Source of the DNA: Austropuccinia psidii
Taxonomy: Eukaryota; Basidiomycota; Pucciniomycetes; Pucciniales; Sphaerophragmiaceae
DNA: 64,000 nt
Direction of reading: 5' to 3'
NCBI GenBank assembly: GCA_023105745.1
Contig: JALGQZ010000005.1
Coordinates: 248,001-312,000 of the forward strand
A program made the position numbers and the translations under genes. Positions 1 to 64,000 of this stretch are shown piece by piece (within the stretch, counting starts at the first letter, position 1; the number at the start of each line of letters is the position of its first letter). A model generated the notes under the pieces. It saw nothing but the letters and a program-made list of their open reading frames with translations. It searched no databases and was not told the origin of the DNA.

Positions 1-2764
1 AAGTACTATTGGAAAACCTGTTTTGAGCTAAAATGGATAATTTGGCAGTCTATAGATTGCATTTCCAGCTTATCCATAAACCAAATCAATAGCAGCTATT
101 ATTTAATGTAAAAAGAGATATTTTATTAATATCTTAGCTATTTAAATTCAGATATAGTATTAAATTTTCATCTTTCCTAAAAGTTCACCCGCAATAGCAA
201 CAAAAAGAAGTGGTTCAATATTACCCAAATATTTTCAAGTTCCCCCTTTCAAATCAATAAAACAACCACAGAATTCTAATGATAGAAAGCCCATAATATC
301 ATAGAATACAAATTTTAAGTGAATATTAATCAAGTAAATTATCTTTGGTTCTCTTTGTTGTGCTTCCATGCTCACGTGAATCTCAATAATAAATCTTTTA
401 TTTTAGTTTGTCCTGGAACAAAGATATAATGTAGAAAATTGAGAAGTAATTCTTCAATTCAATGGGTATTTGGGAGAATAGCATGATTTCTTACTTATTT
501 AATTAGTTTATTTTTCCTTTTTCATTATTTTGACATCTAAACTTGGAATATTTGGCAATATCAAAGGAAATTTATTCATCCAGGATTGGGTGTCACCTAT
601 CTCACATCTAAGTCATATTGCAAATAGGCTTTCTAGAAGAAATTTAGAGAGGTCTGGGTAGCTTATTGTAAGTATTTTGTAATATAATTGTCTATTTAAA
701 TAAGTAAGAAGGCCACTTATTCTTTAAATAATTCAAAATCTATTCAATTGACTTTTCTTAAATCTTTTAGTGATTTTGGACCTTCTACTTGAAGAAAACT
801 AAATTAAAATTACCAATATTCTGCATCAGTGGGGTATAATTGCTAGATTAACACAATAAACTCTTGTTTCATTTCCTCTGAACACTTTCCTTTTCAATAA
901 ATGTGTAACGCTTAATAAACTATTTAAATCTGATTTTTTCTATCTGTATCAGTCTTCTTTCAATGAGAGTTTTGTCTCAGTGTTTCTTTGAATTTATTGC
1001 TTCTCTGCGAAGCTTTTTTGGCCTTCTATCCTGCTTGAAATTCAAAAAAATAATCATGAATCATATTTATTTCAAGAGCTACTATTTTTTGAGAAAAAAT
1101 AACAAGACAAAAGCAAAATATTCACCATGCAGCTTTAGGATCAGAAATCCATCAGACACGATTAGGATTTTCCCATTAATTTTTAAGATGTTTGAGCTCA
1201 ATATATTCTCCATTATTTTACCTACAAATAGAATTGTAGAGGTATTCAACAGCTCCCATTCCTGAAAGACTCTATAAGCTGACATTAAGAGTTAATTTTA
1301 TTGAGCAATGCAAGATTTATCCAGAATATGTGTTTATTTTCTGAACCTTACTCAATTATTCAATATTCAATAACCTGGTATTAATCTTCCAATATTTATA
1401 TTTGGTTTCAGTAAGATCTGGGAAAACCCTTTAACCATTTTTAATTCTTAATGCTTTATTTTTAACCATTAATCACTATTCAGGGTGCATTTAAATTGTT
1501 TTTGAATTACTTGATATGATTGTTGCTCCAAATATTTACCTGGTATCTTGATTTTAAAGATCTGTGACAATAGTCAGTCAAATTTTTCCTTTAATGTGGG
1601 TAAATAATCTTCAGTATATGCGCATGGATTAAGCCACATTTCTGGAGTTCAGTGACAAGTGCATGCACTGGAAACCTTCAAAGGATCTTAAGTGTTTGAT
1701 AGATAATCACAGCTTACTTTTATATCTATATAGAAGATTTTTTTAGACATTTACTTCAGGGAAGGCTAGGTTACAAGTAGTTGGAATGAGAAATGTAAGA
1801 TTCTCATAATTATTCAACAAAAAGATAGAATCCTTTGATTAAATCTCACAGTCTCACAGGAGAATAACAAAAGAATCTGGAAAGATAATTCTTTTCTTTA
1901 CCTCCCCTTTTCCATTGAGAAATAATCAACATAACTCAAAACTCATTTCAAATTGTGTGATCTTATGTCCTTTTGGCTATATTTCGTTTATGAAAGATAC
2001 TCTTCCTAAATATTAATCTATATATTCACAATATATATTTGGACAAAGAAGTCACCCCAATGTAGAAGACAATAAATTTTGACGTATAAGCCCAGATTTT
2101 TTGTTTTAAGATGAAACTTATGATAAGTATTCCCCAGCTCAATTTATCACATGAATTTAACAGGAAATAATTCAGAGAGTTTCATTTTTCTCATATATTT
2201 CTTTCAGTAGGCCATGTATTACAATTATTTGATACATAAAATCCTTCCCATAATCTACTTCAAGAAAAACAATTTAAGATATATATATGGTTTTATGATT
2301 AAACAAAAACTTATGTATAAAAAACACATAATTGAAGAATCTTATATAAAAAAAGCTCATTTTAAATACTTATATCAGAGATTAATCTTTCAGAGTCTAT
2401 TTTTTTACTAAAGTTGTTCCTATATCCCACAGCTCTGAAATATTCCTGAGCCTGATTTAAAATGGATTAAATTTATCAATTATGGATTTTGAATAATTGA
2501 AGAATATTTCAATATTAAAAATTATTCCTTGCAAGTTACTGTTATTCAGCTTGATTTATGTATCATATTTCCACAGCCAATATCAGGGGTAAGGGTATTT
2601 AACCTTAAACCCACTCAAACTCATGAAACCAGAGAATCCAGTATGTATATCAGAAATCAGTTTCAGAAAATCTTCTTGCTGGAAAATGCATACAGCTTGG
2701 TTCATAAATACACCCTGTCAATACTTGTAAGGTTTGATTCACAATACTGAACCTGTATGATCAC
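1..2764. other. AT-rich stretch without a recognisable gene
   Basis: This stretch is strongly AT-rich. The few open frames (about 60-100 codons) are low-complexity and resemble nothing I know. It probably contains the decayed upstream part of element E's 5' LTR, because homology to the solo E LTR becomes visible just downstream, but I could not place the LTR start. Confidence 0.5.
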
Positions 2765-2940
2765 CCAACTTCACCACACCTCTTGTACAGACCCTGTAAA
2801 TCCATACAGGGGCTGTATTATCCAAATAAAATGAAATCAAGACTTCTCTCAAGAAAATTCACTCTTGATATCAGGGCTGATGTATTCTCACATATAACAG
2901 CCCCTCTTCCTCCCTCTGGGTACATTTTCCCCAGTTAATT
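2765..2940 (+). repeat. Remnant of element E 5' LTR (left part)
   Basis: The end of this stretch matches the part of the solo E LTR near 51590-51762. Shared segments include 'ctgtatt', 'tcacatata' and 'ttttccccagttaatt', in the same order. The match stops at 2940, where a family-D LTR begins, and resumes at 45567. The left boundary is only where similarity became visible to me. Confidence 0.6.
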
Positions 2941-4311
2941 TTTGAACCTTTGAGATATGACCACATACCCAAAAAGGCCGCAAGAAGTATTTAAAATAAT
3001 TATACATTAAAAATAATTACCTTAAAACTACAAAAATGCCATAAATTGGCATAAAGCTTGGTTTAGCTTAAAAACCAATGGATAAACATGTGAGATAAAT
3101 TATACCATTGGATTCCCTATGGTAAAATACACATATACCATTTTCATGGCATCTCTGTAAAGTCAATATTTAATGAGTTATAAGTAATAATACCTTATAA
3201 AAAACATAAATCCTTAATTATTTCAAATACCAATGAAAAAACATGTGAAATGAATGGTACCATTGAGTTCTCCATAAATATTCACACATAAAACAATTAA
3301 GAAGCTAATCTCCAAAGTCATTACTTAAGGAGTTAAGCTGAATATATGCACTTTTTTGGTCAACCCATATATTCAAGGATTTTAGCTAATATCTTTTGAA
3401 ATATGCATGATAGAGTGATGAACCAAAAATAAAGTCATCATGTAATTACTGTAGGAATACAGAAATAAACTTTATCTCACAAGTTATAAACAAGGTTAAA
3501 ACCTGTAAGGGATTATTGATTAAAATCAATAGAGCTGTTGACCACTTTGTTGTAAAAGTGGTCCAAACTTAAAAAAAAGTAGACAGTTGGATTCTACTAG
3601 TTCATTCGTGAAGAATGATGTGTTTTTAATTATAATATTCAAGGTATAACCCCTTGAAATCATGGCTTGAAGTTTAAAATATTAAATTTCAACAGAAAAG
3701 ATGAGTTACAAGAAAAATTATCAAAAATGGAGTTTTGATGATGTAATAAAAGTCTCTTGGCAGAATGATGAGGTTATGCCAAGCTATTAGAATTCACTCT
3801 CTGAATTGCTGTAGCGTGTAAAACTTCAAAGTTATTAACGATCAAAGTTTGAGCTCAATTTGATCATTTATGATCAATCACTGTAACTTTAAATTATGTT
3901 TAACAGTAATATGAGTGATAAAATTGGTGAATACTGTTAGTTCATGATTAAAACTAATAAAATACACGAATTTTGGGGTTCTTCCAAGCCTTGACGTCAT
4001 CAAAACTTAGATTTATAGTGATAACTCTAAAAAATGGGGTAATAATGAGATAAGATGGTTCGATCATGATGTAATCATCACCAAACCTTAAAATATTGAT
4101 CAGTGCACGTCTACTAGAAGCCTGTTGGACTCTAGGAGGAAGGAATTTAATATAAATAGAGCTCATTTTACTCTATTTCCCCCTCAGATGCTTACAAAAC
4201 ATTAAATCATTAAATAAAAAGGCAATTTATTTATTCTTTATATATAAAACTTTTATATTATTAAAGACCAAAGATAATCTTATAATAATCTTCATCTTTG
4301 ATGTGATTATT
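2941..4311 (+). repeat. Solo LTR of family D, left part (interrupted by element A)
   Basis: The sequence aligns along its length with the 5' LTR of element D (54834-56860), starting TTTGAACCTTTGAG against TGTGAGCCTTTGAG. It breaks at 4311 where element A begins, and continues at 44988-45566. TSD TAATT lies at 2936-2940 and 45567-45571, so this is a solo LTR left by LTR-LTR recombination. It is clearly more diverged than D itself. Confidence 0.85.
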
Positions 4312-5748
4312 TGTCAGCCTGTGACTCAAAACCAGAGCACAAGCATGACAGCCAAAATACCATAAACCAATGGTATAGCCATGATACCACCAAAACATGA
4401 AGCTGAGCCAAATCAGCTCAAAAGGTATCAAAAGAAAGAGGAAACTCACCTCTTCCTGAAAATATAAGTCCCATCACCATAGGACTAGAAATAACAAAGT
4501 TATTCCTGCTCAAAGTTATTGCTGAGCATACACCTTAATTTTCACCTCTCATCTAAAATCTAGAAGGGGAGGCTTAACCCCATCAAATGGGTACTCAAAA
4601 TGAAGCTCTAAGCCAGGGCTATCCAATGGTACCAGCCAAACTGAGCTAGCACCAATATTAGTGGAGTTATGGTCAATTTCAGGCCAAATAAGGGTGAACA
4701 AAACATTCACCTCTCATCTAACTTCTACAGTTTTAGTGTGCGATACCTGAAGTGGGGTCTTTTTGGAAAGAGCACAATCAGGGCTATCTGATGGTGTCAT
4801 TCACTTCCTCATATCTCAACTACTGCATAAGTTATGGGGCAAACAAGCTCAATACAGCTTTTTTCCTAAAACACGCAAATGTACAAAAATCTTGTACATG
4901 GGATAACTTTGCCATATTTAATGTTACCCACATCAAATGAGGTACCATTGTGTAGAGCACATACAGGGCTACAAACTGAATCAGTTTTGAGGTTGATATC
5001 TCAAGAATTGACAGATTTATAGCTGTTTTCAGGTTAAAATCCCACCTGCTGTCATATACAGCCTTACCATGGGATAATATCCCATAATCATGAATATGAG
5101 GTGTCAAATAGACAAAGAAGCATGTTTTTACACCAATACATCATATGTCAGTCAATACTGGGGTCCCATACAGTTTCTGTACAGCATTCTACGTGTCATA
5201 CACATCAGAATCAGGCTGTGAGGTCCCCAGATGAAAATTTTCACCCTGTATTGGTAAAAACCGCCCAGATGTGGTTTCAAAACCACATCTGAGCCCAATA
5301 CAGGCTACACAGACTGTTTGCAAACCACAAGCCAGTACTAGAAAGTGAAAAATCTTCACTTCCTCTACGTGGAAAGGTCTAGCCACCTTTCCACCCCATT
5401 TCAGGATAAAAAGGAGGCTTTTCACAGCCAGAATTGTCTCCTCATCCTGCTCTTGAATACCCTACGTAGTAAACTGTCAAAAACAGATTTACTCTTGGGT
5501 AATAAACAGGTATAATTATATATTTAATTACTGTAACTCTTATTATAGTAACCCAACTGGTAAGATTGCACCCTGGGTTCTCAATAGCGCTCACCACCAC
5601 TATTTTTCAATAGTAGAGCCCCTTAATTATATTATAACTCATCTTTTAAATCAAAAACTCCTATTTTAAATCAATTTTCTACATGTCACAGTCATAATTC
5701 TAGTTGTAAATACTCTTATTACCACTTCAATATAGACTCAGCCTGACA
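4312..5748 (+). repeat. 5' LTR of element A
   Basis: It is 1437 bp long, bounded by TGTCAG and CTGACA, and nearly identical to 43546-44982. A third, reversed solo copy of the same length lies at 52514-53950. The few CG dinucleotides are mostly inside ACGT, GGCGT or ACGCC contexts. The last kilobase should hold promoter and polyadenylation signals, but I cannot place them. Confidence 0.93.
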
Positions 5749-5769
5749 TTTTGGGGGCCTGGCCGTGTT
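5749..5769 (+). other. Primer-binding-site-like block of element A
   Basis: Directly after the LTR come a few T residues and TGGGGGCCTGGCCGTG. The same block follows the LTR of element D (56861-56878) and, on the minus strand, element B (24352-24369). It would pair with a tRNA ending CACGGCCAGGCCCCCA-3'. The tRNA is not identified. Confidence 0.7.
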
Positions 5770-6338
5770 TTTTACTTATTTTTGGACCTTACAAGTAAGT
5801 TTTTCTCTTTTTTATCATTTATTGACACCTGTTTTACCTTTTTTAGGCGTCATTTTCTCTAAAAATATATATTTTATATATATTTTTTTATTTTTCAAAA
5901 AATACTCATATATTATAGAGTATCTGTCACGTGGCTAATAACCACAAGACTAGTATTTTGGCGTGTTTTGTATACAAAAACACTTTAAGCCACTCATACA
6001 GTCTTAATTATTAAGTGAATTAAGACAGCTCATACTGATAAACCAACAGTTGAGGCGTGTTTGGGCACATTGTTAACTCAATTACCCTGTAATACACCAT
6101 CTTTTGACAGATTATACTTGCTAAATACAAGTACTCTGTGAGATATTGGTATACAAACAGTATACCACATATCAGTAAGCTGTATTTTTGACGTGGGATT
6201 GTTAATTCAAGTACATTGTCATTATACAAGGGCATATTGTAATAATATACAAGCCCAGAGGCCATTCTTAGACGTGCAAAACCAGCCTTTTAAGAAGTCT
6301 TAACTGACATAAGCCCTCTTTTTTTCCTGTTTGATTCA
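5770..6338. other. Untranslated leader of element A
   Basis: This is AT-rich sequence between the primer site and the first open frames, with no recognised gene. CG dinucleotides are scattered and sit in ACGTG or GGCGT contexts, as in the LTRs. Confidence 0.5.
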
Positions 6339-6686
6339 GTGGAAGAAATTTTCATACCACTTGAGACCCAGTCACAGGCCAACATACCAGTGACACCCTC
6401 AGAACCAGAGGGCAGCAAGGGCAAGGGAAAAAGACTTAGTGAAGGCCTCATTACAGCCAAAAAATGGACACCAATAGCCACTCAGAGGAGTAGAAAACCA
6501 CGAAACTCTGCTTCAATACAAGGTAAACCAACCTTAACCACTTGTACAGGGAAGATTACAATTATTAACCCAGTTGTAACCTCCAAAGGCAAACTGGCCA
6601 AACCAGCAGATAACAAACTTGTACAAGGCACAGTCAAAGGTAAATACCCTAAGAACATAAAGTTTTTGACTGCTTGCAAACACTGA
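6339..6686 (+). CDS. Short open frame upstream of gag in element A
   Basis: A 115-codon frame, basic and rich in Lys, Ser, Thr and Pro, opens at the end of the leader and runs into the start of the gag region in another frame. Elements B (23982-23779, minus) and D (57358-57507) have a short open segment in the same position, flanked there by splice-like signals. It could be an upstream exon or a leader peptide. No domain is recognisable. Confidence 0.3.
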   Translation: MEEIFIPLETQSQANIPVTPSEPEGSKGKGKRLSEGLITAKKWTPIATQRSRKPRNSASIQGKPTLTTCTGKITIINPVVTSKGKLAKPADNKLVQGTVKGKYPKNIKFLTACKH

Positions 6687-7408
6687 TATGTCCCCTGCAT
6701 ACCTCAGAGACCTTGGCTTCCAAAGGAACCAGCCAGAGGACAGAGAAGGATTGTCCAGAACCAGAAGACCTGAAAGAAGACACCTTGGACACAGTGGTGG
6801 ATGGCAAAACAATGAGGGAGATAATATCAACCTTGCTATTCACACTCCAATTCAACAGAAACCTCAAACCAGAGGACTGGAAAGATATGGATCAAGTTCT
6901 TCAGATCCACCAACTCCTCAAAAATTTATTTCAATGGAGCATGGACAACAAGAGGTTCAACCTAGCAAATCACTGGGCAGAACTGGGATCAAGTTGCCAG
7001 AAGATCTGTCTCAAAGAGATAGACTTCAAAGACCTTATGGTAATCACCAAAGGTTGGAATCCTACCAGGCAGCACAGACTCCTGGAGGCAAGGGCACAGA
7101 GGATAAGGGAGAATCAAGCCACTATCCAAGCAATAGAAGAACAATTAACCCAGACAGTGCCTACTCAGATTCCTTCAGGTTCACAAGGAACAGGCGAAAT
7201 CAGCTCTCCAGTGGCTTCACACCATTCAGACACCAGCAGATCAGTGGCCAAGAGTCACCATTCTTCACAACTCCAGGAAGTTTCCAGGAGAAGACAAGGA
7301 AACAAGGGCAAGAACAAAGCCTCCTTCAACCAGAGGAGGAAAGAGTCAGACCCCATGATCCAGAAGCTGTTATATTTGTTGAAAGAAGTACACAAGAACC
7401 AGAAGTAG
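6674..7408 (+). CDS. Open frame overlapping gag of element A in the +1 frame
   Basis: This 244-codon frame overlaps the N-terminal gag frame (from 6688) and lies +1 relative to it. It contains Trp-bearing segments (PEDWKDMD, ITKGWNPTRQHRLLEARAQ) and a Lys/Arg-rich C-terminus. Elements B and D have an overlapping frame with the same +1 relation and similar motifs (WSPL or WNPL near the middle, a basic tail). That conservation suggests coding use, although the function is unknown. Alternatively this is the original N-terminal gag domain and the other frame is the passenger. Confidence 0.5.
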   Translation: MQTLICPLHTSETLASKGTSQRTEKDCPEPEDLKEDTLDTVVDGKTMREIISTLLFTLQFNRNLKPEDWKDMDQVLQIHQLLKNLFQWSMDNKRFNLANHWAELGSSCQKICLKEIDFKDLMVITKGWNPTRQHRLLEARAQRIRENQATIQAIEEQLTQTVPTQIPSGSQGTGEISSPVASHHSDTSRSVAKSHHSSQLQEVSRRRQGNKGKNKASFNQRRKESDPMIQKLLYLLKEVHKNQK

Positions 7409-8951
7409 TTGTAAACCACTCTAGAATCAGTAGTCCTAGTAATAGAAACATTACCCCCACTCAGACTGAAAATAACATTGTCATATCTGAGAGTAACATC
7501 AACAGTGACACACTGTGGTTACAAATGTCCCAATATGCTGAAGAATCTGCAAAACAGTTTGCAGAAATTAAAGCTAGCCAAGAGAGGATGAGATAAACTC
7601 AAGCCTCCTTGGAACAAATAGTTAGGAATCTTCAAGAAGGATATGCTCAACTGAGCAAAGCCTCTGAAGAAACCAACAAAAGACTGAATATAGTCTTTGA
7701 AGAACAACACCACAGCACAAGGGACAGGGAGTGTCTGGATCAAGACATTAGCAAATTGTTTAATGTCTACCATAGCTTGAAGCCCCAACCACAAAGCCAA
7801 GCTATGGAGAATCCATATCAACCAGATGCCATGTTGTTGAATAAGGCAAGATCTCCATCACAATACCAGGATGGAGATGGCATGTCTTATTCAGAGAAGG
7901 AAGCCTTGAAACAGCTTCCTGAGGCCTCAAGCTGGCCCAAATTCTCTGGATCAGGAGAATATGATCATATGGAGCTCATAGATTATACTGATGGACTCTT
8001 CATTGATGTACCAAGCATACCAGACTACTGGATCACTGTTAGATTGAATACTGCATTTAAAGGTCATGCTAGTATATGGTACACAGAAATGAAAGAAATC
8101 CATGGCAGAAGAAACCCGCCATGGTGGATGAGTCAAATCATCCAAAAGTACAGTAATGGAACTTGGATATGGCAAAAGACCATGTCATTTGAAAATGACA
8201 AATACTCTGTGGACAAAGATCCATATGAGTGGTGTCTTAGACAGTTCAAAAGACTTAAAGCCATTGATCCTCAGATGAACATTCAAATGAGGAATCACAA
8301 ACTTCTGACACAACTGCCAGGAGAGCTAGAGCATTCAGTAAAATGCAGATGCAACCAGAATTGCACTCTAGATGACATTGCCAACACCTTACAAGACATA
8401 AGGAAAAGGACTAATATAGGGAAATTCACCCCATATAAGAGCAGTAGTTTCAAAGAGAAACAACCTTTCAGGGTAGAGTTTAAAGACAAACCCAGAGAAA
8501 GAGTGGCAGAAGTGGCTAAGAAGAAAAATTCTTGCCACAATTGTGGTTCAACAGACCACTATGCCAACAACTGTCCAAAGGCAAAGAAAAAAGTCTATGC
8601 CATAGAGAAAGTCCCTGAGGAAGAACCTCCAACAGAGGATTCTGATTCAGACTCCATGGGTGATGCCATCAGAGAACCATCTGAGGATGATCAAGACCCA
8701 AGAGAGGAATTTCTAGTGGAATACCAAGAGGAAACCCCACTAGAAATCCAGGACATACAGTTGGAAGCAGGCATGCCACAGGACACTTCTAACAAGAACT
8801 TGTGCAAACACACACAAGATGCACAAACATTCCTGGTTACACCAACCAAAGGAATGGCATATATACATGGGACAGCCACAAAAATGACTGTTTGCATTGA
8901 CAATGTTCAGCATCCACTGATCATTGATAGTGGAGCACACATTGCTCCATA
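6688..8951 (+). pseudogene. Gag (capsid/nucleocapsid) of element A, with an in-frame stop
   Basis: The frame runs from 6688 with one TAA at 7594-7596, then on to the protease region. The first 300 codons are Ser/Gln/Arg-rich. From about 7900 it has the capsid-like region found in B and D (WPKFSGSGEYDHMELIDYTDG, WYTEMKEIHG, GELEHSVKCRC). A CX2CX4HX4C zinc knuckle (CHNCGSTDHYANNC) lies at 8533-8574, followed by an acidic stretch. In the family Gag builds the virus-like particle and the knuckle binds template RNA. The protease motif Asp-Ser-Gly (8926-8934) is reached in this frame, which then stops at 8950-8952. Confidence 0.8.
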
Positions 8952-11198
8952 GTGGCCAGAAACTATCTGGATACCCACTTCCCAAACTGGGGAAAACAGC
9001 TCTTGCCCACTAAGGCAAAGAACTTCAAAAGTGCATCAGGGAAGATGACTTCCATTGGGACAATTATCAAAGAGATAATTATACCCCACAGGAAGGGTAA
9101 TATCAGACTCAACCCAGAGTTTGTAGTGCTTAATGATGCCCACATCCAAGGGTTTTTACTGGGAACAGATTACCAGAGGATGTATGGCATAGACATTTAC
9201 AACAGTAAAAATAGGCACATCACCATTGGTACTAACAAGGAAAAGAAATTTTCACTTGACATATACCAGATATCTTCTTGAGACCCACTAGAAGAACTTC
9301 TGAAGGAATTCAGAGAGGGACAGTTTAGCACTACCCTCACCAGTAAATAAAAACTAAGCTTACTGAAGATGCTGAGAAGGAATAGACCAGCATTTTCCAT
9401 TGGTGAAGAACCATTAGGCAAAATCAAGGGCCATGATATAGAACTATATCTGAAGGCGGAGAGGCCTTATCCACCCATGCTGAGGAGACCTCCTTATCCA
9501 GCAAGCCTGGAAACCAGGAAGGAAATTGAGAAACATATCAATGAACTCCTGGACATGGATGTTATCAGAAAGATTGGAAACAATGAAATAGTGGAAATCA
9601 CCACTCCTGTCTTTATCACCTGGCATGATGGCAAGTCTAGATTGTGTGGAGACTTCAGAGCCCTGAACAACTACACAAAAGCAGACAGGTACCCTATACC
9701 AAGGATACCTCATGCCTTGGATAAGCTAGCCAAAGCCAAATACATAACCAAGATGGATTGTATGAAAGGCTTCCACCAAAATGGAGTTAAACCAAACTCC
9801 ATGAAACTACTCAGAATAATATGCCATATGGGCATATATCAGTACACCAGAATGCCATTTGGCATCAAGAATGCACCAGCCCACTTCCAAAGGATGATGG
9901 ACACCATATTTCAAGAAGAAATCATGGAAGGCTGGATGGTAGTATATATTGATGATATCATTATATACTCAGAGACGTGGGAAGACCATGTACAATACAT
10001 AGACAGAGTGCTAAGTCAATGTACACCCATCAATCTGAAAATTTCACTAAAAAAGTGTAATTTTGGCCAACAAGAGCTACTGGATCTAGGACATAAAGTC
10101 TCAGGTCTTAGTCTGGCAATTGACCAGAATAAAGTAGCAGCAGTACTGCAAAAACCAGTACCAAAAAGCATCAAAGAGATGCAATCCTTTCTTGGGTTTG
10201 CTAGCTACTATAGAAACCATATCAAAAATTTTGCACACATAACTAGTAGTTAATACAAGTTATGTTCAAAAGATGTAGTTTTTGAAATAACCAAGGAAAG
10301 GAGGGATGCATATGAGAGGATCAAATATGAACTCACTAATGCACCTGTGCTCATCTTACCTGACTTTGAACTACCATTAAAGTTATATATAGATGCAGCA
10401 TGCAGTCAAGGCCTAGGAGCAGCCCTTCACCAAAGACAAATTGTGGATGGTGAACCAAGAGAAGGAGTAATTTGCTACATCTCAAGGCAGCTGAATAATT
10501 CAGAATCCAGGTATGGAGCCACCCAGACTGAATGTCTATGTCTAGTCTGGGCTCTAGAAAAACTCCATTATTATTTGGAGGGTGCAGTTTTTGAAGTCTA
10601 CACAGACTGCACAGCCTTGAAGTCTTTACTAAACATGAAGACTACAAATAGACATATGCTGAGATGGCAAATAGCCATCCAGGAGTATAGAGGGAACATG
10701 ACCATCATATACAAGGAAGGTAAAAGCCATACTAATGCAGATGACCTCAGCAGATGGCCACTGGACAATGTTAAAAGCAATCCAGCTTATGACCCAGAAG
10801 TTGCAGCAAAAATCCCTATCCATTTCATGGAAATAGATAGGTGGAAAAACTTCAGATTATCTGAATGGGCACCAGAAAGTGGTACCCTTGACAGTGGCAA
10901 CACTGACTCAGAAGGGACAGAAACTCACATACTGGGAATAAGTTCCTCAGAACTGCACAATGAATTCTTCAGTGCAGTACAGAAGTCTTATGCCAAACAC
11001 AAACAGTGTAGCATACTACTCCAACTCCTTCAACAAAAGTACAGGAGTCCAGAACTGGAAACCCAGCTGGAAGAACGCTGGTTGAGGGCCTATAAGGACA
11101 ATAGGTTTTTTCTTATAGATGGCCTGCTCTACCATAGAGAAAAGCACACAAGTGCACTCACAGTGGTAGACAGAGACCACATCTCATTGATCCTACAA
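8952..11198 (+). pseudogene. Pol of element A, part 1: protease, reverse transcriptase, RNase H
   Basis: This continues Gag in another frame. The rest of the aspartic protease ends at a TGA (9279-9281). A stop also interrupts the linker near 9347. Reverse transcriptase spans about 9369-10253, with PIPRIPHALDKL, the first catalytic Asp in TKMDCMKGFHQ, and YIDDI near 9944-9958. A TAA at 10251-10253 separates it from the RNase H region ([27 protein letters not shown]). The frame is cut at codon CAA (11196-11198) by the giant CACTA element and continues at 42188. The homologous region of element D is intact, which shows the lesions are secondary. Confidence 0.88.
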
Positions 11199-11244
11199 CA
11201 CCAGGGCAAATCTCGCGTCAATCGTCGGCGATTGACTTCACGTC
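11199..11244 (+). repeat. Left terminal inverted repeat of the CACTA element
   Basis: 46 bp, reverse complement of 42142-42187 except one C/T difference at position 17. Positions 17-36 of the repeat form an almost perfect palindrome (GTCAATCG .. CGATTGAC), so each end could fold or bind a dimeric protein. Confidence 0.93.
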
Positions 11245-11544
11245 GCACCGCGGTCAGTATAAAATCTTGCTTCAGTTGTGTTAGTGTCACTTTATAGTCA
11301 CTGGATTTAGTGGGTCACGTCACGTCAGCGTCAAGACAACGTCAATCGTCACATGTGTCACATGAGAATGTCACTCAAAGCCCAAACCCATTTCAACACT
11401 ATGCACAACGTTCGTGTAATTTCACCTCATTGGCTTCCGCCTCCCCGACGCTTAGCATGCTTACGCACCCGCACCGCCCTCCATCCAGATGAGACTCCGA
11501 CACTGCCCGCCCCTCTCCGTCCTCACCACTCCTTACGCTTTCAC
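11245..11544. promoter_or_regulatory. Left subterminal region with short repeats
   Basis: Copies of GTCA and ACGTCA-like words cluster here (for example 'gtcacgtcacgtcagcgtcaag' at about 11313-11334 and 'acgtcaatcgtcac' at about 11339-11352). They echo the inverted-repeat core. Subterminal repeats of this kind are bound by element proteins in CACTA transposons; that role is inferred here. Confidence 0.5.
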
Positions 11545-11900
11545 ACCCCACCCCTACCATCCTTACGCTTGTGTAGTACCCTCCCGACATGCCTCCGACA
11601 ACGCTTACCATCCTTATGCTCATGTAGTGCCCTCCCGACATGCCCCCGACAACGCTTACCCTCCCTCCCGACACTGCTTACCATCCTTATGCTCATGTAG
11701 TGCCCTCCCGACAACGCTTACCCTCCCTCCCGACATTATCCCGACACTGCTTACCATCCTTACGCTCATGTAGTGCCCTCCCGACATGCCTCCGACAACA
11801 GTTACCCTCCCTCCCGACATTCTCCCAACACTGCTTACCATCCTTACGCTCATGTAGTGCCCTCCCAACATGCCTCCGACAATGCTTACCCTCCTCACGC
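11545..11900. repeat. Tandem repeat array 1 in the CACTA element
   Basis: About five degenerate units of 52-84 bp, each containing 'tgccctcccgacatgcc', 'acaacgcttacc' and 'catccttacgctcatgtag' in that order. The core ATCCTTACGC recurs in the second array at 27040-27600. Open frames through the array are repetitive by-products rather than genes. Confidence 0.8.
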
Positions 11901-11924
11901 TTCCGTATTACATCCATAGTGTAC

Positions 11925-11948
11925 AGTACGGTGGCTTGTTGGCGTACA
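11925..11948. repeat. Degenerate member of a 24-bp palindrome family
   Basis: The form is AGTACGGTGGCT followed by TGTTGGCGTACA. It keeps the GTACG..GGC and CGTAC arms of the better copies at 14802, 26975 and 37768. Confidence 0.45.
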
Positions 11949-12447
11949 CGATGAACGCAATTGCCGAAATATGCTGAGTGGCCTTCTCTGCCAACAGGAC
12001 CTAAGGGGATATTGGTCAGTATATTCACCATGTTGTGGTTAGGGTTTAAATCATGAGACTCACAAATTAAAACCTAATAAGTGGACTATTTAAGACAAGA
12101 ATTGTGTCTCCTGTTTCGCCAACAAAACCATTTTATTTCACATCAATCAAATGAACACTTTGCTTAGTCCTTACCTCATGAGCGTTGAATAGTTCAAAAG
12201 TTGACTTTGGTAGGTTTCTCACTAGTCAACTTTATTCAATGTCTCACAGGGAAGTGATTTCATTTGCATGATATGAAATCATTTGCAAAAGATCGCCTCC
12301 TTCAATTTCCCAACAAATCGCATTTTGCAAATGCGACTATTTTACTTGCACCTTTTTTCTTGAATTTGGATCTTTTTATTCAAAAATTTTCAAACAAGTT
12401 ATCCATCAACTCGTCACCATCTATTTGCTTAATAAACTACCTCCGCT
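11949..12447. promoter_or_regulatory. Intergenic region upstream of the first cargo gene
   Basis: AT-rich sequence between the left array and the ATG at 12448. It probably includes that gene's promoter; 'ctatttaag' near 12086 is TATA-like. No separate gene is supported. Confidence 0.4.
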
Positions 12448-14683
12448 ATGGCCCAAACCCCGGGAAATTCAACTGAATTCAATGAACGACCAACTTCAGC
12501 CCCAGAGAGTGGAAGTGAAATCTCTGATATCGCCAGTAGTCGTGAATTAGGCATTGAGGTAGAGAGCCAGTCACATGAAGATAATCAAGATCCACCAGTT
12601 CTTCCAGAAAGTGAGTATGCATCCATCTTGAATATTTCTAATCTCTCAAAACCTGATATTGTGTCATAGCCTTTATTTCAGGGCAGCCTCCAAGCTCTCA
12701 GGAACCGAATTTTAAAAGTTATGAGAAGGAAAAGACTGTTGAACATTGTGCACCGACAGAAGATGATGGGCAAGATGATGTAATTTTCAGTGGGGAGGTG
12801 GAAATTATATCCAAGGAACAATTTGTCTCCAACATTGCTCAAACAATCCCAAGGCTCGAAAAAATTCAAAATGATAGTAAAATTCCTGATTATGTGCGTC
12901 AAAAGATTGCTGAAGCCATGAGCCTGCTCAAAATGGATTTGAACCATAAGTCCATTACTAATTCAAAACAAAGTTGATAAAAATAGCTGCTTACAATATA
13001 TGGGCAGGTGTGGAGGTGGGAGAATCTCTACCTGAAGGATCTCGAGTCGTCATTGGATTTCCAGGCAAAGGATTAGGAAAAAGACCAAATATACATGCGA
13101 CCAAAAAAACAAACAAAAAACGCCGTACCTTTGAAGCCGCAAACAATTCTCGCGATCAAGGTAATGAAATTATCAATGTTGAAGGGGACCATATTGATAA
13201 TCAACCTCCGCATACTGAACCCCCCCCAATACTCAATAAAACAATCCATGATGAAGCTCCACATACTGAAAGCCCCCCGATACCCAATGAAACAATGCAT
13301 GATGCAACCCCTCCCGCCTCTCCTCGGAATATTCAAGCCTTTCAAGAAAGGGAAACAATTAAACATGATACAATGGGATGAGATATGACTGATATAATTC
13401 CTGACGCTGAGCCCAAAGTGTCATCCACTGCAAATTTTAAAGGAATTTTTTTATCCCGCATGGAAGAGTTTGCAGGCATTTTGAATTATCATTCCAATAT
13501 TTCTCAACAATCATGAAAAAGGGGGCTTGATAATATCAATAGGATTTACAAAAATAGATGGGACAATTTACCAACAAAGGATGCTCATACATTCCTTCCT
13601 GTTGGTATTAAGGTGATCAGTAACTGAGAGCTTAAAATGTCGGCCTGGCTGGAGGACCTTGAGATGGCAGGTGAGTTTTATCTTTGTGCGTGATAAATGA
13701 TTATTGGCTGTTGACTGGTGATATAAATTGCAATATACAGGGTTAGATTTTTTTAAGCCAACCAAAACAGAAGCGTTTTTTGATCACAACATTTGCAATC
13801 TCAAATTGATGAAGGAATCAGCTAAACCTCCAGATAATCTCACAAAATCAGAACACTCCTTCTTCAAAATGGTTCAGAGCCTTCTTTACCCCGCCAATCC
13901 AGTTAAACATTTTTGGGCAAATGTTATGTTTGAATCCATTAGTTTAGTCTCATACGATGTGATTGCACCCAAACCATATGTTGCACCAACATCAAATTCG
14001 ACCGATCCTCTTGGACTCGAACGGGGAGCAGTTGAATACCTTGCCTCCTGCTTGAGTAAATCGAAGCAACGTGCAACCCAACTCAGCATTGAAGGTGGCG
14101 TGGCTGACAATGAGATATCCACAAAGCCGCACAAGAACCTGGAGGATCTAATGGATACAGTTATCCATTTGATGATTGCATACAACATGGTACGTGCACA
14201 TACAAAGGTCAAAGTTAATGGCATCAAAGGCAAACTCACAAACTCAAAAAAAATGAGGCCATCAAAGATCTTTTGACGTGTCACAAGAATCTTGGAATAA
14301 ATAGAATTTGCTATGGTATATTAGCGGCATTCTGTGCGGCGGGGGTTCGTGGTTTGATGGTATGCTCAGATGACTGGAGAACAAGCTCAGTTAAAGGGGC
14401 TTTATCACTAATTGACATTTCCGCAAAACTTTCAGAGGGTAAAAATCTAGTGGAGCCAGTGTGGCTAAGTACTAATAAGTATATATGTGATTTACTGAAT
14501 AAAGGTTTCTTCTCATCAGAGTCTTTTAACCCCACTGTACCTCTTAGATTTGAATTTGCACAATGCTTAGTATTAGACTTTGGTGATGCCTGGGTGGCGA
14601 AACGCGGTCTTGGTTCAAGTGATGAGGTCACCTTGACGGTACCCAGGTCAGCTAAACTCACAACCAGGATTGACCCGTTTTAG
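12448..14683 (+). pseudogene. Unrecognised cargo gene of the CACTA element, broken
   Basis: Exon 1 (12448-12610) joins through a GT..AG intron to 12682-12977. The same gene appears to go on in another frame from about 12978 to 13670, with an intron at 13671-13740 and a last exon at 13741-14683. In-frame TGA codons sit at 13379-13381, 13514-13516 and 13625-13627, and a one-base frameshift lies in the eight-A run near 14247. Read through these, the protein is hydrophilic and acidic at the N-terminus, has a basic patch (ATKKTNKKRRTFEA), Pro/Thr-rich repeats (PHTEPPPI, PHTESPPI) and a more globular C-terminus. I do not recognise any domain. Whether the 12448 and 12978 parts are one gene is inferred from spacing and composition. 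Confidence 0.5.
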
Positions 14684-15260
14684 ATTAGCTTTGTACTAGA
14701 TAGATTGTAATTGAATTTTGCAAAGTTATTTATGAATTTAATAATCATGACTTCCTATCCTACTACTGCCCGGATGCCACAGTCTGAGTACCAATAGTAA
14801 TTGTACGGCGGCATGCCTCCGTACATCATTGCAAAGACTGCGACAAGACGCAAGCTGAGTCAGGCAATGTGCCCGCGAGTAGCACACGCGGGTGCATTGC
14901 GGGAAGTCGCGTTTATCACTTCCCGCCAGCCCATAATAGGCCAAATGTTCCTGTGTCTTTCAAGAGGACTAGGATAGCTAGGGATCCGCAGCAGGATGCA
15001 TATTGCATTTGCGTGTGCTTGCAATATTCCAAATGGTTGGATTGGAAAGTGATTGCATGGGAACATCAATGTGTAAAATTGAATAATGCACTATCCACTG
15101 CAATTTTCAGGTTCAGGTATTTGAGATCGTGAATTTGCCAAGGTCAGGCGTGAGCTTTCTTTTTAGCCGCAATTAAAAAAGATTCATCCACCGCAATCCA
15201 ATTTAGGTGATATTAAGAAATCAGTAATCATTCGGTTTCATTTCATTTTCTGCTGAAAGC
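14684..15260. other. Intergenic region between cargo genes
   Basis: It holds a 24-bp palindrome at 14802-14825 and GC-rich inverted repeats around 14868-14930 (CCCGCG..CGCGGG and GCGGGAAGT..ACTTCCCGC). The rest is unremarkable and probably contains the promoter of the dioxygenase gene. Confidence 0.45.
14802..14825. repeat. 24-bp palindrome
   Basis: TGTACGGCGGCA followed by TGCCTCCGTACA, one mismatch between arms. It lies about 120 bp after the stop of the preceding gene. Related copies are at 26975-27000 and 37768-37797. Confidence 0.7.
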
Positions 15261-16013
15261 ATGCCATTCACGAAAAAAGGAAAAGAGCGTAAAAGGGAAC
15301 TCGCGAGAAAGCGTCGGGCTGAGGAAGGAAAGTGTGAGTTACTTGCTTAATCTCAGTGTATATATGCTTCCACATTTATGTGGCACCCTCATTGGGCCCC
15401 ACGGAAGAACATTGGCTTTAGTCGGTTCAGATTGTGCCAATGTCATGTGGGCTCCAACAGGGAAGTCAAAGGATGTGTGCCGAAGAAAGCTCCTTGGCAG
15501 TATCTGATATCTTGTGTGCTTCAACACATAGTGATCCCTCAACCACTTGGGAATAGTAGCAGATCCCAAAAGACAAATGAGCGCAAAACAACCCAAATGA
15601 ATAGGTTGTTTTCCTCCTCTCACCCAACAGCACAAATATCAATGCCAGTATCAGCAAATATCACCCCAAGTGAAATTCGGAGGGTTGTGGATGTCAATCA
15701 GATCAAATGCATTCACTTTGGGCATGTGGCAATTTTCTCTTCAACCGGATTACTCATTGCCCTTGTCAAATTCCGACCATTCACAACAATGAGTGAAGTC
15801 AAGGTCGATCTATGGGATGAATTATCACAATTCCTATTTCGCGAAAAGAGATTCACCGACCCGATTGCAACCAATGGAGCATTACTGGAGGGATTTATGT
15901 TTGCGATTGGGTGGCGCAAATGCAGCACCAAGAATGAACAATTTGGTCTGTATGGAAGTGTCGGGAAAATTGAAAACGCAAAATATGAATGGCAGAACCA
16001 AGGTCCCAATCTG
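15261..16013 (+). pseudogene. TET/JBP-like 2OG-Fe(II) dioxygenase, N-terminal part (split by element B)
   Basis: A short basic first exon starts at 15261 (MPFTKKGKERKRELARKRR); its donor near 15332-15334 and acceptor near 15430 are uncertain. From about 15663 the frame has the N-terminal part of the fungal Tet-like domain: KCIHFGHVAIFSSTGLLIALV, LLEGFMFAIGWRKCS and EQFGLYGSVGKIENAKYEW. Family members oxidise 5-methylcytosine in DNA using 2-oxoglutarate, Fe(II) and O2. The frame is cut after codon AAT by element B, whose first bases create a TAA at 16014-16016. The catalytic residues are in the other part, so this fragment alone would be inactive. The sequence between exon 1 and 15663 is of uncertain frame. 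Confidence 0.82.
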
Positions 16014-17929
16014 TAAGATGTGACTATGAAACTGATGATAATATTACTATTAATCAACAGTACTATGTCTGTTCTTATGAAATATAATAATAAAAATTAT
16101 TATAACCACAATTAAATAATTATAAAATTATTTCTTTCACGTGTTATACACTACTAGTGATTATAACAGTGAGCAGTAATTGTCTACAAGAATCAATTAC
16201 AAGAAGAATTTAATAATAAAAACTTCTTTTATTAAAATAATAAAATTATTTTAATATATAATTATCTTTTACAAGAATAATTATAAAGATAATTCTTGAA
16301 GAAAGCTATTACTAGAGAAAAACTTTAAGAATTAAAGATAAAAGACTCACTAATACTTCAAAGAACTTATTGATAATAAAAGTAGAGAAATTTGACGTGG
16401 AATTGTGGATTTAAGGGATCAAAAGGATTTATAACAGTATTAGAACAATATATAGTTGGATTCTATGATTTCACGTCTTTCTGATTGATTCTGAAAGATT
16501 AAAACACTTAAGAATAGTTGAACTAATACTTACTTGTTGGTAATAATGATTTAATAAATTGATAAGATGATTCTTGGAAAAAACAGCAAGAGGAGGCCTC
16601 TTTTAAGTCAACAACAGCTCACAGAGGCGTGCCATGGAGCAAACTGAAAAACCAGTGAGTGAGAAAACAATAAACCTTTTTGGATTATTGATTGCATCAT
16701 CAGTTGTCACGTAAGATTATCATAATTACTTATTTGATGCTTTTACGTGACTACCAACCCCAATATGGTTAAGAATAAAAGGAGTAACACTTGTAAATCT
16801 TCTTTTATTCTAAAATAATCATTGATTTCTCAAAGTTATCAATGTTATTGCAAATTTCATCACAGGTTGTAATTACTGTGAATTTTTGAAGATTCAGTGT
16901 TTCACGTAGAATAACCAAAAGTGGACTGTAAGTAAAACTTTGAATTTTACTAGTAAAACTGTAATTCTTTTTGGTTGTACCATAGATAATACAGTTCTCC
17001 TTTAGTCCTGAAAGTTTCAGAAGGATTCATTAAGAATTGTATTTTTAATGAATTTTTGAAGTTTTTACCTTATTTCTACGTAGAATTGCAAATAGCAGTG
17101 TTTTGCTGGTTGCTATGAGGTAAATCAATGAATATGGGTCCCAAAAGGGTTTTAATTACTCTTTTGGGGTTTATCCATGGAAAGTCATTAGTAATTGACA
17201 TGGTTACAGGAGTGTAAGTGGCTCATTACCTCCTTGGCACGTCAAAATAGCAGGTTATTTACTATTTTCTGGTGTTTTACAGTAGTTGTAACTTGGTAAC
17301 CAAGTTCCCAAAGAGTTTTAGTTTACCAATTAGGCCAAGATGAGCCATGGATCCATGCTCTGGAGCTATCCACGCCTCTTAGGCCTCAGAAGTTGGGTAC
17401 CCTGGCTCTCTTTGATGTCTTTTGTCCCCCTTGCCTATTTTTTACGTCAAAATAGTAATTTAAGCTTAAAGTGAGATATCCACTATGGGTGTACCAAAAG
17501 TCCATGTAAGAATACCATGATATTAAGTGCTCAAAACATGCATAACACTATTCTTAGTGTATATGTAACATGGGATTTCTCACTTTCCCATTATTTTGGC
17601 TAAAAATCAAGAAAAACAAAAATTTTCACGGATCTTTTATGTGGTATTAATGATGTGGTATTGAAGTATTTTCCATTTTACCACCTCAAATACTTAAATT
17701 GAGCTTATTCACTCTATGGAGCTACCCTAGGTGAATTTTTGTGTAGAATCCAAATTTGGTCTTAAATCCATGGATTTACTTACTCAATAAAAAGTTATTC
17801 ATCTTTTCTGAAATTGAAAATGATGAATTTTGGATATATGCATTACTTATGAGTTGTGCATAATTCAAAATTTCTTTTTAAGATAATTGTGGCCTATTTG
17901 GGTATGTAAAATATACCTCAAGGCTCACA
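16012..17929 (-). repeat. 3' LTR of element B (left copy)
   Basis: On the minus strand it runs TGTGAGCCTTGAGG .. CATCTTACA. It is preceded (minus strand) by the polypurine tract GGTGGGAGGGAA at about 17930-17941. Its start resembles the LTR start of element D, so B and D are related families. Confidence 0.93.
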
Positions 17930-18069
17930 TTCCCTCCCACCAAAAAATAAAATTGTACTACAATTTTATTAGTGATAAAAGAATAAGGCCCCAAAGGGGG
18001 TTAATGTCCACTGTCCAACCTCTTCACATTACTCAGATCAAGTAATTTCAAGCACATTTATAGACATAT
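17930..18069 (-). other. Polypurine tract and 3' untranslated region of element B
   Basis: On the minus strand the pol stop is followed by about 130 bp and then the purine run GGTGGGAGGGAA directly before the LTR. This is the expected plus-strand primer of an LTR element. Confidence 0.75.
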
Positions 18070-20289
18070 TCAGGCTTGTCGCCTTCTTTCATGTCTAAAT
18101 CTTCTCAAGAGTTTATCTGAGTCAGGTATTTCTGATTCTGCCATCCATTCATCTTCATGTACTGAATTTCTATATCTGACAAGATATTCTCTTTGATTTT
18201 TACCCCTAAGTCTCCTTTCTTTAATGACTTTCTTTATCTTTTTGTCTTCATTCTGTTCCACAGGTGGTACAGTTAAAGGAGTTGGGTTCCTTAAAGGAAA
18301 CAATTCTTTATCAGCTGGTTGATAAGGTTTTATCAAGCTAACTGGAAATGTGGGGTGTTTATTTTCCAATTCACCACTCAATTCCACTTGAACTGCATTG
18401 GTTCCATGTAAGGCAACAATAACAAAAGGTCCTACATAAGAATCTTTAAGTTTCTTTGGGCCTTTGATATTATTAAAATTCAAGGTTGAAACTAAAACTA
18501 AGTCCCCTACTTTGAAGTCTGGTACTTTATGACTCTTGTCCCACTTCTGTTTTGCATAATCAAAAGCATCATCAATACTTTGTTTTGCATGATGTTTTAC
18601 TTTATCAAGCATTATCTTGAAGCTGGAAGCTGTAGGATGAATGTAAATCAAGTCTTTCCTCAGTGTGTCTGCTGGGAGTCTTGGATTCCATCCTTTCTCT
18701 AACATAGCAGGAGTTTGTCCTGTGGAAGAATGGACTGATGTCTTGTATGCCAATTCTAATGCAGGTATCAGAGTGCACCAGTCATGGGTAAAGCCATCTG
18801 AGTCTTTGAATTCTAATCCATAAGCACAGAATCTCCTGATCATGTCTTCTAAAGTTTGAATCATCCTCTCTGCTAGCCCATCTGTTTGAGGGTGATATGC
18901 TGTAGAGAATGATAACTTGGTCCCAAACAATCTATGAAGATTGGTCCAAAGTGCAGATGTGAATTTGGGATCTCTGTCACTTATGATATTCTTAAATAAT
19001 CCTGTATTAGAAATAACTCTACTCCATAAAAGAAGAGCTGTATCCATAGCAGTGTCATCTTTATGACATGGTAAGAATATGGGAGTTTTGCTATATCTGT
19101 CTACAATGACTAAGCAAGCATTATAACTTTTGTCACCACTTGGAGGAAGTGCTGTGACCCAATCCATGTGAACAACTTCCCAAGGGGATTTTGGTTCTTG
19201 AATATGGATCATCAATCCAAATTTCTTGCCTGTACTCCTGTTTTCTTTTTGGCATCTATCACAGGTATGGCAATACTCAATGGTTTCTTTTCTCCAAGAT
19301 GGCCACCATGCACAGTTCTTCACTTTTTCAAGTGTTCTGTCTTCTGATAGGTGTCCAGAGTAAATACTATCATGGCATTCATGAAGAATGGTATTGATAA
19401 GCAATCTACTACACAGTGTCATCACAAAAGGATGTTTTGTTCTATGGTAAATAATCCCATCAAACAAGTGAAATCTTCCCTCAGAATAGGAATTTTTCCA
19501 AACTTCATCTAGTGCATTAACCAAAGATGTGTCTTTGCAGTCTTTATCCAATAAAGAAGTCAAGATATGGCAATTCTTGTCTTGTTTATAAGACTCTCTG
19601 ACCTCTTCAAAGAATTCAGTCCCAATATCAGTTATGTTAATTCCTTCAATTGGAATCTGTGGTTCAGCTTCCAAAGGTACATAAGCTGGGTTATCAGGAG
19701 TGTTGGCTAAAGCCCATCTACTAAGTCCATCAGCATTCTTGTGAATGTTTCCTGCTTTATGAACTATAGTCATGTTTCCTCTATATTCTTGAATGGCTAT
19801 TTGCCATCTCAACATATGTCTGTTGGGAGTTTTCATGTTAAGGAGTGATTTCACAGCATTACAGTCAGTTATCACTTCAAAAACACTGCCATCAAGGTAA
19901 TAGTGTAATTTCTCAAGTGCCCATACCAAACATAAGCACTCCATTTGGCTTGCACCATATCTGGCTTCTGTTGGTTTGATTTGCCTTGAGATATAACAAG
20001 CTGGTCCTTCTGTAGGTTTGTCATCAATAATTTGGACTTGATGTAGGGCTGCCCCTAATCCATCTCCACATGCATCAATGTACAATTTAAAAGGAATATT
20101 CCAGTCAGGCATGAGGAGTAAAGGTGCTTCTGTAAGGGCTTTCTTTATCTTCTCATAAGCTTTAATTCTTTCTTGTGTCATCTCAAATACAGTCTGTTGA
20201 TCACAGATTCTATAGAGTGACTTGGCTAGAATTGCGAAATCTTTCAAGTGCTGCCTATAGTAACTAGCAAATCCAAGAAAAGACATCAT
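18070..20289 (-). CDS. Pol of element B, part 2: RNase H, integrase, chromo-like tail
   Basis: This 739-codon frame directly follows a nonsense codon in the same frame as 20290-21780. It begins at the end of reverse transcriptase ([15 protein letters not shown]). RNase H follows ([27 protein letters not shown]). Integrase has its zinc-binding CDRCQK, catalytic Asp in [10 protein letters not shown], Asp in [10 protein letters not shown] and Glu in [11 protein letters not shown]. The C-terminal [19 protein letters not shown] is chromodomain-like and probably targets integration. All catalytic residues are present. Expression needs readthrough or repair of the upstream stop. Confidence 0.93.
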
Positions 20290-21780
20290 TTATTTTTTAT
20301 TCTGGGGTATTGGCTTAAGTAACACTGCTGCCACTTTATTTTTGTCAATACCCAAGCTCAAACCAGAAACAACATGTCCTAATGCTTTGAGTTCTTCAAA
20401 ACCAAAATTGCATTTCTTAAGTGAAATTTTCATGTTCACTTCTGCAACTTTATGAAGTACTCTTGCAAGTCTTTCAAGGTGCAAAGACCATGAGTCAGAA
20501 CATATAATAATATCATCAATATAAATGATAAGCCATCCTTCAGACAATTCTGTGGGGAAGATGGTATTCATCATTCTTTGATAATGAGATGAAGCGTTTT
20601 TAATGCCAAATGGCATTCTAAGATACTCATAAATACCACAGTGAGTGATAATTCTAAGTAATTTCCTAGCTTTAGGCGTCAAAACATTCTGATGGAAGCC
20701 TTTCAATGCATCCATTGATGTTATATACTTGGCTTTAGACAATTGAGTCAAGGTTTCTTGGATTCTAGGGATTGGATACCTATCTGGAACTGTGTAGGTA
20801 TTCAAAGCTCTAAAATCTCCAACCATTCTTGACTTATCATTATGCCATACAATAATAACAGGTGTTGTCACTTCAACTTCTTCATTATGGCCTACTTTCC
20901 TTAGCACACCAAGTTGGATCAACTCTTGGATATGTTTTTCCAAGGCTTCTCTAGCTCTGGGACTGGCTGAATAAGCTGGTCTTCTAAGTACTGGAGGATA
21001 TGGTCTATCAATATTAAGAGTAATATCAATTTCATGTCCTCTTATAGCACCTAATGGTTCATTATCAGATGCAAATGCATTATTGTATGTATATAATACA
21101 TCAATAAGTTCATTCCTCATCTTTGGTGACAATGATGGATTAATTTGTGCTTCAACAAGTTGTTTAGACACAAATTCATCTTTGTAAGTATCTTTGACAG
21201 AAGATACTACAGATATCTGTTTTGGTATATTGGAGAAAGCAAATTTTTGCCTTTTGTTATCTCCAATTGTGAAATATCTGTCTTTATGGTTATTTATATC
21301 AATACCATAAATATTCAAGTAATCATTTCCAAGAATGATGTGCTGAGATGTGCAATTATCCATTACTACAATCTCAGTTTTCATTCTTACACTTCCTGCT
21401 GGATGTGGGAATACAATATTAGTGTCCAATATGCCCAAGGGGTACATATTGTTACTGGCACTACTGAATTGTACACCTTCTATTGGCAATAGATGGTTTT
21501 TCCATTCAGGAAGTATAATTTGGAGATAGTCTTTGCCAACACAAGTGCAAAATGCCCCTGTATCCAAATTAACTTTGGCTTCAATATCACCCATCAGAAC
21601 TGATGTGATACAGGATGCTCCAGCAGTATAACCTTTTCCTTTAGCAGGTTTTGTTTTACACATTCTGGCTTCTTGGATATTGATCAGGTTGCAGCAATCC
21701 TCACTGTACTGTGGCAAGTGTGTATGGACTTCTGTGACCTCAAAGAAAGCTGTAATGTTTTCAATGGGATAGTCCTCCAC
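20290..21780 (-). CDS. Pol of element B, part 1: protease and reverse transcriptase
   Basis: This 496-codon frame has the aspartic protease motif LDTG (Asp at residue 73) and reverse transcriptase with PIPRI (336-340), the first catalytic Asp in [11 protein letters not shown] (about 357) and YIDD (420-423). It ends at a TAA where the intact element D has a Glu codon, so a single G-to-T change separates it from the RNase H/integrase part. Upstream it is open to the zinc-knuckle frame of Gag. The product would replicate the element in cytoplasmic virus-like particles. Confidence 0.93.
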   Translation of the reverse strand: MEDYPIENITAFFEVTEVHTHLPQYSEDCCNLINIQEARMCKTKPAKGKGYTAGASCITSVLMGDIEAKVNLDTGAFCTCVGKDYLQIILPEWKNHLLPIEGVQFSSASNNMYPLGILDTNIVFPHPAGSVRMKTEIVVMDNCTSQHIILGNDYLNIYGIDINNHKDRYFTIGDNKRQKFAFSNIPKQISVVSSVKDTYKDEFVSKQLVEAQINPSLSPKMRNELIDVLYTYNNAFASDNEPLGAIRGHEIDITLNIDRPYPPVLRRPAYSASPRAREALEKHIQELIQLGVLRKVGHNEEVEVTTPVIIVWHNDKSRMVGDFRALNTYTVPDRYPIPRIQETLTQLSKAKYITSMDALKGFHQNVLTPKARKLLRIITHCGIYEYLRMPFGIKNASSHYQRMMNTIFPTELSEGWLIIYIDDIIICSDSWSLHLERLARVLHKVAEVNMKISLKKCNFGFEELKALGHVVSGLSLGIDKNKVAAVLLKPIPQNKK

Positions 21781-21889
21781 TGGTGTATCCTCAGAGACTG
21801 AAGAATCTTGATCAGACTCTTCTTTCTCTTCAGTACACTGACTTTCTTCAATGACTTGAACTTCATTGATTTTTGTCTTTTTTGTGCAA

Positions 21890-23777
21890 GTGTTTGCTAA
21901 ATGTGAAGTACTTCCACATTTATGACACTTAAAGACAGGTCTTTATGGTCTTTATCCTCTCTTGGAATATTTGGGACCATCTTGGATTCTATAGGGATTC
22001 TAGTCCAAGTTTTACCAATTCTTGTTCTGGAAATGATATCTTCCATTGCATTAATGTAGTCCTCTGTTGAACAGGGTTCCACACATCTGCTTTTGATAGC
22101 ATGTTCCAGTTCTCCTCCACACTTTCTTAATATTTTCATATTAATCATAGTGTCAGACATATCTGGGTGTAAAGCAGATAATCTGTCTTTTTGTTTGAAG
22201 AACCAAGTAAGTGGTTTGTCTTTTTCTGAGTTAAAAATGGCACTTTCAAAAGCATTCTCCATTTTAAACCTCCAAGAATTATTGGCCCATTTGGTAATCA
22301 CTTCAGATTTCCACCAAGACCAGTCATGTCTTCCATGATCTATTCTCATCTTGTAATACCATTTCTTTGCAGTCTTGGTAAACAAACAATGTAGTTTCCC
22401 TACTATGATTTCATCAGGTATATTAAAGTCTTCTTGCAACATATCAATAGTCCTGATGAATTCAATATGGTTGTATTCTCCTTCACCAGAGAATGTTGGC
22501 CATTCTTCTAATTTTGGAATATCTTTTGCAGAAATAACATTTTCTCCTAAGAATGGAGTCAAACTCTCTTTAACAGAAAGTTTTTCTTCAGTCAAAGGTG
22601 TAGAATGCCTTGGCATATGTGGTTCATGGTTCTTATGAATTTGCTCCACACTTGCAATTATTTCATTCTTTAATATCTGTCTCTCACTATCAATTTTTGC
22701 TAAATGTATAGCAAATTGATTGGTGTTCTTAACTATTTGTAAGACATGGTCTTTGAGAGTCTTAAGTCTATCATTTACTTTAAAAATGGAAGGATCCTCT
22801 GTGTCATTATTTTGACATTGGTTCTCAATTCTATCACAAGCATTGCTAATTGACTCAAGGGTGACAGTTGTCAATTGATGCCAATCAGAATGTTGCTTGT
22901 CACTTTTCTTTAAATCATTGATGTCTAATGTAATTTGCTTTAAATTTGACTCAAGTTTGCCAATTTCTACACTAATACTTCTATGTACATCATTTATTTG
23001 CGTGGAAAAGTCCTGTTCATCCTTTCCTGCTCCTTGGCTGTGAATTCCATAAGAGTTCTGGCCATATTCAAGACACTGTCCACGGCTGAAGGCTCCAATC
23101 TGGGGATCCTGTACCCTTGTGGGTAAGGTCTGTGCCAATTGGCTTTGCCTTTGCCCTTGCCTTGATGGTTCTTGGGACCTCTCTGTTTCTTTTGAGGTCC
23201 TTTGGGCTTGTCCTTGGATGCTTCTGGAGCTGGTTTGGAGCTGGTAGATGCCACTGGTGCCTCTGTCTCCAAAGTTGGAGTCATTTCCAACTCTTTCTTC
23301 TGGTCTATGGATAAAAGACTCTGGTTCTTCAACCAATTCTTTATCTTTTTGACCTTGTCTTTGCAAGACAGGGGGCTCCAACCTCCTAAGAGTTCTATGG
23401 TCTTCTCCTGACCCAGAAAGCTCTTGATGTGTAAGTAGGAGTTCATGGCCCCCTGCCAAAGGCTTGGGCAGATTTCCCACTCCTCTTCTTTGGCTGCTCT
23501 GAACCAATTTTTGTACTGGCTCTGATATATTTCTATTGCTGCCACTTGAAAATGATTCAGCCCTGGAAATATTATCATAAATTAGTTCAGGCTCAGAATT
23601 CACGTCCAAATCTGTTGGTACAGACCTTGGGGAATGGGGGGCAACTCTGGCATTCTCCAAATGTGTCTTTCTTGTGGAAGACTTGACACTTCTGGATTTG
23701 GTCTTGCCTCTTCCTTGTCCACATCCATCTGGCTGGACTGAATAGTTGCTTCCATTTCTGGTATGCACCATTTTCAC
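21890..23777 (-). pseudogene. Gag of element B, frameshifted at the zinc knuckle
   Basis: The 626-codon frame 23777-21897 starts MVHTRNGSNYSVQPDG. It has a long Ser/Arg/Gln-rich N-terminus, a predicted coiled-coil stretch (about residues 255-410) and a capsid-like domain ([55 protein letters not shown]). A one-base insertion near 21940 puts the CX2CX4HX4C knuckle (CHKCGSTSHLANTC, about 21890-21935) in the frame that continues into pol, so gag and pol were probably one fused frame as in element D. Confidence 0.88.
22994..23578 (-). CDS. Open frame overlapping gag of element B in the +1 frame
   Basis: A 194-codon frame lies entirely inside gag and +1 to it. It has a Trp-rich, globular-looking first half (YKNWFRAAKEEEWEICPSLW, LLGGWSPL), a Lys/Pro-rich middle and the C-terminal [18 protein letters not shown]. 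Element D's overlapping frame shares YK, W, GVMNS or GAMNS, GW(N/S)PL, YRIPR and MARTLMEF in the same order and the same relative frame. Such matching argues for real translation; no function is known. Confidence 0.6.
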   Translation of the reverse strand: MIIFPGLNHFQVAAIEIYQSQYKNWFRAAKEEEWEICPSLWQGAMNSYLHIKSFLGQEKTIELLGGWSPLSCKDKVKKIKNWLKNQSLLSIDQKKELEMTPTLETEAPVASTSSKPAPEASKDKPKGPQKKQRGPKNHQGKGKGKANWHRPYPQGYRIPRLEPSAVDSVLNMARTLMEFTAKEQERMNRTFPRK

Positions 23778-23778
23778 G

Positions 23779-23982
23779 TCAATTTAAAGATAAAAGGTGA
23801 AAATATAAGATAAAATACACACCTTTTGGTGGTAATTTAGCTTTTTCTGAGTTAAATAAGGTGCCTCTTTTAGCAATCTGCACCTCAATACTGTCTTCAG
23901 ATTCTGCTTCTGAAGATTCTGGACTAGTGATATATCTTTTACTGAGTCTGTTGCCAGCTGCACAGTATTTGATTAAAGACAC
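23779..23982 (-). CDS. Short open segment upstream of gag in element B
   Basis: On the minus strand an acceptor-like 'tttttag' precedes an acidic/Ser-rich segment (SPESSEAESEDSIEVQ) and a donor-like 'aagGTGTGT' follows. Elements A and D have comparable short segments here. It may be a spliced upstream exon; the evidence is positional. Confidence 0.3.
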   Translation of the reverse strand: MSLIKYCAAGNRLSKRYITSPESSEAESEDSIEVQIAKRGTLFNSEKAKLPPKGVYFILYFHLLSLN

Positions 23983-24369
23983 TAAAAAGAAATTATAAAA
24001 GAGAAAAATTATTTTTTATACTTTTTAAAATATTTTTAAGGATTTTTTATAAGTTTTATATTTTTTAATATTAAAAAATTATTCTTTTTAAAGAAAAAAA
24101 ATTAAAATTTAAGATTTTGAATGAAAATTAATTCAGAGTAACTCAAAGAATAATTTCATAAGTTTTTGGATGTGAAAAAGCCACTTGTAAAAACAGTATA
24201 AAATTAAACCAAATTCCTCAATGAAAAAGATTTCCAAAACAATTTCAAAAATAACAATTATTTTAACTTTAAAATGAAAGAAAAAAAAATATTAAATTAA
24301 TATATTTTAGAGCTTAAAAATATATTAATTAAGGGTACAAGGTTCAAAAAACACGGCCAGGCCCCCAAA
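23983..24369 (-). other. Leader and primer-binding block of element B
   Basis: Very AT-rich leader. Next to the right-hand LTR the minus strand reads TTTGGGGGCCTGGCCGTG (24352-24369), identical to the block after element D's LTR. Confidence 0.7.
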
Positions 24370-26287
24370 TGTAAGATGTGACTATGAAACTGATGATAAT
24401 ATTACTATTAATCAACAGTACTATGTCTGTTCTTATGAAATATAATAATAAAAATTATTATAACCACAATTAAATAATTATAAAATTATTTCTTTCACGT
24501 GTTATACACTACTAGTGATTATAACAGTGAGCAGTAATTGTCTACAAGAATCAATTACAAGAAGAATTTAATAATAAAAACTTCTTTTATCAAAATAATA
24601 AAATTATTTTAATATATAATTATCTTTTACAAGAATAATTATAAAGATAATTCTTGAAGAAAACTATTACTAGAGAAAAACTTTAAGAATTAAAGATAAA
24701 AGACTCACTAATACTCCAAAGAACTTATTGATAATAAAAGTAGAGAAATTTGACGTGGAATTGTGGATTTAAGGGATCAAAAGGATTTATAACAGTATTA
24801 CAACAATATATAGTTGGATTCTATGATTTCACGTCTTTCTGATTGATTCTGAAAGATTAAAACACTTAAGAATAGTTGAACTAATACTTACTTGTTGGTA
24901 ATAATGATTTAATAAATTGATAAGATGATTCTTGGAAAAAACAGCAAGAGGAGGCCTCTTTTAAGTCAACAACAGCTCACAGAGGCGTGCCATGGAGCAA
25001 ACTGAAAAACCAGTGAGTGAGAAAACAATAAACCTTTTTGGATTATTGATTGCATCATCAGTTGTCACGTAAGATTATCATAATTACTTATTTGATGCTT
25101 TTACGTGACTACCAACCCCAATATGGTTAAGAATAAAAGGAGTAACACTTGTAAATCTTCTTTTATTCTAAAATAATCATTGATTTCTCAAAGTTATCAA
25201 TGTTATTGCCAATTTCATCACAGGTTGTAATTACTGTGAATTTTTGAAGATTCAGTGTTTCACGTAGAATAACCAAAAGTGGACTGTAAGTAAAACTTTT
25301 AATTTTACTAGTAAAACTGTAATTCTTTTTGGTTGTACCATAGATAATACAGTTCTCCTTTAGTCCTGAAAGTTTCAGAAGGATTCATTAAGAATTGTAT
25401 TTTTAATGAATTTTTGAAGTTTTTACCTTATTTCTATGTAGAATTGCAAATAGCAGTGTTTTGCTGGTTGCTATGAGGTAAATCAATGAATATGGGTCCC
25501 AAAAGGGTTTTAATTACTCTTTTGGGGTTTATCCATGGAAAGTCATTAGTAATTGACATGGTTACAGGAGTGTAAGTGGCTCATTACCTCCTTGGCACGT
25601 CAAAATAGCAGGTTATTTACTATTTTCTGGTGTTTTACAGTAGTTGTAACTTGGTAACCAAGTTCCCAAAGAGTTTTAGTTTACCAATTAGGCCAAGGTG
25701 AGCCATGGATCCATGCTCTGGAGCTATCCACGCCTCTGAGGCCTCAGAAGTTGGGTACCCTGGCTCTCTTTGATGTCTTTTGTCCCCCTTGCCTATTTTT
25801 TACGTCAAAATAGTAATTTAAGCTTAAAGTGAGATATCCACTATGGGTGTACCAAAAGTCCATGTAAGAATACCATGATATTAAGTGCTCAAAACATGCA
25901 TAACACTATTCTTAGTGTATATGTAACATGGGATTTCTCACTTTCCCATTATTTTGGCTAAAAATCAAGAAAAACAAAAATTTTCACGGATCTTTTATGT
26001 GGTATTAATGATGTGTTATTGAAGTATTTTCCATTTTACCACCTCAAATAATTAAATTGAGTTTATTCACTCTATGGAGCTACCCTAGGTGAATTTTTGT
26101 GTAGAATCCAAATTTGGTCTTAACTCCATGGATTTACTTACTCAATAAAAATTTATTCATCTTTTCTGAAATTGAAAATGATGAATTTTGGATATATGCA
26201 TTACTTATGAGTTGTGCATAATTCAAAATTTCTTTTTAAGATAATTGTGGCCTATTTGGGTATGTAAAATATACCTCAAGGCTCAAA
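24370..26287 (-). repeat. 5' LTR of element B (right copy)
   Basis: 1918 bp, the same length as the left copy. Its outer end reads GGCTCAAA where the left copy has GGCTCACA, a single terminal change, followed by the TSD CAATC. Confidence 0.93.
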
Positions 26288-26292
26288 CAATC

Positions 26293-26870
26293 TTAGCTCG
26301 GTGGGTTGCATTCTAGGTCAATCCTTACGATATGTTGGGGATAATTTATTTGAGAGGATTCAAAATTGCTACAATTCATTGGGGGTTCCGTCTTTTGATC
26401 AAGTCAACTATGAAGGCGATATTCCGGCAAATCAGGGTGCATTCGAGTTCGCTTCCGCACTCACTTTCACCATGAATGGATTCAAAAACGCACCTCATGT
26501 TGATAAGGATGCATCGCTGTATGCTTCGGGATGGTGGTTTCAAGCTGATAAGCAGACCGGCCAAATTCAAAGAGATGCGTCAAAGCGGTGTACAGGTGGA
26601 AAATTGATTTTCCCAAATAAGCATTTTTGGATTGATCTATGCGCATGTCATGGGCTCATTCAGGTAGTGTGGGCCAGTAGTACATTTGTTCATTATACTG
26701 ATCCAGCACAGGACAACGAAAGCACGACACTAGTGGGTATGTCCACACAATGCTCAAGCAGGTTAGCAAAAACAATGCGGCAAAAAAGCCATGGCTATTA
26801 TGAGATTGCCGAGAGAGCGGGCTATCAAATCAGGGATGGTAATACAATCTCATGCCGATTCAAAGAATGA
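26293..26870 (+). pseudogene. TET/JBP-like dioxygenase, C-terminal catalytic part
   Basis: This continues the frame broken at 16011: removing element B and one CAATC copy restores one reading frame without a shift. The part contains the double-stranded beta-helix core of the Tet-like domain: the Fe(II)-binding HxD in NAPHVDKDAS (His codon 26496-26498, Asp two residues on), GGKLIFPNKHFWIDL, and a distal His in STFVHYTDP followed by Arg (SSRLAKTMR), which fit the second Fe ligand and the 2-oxoglutarate contact. The stop is at 26868-26870. No nonsense codon is seen in either part of the domain, unlike the neighbouring cargo genes. Without element B the enzyme would probably act on 5-methylcytosine in DNA. 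Confidence 0.88.
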
Positions 26871-26974
26871 GGAGATTTGCATGTGTGTTGGGTAAGTAAT
26901 GGTGGGGTAAGGAAGAGGACAATATACACAAGGATTGGATGGATTCTAGTGCGGGAGATGGGGTGAAGTGGATT

Positions 26975-27000
26975 ATGTACGGTAGCATGCCATCGTACAT
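26975..27000. repeat. 26-bp palindrome after the dioxygenase gene
   Basis: ATGTACGGTAGCA followed by TGCCATCGTACAT, two mismatches between arms. It lies about 105 bp after the dioxygenase stop, matching the placement of the copy at 14802. Confidence 0.65.
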
Positions 27001-27039
27001 CTGTCCTGGTTTGTTGCTATTGTCCAGGATACCAATGCT

Positions 27040-27600
27040 TCACACGCGAATCCTCATGCTTGTGCAGGTTCTGACAATGCTAAAAGTTCCTTACGCCTAT
27101 GCGGGGTGCCAACGCTACACACGCCAATCCTTGGGCCTGTGCAGGCTCCCAAAAAATTTACACGCCAATCCTTACGCCTTTACAGGCTTTTGACGATTCA
27201 CACGCCAATTCTTACGCTTGTGAAGCTTGCCCACAATGCTGAAATTTTCTTGGCCTGTGCAGGATCCCAAGAATTCACACACCAATTCTTACACCTGTGC
27301 AGGCTCCCAACAATTCACACGCCAATCCTTATGCTTGTGAAGGGTCCCAAAAGTGCTAAAATTCCTTACGCCTGTACAGGCTTCCAACGATTCACACGCC
27401 AATCCTTACGCATGGGAGGGTTGCCAACAATGCTGACAAATTCTTATGCCTGTGCAGGCTCCCAACAATTCACACGCCAATCCTTATGCCTGTGCAGGCT
27501 CCCAACAATTCACACGCCAATCCTTACGCCTGTGCAGCCTCCTGACAAGTCACACGCCAATCCTTACGCTTGTGAAGGTTCCAGACAATTTAAACAATTC
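27040..27600. repeat. Tandem repeat array 2 in the CACTA element (about 40-bp units)
   Basis: About fourteen degenerate units; the best read 'cacgccaatccttacgcc' then 'tgtgcaggctcccaacaatt'. Some units carry an insert with 'aatgctgaaa' or 'agtgctaaaa'. The core ATCCTTACGC is shared with array 1. Open frames across it are repeat by-products. Confidence 0.85.
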
Positions 27601-28013
27601 AATACATGAGTAAGATTAATAGCATGTGACCATAGGAAAGGCCATGTTTCACGAATCTGGACTGGATTGCTCACATACGGGAACCTCCCGCTTTTTTACA
27701 GTTAAGAATGGGTATGGCTCTAAACCATGGAAGAAGAAAATATAGGAGAGGATAACCGCAACTATTGGCGCATTTTGAGAAAAAGCGGTTCACGAAAACA
27801 AATACTCACTCAAACTCTTGGTGGGGCACTTACAAAAATAATTCTCATGCAATCAGGGTTTTTCTCTAAGGAGGAAATAAGTAATTTTTACGTGAACAAA
27901 GAATGTAATAGAATTTGAACATAATAATAATTGATTACAAATGATAATTTATTTAAAATAAAGTATTACAAATGATAAAAAGTGGAAATAATGGGATTAT
28001 TTTTTTTAAATTT
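27601..28013. other. Intergenic region with no supported gene
   Basis: It contains a 63-codon frame (27727-27918) of unclear status and a very AT-rich segment near 27910-28012 that may carry the 3' end signal of the minus-strand gene to the right. Confidence 0.4.
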
Positions 28014-29376
28014 TTATTTTTTGAGGAATTTGGAGACTATCCCGGTTATGTCCTCCTTTGGATAAGCCTCGAGTGCCTGGGCAAGGAGGCAGTTTAGTTC
28101 GTCCCGGAATTCCCAGTGCATCTCATTTCGATGAGTTGCATCCACGAAAGGAATCATGTGGAGCAAGCGACGATGCTCCAACAAGATTCGGTTGATCGAA
28201 TCGTGGGCGATGGCTCGAGGAATCATTAGGGTCGGTCGCAGGTCGGTGAATTCCTGGCAAGCGTCATTGTGGGAATGAGAGGAGCTTGGCACCGGGGGGG
28301 AGGAGGCGTTGGGGTTCTCGGGGGCACTGGAAGGGATCTCTGGGGAGGGAACCGGGGGGGAATGGAAGGGGAAGGTGGGCGAGTCGGGTAAGAAGAAGGG
28401 GGATGGGGAATTGGGGATCCCACGGGCGTATCGTCGATGATGATTATTGAGCGAGGAGTGGCGGGACGATCTGGAGACGGTCGAAGAAAAAATGAGGAAA
28501 AGTGGATATGGATCGAAGAGAAAGAAGGGGTGACTTACCATAAGCTTCCTCCGTGGATTGCGTAGGAGCCACCTCAGGTTCTGGCTCACGAGTTGTATCG
28601 TCCTCAGGTTGTTGGGACGTTGGTTTTGGGCCAGGAATAGGTGGCTCTTTGGTTTGGGAGGGTTCTAAAAAAGGAGGAAGAGTGAGTTCACTTGACTCAA
28701 AAGTGAAAGTGAAAATGAAATGAAACTTTGGCTGCTTACCGCGGAATAATTCCTCAGACCATCGGGTGCCACTCGGGCCTGGAGTGGGTTGCCGGGGGGT
28801 TTGCTCGCGAGGCAAACTAGGAACGGGAGAGTCTTGTTGGGGGGGATTCAAGGGGTTTTGTTCTATGAGAAATGGAAAAAAGTCAGTATTATTGCGTGAA
28901 GAGAAATGAGATAAGGAGGAGAAAGAAAACTTACTTTGGTGTTTGAATCCCATCGGTGACAAGACATGGTGACGATCAGCCCAAGCTCAAATGTCCTCTT
29001 GCCATCACCATCCTTCATCGGCCAGATAATCCCTTCGCTCCGGTCGAGGAGTGAAGTGACCATCGGATGGTGGCCTAGGAGGGGGAGTGGACAAATCAAT
29101 ACTGGAGGGGACAGGGCTAATCATCCGGAATCGTTCCCGTTGGCCTGTTTGGGGGCCCGGCGTCCATTCACGCTCGGAAATGGTTTCATCATCGTTGACC
29201 ACAAAGGAGTCCTTGCAAGGGCGTCTTGGGCGAGAACTCCTCTGGCCTCGTGGTTGGAAGGGGCGGACAACAAACAAACATTTCTTGTGTGCTTGTCGGC
29301 AAGCATCACAAGCGTCGTTCATCGTCGAGGAACAAATGCAGGGGATACCCCGCTTGGTGCATAAAGTGCACGACAT
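28014..29376 (-). pseudogene. Cys-cluster cargo protein of the CACTA element, broken
   Basis: Four exons can be drawn: 29376-28935, 28862-28740, 28664-28539 and 28470-28014, all with GTAAG donors and AG acceptors. The N-terminus has MSCTLCTKRGIPC and CDACRQAHKKC, spacing like a fungal zinc cluster (Zn2Cys6-type), followed by an Arg/Pro-rich tract. The middle is Pro/Ser/Glu-rich. The C-terminus (PRAIAHDSINRILLEHRRLLHMIPFVDATHRNEM) looks helical. Two in-frame TGA codons occur near 29003 and 28988, and the last exon needs a frame change near 28440. A DNA-binding role is inferred from the Cys cluster only. I recall similar proteins as a repeated family in the rust A. psidii. Confidence 0.6.
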
Positions 29377-29958
29377 CTAAAAACAAAAAAATTGGGGTTA
29401 GTAACTGAATAGAAAGTAAGCAATCAAGAAAGAAAAGGATGACATACGACGAATTATATAAATTTAAAACGGAATCAAATTAAAAACGCTCTAGTCGGAA
29501 GTTTTTAAAAGTCTGGAAGGAAGTTGTGAAGAAAGAAAAATATTAATATCGGTACATAATGTTGACAAAAGTTAAAAAAAGAGGTAACGCACAAGGTGGA
29601 TAGAAGGGAGGTTCTGAACGGATCAGAAGAATAAACAAACAGGCAAAAGGAAGGGAAGTGGGTTTAGTGGAGTGCGAAAGACAAAAATAGAAAGGCAGGA
29701 AGACGAAGGGGAATGCGCACAAGAAGGACAAACGCGGGTGAGGTTGAACGAAGTGGAGCGGGTGAGAAAGAAAGTGAAGTGCGTGTCGTGTGAAGATGGT
29801 CTTTTATACCATGGTGAAGCTGAGACGATCTCAGCAGTTGCAGCACCCGCAAAAGTCTCAGCTTCAAGGCATGTGGGAAAAATTGAAGCTGAGTCTCAGC
29901 GAATGCTGAAACTGAGAAGTGAAATGCTCGCGTGAGGCAGAAGAACAATGGGGGTCTG
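29377..29958. promoter_or_regulatory. Upstream region of the Cys-cluster gene
   Basis: It probably contains that gene's promoter, read leftward. Between 29810 and 29940 there are several CTCAGC/GCTGAG words in both orientations. No other gene is supported. Confidence 0.35.
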
Positions 29959-30660
29959 GCTGAGTATTGCAATTTATTGAATTGTCAAGCTGAGTAAAAT
30001 CCCCTTTGTTTCCTTAAATTGCCACCCGATCACCCAGGAGGGTGGTCGTGAGGCCCTTATTGATTGTGCATTGTGGGTGCAATGCACAAGTGACCGCGGC
30101 AAGATCACCGGCCTTATGGCCTGGTGATAGTCTTTGAACAAAGGGGGGGCTGTAAGACAAGTGAATACAGCGTGAGCTTGCCTCAACCCATTGATCAGGT
30201 TTGCTTTCGGATCATAATTGAAATGCTCAGTGGCTGAACATTTTAATTGCACAGTAAGTGAACAATTGATATAACAATATCAAATGCACCGCTGAGTATT
30301 GCAATTTATTAAATTGTCAAGCTGAGTCAAATCCCCTTTCTTTCCTTAAATAGCCACCCGATCACCCGGGGGGGTGGTCGTGAGGCCCTTGTTGAATGTG
30401 CATTGTGGGTGGAATGCACAAGTGACCCATGCAGAAATGCACCCGGTGCATTTGGTCACAAGTGACCGCGGCAATATTACCAGCCGTATGGCCTGGTAAT
30501 AGTATGTGAACAAAGGGGGGGCTGTAACACAAGTGAATACAGAGTGAGCTTGCCTTGACCCATTGCTCAGGTCTGCTTTCGGGTCATAATTGAAATGCTC
30601 AGTGGCTGAACATTTTAATGGCACAGTGATTGAACTATTGATATAAAAATATCAAATGCA
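29959..30660. repeat. Tandem duplication of about 330-370 bp
   Basis: Two direct copies (29959-30290 and 30291-30660) start 'gctgagtattgcaattta' and end 'atatcaaatgcacc'. The second has about 40 extra bases containing 'acccggtgcatttggtc' and a second 'aagtgaccgcggcaa'-like segment. No gene is supported. Confidence 0.85.
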
Positions 30661-32399
30661 CCATGCTGAGCCATTGCTCAGTCGTTTTCGTATGCCCACA
30701 ATCCGAGCATTTGGCACAGCATTGGGTGACATTTCAGCCAGCTGCAGCATTTCACACGCTTTGGTGAAGTGCTCCAAACTGAGCCTTCCAATGAGCTATT
30801 GCAAAAATAGTTCATTCCATGGCTTTACTGAGCACTTTCACACGGTGCTTTTGACCATGATATGCTCAGCTTGCGTGTGCAAATCGGGTGAAATGCAATG
30901 CTGAGCATGTGGCACATGAGCTACGTATATGCAAACAATTGGAAGGTGCATGCACATTCGCTATATGCATGCAGGCTCAAGTAGTATAACACCTTCCTGA
31001 TCTGTACAGCCAACACTGTAGTATGCAGTACACCTGTGTAAATGTATGCTGCGGGGCAGAGCAAAAGCTGTTCAGCAATGTAACATGAAAATCATGTCAA
31101 GCCATTGAGTCATATATCTCAACTGCATCCCTTTGGTGCACCTTTTTGCAGAGCTCTGCCTAACAATGGCATAGACGCGGGTGTAATCCGAGTTAATGAA
31201 AGTGGGTCATAATGGGATGACTTATTATTTGGGTAATACACAAACAGTGGATTCACTCCGGTGCCATTGTCGGGGCCAACAATGACCGGCCCTGCTTGTT
31301 CATTGCGCGTGCTCATTGTCGGGCAGCCACACGCTTTCATACGCACCCCCAACGGGTCATACACAGGCAACTTTCACACGCCTGGAAGACATTTTACTGC
31401 CAGTGTTCCAACCGGCTAGTTTCTTGGTCGGGTGGTCAGCTTGACTGCAGACGCTCACCTGCTCGCGCGTGGAAACCTGAGGCCAATCAGTGTGGATTTG
31501 CTTCAGCCTCATCCACATCAGAATAATCCCAGCCTATGATTGCTGAGGCTGGTTATGTTTGCGTGGGTATCTCCCACCGCGGGTAATTTTCTTCACGTTC
31601 TCACACGCCCCGTGCAAGTTGTGGCACCTGGCTTGCAGCCAGAAATTCCCTTGGGTGGGTGGCCTCTTTCTCCGGAGTTTTGTACACGCGTGAGGCAAAG
31701 ACTGTGATCCCAATCTCTGGGGAATAGTAGCCTCCTCAAACGCAATAGGGGTGAATGTAGATGTGGATCATGCCTCACGGTCGGTGCCCCGTTTGATCAT
31801 GCCACACTTCCCCCCCTGAAGCCTAGTCGGAATCAGTCATCAAAAACCTTCACGCAAAACCAAAGTCATGTTTGGTGGCACGCCACCAAACATATCTCAC
31901 CCGCCCACACACAAACATCCCCACAGTGAGATTGCCCTTTGAAACGTCCAACATTGCCCAGTAGGTCCCTGTGCTACAATTAACCTGGGGAAGATATATA
32001 TGCATCAATGTTCGCTGTCACACCAGAAAACATGACTGCATGCCTCTGATATGCCCTCCACAATAAGTTGCTACAACCCACCCAATTTCGGATATGCTAA
32101 TGTCAACCTTGTTCCACCAAGGGTTTTGTACCTTGCTGCAGATCCAGAAGTCATATCGGTGCACCCACATTTTAGCCACCTTGCCTTGATATATGCCCCA
32201 AATCGGATACAAAAATTATGAGCCCAAGAGGCCCATCACCATCAAGACCATGCACGTAACCACAGGCCATCCCCCCTTGACCCCATTGCTGCCTCTCATA
32301 TAAGTTCCCCATCTATGCCTATTTGTCTTCATTCCGTTTAGCTAACCCCTCCCGATCATATAATTTCCAACTGTCCCCAAATAATTTAAAATAGCCATC
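30661..32399. other. Long intergenic region inside the CACTA element
   Basis: No open frame here resembles a protein I know. The first 250 bp continue the GCTGAG/CTCAGC-rich composition. The last few hundred bases probably hold the promoter of the SNF2-type gene. Confidence 0.4.
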
Positions 32400-34967
32400 A
32401 TGTCAACCCCTTCACAACAACTTTGCATTGGGATGATTAATATTCGTATTCCAATAAATAGTGATATAGCCTTAAATCCTGAGAATTCCCCCTTAGCTTC
32501 TTGGATTATCATATGGCACAATCAACACAACATATTTGTTTATCTCCCCAATCACCAGCGTGCTATTGGCTCTCTACCTGCAACCCTTTCCAAAACGTTG
32601 ATACCATTCCTTGGGGCACCAAAACCTTTCATGCACTGTGGTCCTGGTGGGGCATGGATTGAAAATTGCCAATCCAATCCTACTCAAATATTATTTGTTG
32701 AGGGAGTATTTATGACTGATGCAAATGATCCCTCCTCATCTCAGAAACCCAATCTAGCATTGATGTTCTTCACATGGTATCCAAACCTTTTATTCATAAT
32801 GGAAAGCTTTCGAACACAAGATTTCAAGCTTAAAATGCCCAAAGAATATGACTTTAATACTCATAGTCAATGTCACCTTTTTACTCCATCATTTCCCGCT
32901 TCAAACTCAACGCAAGCTTCATATCCTGCTGTTTCATCATTGATTTCCAAGCAAAAACTGATACAATTACCCAGTGGATCGGACCTCCCCATGATGACCC
33001 CGCCCCATGCCATTATTCAAACCCCCCTCCTCCCTCATCAAAAGACCGGACTAGCTTTTCTCTGGGATCGAGAAATCCCCAATGGCCAATCAGCCTGTAA
33101 CCTTTGGGCCACCTCACCCCCAGGATCCACTTTCAATGCCAGGAACATCATTACAAACAAGGTCGTTAGCTCATTTGAATCCCTTTCGACCAATACCCCT
33201 CTTGGAGGACTGCTTGCGCATGATATGGGTTTAGGTAAAACCATTCAGGCCATTGCTCTAATTGGTACCTCCAAGGAGCGGATGATTGCAAACCCCCATC
33301 GCTCCACGCCCACCATGATCATCTGCCCCCCTCGCTTAATTACCAACTGGCAATCAGAAATATCCAAGTATGCTCAGGCTGGAGCGCTGCATTCCAAAAT
33401 CTACCATGGTCCCACTTGTCACTCATTATCCAAAGACGACATCTTAAAATATGATATCATCATCACTTCTTATAATACTATCACCCAACAATTTAAGCAA
33501 ACCAATCCCTCTACATCATTCATTTTTCAAATCAATTGGCATCGTATAATTTTGGATGAAGCACAGTGAGTGTCTGATCTTAAATGATTCAAATTACCTT
33601 TTATATCCAATAGCCCTTGCCCCATCTTATAGCTATATTCGCTCTCAATACACTGCCACTCACCGTGCCATTAATAGCCTCCTTTCATCCCTCCAAATAT
33701 GTTTAATGGGCACACCTATTCACAACACCATTTATGACCTTTTGGGCATAATATCATTCATCACTCAACCCCAGAGCGCTGATCAAGATAACTGGTCACC
33801 ATTCATCCTGAGTAGTCTTTCCAAAGGTTGCAATGATATCTTGCATTTGGCATTGCGGCATTTAAGTTTGCGCCGCACCAAAACCACACATCTCAAATCC
33901 CTCCCTACTATTAGCCATCATTATGAGCTGCTCCCACTCAACCCAACCATGCAGCAAGAATATTCCATATTATATGAAGAATTCCTATCATCCAAAAGCA
34001 AAGGACCAGGAGAATTTTTCAGAAATATTAATAAGCTGCAAATATGTTGTAACCATCACCTCATGCTTAACACAATTGCGGAGGCAGATTTGGAAGACCC
34101 CAAGGGCAGGAGCACTCAGGATAACTCGCCAACAATCACACGAACTATTGTGGATGTCGAAACATGCATGATGAGTAGTAAAATTGCACACCTCCTACAA
34201 AGCTTAATGAAGAACAAACAAACAAGGTGTGGTCCAACCAAATCGGTGGTTTACTCCCAATGGACCCAATTTCTAGATTTGTGCGTTAATTCTAATATGC
34301 ATCCATTACCAATTGAATCCATCTGACTTTTTCATATTGTAGAATTGGTATTGCCCTTGCCCATCACTCTATCCTTTCAGCACAAATTGATGGAACAATT
34401 ACAGCACGAGCACAGGAGAAGGCACTGGAGAATTTCTTCAATAATCCTGAATGTGAAGTACTGATTGCATCCATTGCCGCAGCTGGAACTGGCCTCAATA
34501 TAACTTGTGCTAATACGGTCTATTTAATGGTGAGGGGACCCCCAAAATTCTGCCCTGATTTGCGGCCCCTGACATCCACATTTCCAGGAGCCCAATTGGA
34601 ACCCAGCCATTGAGGCTCAGGCTGTTGATTGACTCCATCGTATTGGCCAACAACAACCTGTAAAGGTCATCCACTATATCACTCCTCATTCAGTTGAGGT
34701 CAACATGCGGAAGGTACCTTTCAGGATCATCTTTGACCCTAATTGTATTGCTATTCTAAAATCCTTCCTTATGGAAATGCCATTTTCCAAACACCAATAG
34801 GTCCAAGAAAAGAAAAAATCATTAACTGCGTGAGCCTTACTGATATTATATAATTTGTGTTTGACCAAGTTGATAACTCTTGTTTACCCTGGCATAGGTC
34901 CACAATTATGAACACCATGAGTTGGATCAAACTCCTTCAATATTTTCTCAATGAAAATGAGCAATAG
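32400..34967 (+). pseudogene. SWI2/SNF2-family ATPase/helicase cargo gene with one premature TGA
   Basis: Six exons: 32400-33565, 33633-34280, 34343-34529, 34588-34713, 34801-34829 and 34898-34967, all GT..AG. Helicase motif I (DMGLGKT, residues 275-281) lies after a roughly 270-residue N-terminus. Splicing of intron 1 completes motif II as DEAH (386-389). Motif III is CLMGTPIHN. The second lobe has SVVYSQWTQFLDL, AAGTGLNIT, EPNWNPAIEAQAVD and HRIGQ. Motif VI normally has an Arg before xHRIGQ; here that codon is TGA (34630-34632), which fits CGA to TGA. Such enzymes use ATP to slide or unwrap nucleosomes or remodel protein-DNA complexes (Rad5/Rad16-like subgroup by feel). Inside a transposon it may open chromatin. 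Activity of this copy is doubtful. Confidence 0.85.
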
Positions 34968-35135
34968 AGTATTATTTCTAAGGGAGACAGTGATACAGTC
35001 TAACTCATATTGTCTATATTCTGACATATTTAGCAAGTTGCATCTTTAAGGATTAATACTCAGATTGTATTACACCTGCACAAATAATTCACAAAATGTT
35101 AATTTGTAACGGTGCTATACATTTATATTACTAAG

Positions 35136-37197
35136 TTATTGCAGAGCATCACCATTCGGCCTAATAACTGGCATGTCAAGTATCTTGAGGGCGCTAGTCT
35201 GCATCTTACTACAGCCTTTGAGCCAATCTTGATCAAATACCTGAAATGATAAGCCTTCCAGAATATCACCATCATCTGTCGATCGTAATTCTGGCAAACT
35301 ATCAATAGTTTTTTTACCCTTTTTTTTAATGCGATTACAAAACTCTATGTCTCGATCCATTTTTAATACCAATTCATTAAATAACTGGGAGCGCCAGCGT
35401 AATCCCACTTTGCGGTAAACTTGACGGCCATTTTCCAGTACCTCCTCAGTATCTGAACATACTCGAGGGTCATTGAATTGTGATGCTAGAATGGGAAATT
35501 TAGCTGTATCACACCATTCACGACGGCGCTCACAGGTCTGCCCATAATGAAGTAGATCATCATCAGTATTTGCTCCCAATGAAAAAGAGATACATTAACT
35601 AACCCTTTGACGAATCTTCGCGAGCTTTTGATTCTCCTTCTTTTTAACCAAATACTCGGCATCCTTTTGAATAGACTTCCATTCTCTTTTCAAATAAGTG
35701 AAATATTGCTCCATTAAAGCCGCCACGACCCCATAGTTATTATGATCCTTGTTCCAACAGTAATGATGATACTCGGTGCTGACCAGTGCAAGACGGAATG
35801 TACGGTAAAACACCATAGACATCAGCTCATTGAACGGATGTTGCCATGAGCTCTCCCAGTCCCAAGTGAATCGCTTTAGTCCTAGCTTGTGGAGCTCATT
35901 TTCGCAGTAGCTTTGGAAACCCTGAGACTGAACCTGTGTTGATGGCTCATTGAAAACATCCTTGGGGACATATCCGAGATGACCAGCCACTTGAATTGCA
36001 ATTTCACGCTCTTCTGTGCTTGGTGGTGCTGGTAGTGAGGAAAAATCCTTATCCCTAACTTTGAGTAGGAACAGGCAATGTGCATGTACTGCTGATCTCA
36101 TTCCATGGACATTCTCTGGAAGTTCTGCTTTCAGCCATTTTTGTTGCTCCTTCTGGCTTGCACGTTTTGCCACATTGTGAGCTTTACAAGCCTGGTTCCT
36201 TTGCTGTCTGACCTTGGATTGTTCAAGCATACTCTGGGCAAGGGGCATTTGAGGATGGGTGAACTCATTATTTGACTGAGTGCCATGATCATGCACCGTG
36301 AAATTGTCACTCCTTGCTTCATCATTTGTTTCCATTTGAGTCGGAGACATGTTCTCATCCTCATCATCCACCATTTTTTCTCTTGATGAACTGGCATGAG
36401 CTGTTCTTGGTTTGGAGGAATATGGATGATGACGTCCAGTGACTTTCTCTTTATGGACCAGAGGTAAAGATGCATCAAGTGCATCACCTGCCATGCACAT
36501 CATCAGTTAACACATCAAAAAATGAATGAAGACTGGTCATACTCACAATCTTCAATTGGCTCCTGCGATCGGACTGACTTGCCTTTAGGTGCCATATCTA
36601 ACCCATGAAACAAACATATCAAATTGTGAAAAAGGTTATACTCTGAAATTAAAATGACTTACTTTGATGAAGCGTCAATCCTGGATTTCCCTCCGACAGA
36701 CCACTCCAAGTTACATTCTCCAATGGTCTTTTTCGTCGCCCCCCATCCACGCGCCTTTCATCACCCACATGAACCTGAGATCCTGATGGAATATTGAGGG
36801 TTGGCTGTTTACTTTGGCCAAAGGGATCCTGGGATGCGACTGGATTCTGACCGGGATTAAGGAGGAACTCACGTGGAAATTTTGATTGGGGATTGGCGTG
36901 TGATGAGATTTGAGGTGTGCCTTCTGGCCCCTGAGACACATGCGTTTGTGTATTAGTGGGATTTGGGGGAATTGGAGTGACGGAAATATTTGGTATCAAC
37001 CAAGTGCTTGAAGTTGGAGCCTTTGGATTGCCCATATCAATGTTAAGACCTGATACATTCATTGAGGATGCAATAGGGGTTGTGAGAGGAATGTTGGGGC
37101 TCAATGGTGACTGTGTTTGAACATATTCTATGCTAGATTCACTATTTGAGTCATGAACAGAACCTGAACGGGATTTATGTGACTTGAAAGATGACAT
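35136..37197 (-). CDS. Companion protein of the Tnp2 transposon, four exons, intact
   Basis: Start at 37197 (MSSFKSHKSRSGSVHD). Exons 37197-36663, 36597-36547, 36487-35604 and 35537-35136 join in frame to 623 residues with no stop. The first 200 residues are Ser/Pro/Asn-rich and disordered-looking. A basic patch (RRVDGGRRKRP) may be a nuclear signal. A second region (QQRNQACKAHNVAKRASQKEQQKW) is basic and helical. The C-terminal 280 residues look globular (GLKRFTWDWESSWQHPFNEL, STEYHHYCWNKDHNNYG, TCERRREWCDTAKFPIL). I do not recognise a named domain; my impression is of proteins found beside Tnp2 transposases in basidiomycetes. A TnpA-like role, binding subterminal repeats, is inferred from position, integrity and divergence from the transposase gene. 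Confidence 0.7.
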
Positions 37198-38158
37198 AAG
37201 GGCCAAAAAAGTACAGTAATATTTTTAACTAGATAAAACACCTCAGTATTATGATAAAATAGAGTGATATGAGATGAAATCTTTTCAAATTTAGAATAGA
37301 GAAATTCTATGAATAGTTGGAACTAAGTGTTGCGTGAAAGTCCAATAAGCCTCTTTTTAGGAGAATCCTCCCTGCCTCCTCTTGAGCTCCTCTGCTTTTA
37401 TCGGAAACCACCCGGCACGGCCTACCACCATATAATGTAATATTTCCTTGATCTCAAAGGGGACCCATCATCCATAAGTAAACATATTTGGTAACATTTC
37501 TGCCTCCCTATTGTCACATTTTGTGAATTATCCAAACTGCCAATATATGAATTGAAATTCCACAGCATTGTACATCTGTAAAGGGGTATATTCATGAAGG
37601 ATTTACCCACAAAAGAGACATCACCTTTACAAGAAAGGCAAAACAATCCAGATCACACTCCAACCGATTAAAAGCCTGCTGCACTCAAACCAAATACCAA
37701 GACTTTAGGTGCACTCCAACCTTTTATTTAATAGAGTTATATCATTATGTCTGTAATAAGGTTTAACCCATGTACGATGGCGTGCCAGCGTACATGGTTT
37801 GAATGTCAATCCCCTCAAATCAATGTTGACAAATCCCTATTGGAACACCCCTCAAGGGTCAAAACCGCAGTATCGCCATGTGTAAATAAAATAGTATATG
37901 TATGAGCATTGAGCAGCATGGCATTTTACCCAATTAAACTCCTAACCAATTCCGCCATTCAGATGAGACATGTTACACTCCATCAGCTGCAGCTTACGCA
38001 CCATTACAAATGGGATAAAATTCTCAGATGGCTCAAATCATCTCCCCCTTCATAGATACTCACTCAATTTTTTTGCCAATTAATAACACTCCTAAACACT
38101 TTCACATCAGCCATAGATATTTATACACAAACCAGCCGTACTCCCAATTCCTGCAACA
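37198..38158. promoter_or_regulatory. Divergent promoter region between companion gene and transposase
   Basis: 961 bp separate the two start codons, so both transposition genes probably share it. It contains a 30-bp palindrome at 37768-37797. No gene is supported within it. Confidence 0.6.
37768..37797. repeat. 30-bp palindrome in the divergent promoter
   Basis: CCATGTACGATGGCG followed by TGCCAGCGTACATGG, two mismatches between arms. It is a member of the family at 11925, 14802 and 26975. Confidence 0.65.
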
Positions 38159-41100
38159 ATGACAACCCGCCGCTATTCCTCAATGCGTATATGCATGTGT
38201 CAACACTGCTCAACTCAAACACACTCTTCCCCTGAGGGTGATAGGCCTGGAGTTGCCTTCACACCTTTCCAATATAAACAGCAAATTAAAAAGCTCAAAT
38301 CAACCATTGCACCCAAATCTCTTCCAAACATCCCTACTTCTGCATCAGGATCTGAGTGCCCACAACTTCTATTGGATCAAACATTCCCAGCTGATTATTC
38401 ACCACCATGGGCCCAAAGCATCTTCTCCACAGCACCGGGGCTCAATTCAATTGCACAGAAACCATACAGCAGCAGTCAAACCCTTCCTCCACAAGACCTT
38501 GGAATGATAATATCTGCCATTCTATCATTAAGGTATAATATACCCCGCAGGGCTTCACGCATTCTCCACCCCGCCCTAAACCTGCTGATCAAGTCCAGCA
38601 TCTCAAGCTCCGGTGGTCCCCCCATTCCTGCATTCCATATACCTCAAGATCTGAGTACCATATTTGAACATCTCCAATTGGAGCCAGTGATTCAAAACTA
38701 TATATGTTGTCCTCAATGTTTCTCTCTTAATGGCCTTACTGAATCAGTCACAACTGACCAACCCCACTGTCAACTCCATAATGACCCAAATGATCATGAT
38801 CCCCCTTGCACACAATCATTAGGCAAATTCATCTATTCATTTGAAGCCCACACCCAAAACACCACCAACATGAAGCAAAAATTCATACCAAGAAAACATT
38901 TCATTTATCAACCATTCAAAAGTTGGCTTGCCAGATTTCTCCAGCGGGCTGGAATTATGGAAATCCTGCATCAACATCAACAATCCCAAACTCCCAAAGA
39001 TTCCCCAAAATGTGACGTCTGGGATGGATTGGTCTGGAGACGCTTCACTGGCACTAGAAATATCAATGACCCCCCATTCATGTCCATTCCTGGTGCATTG
39101 GCCTTCTCCATTTATGTGGACTGGTTTAATGCACATGGAAAGTCCACCCGGCTCGCCAGCATTGGACCTATCATGCTTATTTGTCTTAATCTCCCCCCAA
39201 GTGAAAGATTGAAGCCACAGAATGTCTATGTCGCAGGAATAATCCCTGGTCCAAAGGAGCCAACTTCCCTTCAATTGAATTATTTATTAATGCCACTCAT
39301 CAAGGAGCTCAAAGAGCTATGGCAAGGTTACCATTTTTCACCCACCTCAACAGGTCCTTCAGGATCCTTTATCCGTGTTGCCATTCTCACAGCCATTGCG
39401 GATGTGGTTGCCATGCGCAAGCTTACTGGATTTATTTCCCATTCAGGCAACCACTTTTGTAATTTTTGCACCATTCACAAAGCTCAAATTGATGAAATTG
39501 GTCCTCAATTTCACTACACATGCTCATATCAAAATCATAAATCAACCATTGCCAAATGGCTTTGGGCAACCCCACAACAAAGACAAGCAATTTTCTCTGA
39601 GTATGGAGTGCGATATTCAATTTTAGAAGACCTTCCGTATTGGGATGCCACCAGAATGGTTAATCTTGACATAATGCATAATTTAATACTTGGAATTCTG
39701 AAGGATCATGCAACTTTCAAATTGTGCATTCCAGAGTCCAAATCAAAAATTTACCTCAGGTCCCGCAGGAAATCCAACGAAACCAACAGTTCAGACTCAG
39801 ATTCCATGACCTCCAACAGCTCTCTTGATAAAATCACATTGAGAGAGGCCCGCTCCCTGAGAAGAGACACAGCAAAAATAATAAATGAGCCACTCCCCAC
39901 TACTTCCACCCAAAAAAACTACTTCCCAATGCCCACCCCTAACACAGAACATCCATCTAGTGGTTCTGCGGAGATTCCTTCATTTGATGCCGATTACATC
40001 CCCACTTCTGAAATCCCCTCTGAATTGGATATCACTGCACTGAGTGATCACCAGATCAAGGGTGAGGCTCTGGAGCATCTCCGACAAATCATATCTGAGA
40101 CAATAATTCCCTCATCGTGGACAAGAGTACCTCGCAACATGGGTTCCCCCTCTCATGGTAGCTTAAAAGCCGCTGAATGGGCTCTCTTATATAAGGTCTA
40201 TATTCCATTTTTAATGCTCAGTCAACAGATGTCATTAGATGTACACCAATCCGCCAACATTCAAAGGCAAATGGGTCAGTCAGAAGACCTTGGAAATGAA
40301 CTAACCAAGAATACATTCCATTTGATTAGTGCTATCAACATTGCCACAAGTTGGACTGTTTCAATAGGAGATGCGACTGCATTTGCTGAACATTGGAAAA
40401 CATTCCGCCTTTCCAATCAACTCCTGTTCCCAAAACAGAAAAGTAAACCAAATCATCATTTTGCTGACCATATTCCCGAACTCTTCCAACGTTGGGGCCC
40501 AGCACAAGCCTCAGCCACATGGGGTTATGAGCGCTTGATTGGAGTATTTGCAAAAATGCCAACAAATAACAAAATATGTACATCAATTAATAAGATCAAT
40601 ATATTCACATTGATTAAACACCTGAACTGAATAAGATTAACTTCTGGCAACTCTAAATAGATGATATAGATAAAACCTTACTTCAACATATCAGTCGATG
40701 TTCCAACCTTTCCGTTCTCCTGAAATCCCCATCCATGCCATGTGAAATAAAACAGCTTTTCGAATCACAGCCACCTGCCCTGTTCAATGACCATAAATAT
40801 AACAAACCATCCCGCCATGACCAAGAAAATTATGATTGCCTGGTTGAGTACTTACAGAATTTTCATGCAACAAGGGAAATAGTTGATTGGATCAGCTTAG
40901 ACACTATCGTGCAATCCACAAGTCATCTCACTTCAAGGATTGTCTCACCTTGGTATTTTCCAGTTTCAAACATTAATATTGGGAACAATATATTTTCAAC
41001 TGAATCCAAAAATGTCAGCAACAGTGTGATATGTTTTCTGAGGGGCAACTCACGACACTTTGGTATTATTAATAGCATTTTTAAAGTCTCTGAGCCATCT

Positions 41101-41322
41101 AGCATACTGAACAATAACTTTCTGATCTTAAAAACTTTGAAGATTGATGTGAATTTCTTACCAGATTGGCCGCATCTGAAGATTTATAAAGCTGTTGGTT
41201 TTGATGATGGACACTTGATTATATCTGAAGAAGAAATAGAAGGTAACTGTGGATTGTATGATAACAAAGTTCTGTCATGTGGACTGCTTGTAATGATAAA
41301 GCCGTTATTTCATGAAATTTAG
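38159..41322 (+). CDS. Tnp2-like (CACTA superfamily) transposase, intact
   Basis: Two exons, 38159-40577 and 40670-41322, joined by a GT..AG intron, give 1023 residues without a stop. The N-terminus has CMCQHC and a Pro/Ser-rich stretch. The core matches the fungal Tnp2 pattern as I know it: DGLVWRRF, SIPGALAFSIYVDWFN, YVAGIIPGPKEPTSLQ, IADVVAMRK (Asp 415), HFCNFC (434, 437), LPYWDATRMVNLDIMHNLILG (Asp 504) and the late WGYERLIGVFAKMPTNNK. Asp 415 and Asp 504 are candidate metal ligands of the RNase H-like fold; the Glu is not placed. Such enzymes cut at CACTA-type ends and leave 3-bp duplications, as seen at 11199 and 42187. It is the best candidate mover of the 31-kb element. Confidence 0.85.
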
Positions 41323-42141
41323 TCTACAGACATGCAAATATCTCAGATTCATTAGCAATTTTGCTAGTGAAATAACTGCCTCAAAATTTAGTGACAGAGA
41401 CATGCCATTGTGACAAGCAAAGCCCATTATTTCACATTGCCACAAAGAACTTACTATTTTGACATTGGGTACAGTGTGAATAAGCCAAGTTCAATGATCA
41501 AATGACCCACACACTCACCTTTCACAGCATCCAAAATTTCTAACTGCGCCATCATCATGTTGGAAGGGGAAGCGGCCCTTGCGCACACGCCAATGCACAC
41601 GCAAGCGCACCCGCACCTACACACGCGGTACTGTGCGGCGGGCTCTACCAGTGTCACCTGCAAAACGACAATCCCGCTCAGGTGGAGTCCTTTCATGGAC
41701 GACCTGGTGAAGTCAAACCCCCCGCCAAAATTTCTAACGGCGCCATCATCATGTAGGAAGGGGAAGCGACCCTTGCGCACCCGCACACGTGGCATTGTGC
41801 GGCGGGCCCTACCAGTGTCACCTGCAAAACGACAATCCCGCTCAGGCGGAGTCCTTTTATGGATGACCTGGTGAAGTCAAACCCCCCGCCTACATCAAGA
41901 CTGGCTGAAGGACCTCTTTGATGTGTGTTTTTGCAAACAGGCGGGTCTTGTGTAATTTTTCCCAACCATTGGACGGTTGCGGGATGATCAGGTGGTGAGG
42001 AATCTGAGTTGAAGGCACAGGGGAACCAATATTGGTGGATGTCACAGGATTTGGTGTAAGACAAGAGTAGGACGTGTGCTCGACGTTCGCTTGATTTTTG
42101 CTTGACGTGAGCTCAACTTTTATCCTGCTTGATGTTTGCTT
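41323..42141. promoter_or_regulatory. Right subterminal region of the CACTA element
   Basis: It contains a direct repeat of about 170-190 bp (41531-41724 and 41725-41891) and, close to the end, repeated 'gcttgacgtga' and 'gctcgacg' words at about 42078-42141. No gene is supported. Terminal repeats of this kind are binding sites for the transposition proteins in other CACTA elements. Confidence 0.55.
41531..41891. repeat. Two-copy direct repeat near the right end
   Basis: Each copy runs from 'ccaaaatttctaac' through 'cgccatcatcatgt', 'gtgcggcggg' and 'caatcccgctcagg' to 'gaagtcaaaccccccgcc'. The first copy has extra 'cacacgc'-type bases. Confidence 0.85.
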
Positions 42142-42187
42142 GACGTGAAGTCAATCGCCGACGATTGACACGAGATTTGCCCTGGTG
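42142..42187 (-). repeat. Right terminal inverted repeat of the CACTA element
   Basis: 46 bp, ending GAGATTTGCCCTGGTG, followed by the TSD CAA. One mismatch to the left repeat. Confidence 0.93.
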
Positions 42188-43521
42188 CAAGAATGCCATG
42201 ACTGCCCCTATATGGACACATGAGTGAAGACAGGACCAAAGAGAGGGTAGCAAGCACAGCTTGGTGGCCCAAATGGGAACAAGAGTTGAGTGAATACACC
42301 AACACTTGTGAAAGATGCCAAAAGGCAAATAGGAAACATGGGAAGAATTATGGGTTACTTCAACACACAGAAGAACCCAAGCACCCATGGGAAACCATCA
42401 ACATGGACTGGGTTACAGGACTTGTCCCAGGAGGCAAAGAAAACTATAATGCCTGTTTGATCATAGTTGATAGTTTCAGCAAGAGCATGAGGTGTCTACC
42501 ATGCCATAAAGAAGACACAGCAATGGATACTGCTCTGTTGCTTTGGAATAACATCATATCTACCTGTGGAGTCCCTAAGATCATTATTAGTGATAGGGAC
42601 CCAAAATTCACATCTGAATTTTGGACTAACTTATATGAAATGCTTGGTACCAAACTTGCTTTTTCCACAGCTTACCATCCACAAACAGATGGCCTAGCTG
42701 AAAGGATGATCCAAAAAATGGAGGACATCCTCAGAAGATTCTGTGCCTATGGCATGGAATACAACGACCATGAGGGATACACCCATGATTGGGTTACCCT
42801 CTTACCAGCAGTCCAACTGGCTTATAATACAAGCCAGCACTCCACCACAGGAAAAACACCTGCCTTGGTAGAGAAAGGGTGGAATCCCCTGTTGCCTGTG
42901 GATCACTTGAAGAGAAATCTCCTGACTATCCACCCCACAGCCAAAGACTTCCATGATATGTGGAAGAGGGCCTGTGACACAGCTACCAAATGCATAGCTG
43001 AGGAAAAAGAACACAATAAGCAGAGGTGGGGCAAATCACATGTGGAACCTGACTTAAAGGAAGGGGACCAAGTGTTAGTGTCTACACTGAACTTCAACAA
43101 CCTCAAAGGACCTAAAAAGATGAGGGACTCATTTGTAGGACCTTTTACTATCATTAAGTTGATAGGAAAAAATGCAGTGGAAGTCAAACTCACTGAGGAG
43201 TTTTCAAGGAAACATCCAGTCTTTCCAGTAAGTTTGGTCAAACCATACTTCCAGACAGAGGAGGATAAATTCCCCTCCAGGAGAAACAACCCCACACCAC
43301 AAGAGATAGTGGAAGTGGAGGCCTCCCCTGGACCTGTGAGTAAGATCATCAGGGCCAGGAAGATCAGACTAAATGGGAAGGATCAAAGACAATACCTAGT
43401 CAGATTCAAGAACCAGACAGCAGATAAAGACAAATGGTTGGCAGAGGATGCCATACCAGATGGGAACCTTCATTTAAGGAGATTCAGAGCCTCTAGGAGG
43501 ACTGAACAGTCTCATCAATGA
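42188..43521 (+). pseudogene. Pol of element A, part 2: integrase and chromo-like tail
   Basis: This resumes the frame cut at 11198 (Q then ECHDCPYM), but one base is missing near 42215 relative to B and D, shifting into the long frame from 42220. The integrase shows CERCQK of the zinc domain, Asp in [12 protein letters not shown], Asp in [13 protein letters not shown] and Glu in [11 protein letters not shown], then the C-terminal [20 protein letters not shown], chromodomain-like. The stop is at 43519-43521, 24 bp before the 3' LTR. Catalytic residues are intact, but the element cannot express it as part of pol. Confidence 0.9.
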
Positions 43522-43529
43522 TGAGCCTT

Positions 43530-43545
43530 TTTTAGAGGGAGGGTA
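43530..43545 (+). other. Polypurine tract of element A
   Basis: The purine run AGAGGGAGGG lies just before the 3' LTR, the expected plus-strand primer. Confidence 0.7.
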
Positions 43546-44982
43546 TGTCAGCCTGTGACTCAAAACCAGAGCACAAGCATGACAGCCAAAATACCATAAA
43601 CCAATGGTATAGCCAAGATACCACCAAAACATGAGACCGAGCCAAATCAGCTCAAAAGGTATCAAAAGAAAGAGGAAACTCACCTCTTCCTGAAAATATA
43701 AGTCCCATCACCATAGGACTAGAAATAACAAAGTTATTCCTACTCAAAGTTATTGCTGAGCATAAACCTTAATTTTCACCTCTCATCTAAAATCTAGAAG
43801 GGGAGGCTTAACCCCATCAAATGGGTACTCAAAATGAAGCTCTAAGCCAGGGCTATCCAATGGTACCAGCCAAACTGAGCTAGCACCAATATTAGTGGAG
43901 TTATGGTCAATTTCAGGCCAAATAAGGGTGAACAAAACATTCACCTCTCATCTAACCTCTACAGTTTTAGTGTGCAATACCTGAAGTGGGGTCTTTTTGG
44001 AAAGAGCACAATCAGGGATATCTGATGGTGTCATCCACATCCTCATATCCCAACTACTGCAGAAGTTATGGGGCAAACAAGCTCAATACAGCTTTTTGCC
44101 TAAAACACGCAAATGTACAAAACTCTTGTACATGGGATAACTTTGCCATATTTAATGATACCCACATCAAATGAGGTACCATTGTGTAGAGCACATACAG
44201 GGCTACAAACGGAATTAATTTTGAGGTTGATATCTCAAGAATTGACAAATTTATAGCTGTTTTAAGGTTAAAATCCCACCTGCTGTCATATACAGCCTTA
44301 CCATGGGATAATCTCCCATAATAATGAATATGAGGTGTCAAATAGACAAAGAAGCATGTTTTTACTTCAATACATCATATTTCAGTCAATACTGGGGTCC
44401 CATACAGTTTCTGTACAGCATTCTACGCGTCATACACGTCAGAATCAGGCTGTGAGGTCCCCAGATGAAAATTTTCACCCTGTATTGGTAAAAACCGCCC
44501 AGATGTGGTTTCAAAACCACATCTGAGCCCAATACAGGCTACACAGACTGTTTGCAAACCACAAGCCAGTACTAGAAAGTGAAAAATCTTCACTTCCTCT
44601 ACGTGGAAAGGTCTAGCACCCTTTCCACCCCATTTCAGGATAAAAAGGAGGCTTTTCACAGCCAGAATTGTCTCCTCATCCTGCTCTTGAATACCCTACG
44701 TAGTAAACTGTCAAAAACAGTTTTACTCTTGGGTAATAAACAGGTATAATTATATATTTAATTACTGTAACTCTTATTATAGTAACCCAACTGGTAAGAT
44801 TGCACCCTGGGTTCTCAATAGCGCTCACCACCACTATTTTTCAAAAGTAGAACCCCTTAATTATATTATAAATCATCTTTTAAATCAAAAACTCCTATTT
44901 TAAATCAATTTTCTACGTGTCACAGTCATAATTCTAGTTGTAAATACTCTTATTACCACTTCAATAGAGACTCAGCCTGACA
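43546..44982 (+). repeat. 3' LTR of element A
   Basis: 1437 bp, starting TGTCAGCCTGTGAC and ending TGACA, followed by TTATT. Confidence 0.93.
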
Positions 44983-44987
44983 TTATT

Positions 44988-45566
44988 GCAATTATTTAAT
45001 TGTTTTGTTTAAATTTCTCTTAAAAACCTAAATTCCACATAAAACCAAGAAAATTTGTAATTTCTCTTAAATTTTATTGTAGCTACAATTTAAATAAGTT
45101 GTATTTACATTTCTAGGCGTAAAATTATTCAAAATTATTATATTAAGCATTAAAAGTAGGTTATTTCTCTTATTATAATAATATTTCTCTATTATTAATT
45201 TTAATAATTCTATAATTGATATAAACAGTATTTATATTAATTTATAACTTTAATATTGGTAATATTATTGTTATTAATTGTTTTTTATTAATAAAAAAAA
45301 TTTTTTTACGCCTTTATTATTTGTTGGTAACAATAATAAAGTGCTTATAAATATATTAATTATCTTATATTAATATATTTATTTTTTATAATATAAATTC
45401 TATTATTATATTTAATGTATAATATAATTATTTTATGCCATAATTATAATAATTCTTTATTATTATAATTATTTTTATCTTATTTATTTCATTTATAAAG
45501 ACATTCATAGTACAATAAGTAAAATATTAGTAATTTTTACTTATTGTTTCATAGTCAAACCTTACA
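44988..45566 (+). repeat. Solo LTR of family D, right part
   Basis: Resumes the match to element D's LTR at the point where 2941-4311 stopped, ending CAAACCTTACA as D's LTR does. Followed by TAATT, the second TSD copy. Confidence 0.85.
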
Positions 45567-45941
45567 TAATTAATATAGTTTATTTATTATTTAATGAATA
45601 TTCTTACTATTTTTTTGGGGTATTATATTTATTGGTATTAAGTTAGTCTTTGAATCTTTTCCTCACCTTTACAGTATAGTTGTGGTGGCCATATCCTTAT
45701 TAACCCTTCTCTTTATTGCTGAAAGGCTGAAACAGTGGACTTGGACTTGTTTGTGGTTGTCTTTTTTATTCTTACTCTTATTTTCTTTGTTGATGCTTTT
45801 CTTATATTTATATTATTAGAGAATTAATCTTATTTACACTCTTAAGAGTACTCACTCATATTCAAATCCTTGAGCCCTCCATGAGTGAGTCCCAGTCAGC
45901 TGAGTGCCAGGCCCTCTTCACTTCAAAGAGCCCCTGTGACA
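45567..45941 (+). repeat. Remnant of element E 5' LTR (right part)
   Basis: Matches 51757-52149 of the solo E LTR, including 'ggccatatcct' against 'ggtcatatcct' and the ending AGAGCCCCTGTGACA. Joining it to 2940 reproduces the sequence at 51752-51773. Confidence 0.8.
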
Positions 45942-46572
45942 TTATATTAAGTTACTCACAATTGCTTCTTTCTTGTCATTCTTTTAAAATTCATTTCTCT
46001 TTATTATGTATGATTTCTCATCGATTTTCATCTCATTCATTTCATTCATACAAAGATTGATTCTTTTTAATTTCTTAATTCTGCTGATTGTTTCTCTCTA
46101 TCCTAATTCTTCAATCATGTTCAAATTTTCTTTCTTTGTTTTATTGAGCTTTATAGCTTTTATATTGATTTGAATTCATCAGGATAATTGATTCAGCTTT
46201 TGAATTTTGTTGTATTGGATTGATTTTGATTGACTTTTATATTCCTCAGGATTGATTTATTGACCTGAAGACTTGATTTAGTTCATTGACTCATTTGAAA
46301 CCTCAAGACGTTGAGTTTATTTGAAGATATTAGTGATATTTATTTTGAATTGACTTGATAATTAATTGACTGATTCAAATTGATTTGAAGCTCTTAAAGA
46401 AGTCTGATCAGTTGGAAAAAGTTTGCTTTTTCATTTTCATTACTCAAGAGTTGTTCAAATTGATTTCACCTCAAGTTCATCAAGACTCTCAATTCCTATT
46501 AGTTAATTTGGTCAATCCTCATTTATTGCTCTCAAATTATCATCATGTTCTTATTTTTCTTATTCTTCAGCA
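45942..46572. other. Leader of element E
   Basis: TTGA-rich, AT-rich sequence between E's 5' LTR and its gag. No primer-binding block like that of A, B and D is visible. Confidence 0.45.
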
Positions 46573-47890
46573 ATGCCAGTTAAGCATATCCTTCCAGCCA
46601 AGAATACAAGATCTCAAAGACATTAAGCTTTTCTCACTCTTACATTAAATGCTCCTCTTGACTGCACACCATCAGTTCATCAAATGAGTGCAAATTTGGA
46701 CAGCAGACTACCAATGGAAGGGGAAGCACCCTCTAGAAGAGGAGGTTTGAGTTAAAGGTGATCAGGATCATTCTCTGGCTGGTTGAGTGGCTATAGAAGC
46801 ATTTCTCAGGGGCCTAGAAGCATATTAGGGGAGGTTTAAGATGAAGAGGGGGAGGAGTCTGTGGAAGAGGAAGAGTGTGAAGAAACTGAAGTAGAAGCTG
46901 CCTTGGAAGGTGTCCCTGAGGATTCTGAAGCTCTAAATTTAGCCCTTTCTGATAAACCTCTGGTCTCTCAATCTGAACCAATTTTTCTCAAGATGATTCA
47001 GCAGATGACTGCATTCATGGGACAACTAACTCAAGCAGTTTCCACCAGGGACAATTCCAGAGCCCCAGAATTCAAGACTCAATAAATGAAGGCACCTGAT
47101 TCCCTTGATGGTACTCAAGCCAATAAATTGAGAGGATTCATCCAATCCTGTCAATTAATTTTCCATAATGAACCGGCAAACCTCTTCTCTGAGAGGAGGA
47201 AGGCTCTTTACTCAACTTCTTTTATGACTGGTAGAGCTGGAGAATGGATTGAACCATATCTCTCAAATATCTCCAATGAAGACCCATCCTATCTCCCCAA
47301 TAACTGGCAGTTGTTTGAAACACAATCATTCACTCTGTTTTGTGACCCCAATGAATTTAGGAAAGCTGAATAAGAGTTGTATAATTTTAGGATGAAAGAA
47401 TATGGTCATTTATCCTTGTAAATTTCTGATTTCAGAAGCTTAATTTCAAGAATTGGGGATTGGGAGGAAAGGGCTTACATTAATGTCTATAGAAGAGGGT
47501 GGCATCAAGACCTTTGCACAATTTGGCTTCCCACCCTGGTAATTTTGATACTCTTCAATAACTCATGGATATTACAATGGAATTAGATACAAGGTACCAT
47601 GAGACAAAGAAGGAAAAGGGTAGTCATCAAGAGAATAAGCCTCCAGCTACTGCATAAAATTCTTCCAGGCCTCCTCAAGATTCATCTTCCAAGAAGCCTC
47701 ATCACAAGACAAGAAATAAGGGGAAGAATTTTCAAGTCTCAAAGGATAAGCCTCATGCTGCTCTCCTCAATGAGGACAATAAATCAATTGGTTCTGAAAA
47801 GGAGACAAGGATTAAATCAGGATTATGCACTTACTGTGGTAGAAAACACCCAGTTAAAAGCTGATTCAAGAGGCCTCAGAATAGGCTAGG
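46573..47890 (+). pseudogene. Gag of element E, decayed
   Basis: The start resembles a basic N-terminus (MPVKHILPAKNTRSQ). Further on, the frame 46861-47373 (one TAA at 47083) has an acidic stretch and a clear gag core (MKAPDSLDGTQANKLRGFIQ, GRAGEWIEPYLSNI, NWQLFETQSFTLF). A degenerate zinc-knuckle segment lies near 47820-47860. There are many stops and shifts. The type is that of chromodomain gypsy elements, distinct from A, B and D. Confidence 0.75.
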
Positions 47891-47929
47891 ATCATCAAGG
47901 GCCTTTCCTAGCAAGTAGGGAACAGCCTG

Positions 47930-50510
47930 AGTGGGAAGCATGATGTTTTAAATGGCTCTCACGTATTCCCTCCGAGTGAACAATTGTGCACTCTGAATGC
48001 TATTATCCCAAAATCTTGAAAATTTCTTATTTTTTCTTCTTTTTATGATATTTTTGATAGTATTATCATTGATTCTGGTGCTAAAAGGTATCTAATTGCA
48101 AAGAATGTTTCCCTCAAGTACTCATTTACTATGTCAGAGCTCCCTGAAAATATTCCTTTTTTCATTTTGGATTCTAATAAGTCCACTTCCTTGTTCATCA
48201 CTCATTATACCAAGTGGGTTATTGACTTGCCTTCTTTCCTAAGATTTGAATGGGATTTTTTTGTCATAAATTCACCCAAGGGAAAAGACCTAATATTTGG
48301 CTATGATTTCCTTTATCATTTGAACCTCATTACTAATTGGAATAATTAATTGACCACCTATTATTCTACTCATAAGGACTCTAGTGGTATTAATTCCCCT
48401 ACTAGTAATGACTTTTCCACTGCTGTCAATAGTGTTACGCTGGTTGGTGAACTTAAGACACCTTCCCTTCTTTCTTCTGTCTTTATTGCTTCCATTATTC
48501 CCTCTAAGTCAATAATTCTATCATGAGATGAAGTCTTAAAAGAGATAAAAGATTTTGGAGAAGATGTTGCTATATCTTCACCTCATCTCTTTCAAGGGGA
48601 TATTGACCTTACTCCTTTATTCTTCGATGCATCCCTGGAGGAGCAAAGGGACGATGAAAAGGAGCCAGGAAAAATTGAAACTGTGCTGAAGGTTGTCCCT
48701 CCTACTTATCACCATTATTTGGATTTATTCTACAAGGTGAAAGCAGAGAAACTTCCTCCATACCGCTCCTATGATCAGCATATCAAACTGGAGGGTCTTC
48801 TACCACCAGTTGGTGTTATCTACTCTTTATCAAATCATTAGCCAGAAACACTGCAGTCCTATATTTCAGAGAATTTAAAGGAAGTTTTTATAAAGCCAAG
48901 CTCCTCTTCAACAGGAGCACCTGTCCTTTTTGTCAAGAAAAAGGATTTTGGCCTCTGTTTGTGTGTTAACTACTGCAAAATTAATGCTGTCATTAGGAAG
49001 AAAAGGTATCCTGTTCCTCCTATGAACCAGCTTCTCACTGTCTTCAACAGTTCCACTATCTTCTCCACAATAGATTTGTGTGGTGCTTAAGAACTCCTGA
49101 GAATTAGAGAGGGGGATGAGCATTTAACTGCCTTTAGAACCAAGTATGGCAGTTATGAGTATTTGGTGATGCCATTTGGCTTAACCAATGCTCATCCTTC
49201 ATTCCATAATCTTTTAAATGATATCTTTACATATTTCTTGGACATTATTGTTGTAGTTTACTTAGATGATATTATGGTCTTCTCAAGTAATGAGGAGGAA
49301 CATGTTCAACATGCAGCTTCTGTACTCCAAATACTGAGGGAAAATAACCTTTTGACAAAGACTAAAAGTGTGTATTACATGCCTCAAGTGTGGAATACCT
49401 TGGCTATGTTGTTTCAAGTGATGGCCTCAAGATGGATTCTTAAAAAGTTCAGCAAATCCTCAATTGGCCTCATCCCAAGAACATCAAGGCTCTTCATTCA
49501 TTTCTTGGCTTTGCCAATTTCTATTTTCATTTCATTAAAAATTTCTCCAAAAAAATTACTTCTCTAACTTCCCTTCTGAAAAGAGATTCTCCCCTTATCT
49601 TCAATGAGGAAGCTCCTAGCCAGTTTCAATTCCTCAAAGAAGAATTCACCACTTCCCATATCCTTTTTCATTTCAGTCCTTCTCTACCAACTATTGTTGA
49701 GACTGATACTTCTGATTATGCCTTGGATGCTGTACTGAGTCAGGTGAATGACTAAAGAAAGAATCCCATTTCATTTGATAGTCACAAGTGCCTCCTAGCT
49801 GAGCTCAACTATGAAGTTCATGACAAGCAGCTACTTGGTATAATTTGGGCTCTCAAGCCCTGGAGAGCTTTTGTTATTTCTATTTCTCATTCTTTTGAAG
49901 TCTTGACAGACCATTCTTCTCTTCAGTACTTCATTCCTTCCAAATTACTTACTAATTTTCAAGCCCACTGGACTGAATTTCTCTTTGAGCTTAATTTTAC
50001 TATCACTTATGGCCCAGGAAGACTGGCCACTTTACCAGATGCCTTGTCACATCAGCATGAAGTGTACCCAGAGAGTGGGGTGAAATTAATTGACAATAAT
50101 CCTCAAAATTTTTATCAAATCATTAAGCAAGATGGAACTCAAGAATCAAGATTCTTTTCAAGAAAAGTAGATATGTTCTCAGATTTAGTTGACCGGATTC
50201 AAAAAAAAGTATGGCAAAACAAAGATTATGAGGAAATACTCAAGAAACTAGAAACAGGTGAATAGGTACCAGATTATTCTATTGAATCTCAAGCCAAGTT
50301 ACGTTTATTCAAAGATAGAGTGTTTATTGCAAGAAATCAAGAACTTCAACTGTATATCCTTCAAAAGAATCATTGCTCACTGTTGGCTGGCCATCCTGAC
50401 CAGGTGAAGACCCTCAGTCTCATCAATAGGGATTTTAATTGGGCTGGCATGAATAAAATCATCAAGGACTATGTGTTGCCATTTCATAAATGTTCACTAA
50501 AAAACCTCAT
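47930..50510 (+). pseudogene. Pol of element E: protease, RT and RNase H relics
   Basis: A protease relic has IDSGAKRYLIAKN near 48070 and a flap-like region to 48349. The RT has VLFVKKKDFGLCLCVNY, YEYLVMPFGLTNAHPSFHNL and YLDDIMVFS near 49258. RNase H relics follow (VETDTSDYALDAVLSQ, LTDHSSLQYF, ALSHQHEVYPESG), then the integrase zinc region (LLAGHPDQVKTLSLI). Stops and frameshifts throughout mean it is inactive. The frame is cut at 50515 by a solo LTR. Confidence 0.82.
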
Positions 50511-50515
50511 TAAAT

Positions 50516-52149
50516 TGTCACAACCACAAATAATCATCCCCCCAATGGGTGTTGCCGCAATTCTATCCTGAACCCAGTTTATGGTCAATTGACCATATAA
50601 TATGTTTATGGTCAATTGGCCATATAATATGCTTATGGTCAATTGGCCATATAATATGTTTATGGCCAATTGTGCCCTCTTGTTTCTCTATGGCCTCTGG
50701 GCCATATCACCCTTCCACTGTCCCTATCCTGCCTTATTGGCCTTATTAGCCAATTCGCCACCTCACCAACCCCCAGGCCATTATCCTTGTTTTTGGGCCT
50801 GGGGGGTCTTTTCAGTCTTCCAGGGGCCTATGGCCCCTCTAGCCCCCACCAGGGCCCTTGTTCCAACCCCTTACATTATGGTGGTTTTGGCCTAAATGGC
50901 CATTTAGGCCCCCTACGGCCTCCATGGCCTGTGGGCCATAATCCATGTTCCATGGGACCATTAGGCCCCTTTTGGCCCAAATCCAATGAGGCCAAAAGGG
51001 GAAAAGGGGGAAGCTCATCAGCCCCCAAACCAAAAGTGGGCCCACCTGAGCCAGTTTTGGCCCCAGAAAATGGCTAAAACCCCTTAGGACCCAAAATTGG
51101 CCTCTGGGAGCCACCAGAGGCCACCAGCTCAGCTCTACGCAAGGATTCCCCTCAACTTCAGGGGAAGATTTTTCCTTCCTCAATTCACCCCGCACTCAAG
51201 GATTCAGGAGTGGTGCATATATGGTATAATGTACCATTATGCACCATTTTTGCTCAGCAATCCAATGATGATGTTTTCAGGACTAAATTACTTGATTCCA
51301 AATCAAGTCCCCAATCCATTGCCAATTTCAAAGGAGGATTTTTCAGCTATTCAGTCTGGAAATTCCCTGGCAGCTACAGAAGACCATGCGAGGACCCCAA
51401 CCACCTAGCGCTGCAGGAGTTGGGTTGTCAATTCTCATCAGGACTATTCTAAGGGCAATTATCAGAGGTTATCAATTATTTTCAATCATTGTCAAGGCAT
51501 CAAGTACTCAGCATTCCTTGGACAACTCAATTGGTCCATACAGGTAGTAATCAAGCATCCTGTATGGCCTTGGCCCATTTGGGCCAATTCATATTACACT
51601 GTGGGAATTCAGTCACATGGTTCAATTCTCAAGATGGCCAGAACTGTATTGGCCCAATTCAGACAATACAGCTGGGTGACTCACCTTCCAGGATCAGCCT
51701 TTTAGCTTTTCACATATACTGGCCACCTTTCATCACCTGGGGACTTTTTCCCCAGTTAATTAATATATTGGATTTATTTTTATCTTATTTTATTTTCTTC
51801 CTTTAAATTAAATACTGATAATCTTAAGTGAGTCATTTGAACCTTTCCATCTTTTCCTGTCAGTGGATATTGGTGGTCATATCCTTTACTAATTCCTTTG
51901 TTCTTTCTGACAGGTTGAAACAGTGAATTGAGGATTCATTTGGTTGGCTCTTTGGCTTTTGGCTTCCTTTATCATCTTGTCCATTGGCTTCCATTTCTCT
52001 TTTGTCTTTTGGCATACTTGTCTTTACTCTTATCCTTCTTTAAAGAAATATATTCCTTTTTTATGTTCTTTATTCTTTGGAGCCCTCCAAGTGAGTTCTT
52101 GATTCCTGAGTTCCAGGTCACTCTTGCTTCCATAAGAGCCCCTGTGACA
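50516..52149 (+). repeat. Solo LTR of family E inside E's integrase
   Basis: 1634 bp, TGTCACAACC .. CCCTGTGACA, flanked by TAAAT (50511-50515 and 52150-52154). Three 27-bp tandem units with the palindrome GGTCAATTGACC or a variant lie at 50581-50661. GGCC occurs unusually often through about 50640-51720. Short open frames here are not genes. Confidence 0.88.
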
Positions 52150-52154
52150 TAAAT

Positions 52155-52513
52155 ATAAGTAGCTTGTATTACTCAAGTCACTTCAAATTCCATCTGGTCC
52201 TTGGAGGTCCTTATCAATGGGATTTATAACTAAATTGCCATTCTCCAACAACTTTGACTCAATTTTAGTAGCTGTGGACAGATTCTAAAAAATGGCAATA
52301 TTCATTCCAGCTTATTCAAAAATTACTGCCTTGGACTTAGCTCAATCTTCAACAGTCATGTCTTTTCAAAGAATGGCCTTCCAGTAAGTATTGTTAGTGA
52401 TAGAGGTTCATCATTTGTTTCATCATTCTGGACCCAATTATTTCAGCAGCTCAAGATATCAATAGATCTGTCAACTTCTTTTCACCCTGAAAAGGATGGA
52501 TAGACAGAGAGGG
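52155..52513 (+). pseudogene. Integrase of element E, middle part
   Basis: Translation shows the catalytic-core pattern with stops: SLSMGFITKLPFSNNFDSIL, SDRGSSFVSSFWTQLFQQ and TSFHPEKDG before TERV. The usual DDE positions can be recognised. It is cut at 52513 by a reversed family-A solo LTR. Confidence 0.78.
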
Positions 52514-53950
52514 TGTCAGGTTGAGTCTATGTAGAAGTAGTAATTAGGCTATTTACAGCTTTAACTGTGACTGTGACACATAATTAAAGATTAAGAATAA
52601 AAGTATTGATTGATAATAAGGGTTTATAATGAGATTTAAAGGGCTTTAATATCATAAAATAGTGGTGGTGAGCACTGTTGAAAGCCCTAAGTGCAGCTTT
52701 ACCTGTTGGATGACAATAATAAAGACTACAGTAATTAATATTATAATTATACCTGTTTATTTTCCAAGGGTATAGCTGTTTTTGACAGTTGTACTACGTA
52801 AGAGTCCAAGAGCAGGATGTGGAAAGCTTTTCTGGCTGTGAAAAGCCCTCCTTTCATCCTGAAATGGGGTGGAAAGGCTGCTAGACCTTTCCAAGTAGAG
52901 GAAGTGAAGATTTTTCACTCTCTGAGACAGGCTTGTGGTTTGCAAACGGCTGTATAGCCTGTATTGGGCTCAGATGTGGCTTTGAAACCACATCTGGGCA
53001 GTTTTCACCAATACAGGGTGAAAATTTTCATCTGGGGACCACATAGTCTTCTTCTGACGTGTATGACGCGTAGAATGCTGTACAGAAACTGTATGGTATC
53101 CCAGTATTGACTGACTTATGAGGTATTTAAGTATAAACACGCGTCTTTGTCTGTTTGACCCCTCATAATCATAGTCATGGGATATTATCCCATGGTAAGG
53201 CTGTATTGGCCAGAATGTGTGATTTTGACCTTAAAACAGCCATACCTTTGTCAGTTCTTGAGATATCAACCCCAAAATTAGTTCAGTGTGTATCTTTGGA
53301 TGTGGTATACACAATGGTACCTTATTTGATATGGTTATCATTAAATATGGCAAAGTTATCTCATGTACAAGATATTTTGTACATATGTGTGTTTTAGGAA
53401 AAAGCTGTATTGGGCTTGTTTGCCCCTTAACGTTTGTTCTAGTTGAGATATGAAGAAATGGATGATATTATCAGATAGCCCTGATTTTGCGCTTTCCAAA
53501 AAATCCCCACTTTGGGTATCTCACACTAAAACTGTAGAAGTTAGATGAGAGGTGAATATTTTGTTCACCCTTATTTGGCCTGAATTTGACCATACCTTCT
53601 GTAATACTGGTGCTAGCTCAGTTTTGCTGGTACCATTTGATAGCCCTGACTTGGGGATTCATTTTGCATACCCATTTGATGGGGTTAAGCCTTATACTCT
53701 GTATTTCAGATGAGAGGTGAAAATTAAGGTTTATGCTCAGCAACAACTTTGAGCAGGAAGAACTTTGTTATTCTTTTTCCTATGATGATGGGACTTGTAT
53801 ATTGGGAAAGGGGTGAGTTTCCCCTTTCCTTTGATACCCTTTGAGCTAATTTGGCTCAGCTCCATGTTTTGGTGGTATCTTGGCTATACCACTGGTTTAT
53901 GGTATTTTGGCTGTCATGCTTGTGCTCTGGTTTTGAGTGACAGGCTGACA
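52514..53950 (-). repeat. Reversed solo LTR of family A
   Basis: Exactly 1437 bp, the reverse complement of element A's LTR at clearly lower identity than A's two LTRs share. TSD GAGGG at 52509-52513 and 53951-53955. The lack of any internal region shows LTR-LTR recombination. Confidence 0.9.
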
Positions 53951-53955
53951 GAGGG

Positions 53956-54740
53956 TAAATAAGACTCTAGAACAGTATATTCAGATGTATGTCAGTTACC
54001 ATCAAGATTATTGGCACATCAGGCTCCCTCTGGCTTAATTTTCCCATAATAGTGCAGAACATTCATCAACTAAGCAATAACCATTCTCCACCATTTATGG
54101 ACAAAATCCCAGATTTGATTAAATTTAAATTTATGAAGGCAAACCTTCTGTAAAGTTATCAACAAAGCTCCAACAAGTACAGCAAGTAGTCAAAGTAGAA
54201 TTGGAGTCAGTACTGAGGAAATTTAATTATGCAGATATAAATACAAAAATTCCACCTGATTTCCAACCTGCGGACAAATTATGGCTAGCCTCAAGGAATA
54301 TCAGGACTACAAGACCCACCAAGAAGATTTCAGAGAGATGGTTGGGACCCTTTTAAGTCTTGAAGAAGATTGGAGGTTATGCATATCACCTCAAGTTGCC
54401 TCAACAATGGAAGTCAGTTAACCCTGTGTTCCATGTGTCCTTATTGGAACCAGTCAAGAAGTCCACTATCCCAAACCAACATCAATTTCCACCACCACCA
54501 GTCGGAGGAGAGGAGCAGGGGGAATGGAAAGTGGCTCAGGTCCTGGACTCAAAGCTCATTAGCAGTAAACTATGGTATCTTGTGGAGTGGAAAGGATTGA
54601 GTTAAGACCCAGAAAGAACAGCTTGGGAACCAGCTTTCCACCTTACCAACTCACCAGACATTGTCAATTATTTCCACACTTTGTACCCTGACAAGCCTGG
54701 CTCAAATACCTCAAGAGTTTGATTTTATGATGCTTGGTGG
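53956..54740 (+). pseudogene. Integrase C-terminus and chromodomain of element E
   Basis: This continues the integrase with stops, then an open part at 54360-54605 (YAYHLKLPQQWKSVNPVFHVSLLEPVK) leading into a chromodomain (VAQVLDSKLISSKLWYLVEWKG, then ERTAWEPAFHLTN) with a TAA between. Chromodomains of such elements bind modified histones and steer integration to heterochromatin. Confidence 0.82.
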
Positions 54741-54818
54741 GGAGTAGAAGTTATAAAAGGAAGTTTCTCTCCTGGCATGCACATTTAAGGGGGTATTCTG
54801 CCCAAATGCTGTTATAAG

Positions 54819-54833
54819 TGTCACCTTGGCCAC
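54819..54833 (+). repeat. First 15 bp of element E 3' LTR
   Basis: TGTCACCTTGGCCAC resembles the start of the E LTR (TGTCAC) and follows a purine run (AAGGGGGTA). It is cut by element D; its last five bases, GCCAC, are D's left TSD candidate. The right copy lies outside the window. Confidence 0.5.
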
Positions 54834-56860
54834 TGTGAGCCTTTGAGATATGACCACATACCCAATAAGGTCACAAAAAATACTCAGAATAATTGTACCT
54901 TTAATATAATTATATTAAAATTAATTAGAATAATTATACACTAAAAATAATTACTCAAATATACAAAAAATACCATAAATTGGTACTAAAATTGGTTTAA
55001 CTTAAAAACCAATGAATGAACATGTGAAATAAATTATACCATTGGATTCCCCATGGAAAAATACACATATACCATTTTTATGGCATATCTGTAAAGCCAA
55101 TATTTAAGGAATTATAAGGTACAATACCTTATAAAAACCATAAAAACTTATTTATCTCAGAAACTAATGAAACAACATGTGAAATAAATTGTACCAGTGG
55201 ATTTCCCACAAAAGTCCACATATAAAACAATTAATAAGCTAATTCCCAAAATCAATACTTAAGGAATTATCCTGAATATATGCACTTTTTTGGTCAACGC
55301 ATATATTCAGTGATCATAGCTAATATCTTCTAAACTATACATGCTAGAATGATGAACCAAAAATAAAGTTACCACGTAATTACTGTAAGAACACAGATAT
55401 GAACTTTATTTTGCAAATTATAAACAAGGTTAAGACTTATGAGGAAATATTGATAAAAATCAACAGAGCTGTTGACCACTTTGTTGTGAAAGTAGTCCAA
55501 ACTTAAAAAAAAGTATACAGTTGGATTCTCCTAGCTCATTGGTGAAGAATGATGTAATTTGTATTATTAAATTCAGGGTATAACCCCCTGAAATCAAGGT
55601 TTGAAGTTTAAAATATTGAATTTCGACAGAAAAGATGAGTTACAAGAAAAATCATCAAAATTAGAGTTTTGATGATGTAATGAAAAGCTCTTGGCAGCAT
55701 AATGAGGTTATGTCAGGCTATCAGAATTCACTCTCTGAATTACTGTAGCGTGAAAACCTTAAAAGTTATTGAGGATCAAAGTTTGAGCTTAAATTGAGCT
55801 GTTATGATCACATACTGTAACCTTAAATTAAGTTTAACAGTCTTAATAGTGATAAAATTGGTGAATACTATTAGTTTATGATTAAAACTAATAAAATCCA
55901 CGAAATTTGGGGTTCTGCCAAGCCTCTGATGTCATCACAATTAGAGTTATAGTGATAACTCTAAATAATGGTGTAATAATGATGTAATATGGTTTGATCA
56001 TGATGTAATCACCCTCAAACCTTAAAATATTGATCAATTCCAGTGGATATGATCAGTACACGTCTACTAGAAGCCTGTTGGACTCTAGGAGGGAGGTATT
56101 TACTATAAATAGAGCTCTTTTTACTCTGTTTTCCCCTCAGACACATCAAAAACATTAAATCAATTAAATCAAAGGTAATTTCTTTATTCTTTATATATAA
56201 AACTGTTATATTATTAAAGACCAAAGACCACCTTGCTATAATCATCTATTTTGACGTGATTAAATCATTTATTTAATTGTTTTTGTTAAAAATCTCTCTA
56301 AAAACTCATTTCCACGTAAAATCAAGAAATTTAGTAATTTTCTTTATTTTTTATTGTAAATACAATTTGAAAAAGTTGTATTATATTCTTTTGGCGTAAA
56401 ATATCTCAAAATTATTATTTTAAGTGTTAAAAGTAGGTTATTTCATCTTATTATAATAATTTCTCTCTTATTATTACTCTTAATAATTCTTAATTAATAT
56501 AAATAGTATTTATATTAATATATAACTTTAATATTAGTAATATTATTGTTATTAATTGTTTTTTATTTATAAAAAACAGTTTTTTACGCCTTTATTATTT
56601 GTTGGTAACAATAATAAAGAGCTTTATAATATATTAATTATTTTATATTAATATATTATTTATAATATTATAATTTCATATAATATTAATTTATATTATT
56701 ATATTTATTTAATAATATAATATTTTTACGCCATAATAATAATATTTCTTTATTATTATTATTATTTTAATCTTATTTACTTTAATTATAAGGACATTCA
56801 GAGTACAATAAGTAATAAATTAGTAATTTTTTACTTATTGTTTCATAGTCAAACCTTACA
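54834..56860 (+). repeat. 5' LTR of element D
   Basis: Starts TGTGAGCCTTTGAG and ends CAAACCTTACA. Older relatives lie at 2941-4311/44988-45566. CG dinucleotides are few and mostly in ACGT, ACGCC or GGCGT contexts. Confidence 0.93.
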
Positions 56861-57581
56861 TTTGGGGGCCTGGCCGTGATATTTACTTAAAAGACCTTTA
56901 AAAAGATTCTATTTGGGTTTATCCAATAATAAATTATATTTATAATCATAAAATTATATAATAATTTTATATTTTATTGATTTTAAAAGCTATTGAGGCA
57001 TTTGGAAAGCAATTGTACTGTCTTACACGTGGTTTTTCACATCCTTAGACTTGCAAGAACTTTCTTTGAGTGACTCTAGTGATTAAAAAAGATAATTTAT
57101 AAATTAAAAATAATTTTTATTATAATTTAATTTTATAAGAATCATATTCATTTTTTATTTTATTCTTTAAAAATAAAAATATACATAAAAAATATTAAAA
57201 ACCAATAAAAAAAGTTATTTTTATTCATTTTTATTCATTTCTTTATTTATTTCATTTTTTTTAAGATATAAAAGCAATTTCTACGTGGAAAATTGCCATA
57301 TCTTGCCAAAAATAACACTTCTTATAAAAAGACTTATATTTATTTGTCTTTTTTAGTGTTTGAAGATAACCCAACAGAAGACAACCAAGCTACTGTTGAG
57401 AGATTGGTGGAAGAAACTTGTCAAAGTTCTCCAACACCAGTTATCACCAAAAGAAAGAAAGCTAAGAAATTAGACTTTCCAGGGCCCACCATTCAAGACT
57501 CTGAAGGTGAGCACCTCTTTTTAAATTGCCATAAAAGAATTTTATTCTAAAAATACTTTTATTTTTTCTTATTCTTTAATT
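56861..57581 (+). other. Primer-binding block and leader of element D
   Basis: TTTGGGGGCCTGGCCGTG (56861-56878) directly follows the LTR. The leader is AT-rich. A short open segment at 57358-57507 (acidic, then KRKKAKKLDF) is preceded by 'tttttag' and followed by 'aagGTGAGC', so it may be an exon, as in element B. Confidence 0.65.
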
Positions 57582-57583
57582 AT

Positions 57584-60500
57584 GACTACCAGAAGAGGTT
57601 CCAATACTCCATCCAATCAGATGGAGCTGGACTCAGAAGTAGAATTGATCCCTCAAAAGGGAAAAGAAAGGGCAATATCCCCAGTGGAACAGAATCCACA
57701 CAAGGAAGTGCCTTATCCCAAAGGCAAGTCCCAGAAATGCCCATGATATCTGAGCCTGAATTGGAACTAAGTATGAGTAACTCAAACAGGTACAAATCAC
57801 ATTCAGAGGGCTCAAATAGACATCTACATGAGCCAGTACAAGCAGTATTACACAGTATACAAGGACAAAGACTGGGAAATGCTGCCTCAAATACACAAAG
57901 GAGTGATGAACTCCTGGCACATCCTGAAAAATTTCCTCAAAGAGGAGGAGATAGTGAGATACTCCAATGGATGGAATCCACTGTCATCCAAACCTCAAAT
58001 CAAAAAAATCAAGGATTATCATGCCAAAAAGAGGGAGGCAACCAAGGAAGAAGCCCCAGTAGCTTCTACCAGCAAGCCTCAAGCCAACCCACTTCCCCAA
58101 GAAGGGAAGAAGAACAAGAAAAAGCATTGGAGGAAACCATATTCCCCAAGCTACAGAATCCCAAGAATCCAAAAGGATGCCATGGACAATGTTTTCAACA
58201 TGGCCAGAACCTTGATGGAATTCAAGGACAAGGAAGAGCAAAGAATGAGACAACCTCATTTCCCAAAGAAATAACCTTGTCCAAAGATGTTGTAAATACT
58301 TTAACAGAAATTAAAAATAGTATATTACCTCTAAAAGAAATTAAAGACAGTTTATTATCACTACAAGAAATAAATAACAATTTATCTTCTTTAACAAAAA
58401 TTGTTGTACAAAACAAGAAAGAAATTGACAACATTAAGTTTATTGTTGAAAATAATAAACCAAAAAATTTAATTGACAATACTCAAAAATTAATACAAGG
58501 ACAACAAGAATTGTATAAATACATAAAAGATATCAAAGATAAGACTTTGACAATCAATTATGATGTGAGTATTGACAATCTTACAGAAAAATTAAATAAA
58601 TTAAGTATTTCTGTAGAAAAATTTGAAGAAAAGACTTCATCACACCAAAAATTACTTTTGGACCATGTGGAAAAAAGTGATGAAGCAAGAATGCATCTGA
58701 AAGATGATATTCAAAGTGAAATAAGGCTTATTACAGAAAAAATGGATAAAATTAATGAGGCTAATTTAAATATGCCAAAGTTATCAACACCATTTTCTCA
58801 TATAAGAAGCCCTATTAAAACAAAAGAGGAATTGTCAAATCCTTTCATAACAGACTTGAGTCACCAAGATAATAACCAAGTCTTAATGAAGGAAGCACCT
58901 CAACTGAAAGAATGGCCAACATTCACAGGAGAAGGTGAATATGACCACATGTCATTCATTAAAACAATTGACATGTTACAAGAAGATTATGCCATACCAG
59001 ATGAATTAATCACTGCAAGATTACATTCTTTGTTTGAGAAATCTGCAAAAAGATGGTATTATGGCATAAGACAAACAAATGGTAAAAATACCTGGTCTTG
59101 GTGGAAACAAGAAATAATCACCAAGTGGGCAAATGATGCCTGGAGGTATAAGATAGAAAATGCATTTGAAAACTCTTTCTTTGACCCAGAGAAAGAGAAA
59201 CCTTTAACTTGGTTCCTAAAACAAGTTGAAAGGCTTAATGCACTGTACCCAGAAATGTCACAGAAGATGGTGCATATGAAAATACTTAAAAAATGTGGAG
59301 GGGAACTAGAACATGCCCTAAGAAGCAGGTGTATAGAACCATGCTCCACAGAAGAGTATATAAATGCACTAGAAGATATAGTGACAAGAACAAAAATTGG
59401 CAGGACTTGGAAAAAATTGGACATTAAAAGCCCAAATAAACCATTTATCAAGAAAGATAAATCAAAAGAATCCTTCAAACCCAATACATCCAACAATAAT
59501 GAGCAAAGAAAATGCCATAAATGTGGAGGTATTGGACACTTAGCCAATAATTGCCTTAAAAAAGCAAAGATTAATGAGATTGTGGAAACAGAAAACCACA
59601 ATGACAAAGAAGAAGAATCTGACTCTGAAAAAGAGACAGAAGAATCAGAAAGCTCTGAAAGTGATGAAATCAATATAATTAATGCACAAATTAATAATAT
59701 TGATATAATTTATGAAGTACTGGATGTTAACTCAAACTTGCCACAAGTTGGAACATCTGACACAAATCTGACAAACATACAAGATGCCAAAATGTATAGA
59801 ACCAAACCTGCAAGAGGAATGGGATATACAGCTGGAAAATCAAGTATTAGTATTGTTATGGTTGATAACCAAGAAGGAAAGGTTAACTTAGATACAGGAG
59901 CATATTGCACCTGTGTTGGCAAAAATTATTTAAAAACCATTGTCCCAGACTGGCAAGAAAAACTTATGCCAATACAAGGTGTCAAATTTAGTAGTGCAAG
60001 TGAGAGCATGAAGCCCCTTGGAATAATTGATTTAACACTAATTTTTCCTCATCCCTCACAATGTGTCAGAATCAAAGTAGAGTTTGTAGTAATGGACAAC
60101 TGTACTAGTAATCATTTCATACTTGGAAATGACTACTTATCAATCTATGGTATAGATATCTCCAACCAAAAGGATAGATATTTTACCATAGGAGATAATA
60201 AAAGACAAAAGTTTGGATTCTTAAATAACAAAAAACAAATCACAGTTATTAAGAATGAGGAAAAAATTCCAGAAAAAGAACTTTTTATATCTGAACAACT
60301 CAAAGAGGCAGAATTCAATCAAGAATTAACAGAAAGAATGAAAGAAAAATTGATTGACCTCTTATTTAAGTATAAAAATGCCTTTGCAACTGACAAAGAG
60401 CCACTAGGTGCCATAATTGGACATGAAGTGGATATAATTCTTAATGTAGAAAAACCTTACCCACCTTTATTAAGAAGACCTGCTTATCCAGCCAGTCCAA

Positions 60501-63379
60501 GAGCTAGAGAAGCCCTAGAGGTGCACATTAAAGAATTAATGGACCTTGGAGTATTAAGAAAGGTTGGACATAATGAGCAAGTAGAAGTTACTACACCTGT
60601 CATTATAACTTGGCATAATGGAAAATCAAGGATGGTAGGAGACTTCAGAGCCCTGAATACCTATACCATTCCAGACAGATATCCAATACCCAGAATCCAT
60701 GAGACATTGACCCAATTGTCACAAGCTAAGTTCATCACAGCTATGGATGCTCTTAAGGGTTTTCATCAAAATGTCTTAACAGACAATGCCAAGAAACTAC
60801 TAAGAATAATAGTCCATTGTGGAATTTTTGAATACCTAAGAATGCCATTTGGGATAAAAAATGCACCTTCCCATTATCAAAGAATGATGAATACCATATT
60901 TCCTGAAGAATTATCAGAAGGATGGTTAATAATCTACATTGATGATATCATAGTTTGCTCAGAAACTTGGGAAAATCACCTGACAAGACTAGAAAGGGTA
61001 CTACAGAAAATAGTCCAAGTAAATATGAAAATTTCATTGAAAAAGTGTCATTTTGCATATAGTGAATTGAAAGCCCTAGGACATGTAGTATCTGGACTTA
61101 GTCTAGGCATAGACAAAAATAAAGTAGCAGCAGTACTACTTAAACCAATGCCTCAAACTAAAAAAGAAATGCAATCATTTCTAGGATTTGCTGGTTACTA
61201 TAGACAGCATATAAAGGACTTTGCAAAGATTGCTAAATCCTTGTATAAGCTATGTGACCAACAAACAGTCTATGAGATGACAGAAGAAAGAGTCAAGGCA
61301 TATGAAGAATTGAAAAATTCTTTAACAAATGCCCCATTTCTTCTAATGCCAGACTGGAAAATACCTTTCAAACTGTACATTGATGCTTGTGGAGAAGGAC
61401 TAGGTGCTGCACTTCACCAAACACAAATTATCAATGATAAACCAGTGGAAGGACCAATTTGTTTCATTTCAAGGCAGATAAAGCCAACAGAAGCAAGGTA
61501 TGGAGCAAGCCAAATGGAATGCTTATGCCTAGTGTGGGCTTTAGAAAAGCTGCATTATTATTTGGATGGCACAGTATTTGATGTAATCACAGACTGTAAT
61601 GCTGTGAAATCACTATTAAATATGAAGACTCCAAATAGACATATGCTGAGATGGCAAATTGCTATCCAAGAATATAGGGGAAATATGACTATTGTTCATA
61701 AATCTGGAAATATTCATAAAAATGCAGATGGTCTTAGCAGATGGGCTCTAGCAAATACCCCTGACAATCCAGCATGGGTACCACAAGAAGAGCACCATAT
61801 AGAAGGAATATGTGTTACAGACATTGGCACAGAATTCTTTAACCAAGTTAAAGAAAGCTATAAGACAGACAAAAATTGCCATATCTTAAGCCAACTTCTA
61901 ATGAAAGACTGCAAAGATCCATCACTTTCATCAAAACTAGATGAAATATGGAAAAAAGCATATGATGAAGGAAGATTCCACCTCCTTGATGGAATCCTTT
62001 ACCATAGAACAAAACACACATGTGTTATGGCCTTAACAGACAGAACACTAATAAACACTATTTTACATGAGTGTCATGATAGTGTTGCATCTGGACATCT
62101 CTCAGAAGATAGGACACTAGAGAGGGTGAAAACCTGCTCTTGGTGGCCAAATTGGAAGAAAGATGTTGCAGAGTACTGCCAAACCTGTGACAGATGCCAA
62201 AAAGCCAACAGAGCCACAGGAAAGAAATTTGGAATGATGATCCAAATCCAAGAACCAAAATCCCCATGGGAAATAGTTCATATGGATTGGGTAACAGCCT
62301 TACCTCCAGGAGGAGACAGGAGTTATAATGCATGCCTAGTGCTAGTTGACAGATACAGCAAAACTCCCATGTTCTTACCATGTCATAAAGATGACACAGC
62401 TATGGATACAGCCATAATGATATGGAATAAAGTCATTAGCCATACAGGCTTATTCCAAAATATTATAAGTGACAGAGACCCAAAGTTCACTTCAGCATTA
62501 TGGACAAATCTCCATAACCTGTTTGGGACAAAGTTATCATTCTCAACAGCTTATCATCCTCAAACTGATGGTTTAGCAGAAAGAATGATACAGACCCTAG
62601 AGGACATGATCAGAAGATTCTGTGCTTATGGGCTAGAATTCAAAGATTCTGATGGTTTTACCCATGATTGGTGTACACTAATACCAGCACTTGAATTGGC
62701 ATATAAGACATCAATCCATTCTTCTACTGGCAAAACACCAGCAATGCTAGAGAAAGGTTGGAATCCAAGACTTCCTTATGATACCCTCAAAAAGGACTTA
62801 GTGGATATACATCCAACAGCAAGCAGCTTCAAGATAATGCTTGACAAAGCAAGACACCATGCAAACAGATGCATGCAAGATTCTTTTAAATATGCAAAAG
62901 AAAGATGGGATAAAAGTCATAAGCCACCTGATTTCAAAATAGGGGACTTGGTTTTAGTATCAACCCTTAATTTCAATAACATAAAAGGCCCAAAGAAATT
63001 GAAAGATTCCTTTGCAGGACCATTTATGATAAAAGCACTTCATGGACCCAATGCTGTGCAATTGGAACTCACAGGTGAACTAATGAACAAACACCCAACT
63101 TTCCCTGTAAGTCTGATAAAACCTTACAGTTCAAGTGACAAAGAGTTATTTCCACTAAGAAATAAACCCCCACTTGAGATTCCCCCCTTGGAAGAAGGAG
63201 AGGAAAAGAAAATAGTAAAAGTCCTTAAAGAAAGAAGGACAAGAAACAAAAAAGAAAGAGAATACCTTGTAAGGTATAAGAATTCAACTCAAGAAGATGA
63301 ATGGCTACTTGAGAAAGATATAACAAATGCTGATAAACTACTAAGAAGGTTCAGACATGAAAGAAAACCTGAAAAATAA
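57584..63379 (+). CDS. Gag-pol polyprotein of element D, single intact frame
   Basis: The frame is open from at least 57584; the first Met in frame is at 57737, giving 1880 residues (numbered from there). An earlier ATG at 57582 is one base out of frame, so the true N-terminus is uncertain. Order: Ser/Gln-rich N-terminus; coiled-coil-like region (about 180-350); capsid (about 395-560); zinc knuckle [14 protein letters not shown] (from 593); protease DTG (719); RT with YIDDI (1067-1071); RNase H Asp in LYIDACG (1216); integrase zinc CX2C (1484, 1487) and the triad Asp1517, Asp1579, Glu1615 with 35-residue spacing; chromo-like C-terminus ([17 protein letters not shown]). It has no gag/pol stop or frameshift, so the Gag-to-Pol ratio must be set otherwise. 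By eye there is essentially no CG dinucleotide. Confidence 0.95.
57828..58274 (+). CDS. Open frame overlapping gag of element D in the +1 frame
   Basis: A 148-codon frame, +1 to the polyprotein, with [72 protein letters not shown] and a basic end. The same ordered motifs occur in the overlapping frame of element B. Conserved Trp, Tyr and hydrophobic positions suggest a folded domain. It may be a separate protein or the original N-terminal Gag domain entered by frameshifting. Confidence 0.6.
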
Positions 63380-63485
63380 AAAAGTTAAGCATCATTGAGC
63401 TTCAAGACTAACAAAGTCTATTGAAGAGGTAGGACAGTGGATGATACCCTAATCACATATATCAGATTGTGGTACAATCTTTTTT

Positions 63486-63497
63486 GGTGGTAGGGAA
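63486..63497 (+). other. Polypurine tract of element D
   Basis: GGTGGTAGGGAA immediately before the 3' LTR, close to element B's GGTGGGAGGGAA. Confidence 0.75.
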
Positions 63498-64000
63498 TGT
63501 GAGCCTTTGAGATATGACCACATACCCAATAAGGTCACAAAAAATACTCAGAATAATTATACCTTTAATATAATTATATTAAAATTAATTAGAATAATTA
63601 TACACTAAAAATAATTACTCAAATATACAAAAAATACCATAAATTGGTACTAAAATTGGTTTAACTTAAAAACCAATGAATGAACATGTGAAATAAATTA
63701 TACCATTGGATTCCCCATGGAAAAATACACATATACCATTTTTATGGCATATCTGTAAAGCCAATATTTAAGGAATTATAAGGTACAATACCTTATAAAA
63801 ACCATAAAAACTTATTTATCTCAGAAACTAATGAAACAACATGTGAAATAAATTGTACCAGTGGATTTCCCACAAAAGTCCACATATAAAACAATTAATA
63901 AGCTAATTCCCAAAATCAATACTTAAGGAATTATCCTGAATATATGCACTTTTTTGGTCAACGCATATATTCAGTGATCATAGCTAATATCTTCTAAACT
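63498..64000 (+). repeat. 3' LTR of element D (partial, runs off the window)
   Basis: 503 bp identical to the start of the 5' LTR except one base. About 1.5 kb of this LTR lies beyond the window. Confidence 0.93.

What the first reader, a model, noticed from the sequence alone, without database searches (positions are those of the whole stretch)
11199..42187. A 31-kb CACTA/Tnp2 transposon carrying a TET/JBP dioxygenase, a SNF2 ATPase and a Cys-cluster protein
Both ends, the 3-bp TSD and the clean rejoining of the host pol codon show one mobile unit (20.7 kb without element B). Its cargo is all of a chromatin or DNA-modification kind, beside an intact transposase and companion gene. Fungal TET/JBP genes are known from work by Iyer and colleagues to have spread with KDZ-class transposons. 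Here the carrier has CACTA ends and a Tnp2-like enzyme, which would be a different vehicle. I cannot say whether this element family has been described.
Basis: partly seen in the sequence, partly recalled or inferred. Interest (0 to 1): 0.9.

Follow-up and report, generated by a model that had tools for sequence, protein, structure and literature searches.

The report
Rust-fungus transposon carrying TET and SNF2
This is a real, recently multiplied jumping gene of a rust fungus that carries, besides its own transposase, a DNA-demethylase-like enzyme (of a kind already known on such elements) and, as the new part, a chromatin-motor enzyme that looks like a working component of the element.

Summary
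The element is real: a 20.7-kb CACTA/EnSpm-type (CMC) DNA transposon, 31 kb here only because a 10.3-kb Gypsy retrotransposon sits in its TET gene. The first 35 bases of its ends occur about 2,900 times in this 1.015-Gb genome, almost certainly Austropuccinia psidii. Of 12 copies read in whole or part, all 11 with both ends in hand have a perfect 3-bp target duplication; the gene order is the same in 7 of 7 other copies read end to end (one has an internal deletion). TET-carrying EnSpm elements with CAC..GTG ends and 3-bp duplications in rusts were published in December 2025 (Kojima, PMC12730594), so the vehicle is not new. Not found in print in my searches: the SNF2 ATPase as fixed companion, with 46 TET-SNF2 pairs at 6.69-6.85 kb genome-wide (0.03 expected) and purifying selection on SNF2 like that on the transposase. 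The 'companion gene' is the transposase's second exon. The window copy is decaying: TET split, SNF2 with a premature stop. Copies change C to T at CpG, most at TCG, as expected of methylated repeats. Most likely reading: a transposon with a two-enzyme anti-silencing kit; the joint function is inferred, not shown.

The parts
11196..11198 (.). target-site duplication CAA, left copy (right copy 42188-42190)
11199..11244 (+). left terminal inverted repeat CACCAGGGC...
   Evidence: 2,894 occurrences of its first 35 places with up to 2 mismatches in the genome, 0 for the reversed control
12448..14683 (+). ORF1, no known family, broken by stops in the window copy
   Evidence: best Pfam hits below cut-off
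15351..16011 (+). TET-like dioxygenase, first part of main exon (a short upstream exon from about 15261 is possible, not tested)
   Evidence: Pfam PF20515; whole frame of copy C E 4.7e-47
16012..26287 (-). element B, Gypsy LTR retrotransposon inserted in the TET exon; TSD CAATC at 16007-16011 and 26288-26292; absent from 7 of 7 other copies read end to end
26293..26868 (+). TET-like dioxygenase, second part of main exon, with the HxD motif (H 26496, D 26502) and distal H (26691)
   Evidence: positions read by eye off (the script missed them); H288 and D290 of copy C nearly invariant among 25 relatives
28014..29370 (-). Cys-cluster (Zn2Cys6-like spacing) protein gene, broken in the window copy; motif at 29278-29370
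32400..33565 (+). SNF2 ATPase exon 1 (motif I DMGLGKT, start of DEAH)
33633..34280 (+). SNF2 ATPase exon 2
34343..34529 (+). SNF2 ATPase exon 3
34588..34797 (+). SNF2 ATPase exon 4 (motif VI); premature stop at codon 682 in the window copy
35136..37197 (-). ORF5, no known family, at least three exons (36652-37197, 35598-36503, 35136-35594)
   Evidence: selection test on the two longer pieces
38159..40577 (+). transposase exon 1, CMC type: D..D..C2C..H3H..E
42142..42187 (-). right terminal inverted repeat

Best explanation
A CACTA/EnSpm-type (CMC) cut-and-paste DNA transposon of Austropuccinia psidii, about 20.7 kb long, whose autonomous form encodes a 1,025-residue Tnp2-like transposase, a TET-like dioxygenase, a RAD5/RAD16-type SNF2 ATPase and up to three further proteins. 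SHOWN here: the ends and 3-bp duplications, the fixed gene order, recent amplification, and past purifying selection on transposase, SNF2 and ORF5. INFERRED: the TET enzyme oxidises methylated CpG of the element while the SNF2 motor moves nucleosomes or other proteins off it, so the transposase gene can be expressed and the ends reached in a genome that silences repeats by CpG methylation. Older copies then lose CpG by C-to-T change and die, as the window copy is doing.
For: Perfect 3-bp TSDs in 11 of the 11 copies with both ends in hand, out of 12 copies; the same gene order in 7 of 7 other copies read end to end, one lacking an internal stretch. Genome-wide, 46 same-strand TET-SNF2 pairs at 6,690-6,848 bp between capped lists of 102 and 106 hits, 0.03 expected by shifting; 12 SNF2-transposase pairs, the window among them, at 5.69-5.76 kb among 56 scored transposases; SNF2 and TET at fixed distances from the ends. 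Selection: SNF2 differences fixed between subfamilies 20 N: 23 S against single-copy changes 86: 36 (p 0.0046); transposase 32: 31 against 83: 32 (p 0.0038); ORF5 main piece 15: 17 against 31: 11 (p 0.017). Recency: 102 scored TET hits at 99-100% identity, 101 without stop; 106 scored SNF2 exon-1 hits at 98-100%, 105 without stop. Silencing footprint: single-copy C-to-T changes at TCG 128/380, ACG 64/344, CCG 51/357, GCG 44/401, every non-CpG context at most 0.030. The authors of PMC8063080 find the methylation machinery and CpG-poor repeats in A. psidii (passages).
Against: No activity of TET or SNF2 was measured and no expression or methylation data were at hand. The TET gene gives no selection signal by the same test (7:3 against 36:13, p 0.55; few fixed changes). 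SNF2 is open in only 5 of 12 copies read. The element's high CpG ratio (0.52-0.66) may reflect youth rather than protection. SNF2's best solved relative is RAD5, not DDM1/LSH, so a role in repair or replication is as natural as one in silencing.
Confidence: 0.55

Rival explanations
1. SNF2 helps transposition mechanically (repair of the gap or blocked replication forks after excision, as RAD5/HLTF do), and only TET is an anti-silencing gene.
For: Closest solved relative is RAD5 (185 bits, next 142.6); the tree puts it on the side of HLTF, RAD16 and RAD5.
Against: Pfam found no RING or HIRAN domain in the window's exon 1-2 pieces or in the A. psidii relative P0057; these carry much of RAD5/HLTF function (recalled). 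The long branch leaves activity open.
Confidence: 0.25
2. SNF2 and TET are passengers captured once and amplified by a successful transposase, without benefit to it.
For: Many copies carry dead SNF2 or TET genes and still share the ends; the copy with the internal deletion, without the second part of TET, also has a clean TSD, although the deletion may be later.
Against: Selection on SNF2 is like that on the transposase; SNF2 relatives at 74-85% identity occur in A. psidii MF-1; 46 of 102 scored TET hits have a scored SNF2 hit at one fixed distance although both lists are capped.
Confidence: 0.12
3. The high CpG content shows only that the element is young; TET protects nothing.
For: Young copies are 98-99% identical; the genome paper reports lower GC and fewer CpG in older repeats (passages).
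Against: Gypsy element B landed inside the window copy, hence later, yet its CpG ratio is 0.109 against 0.556 for the surrounding copy; this speaks of the two lineages' histories, not directly of TET.
Confidence: 0.4
4. The unit is a composite of two nested transposons rather than one element.
For: It is large and has genes on both strands.
Against: Same ends, order and 3-bp TSD in the copies read; fixed spacing genome-wide.
Confidence: 0.02

Closest known systems
TET+ EnSpm (CACTA) families of rust fungi, Kojima 2025 (PMC12730594)
   Same: CAC..GTG termini, 3-bp TSD, transposase with weak Plavaka similarity but EnSpm class, TET/JBP gene, rust host; related EnSpm families named from A. psidii
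   Different: The main text mentions no SNF2, ATPase or chromatin remodeler (0 occurrences of snf2, atpase, swi and remodel) and says TET transposons encode no additional protein for further modification; its Table S1 could not be opened, so this very family may be listed there by its TET
KDZ (Kyakuja-Dileera-Zisupton) TET transposons, Iyer et al. 2014 (recalled; not held)
   Different: Zisupton and a Dileera family make 8-bp TSDs (PMC12730594); here 3 bp, and no KDZ profile match
Plavaka (PlavakaB, TET+)
   Same: Same CMCT clade; 2-3-bp TSD; weak profile match
   Different: Termini CATCA..TGATG in PlavakaB (passage); Pfam Plavaka 23.9 bits, below its cut-off of 26.3
Baculovirus GTA, an SNF2 'global transactivator' on a virus
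   Same: An SNF2 ATPase carried by a selfish genome; found in the same search (27% identity over 70-71%)
   Different: Groups with animal TTF2 in the tree, not with this SNF2; function recalled

Membership tests
EnSpm/CACTA (CMC), TET+ rust families | CAC..GTG inverted termini | tested here: met
   CACCAGGGC... or CACCGGGGC... at the ends of the copies read
EnSpm/CACTA (CMC), TET+ rust families | 3-bp TSD | tested here: met
   11 of 11 copies with both ends in hand
EnSpm/CACTA (CMC), TET+ rust families | Tnp2-type DDE transposase with C(2)C and H(3-4)H between second D and E | tested here: met
   Transposase_21 E 4.6e-15; D, D, FCNFC, HFADH, E aligned with 7 homologues
EnSpm/CACTA (CMC), TET+ rust families | TET/JBP gene inside the ends | tested here: met
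EnSpm/CACTA (CMC), TET+ rust families | Groups with the published families in a transposase tree | not tested
   published family sequences not held; supplement not readable
KDZ | 8-bp TSD and KDZ transposase profile | tested here: not met
   3-bp TSD; no KDZ family among Pfam hits
Plavaka | Pfam PF18759 above cut-off; TGT.. or CATCA.. termini | tested here: not met
   23.9 bits against 26.3; termini CACCA/CACCG
TET/JBP dioxygenase | Profile match and HxD...H triad | tested here: met
   PF20515 161 bits against cut-off 27; H288 and D290 in at least 90% of 25 sequences; distal H read by eye
TET/JBP dioxygenase | Oxidation of 5mC | not testable with these tools
   structure model failed (mean pLDDT 35.5); no PDB sequence match at E 0.1
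TET/JBP dioxygenase, PU type | PU-type conserved residues | not tested
   reference sequences not held
SNF2 ATPase, RAD5/16-like grouping | SNF2 motifs and nearest relatives RAD5/HLTF/RAD16/TTF2 | tested here: met
   PF00176; RAD5 best in PDB; named hits; tree, (long branch, no DDM1 or ISWI rows included)
RAD5/HLTF proper | RING and HIRAN domains | tested here: not met
   none in Pfam scans of the window exon 1-2 pieces and of P0057; the N-terminal model failed, so a divergent HIRAN is not excluded

The most novel reading that the evidence does not exclude
TET and SNF2 work as one module: a transposon-borne chromatin motor opens silenced copies for a transposon-borne demethylase, so a DNA transposon carries its own remodeler-assisted demethylation machine against host CpG silencing, and this kit drove the recent burst that left about 2,900 recognisable ends in this genome.
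Probability: 0.3. Interest if true: 0.8.

Novelty: new variant of a known kind. Interest (0 to 1): 0.5.

Why it matters
Transposon-borne TET enzymes are known in fungi, but why they are kept is open. Here a second enzyme of a chromatin-acting kind is locked to TET at a fixed spacing and shows purifying selection like that on the transposase, in a genome whose repeats lose CpG by C-to-T change. Many near-identical copies, some with TET or SNF2 dead, make the anti-silencing idea testable with long-read methylation data.

Tried and rejected
Structure prediction of the TET frame (25-row alignment, pLDDT 35.5) and of the SNF2 N-terminus (10 rows, pLDDT 31.8) failed; no fold search was run on them. 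PDB sequence search with TET: 0 matches at E 0.1. Idea that a second TET family sits in the same element: rejected for the one locus held, since L047 is the same element at 94% DNA identity. Idea that SNF2 might come from a DDM1/LSH-type remodeler: not supported (RAD5 185 bits, DDM1 121.5). Reading the 221-residue ORF as a companion gene: rejected. KDZ and Plavaka membership: rejected (see membership test). Three further paper searches that included SNF2 or helicase terms showed, apart from PMC12730594, nothing relevant in their listings.
Full report
WHAT WAS CHECKED. The window is G000:C5:248001-312000 of a 1,015,390,075-base assembly in 84 contigs. Its nearest named relatives are proteins of Austropuccinia psidii MF-1: the top 12 transposase hits, the top 9 SNF2 hits and all 120 listed TET hits. 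With the size and GC content published for A. psidii (1.02 Gb, 33.8% GC; passages of PMC8063080), the host is A. psidii or very near it; no species marker was compared.

ENDS AND TARGET SITES. The 46-nt inverted ends are 98% complementary. The first 35 places of the end, with up to 2 mismatches, occur 1,426 times forward and 1,468 times reverse in the genome, against 0 and 0 for the reversed control. Seven copies were fetched: five from the list of 40 left ends and two from paired ends. All seven have a perfect 3-bp duplication (ATT, TGA, TAG, AGA, TGA, AAT, TTT), and the window copy has CAA. Four more copies (H-K) were chosen from TET-SNF2 pairs and fetched in part; three had both ends in the fetched stretch and all three have duplications (TAT, ACT, TGG); for the fourth only the right end was in the stretch. 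One copy (C4:10865348-10881320) sits inside another copy of the same element, with TSD TGA.

ANATOMY. Without element B the window copy is 20,708 bp; six others are 20,598-21,249 bp and one is 15,973 bp through an internal deletion that removes the second part of TET and the Cys-cluster gene. Order: ORF1 (+), TET (+), Cys-cluster protein (-), SNF2 (+, four exons), ORF5 (-), transposase (+, two exons). Element B (16012-26287, LTRs 99.3% identical, TSD CAATC) is in none of the seven other copies. The transposase is 1,025-1,026 codons long when its two exons are joined and keeps D, D, C2C, H3H and E in line with homologues from Phakopsora (47% identity), Puccinia graminis (42%) and Agaricomycetes. 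The Cys-cluster motif is found in 6 of 8 copies; from the motif to the next stop there are 385 residues in one copy and 91-202 in the other five, so this gene is mostly broken or spliced in a way I did not work out.

STATE OF THE GENES. Transposase open: 7 of 12 copies (C, E, F, window, I, J, K). TET open: 5 of 8 (A, C, D, F, G); the window frame has no stop but is cut by element B, one copy has a stop, one has the deletion. SNF2 open: 5 of 12, copy A to codon 737, and E, H, I and K to codon 723, where the younger subfamily ends; the window copy stops at codon 682. Copies H-K were picked from best-scoring lists, so these fractions are not unbiased.

CARGO RECURS GENOME-WIDE. The searches score only a capped number of hits. 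SNF2 exon 1 of the window: 106 scored of 6,413 candidates. SNF2 exon 1 of copy F: 106 of 6,455, 98-100% identical, 105 without stop. TET of copy C: 102 of 7,902, 99-100%, 101 without stop. Transposase exon 1 of the window: 56 of 10,273. Between the TET list and the SNF2 list there are 46 same-strand pairs at 6,690-6,848 bp; shifting gives 0.03 on average and at most 1 in 500 trials. With the SNF2 list there are 6 pairs. SNF2-transposase: 12 pairs, one of them the window, at 5,691-5,759 bp, shifted mean 0.008. Left end to TET: 5 pairs among 40 ends; left end to SNF2: 2. SNF2 to 122 listed ends: 7 links, one of them the window, shifted mean 0.08. Because the lists are capped, the share of all copies that carry each gene is not known.

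SELECTION. Eight copies fall into two subfamilies: {window, A, B} at 95.5-96.9% and {C-G} at 98.0-99.3%, with 93.9-95.5% between them. Differences fixed between subfamilies are compared with changes seen in one copy only. Transposase 32 N: 31 S against 83: 32 (p 0.0038); SNF2 20: 23 against 86: 36 (p 0.0046); ORF5 main piece 15: 17 against 31: 11 (p 0.017); ORF5 first piece 1: 4 against 24: 10 (p 0.047); TET 7: 3 against 36: 13 (p 0.55, no signal); all together 75: 78 against 260: 102 (p 8e-7) (stops counted with N; one-sided Fisher; the five gene tests are not corrected for number). So the source lineage held transposase, SNF2 and ORF5 under constraint, and copies decay more freely after insertion. 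For TET, conservation rests on open frames and on relatives, not on this test.

SILENCING FOOTPRINT. Among changes seen in one copy only, C-to-T (both strands) per site is 0.337 at TCG, 0.186 at ACG, 0.143 at CCG, 0.110 at GCG and at most 0.030 in any non-CpG context. PMC12730594 cites a TCG mutation preference in repeats of Pucciniomycotina (section 4.2). CpG observed/expected: 0.52-0.66 for single copies of the element (0.68 for their majority sequence), 0.085-0.099 for the two window flanks, 0.109 for element B, 0.05-0.29 for the flanks of five other copies, 0.93 for 5,577 bases in 10 chaperonin-like coding stretches. Youth alone could keep CpG in the element; the control by TET-free transposons of the same age was not made.

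SNF2. Besides nine A. psidii MF-1 proteins (74-85% identical), the further listed hits are 25-46% identical over 17-74% of the query, and those with informative names are mostly TTF2, RAD16, HLTF, RAD5 or SMARCA3-like (7,993 candidates scored, 3,731 significant, 120 listed). No Puccinia or Phakopsora protein is among the 120 listed, although transposase homologues of both were found; this suggests, but does not prove, that SNF2 was gained in the Austropuccinia line. Closest solved structure: RAD5. In a tree of 32 rows the transposon SNF2 is on a long branch in a group of 8 rows (94/90 support) with five other proteins (Geranomyces, Anaeromyces, Myriangium, one of unknown source, and one named TTF2 from Arthroderma), on the side of HLTF, RAD16 and RAD5; animal TTF2 and baculovirus GTA lie on the other side of the midpoint root.

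LITERATURE. PMC12730594 (Kojima, December 2025): abstract, sections 3.1, 3.4 and 4 and the figure legends read, plus passages. It describes TET+ EnSpm families with CAC..GTG ends and 3-bp TSDs in P. striiformis, related EnSpm families in A. psidii, and four Austropuccinia TET clusters; whether the A. psidii EnSpm families bear TET is not plain from the text. Its main text holds 0 occurrences of snf2, atpase, swi and remodel. Its supplement was not readable, so whether this family is in its Table S1 is open. Searches for SNF2 with EnSpm (2 papers, both plant papers judged unrelated from the listing) and for SNF2 with KDZ or Plavaka names (18 papers, SNF2 count 0 in each) found no description of an SNF2-carrying transposon of this kind in the held library. 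Iyer et al. 2014 is not held and is recalled only; it may mention further cargo. PMC8063080 and PMC12210899: passages only.

VERDICT. A real element, published in kind (TET+ EnSpm of rusts), with a new and well-supported extra: an SNF2 ATPase as a fixed, selected gene. The anti-silencing kit is the best reading but is inferred.

Noticed in passing
L012-L013 (G000:C4:10864848-10881820): A 15,973-bp copy with an internal deletion lies inside the transposase gene of another copy of the same element, TSD TGA: self-nesting with a ready empty site.
   Followed up: partly
11528-11903, 27136-27622, 30085-30662, 41612-41895: Imperfect short tandem repeats near both ends and downstream of TET; alignments suggest that their number differs between copies. 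Possibly transposase-binding subterminal repeats as in other CACTA elements (recalled); not tested.
   Followed up: no
57551-63379: A second Gypsy element in the window with one open frame of 1,942 residues (RT, RNase H, integrase).
   Followed up: no
right ends of copies C-G and H-K (L014-L028, L039-L045): A second end variant (CACCGGGGCGAAT) marks the younger subfamily; it uses up both mismatches allowed, so that end count may miss copies.
   Followed up: no
35136-37197: ORF5 has no known family yet its main piece shows constraint much like the transposase; a candidate second transposition protein.
   Followed up: partly
L048 (G000:C14:11364479-11366302): An older relative of the element (81% DNA identity over 2.6 kb) that matches the MF-1 protein P0197 at 97-99%.
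   Followed up: partly
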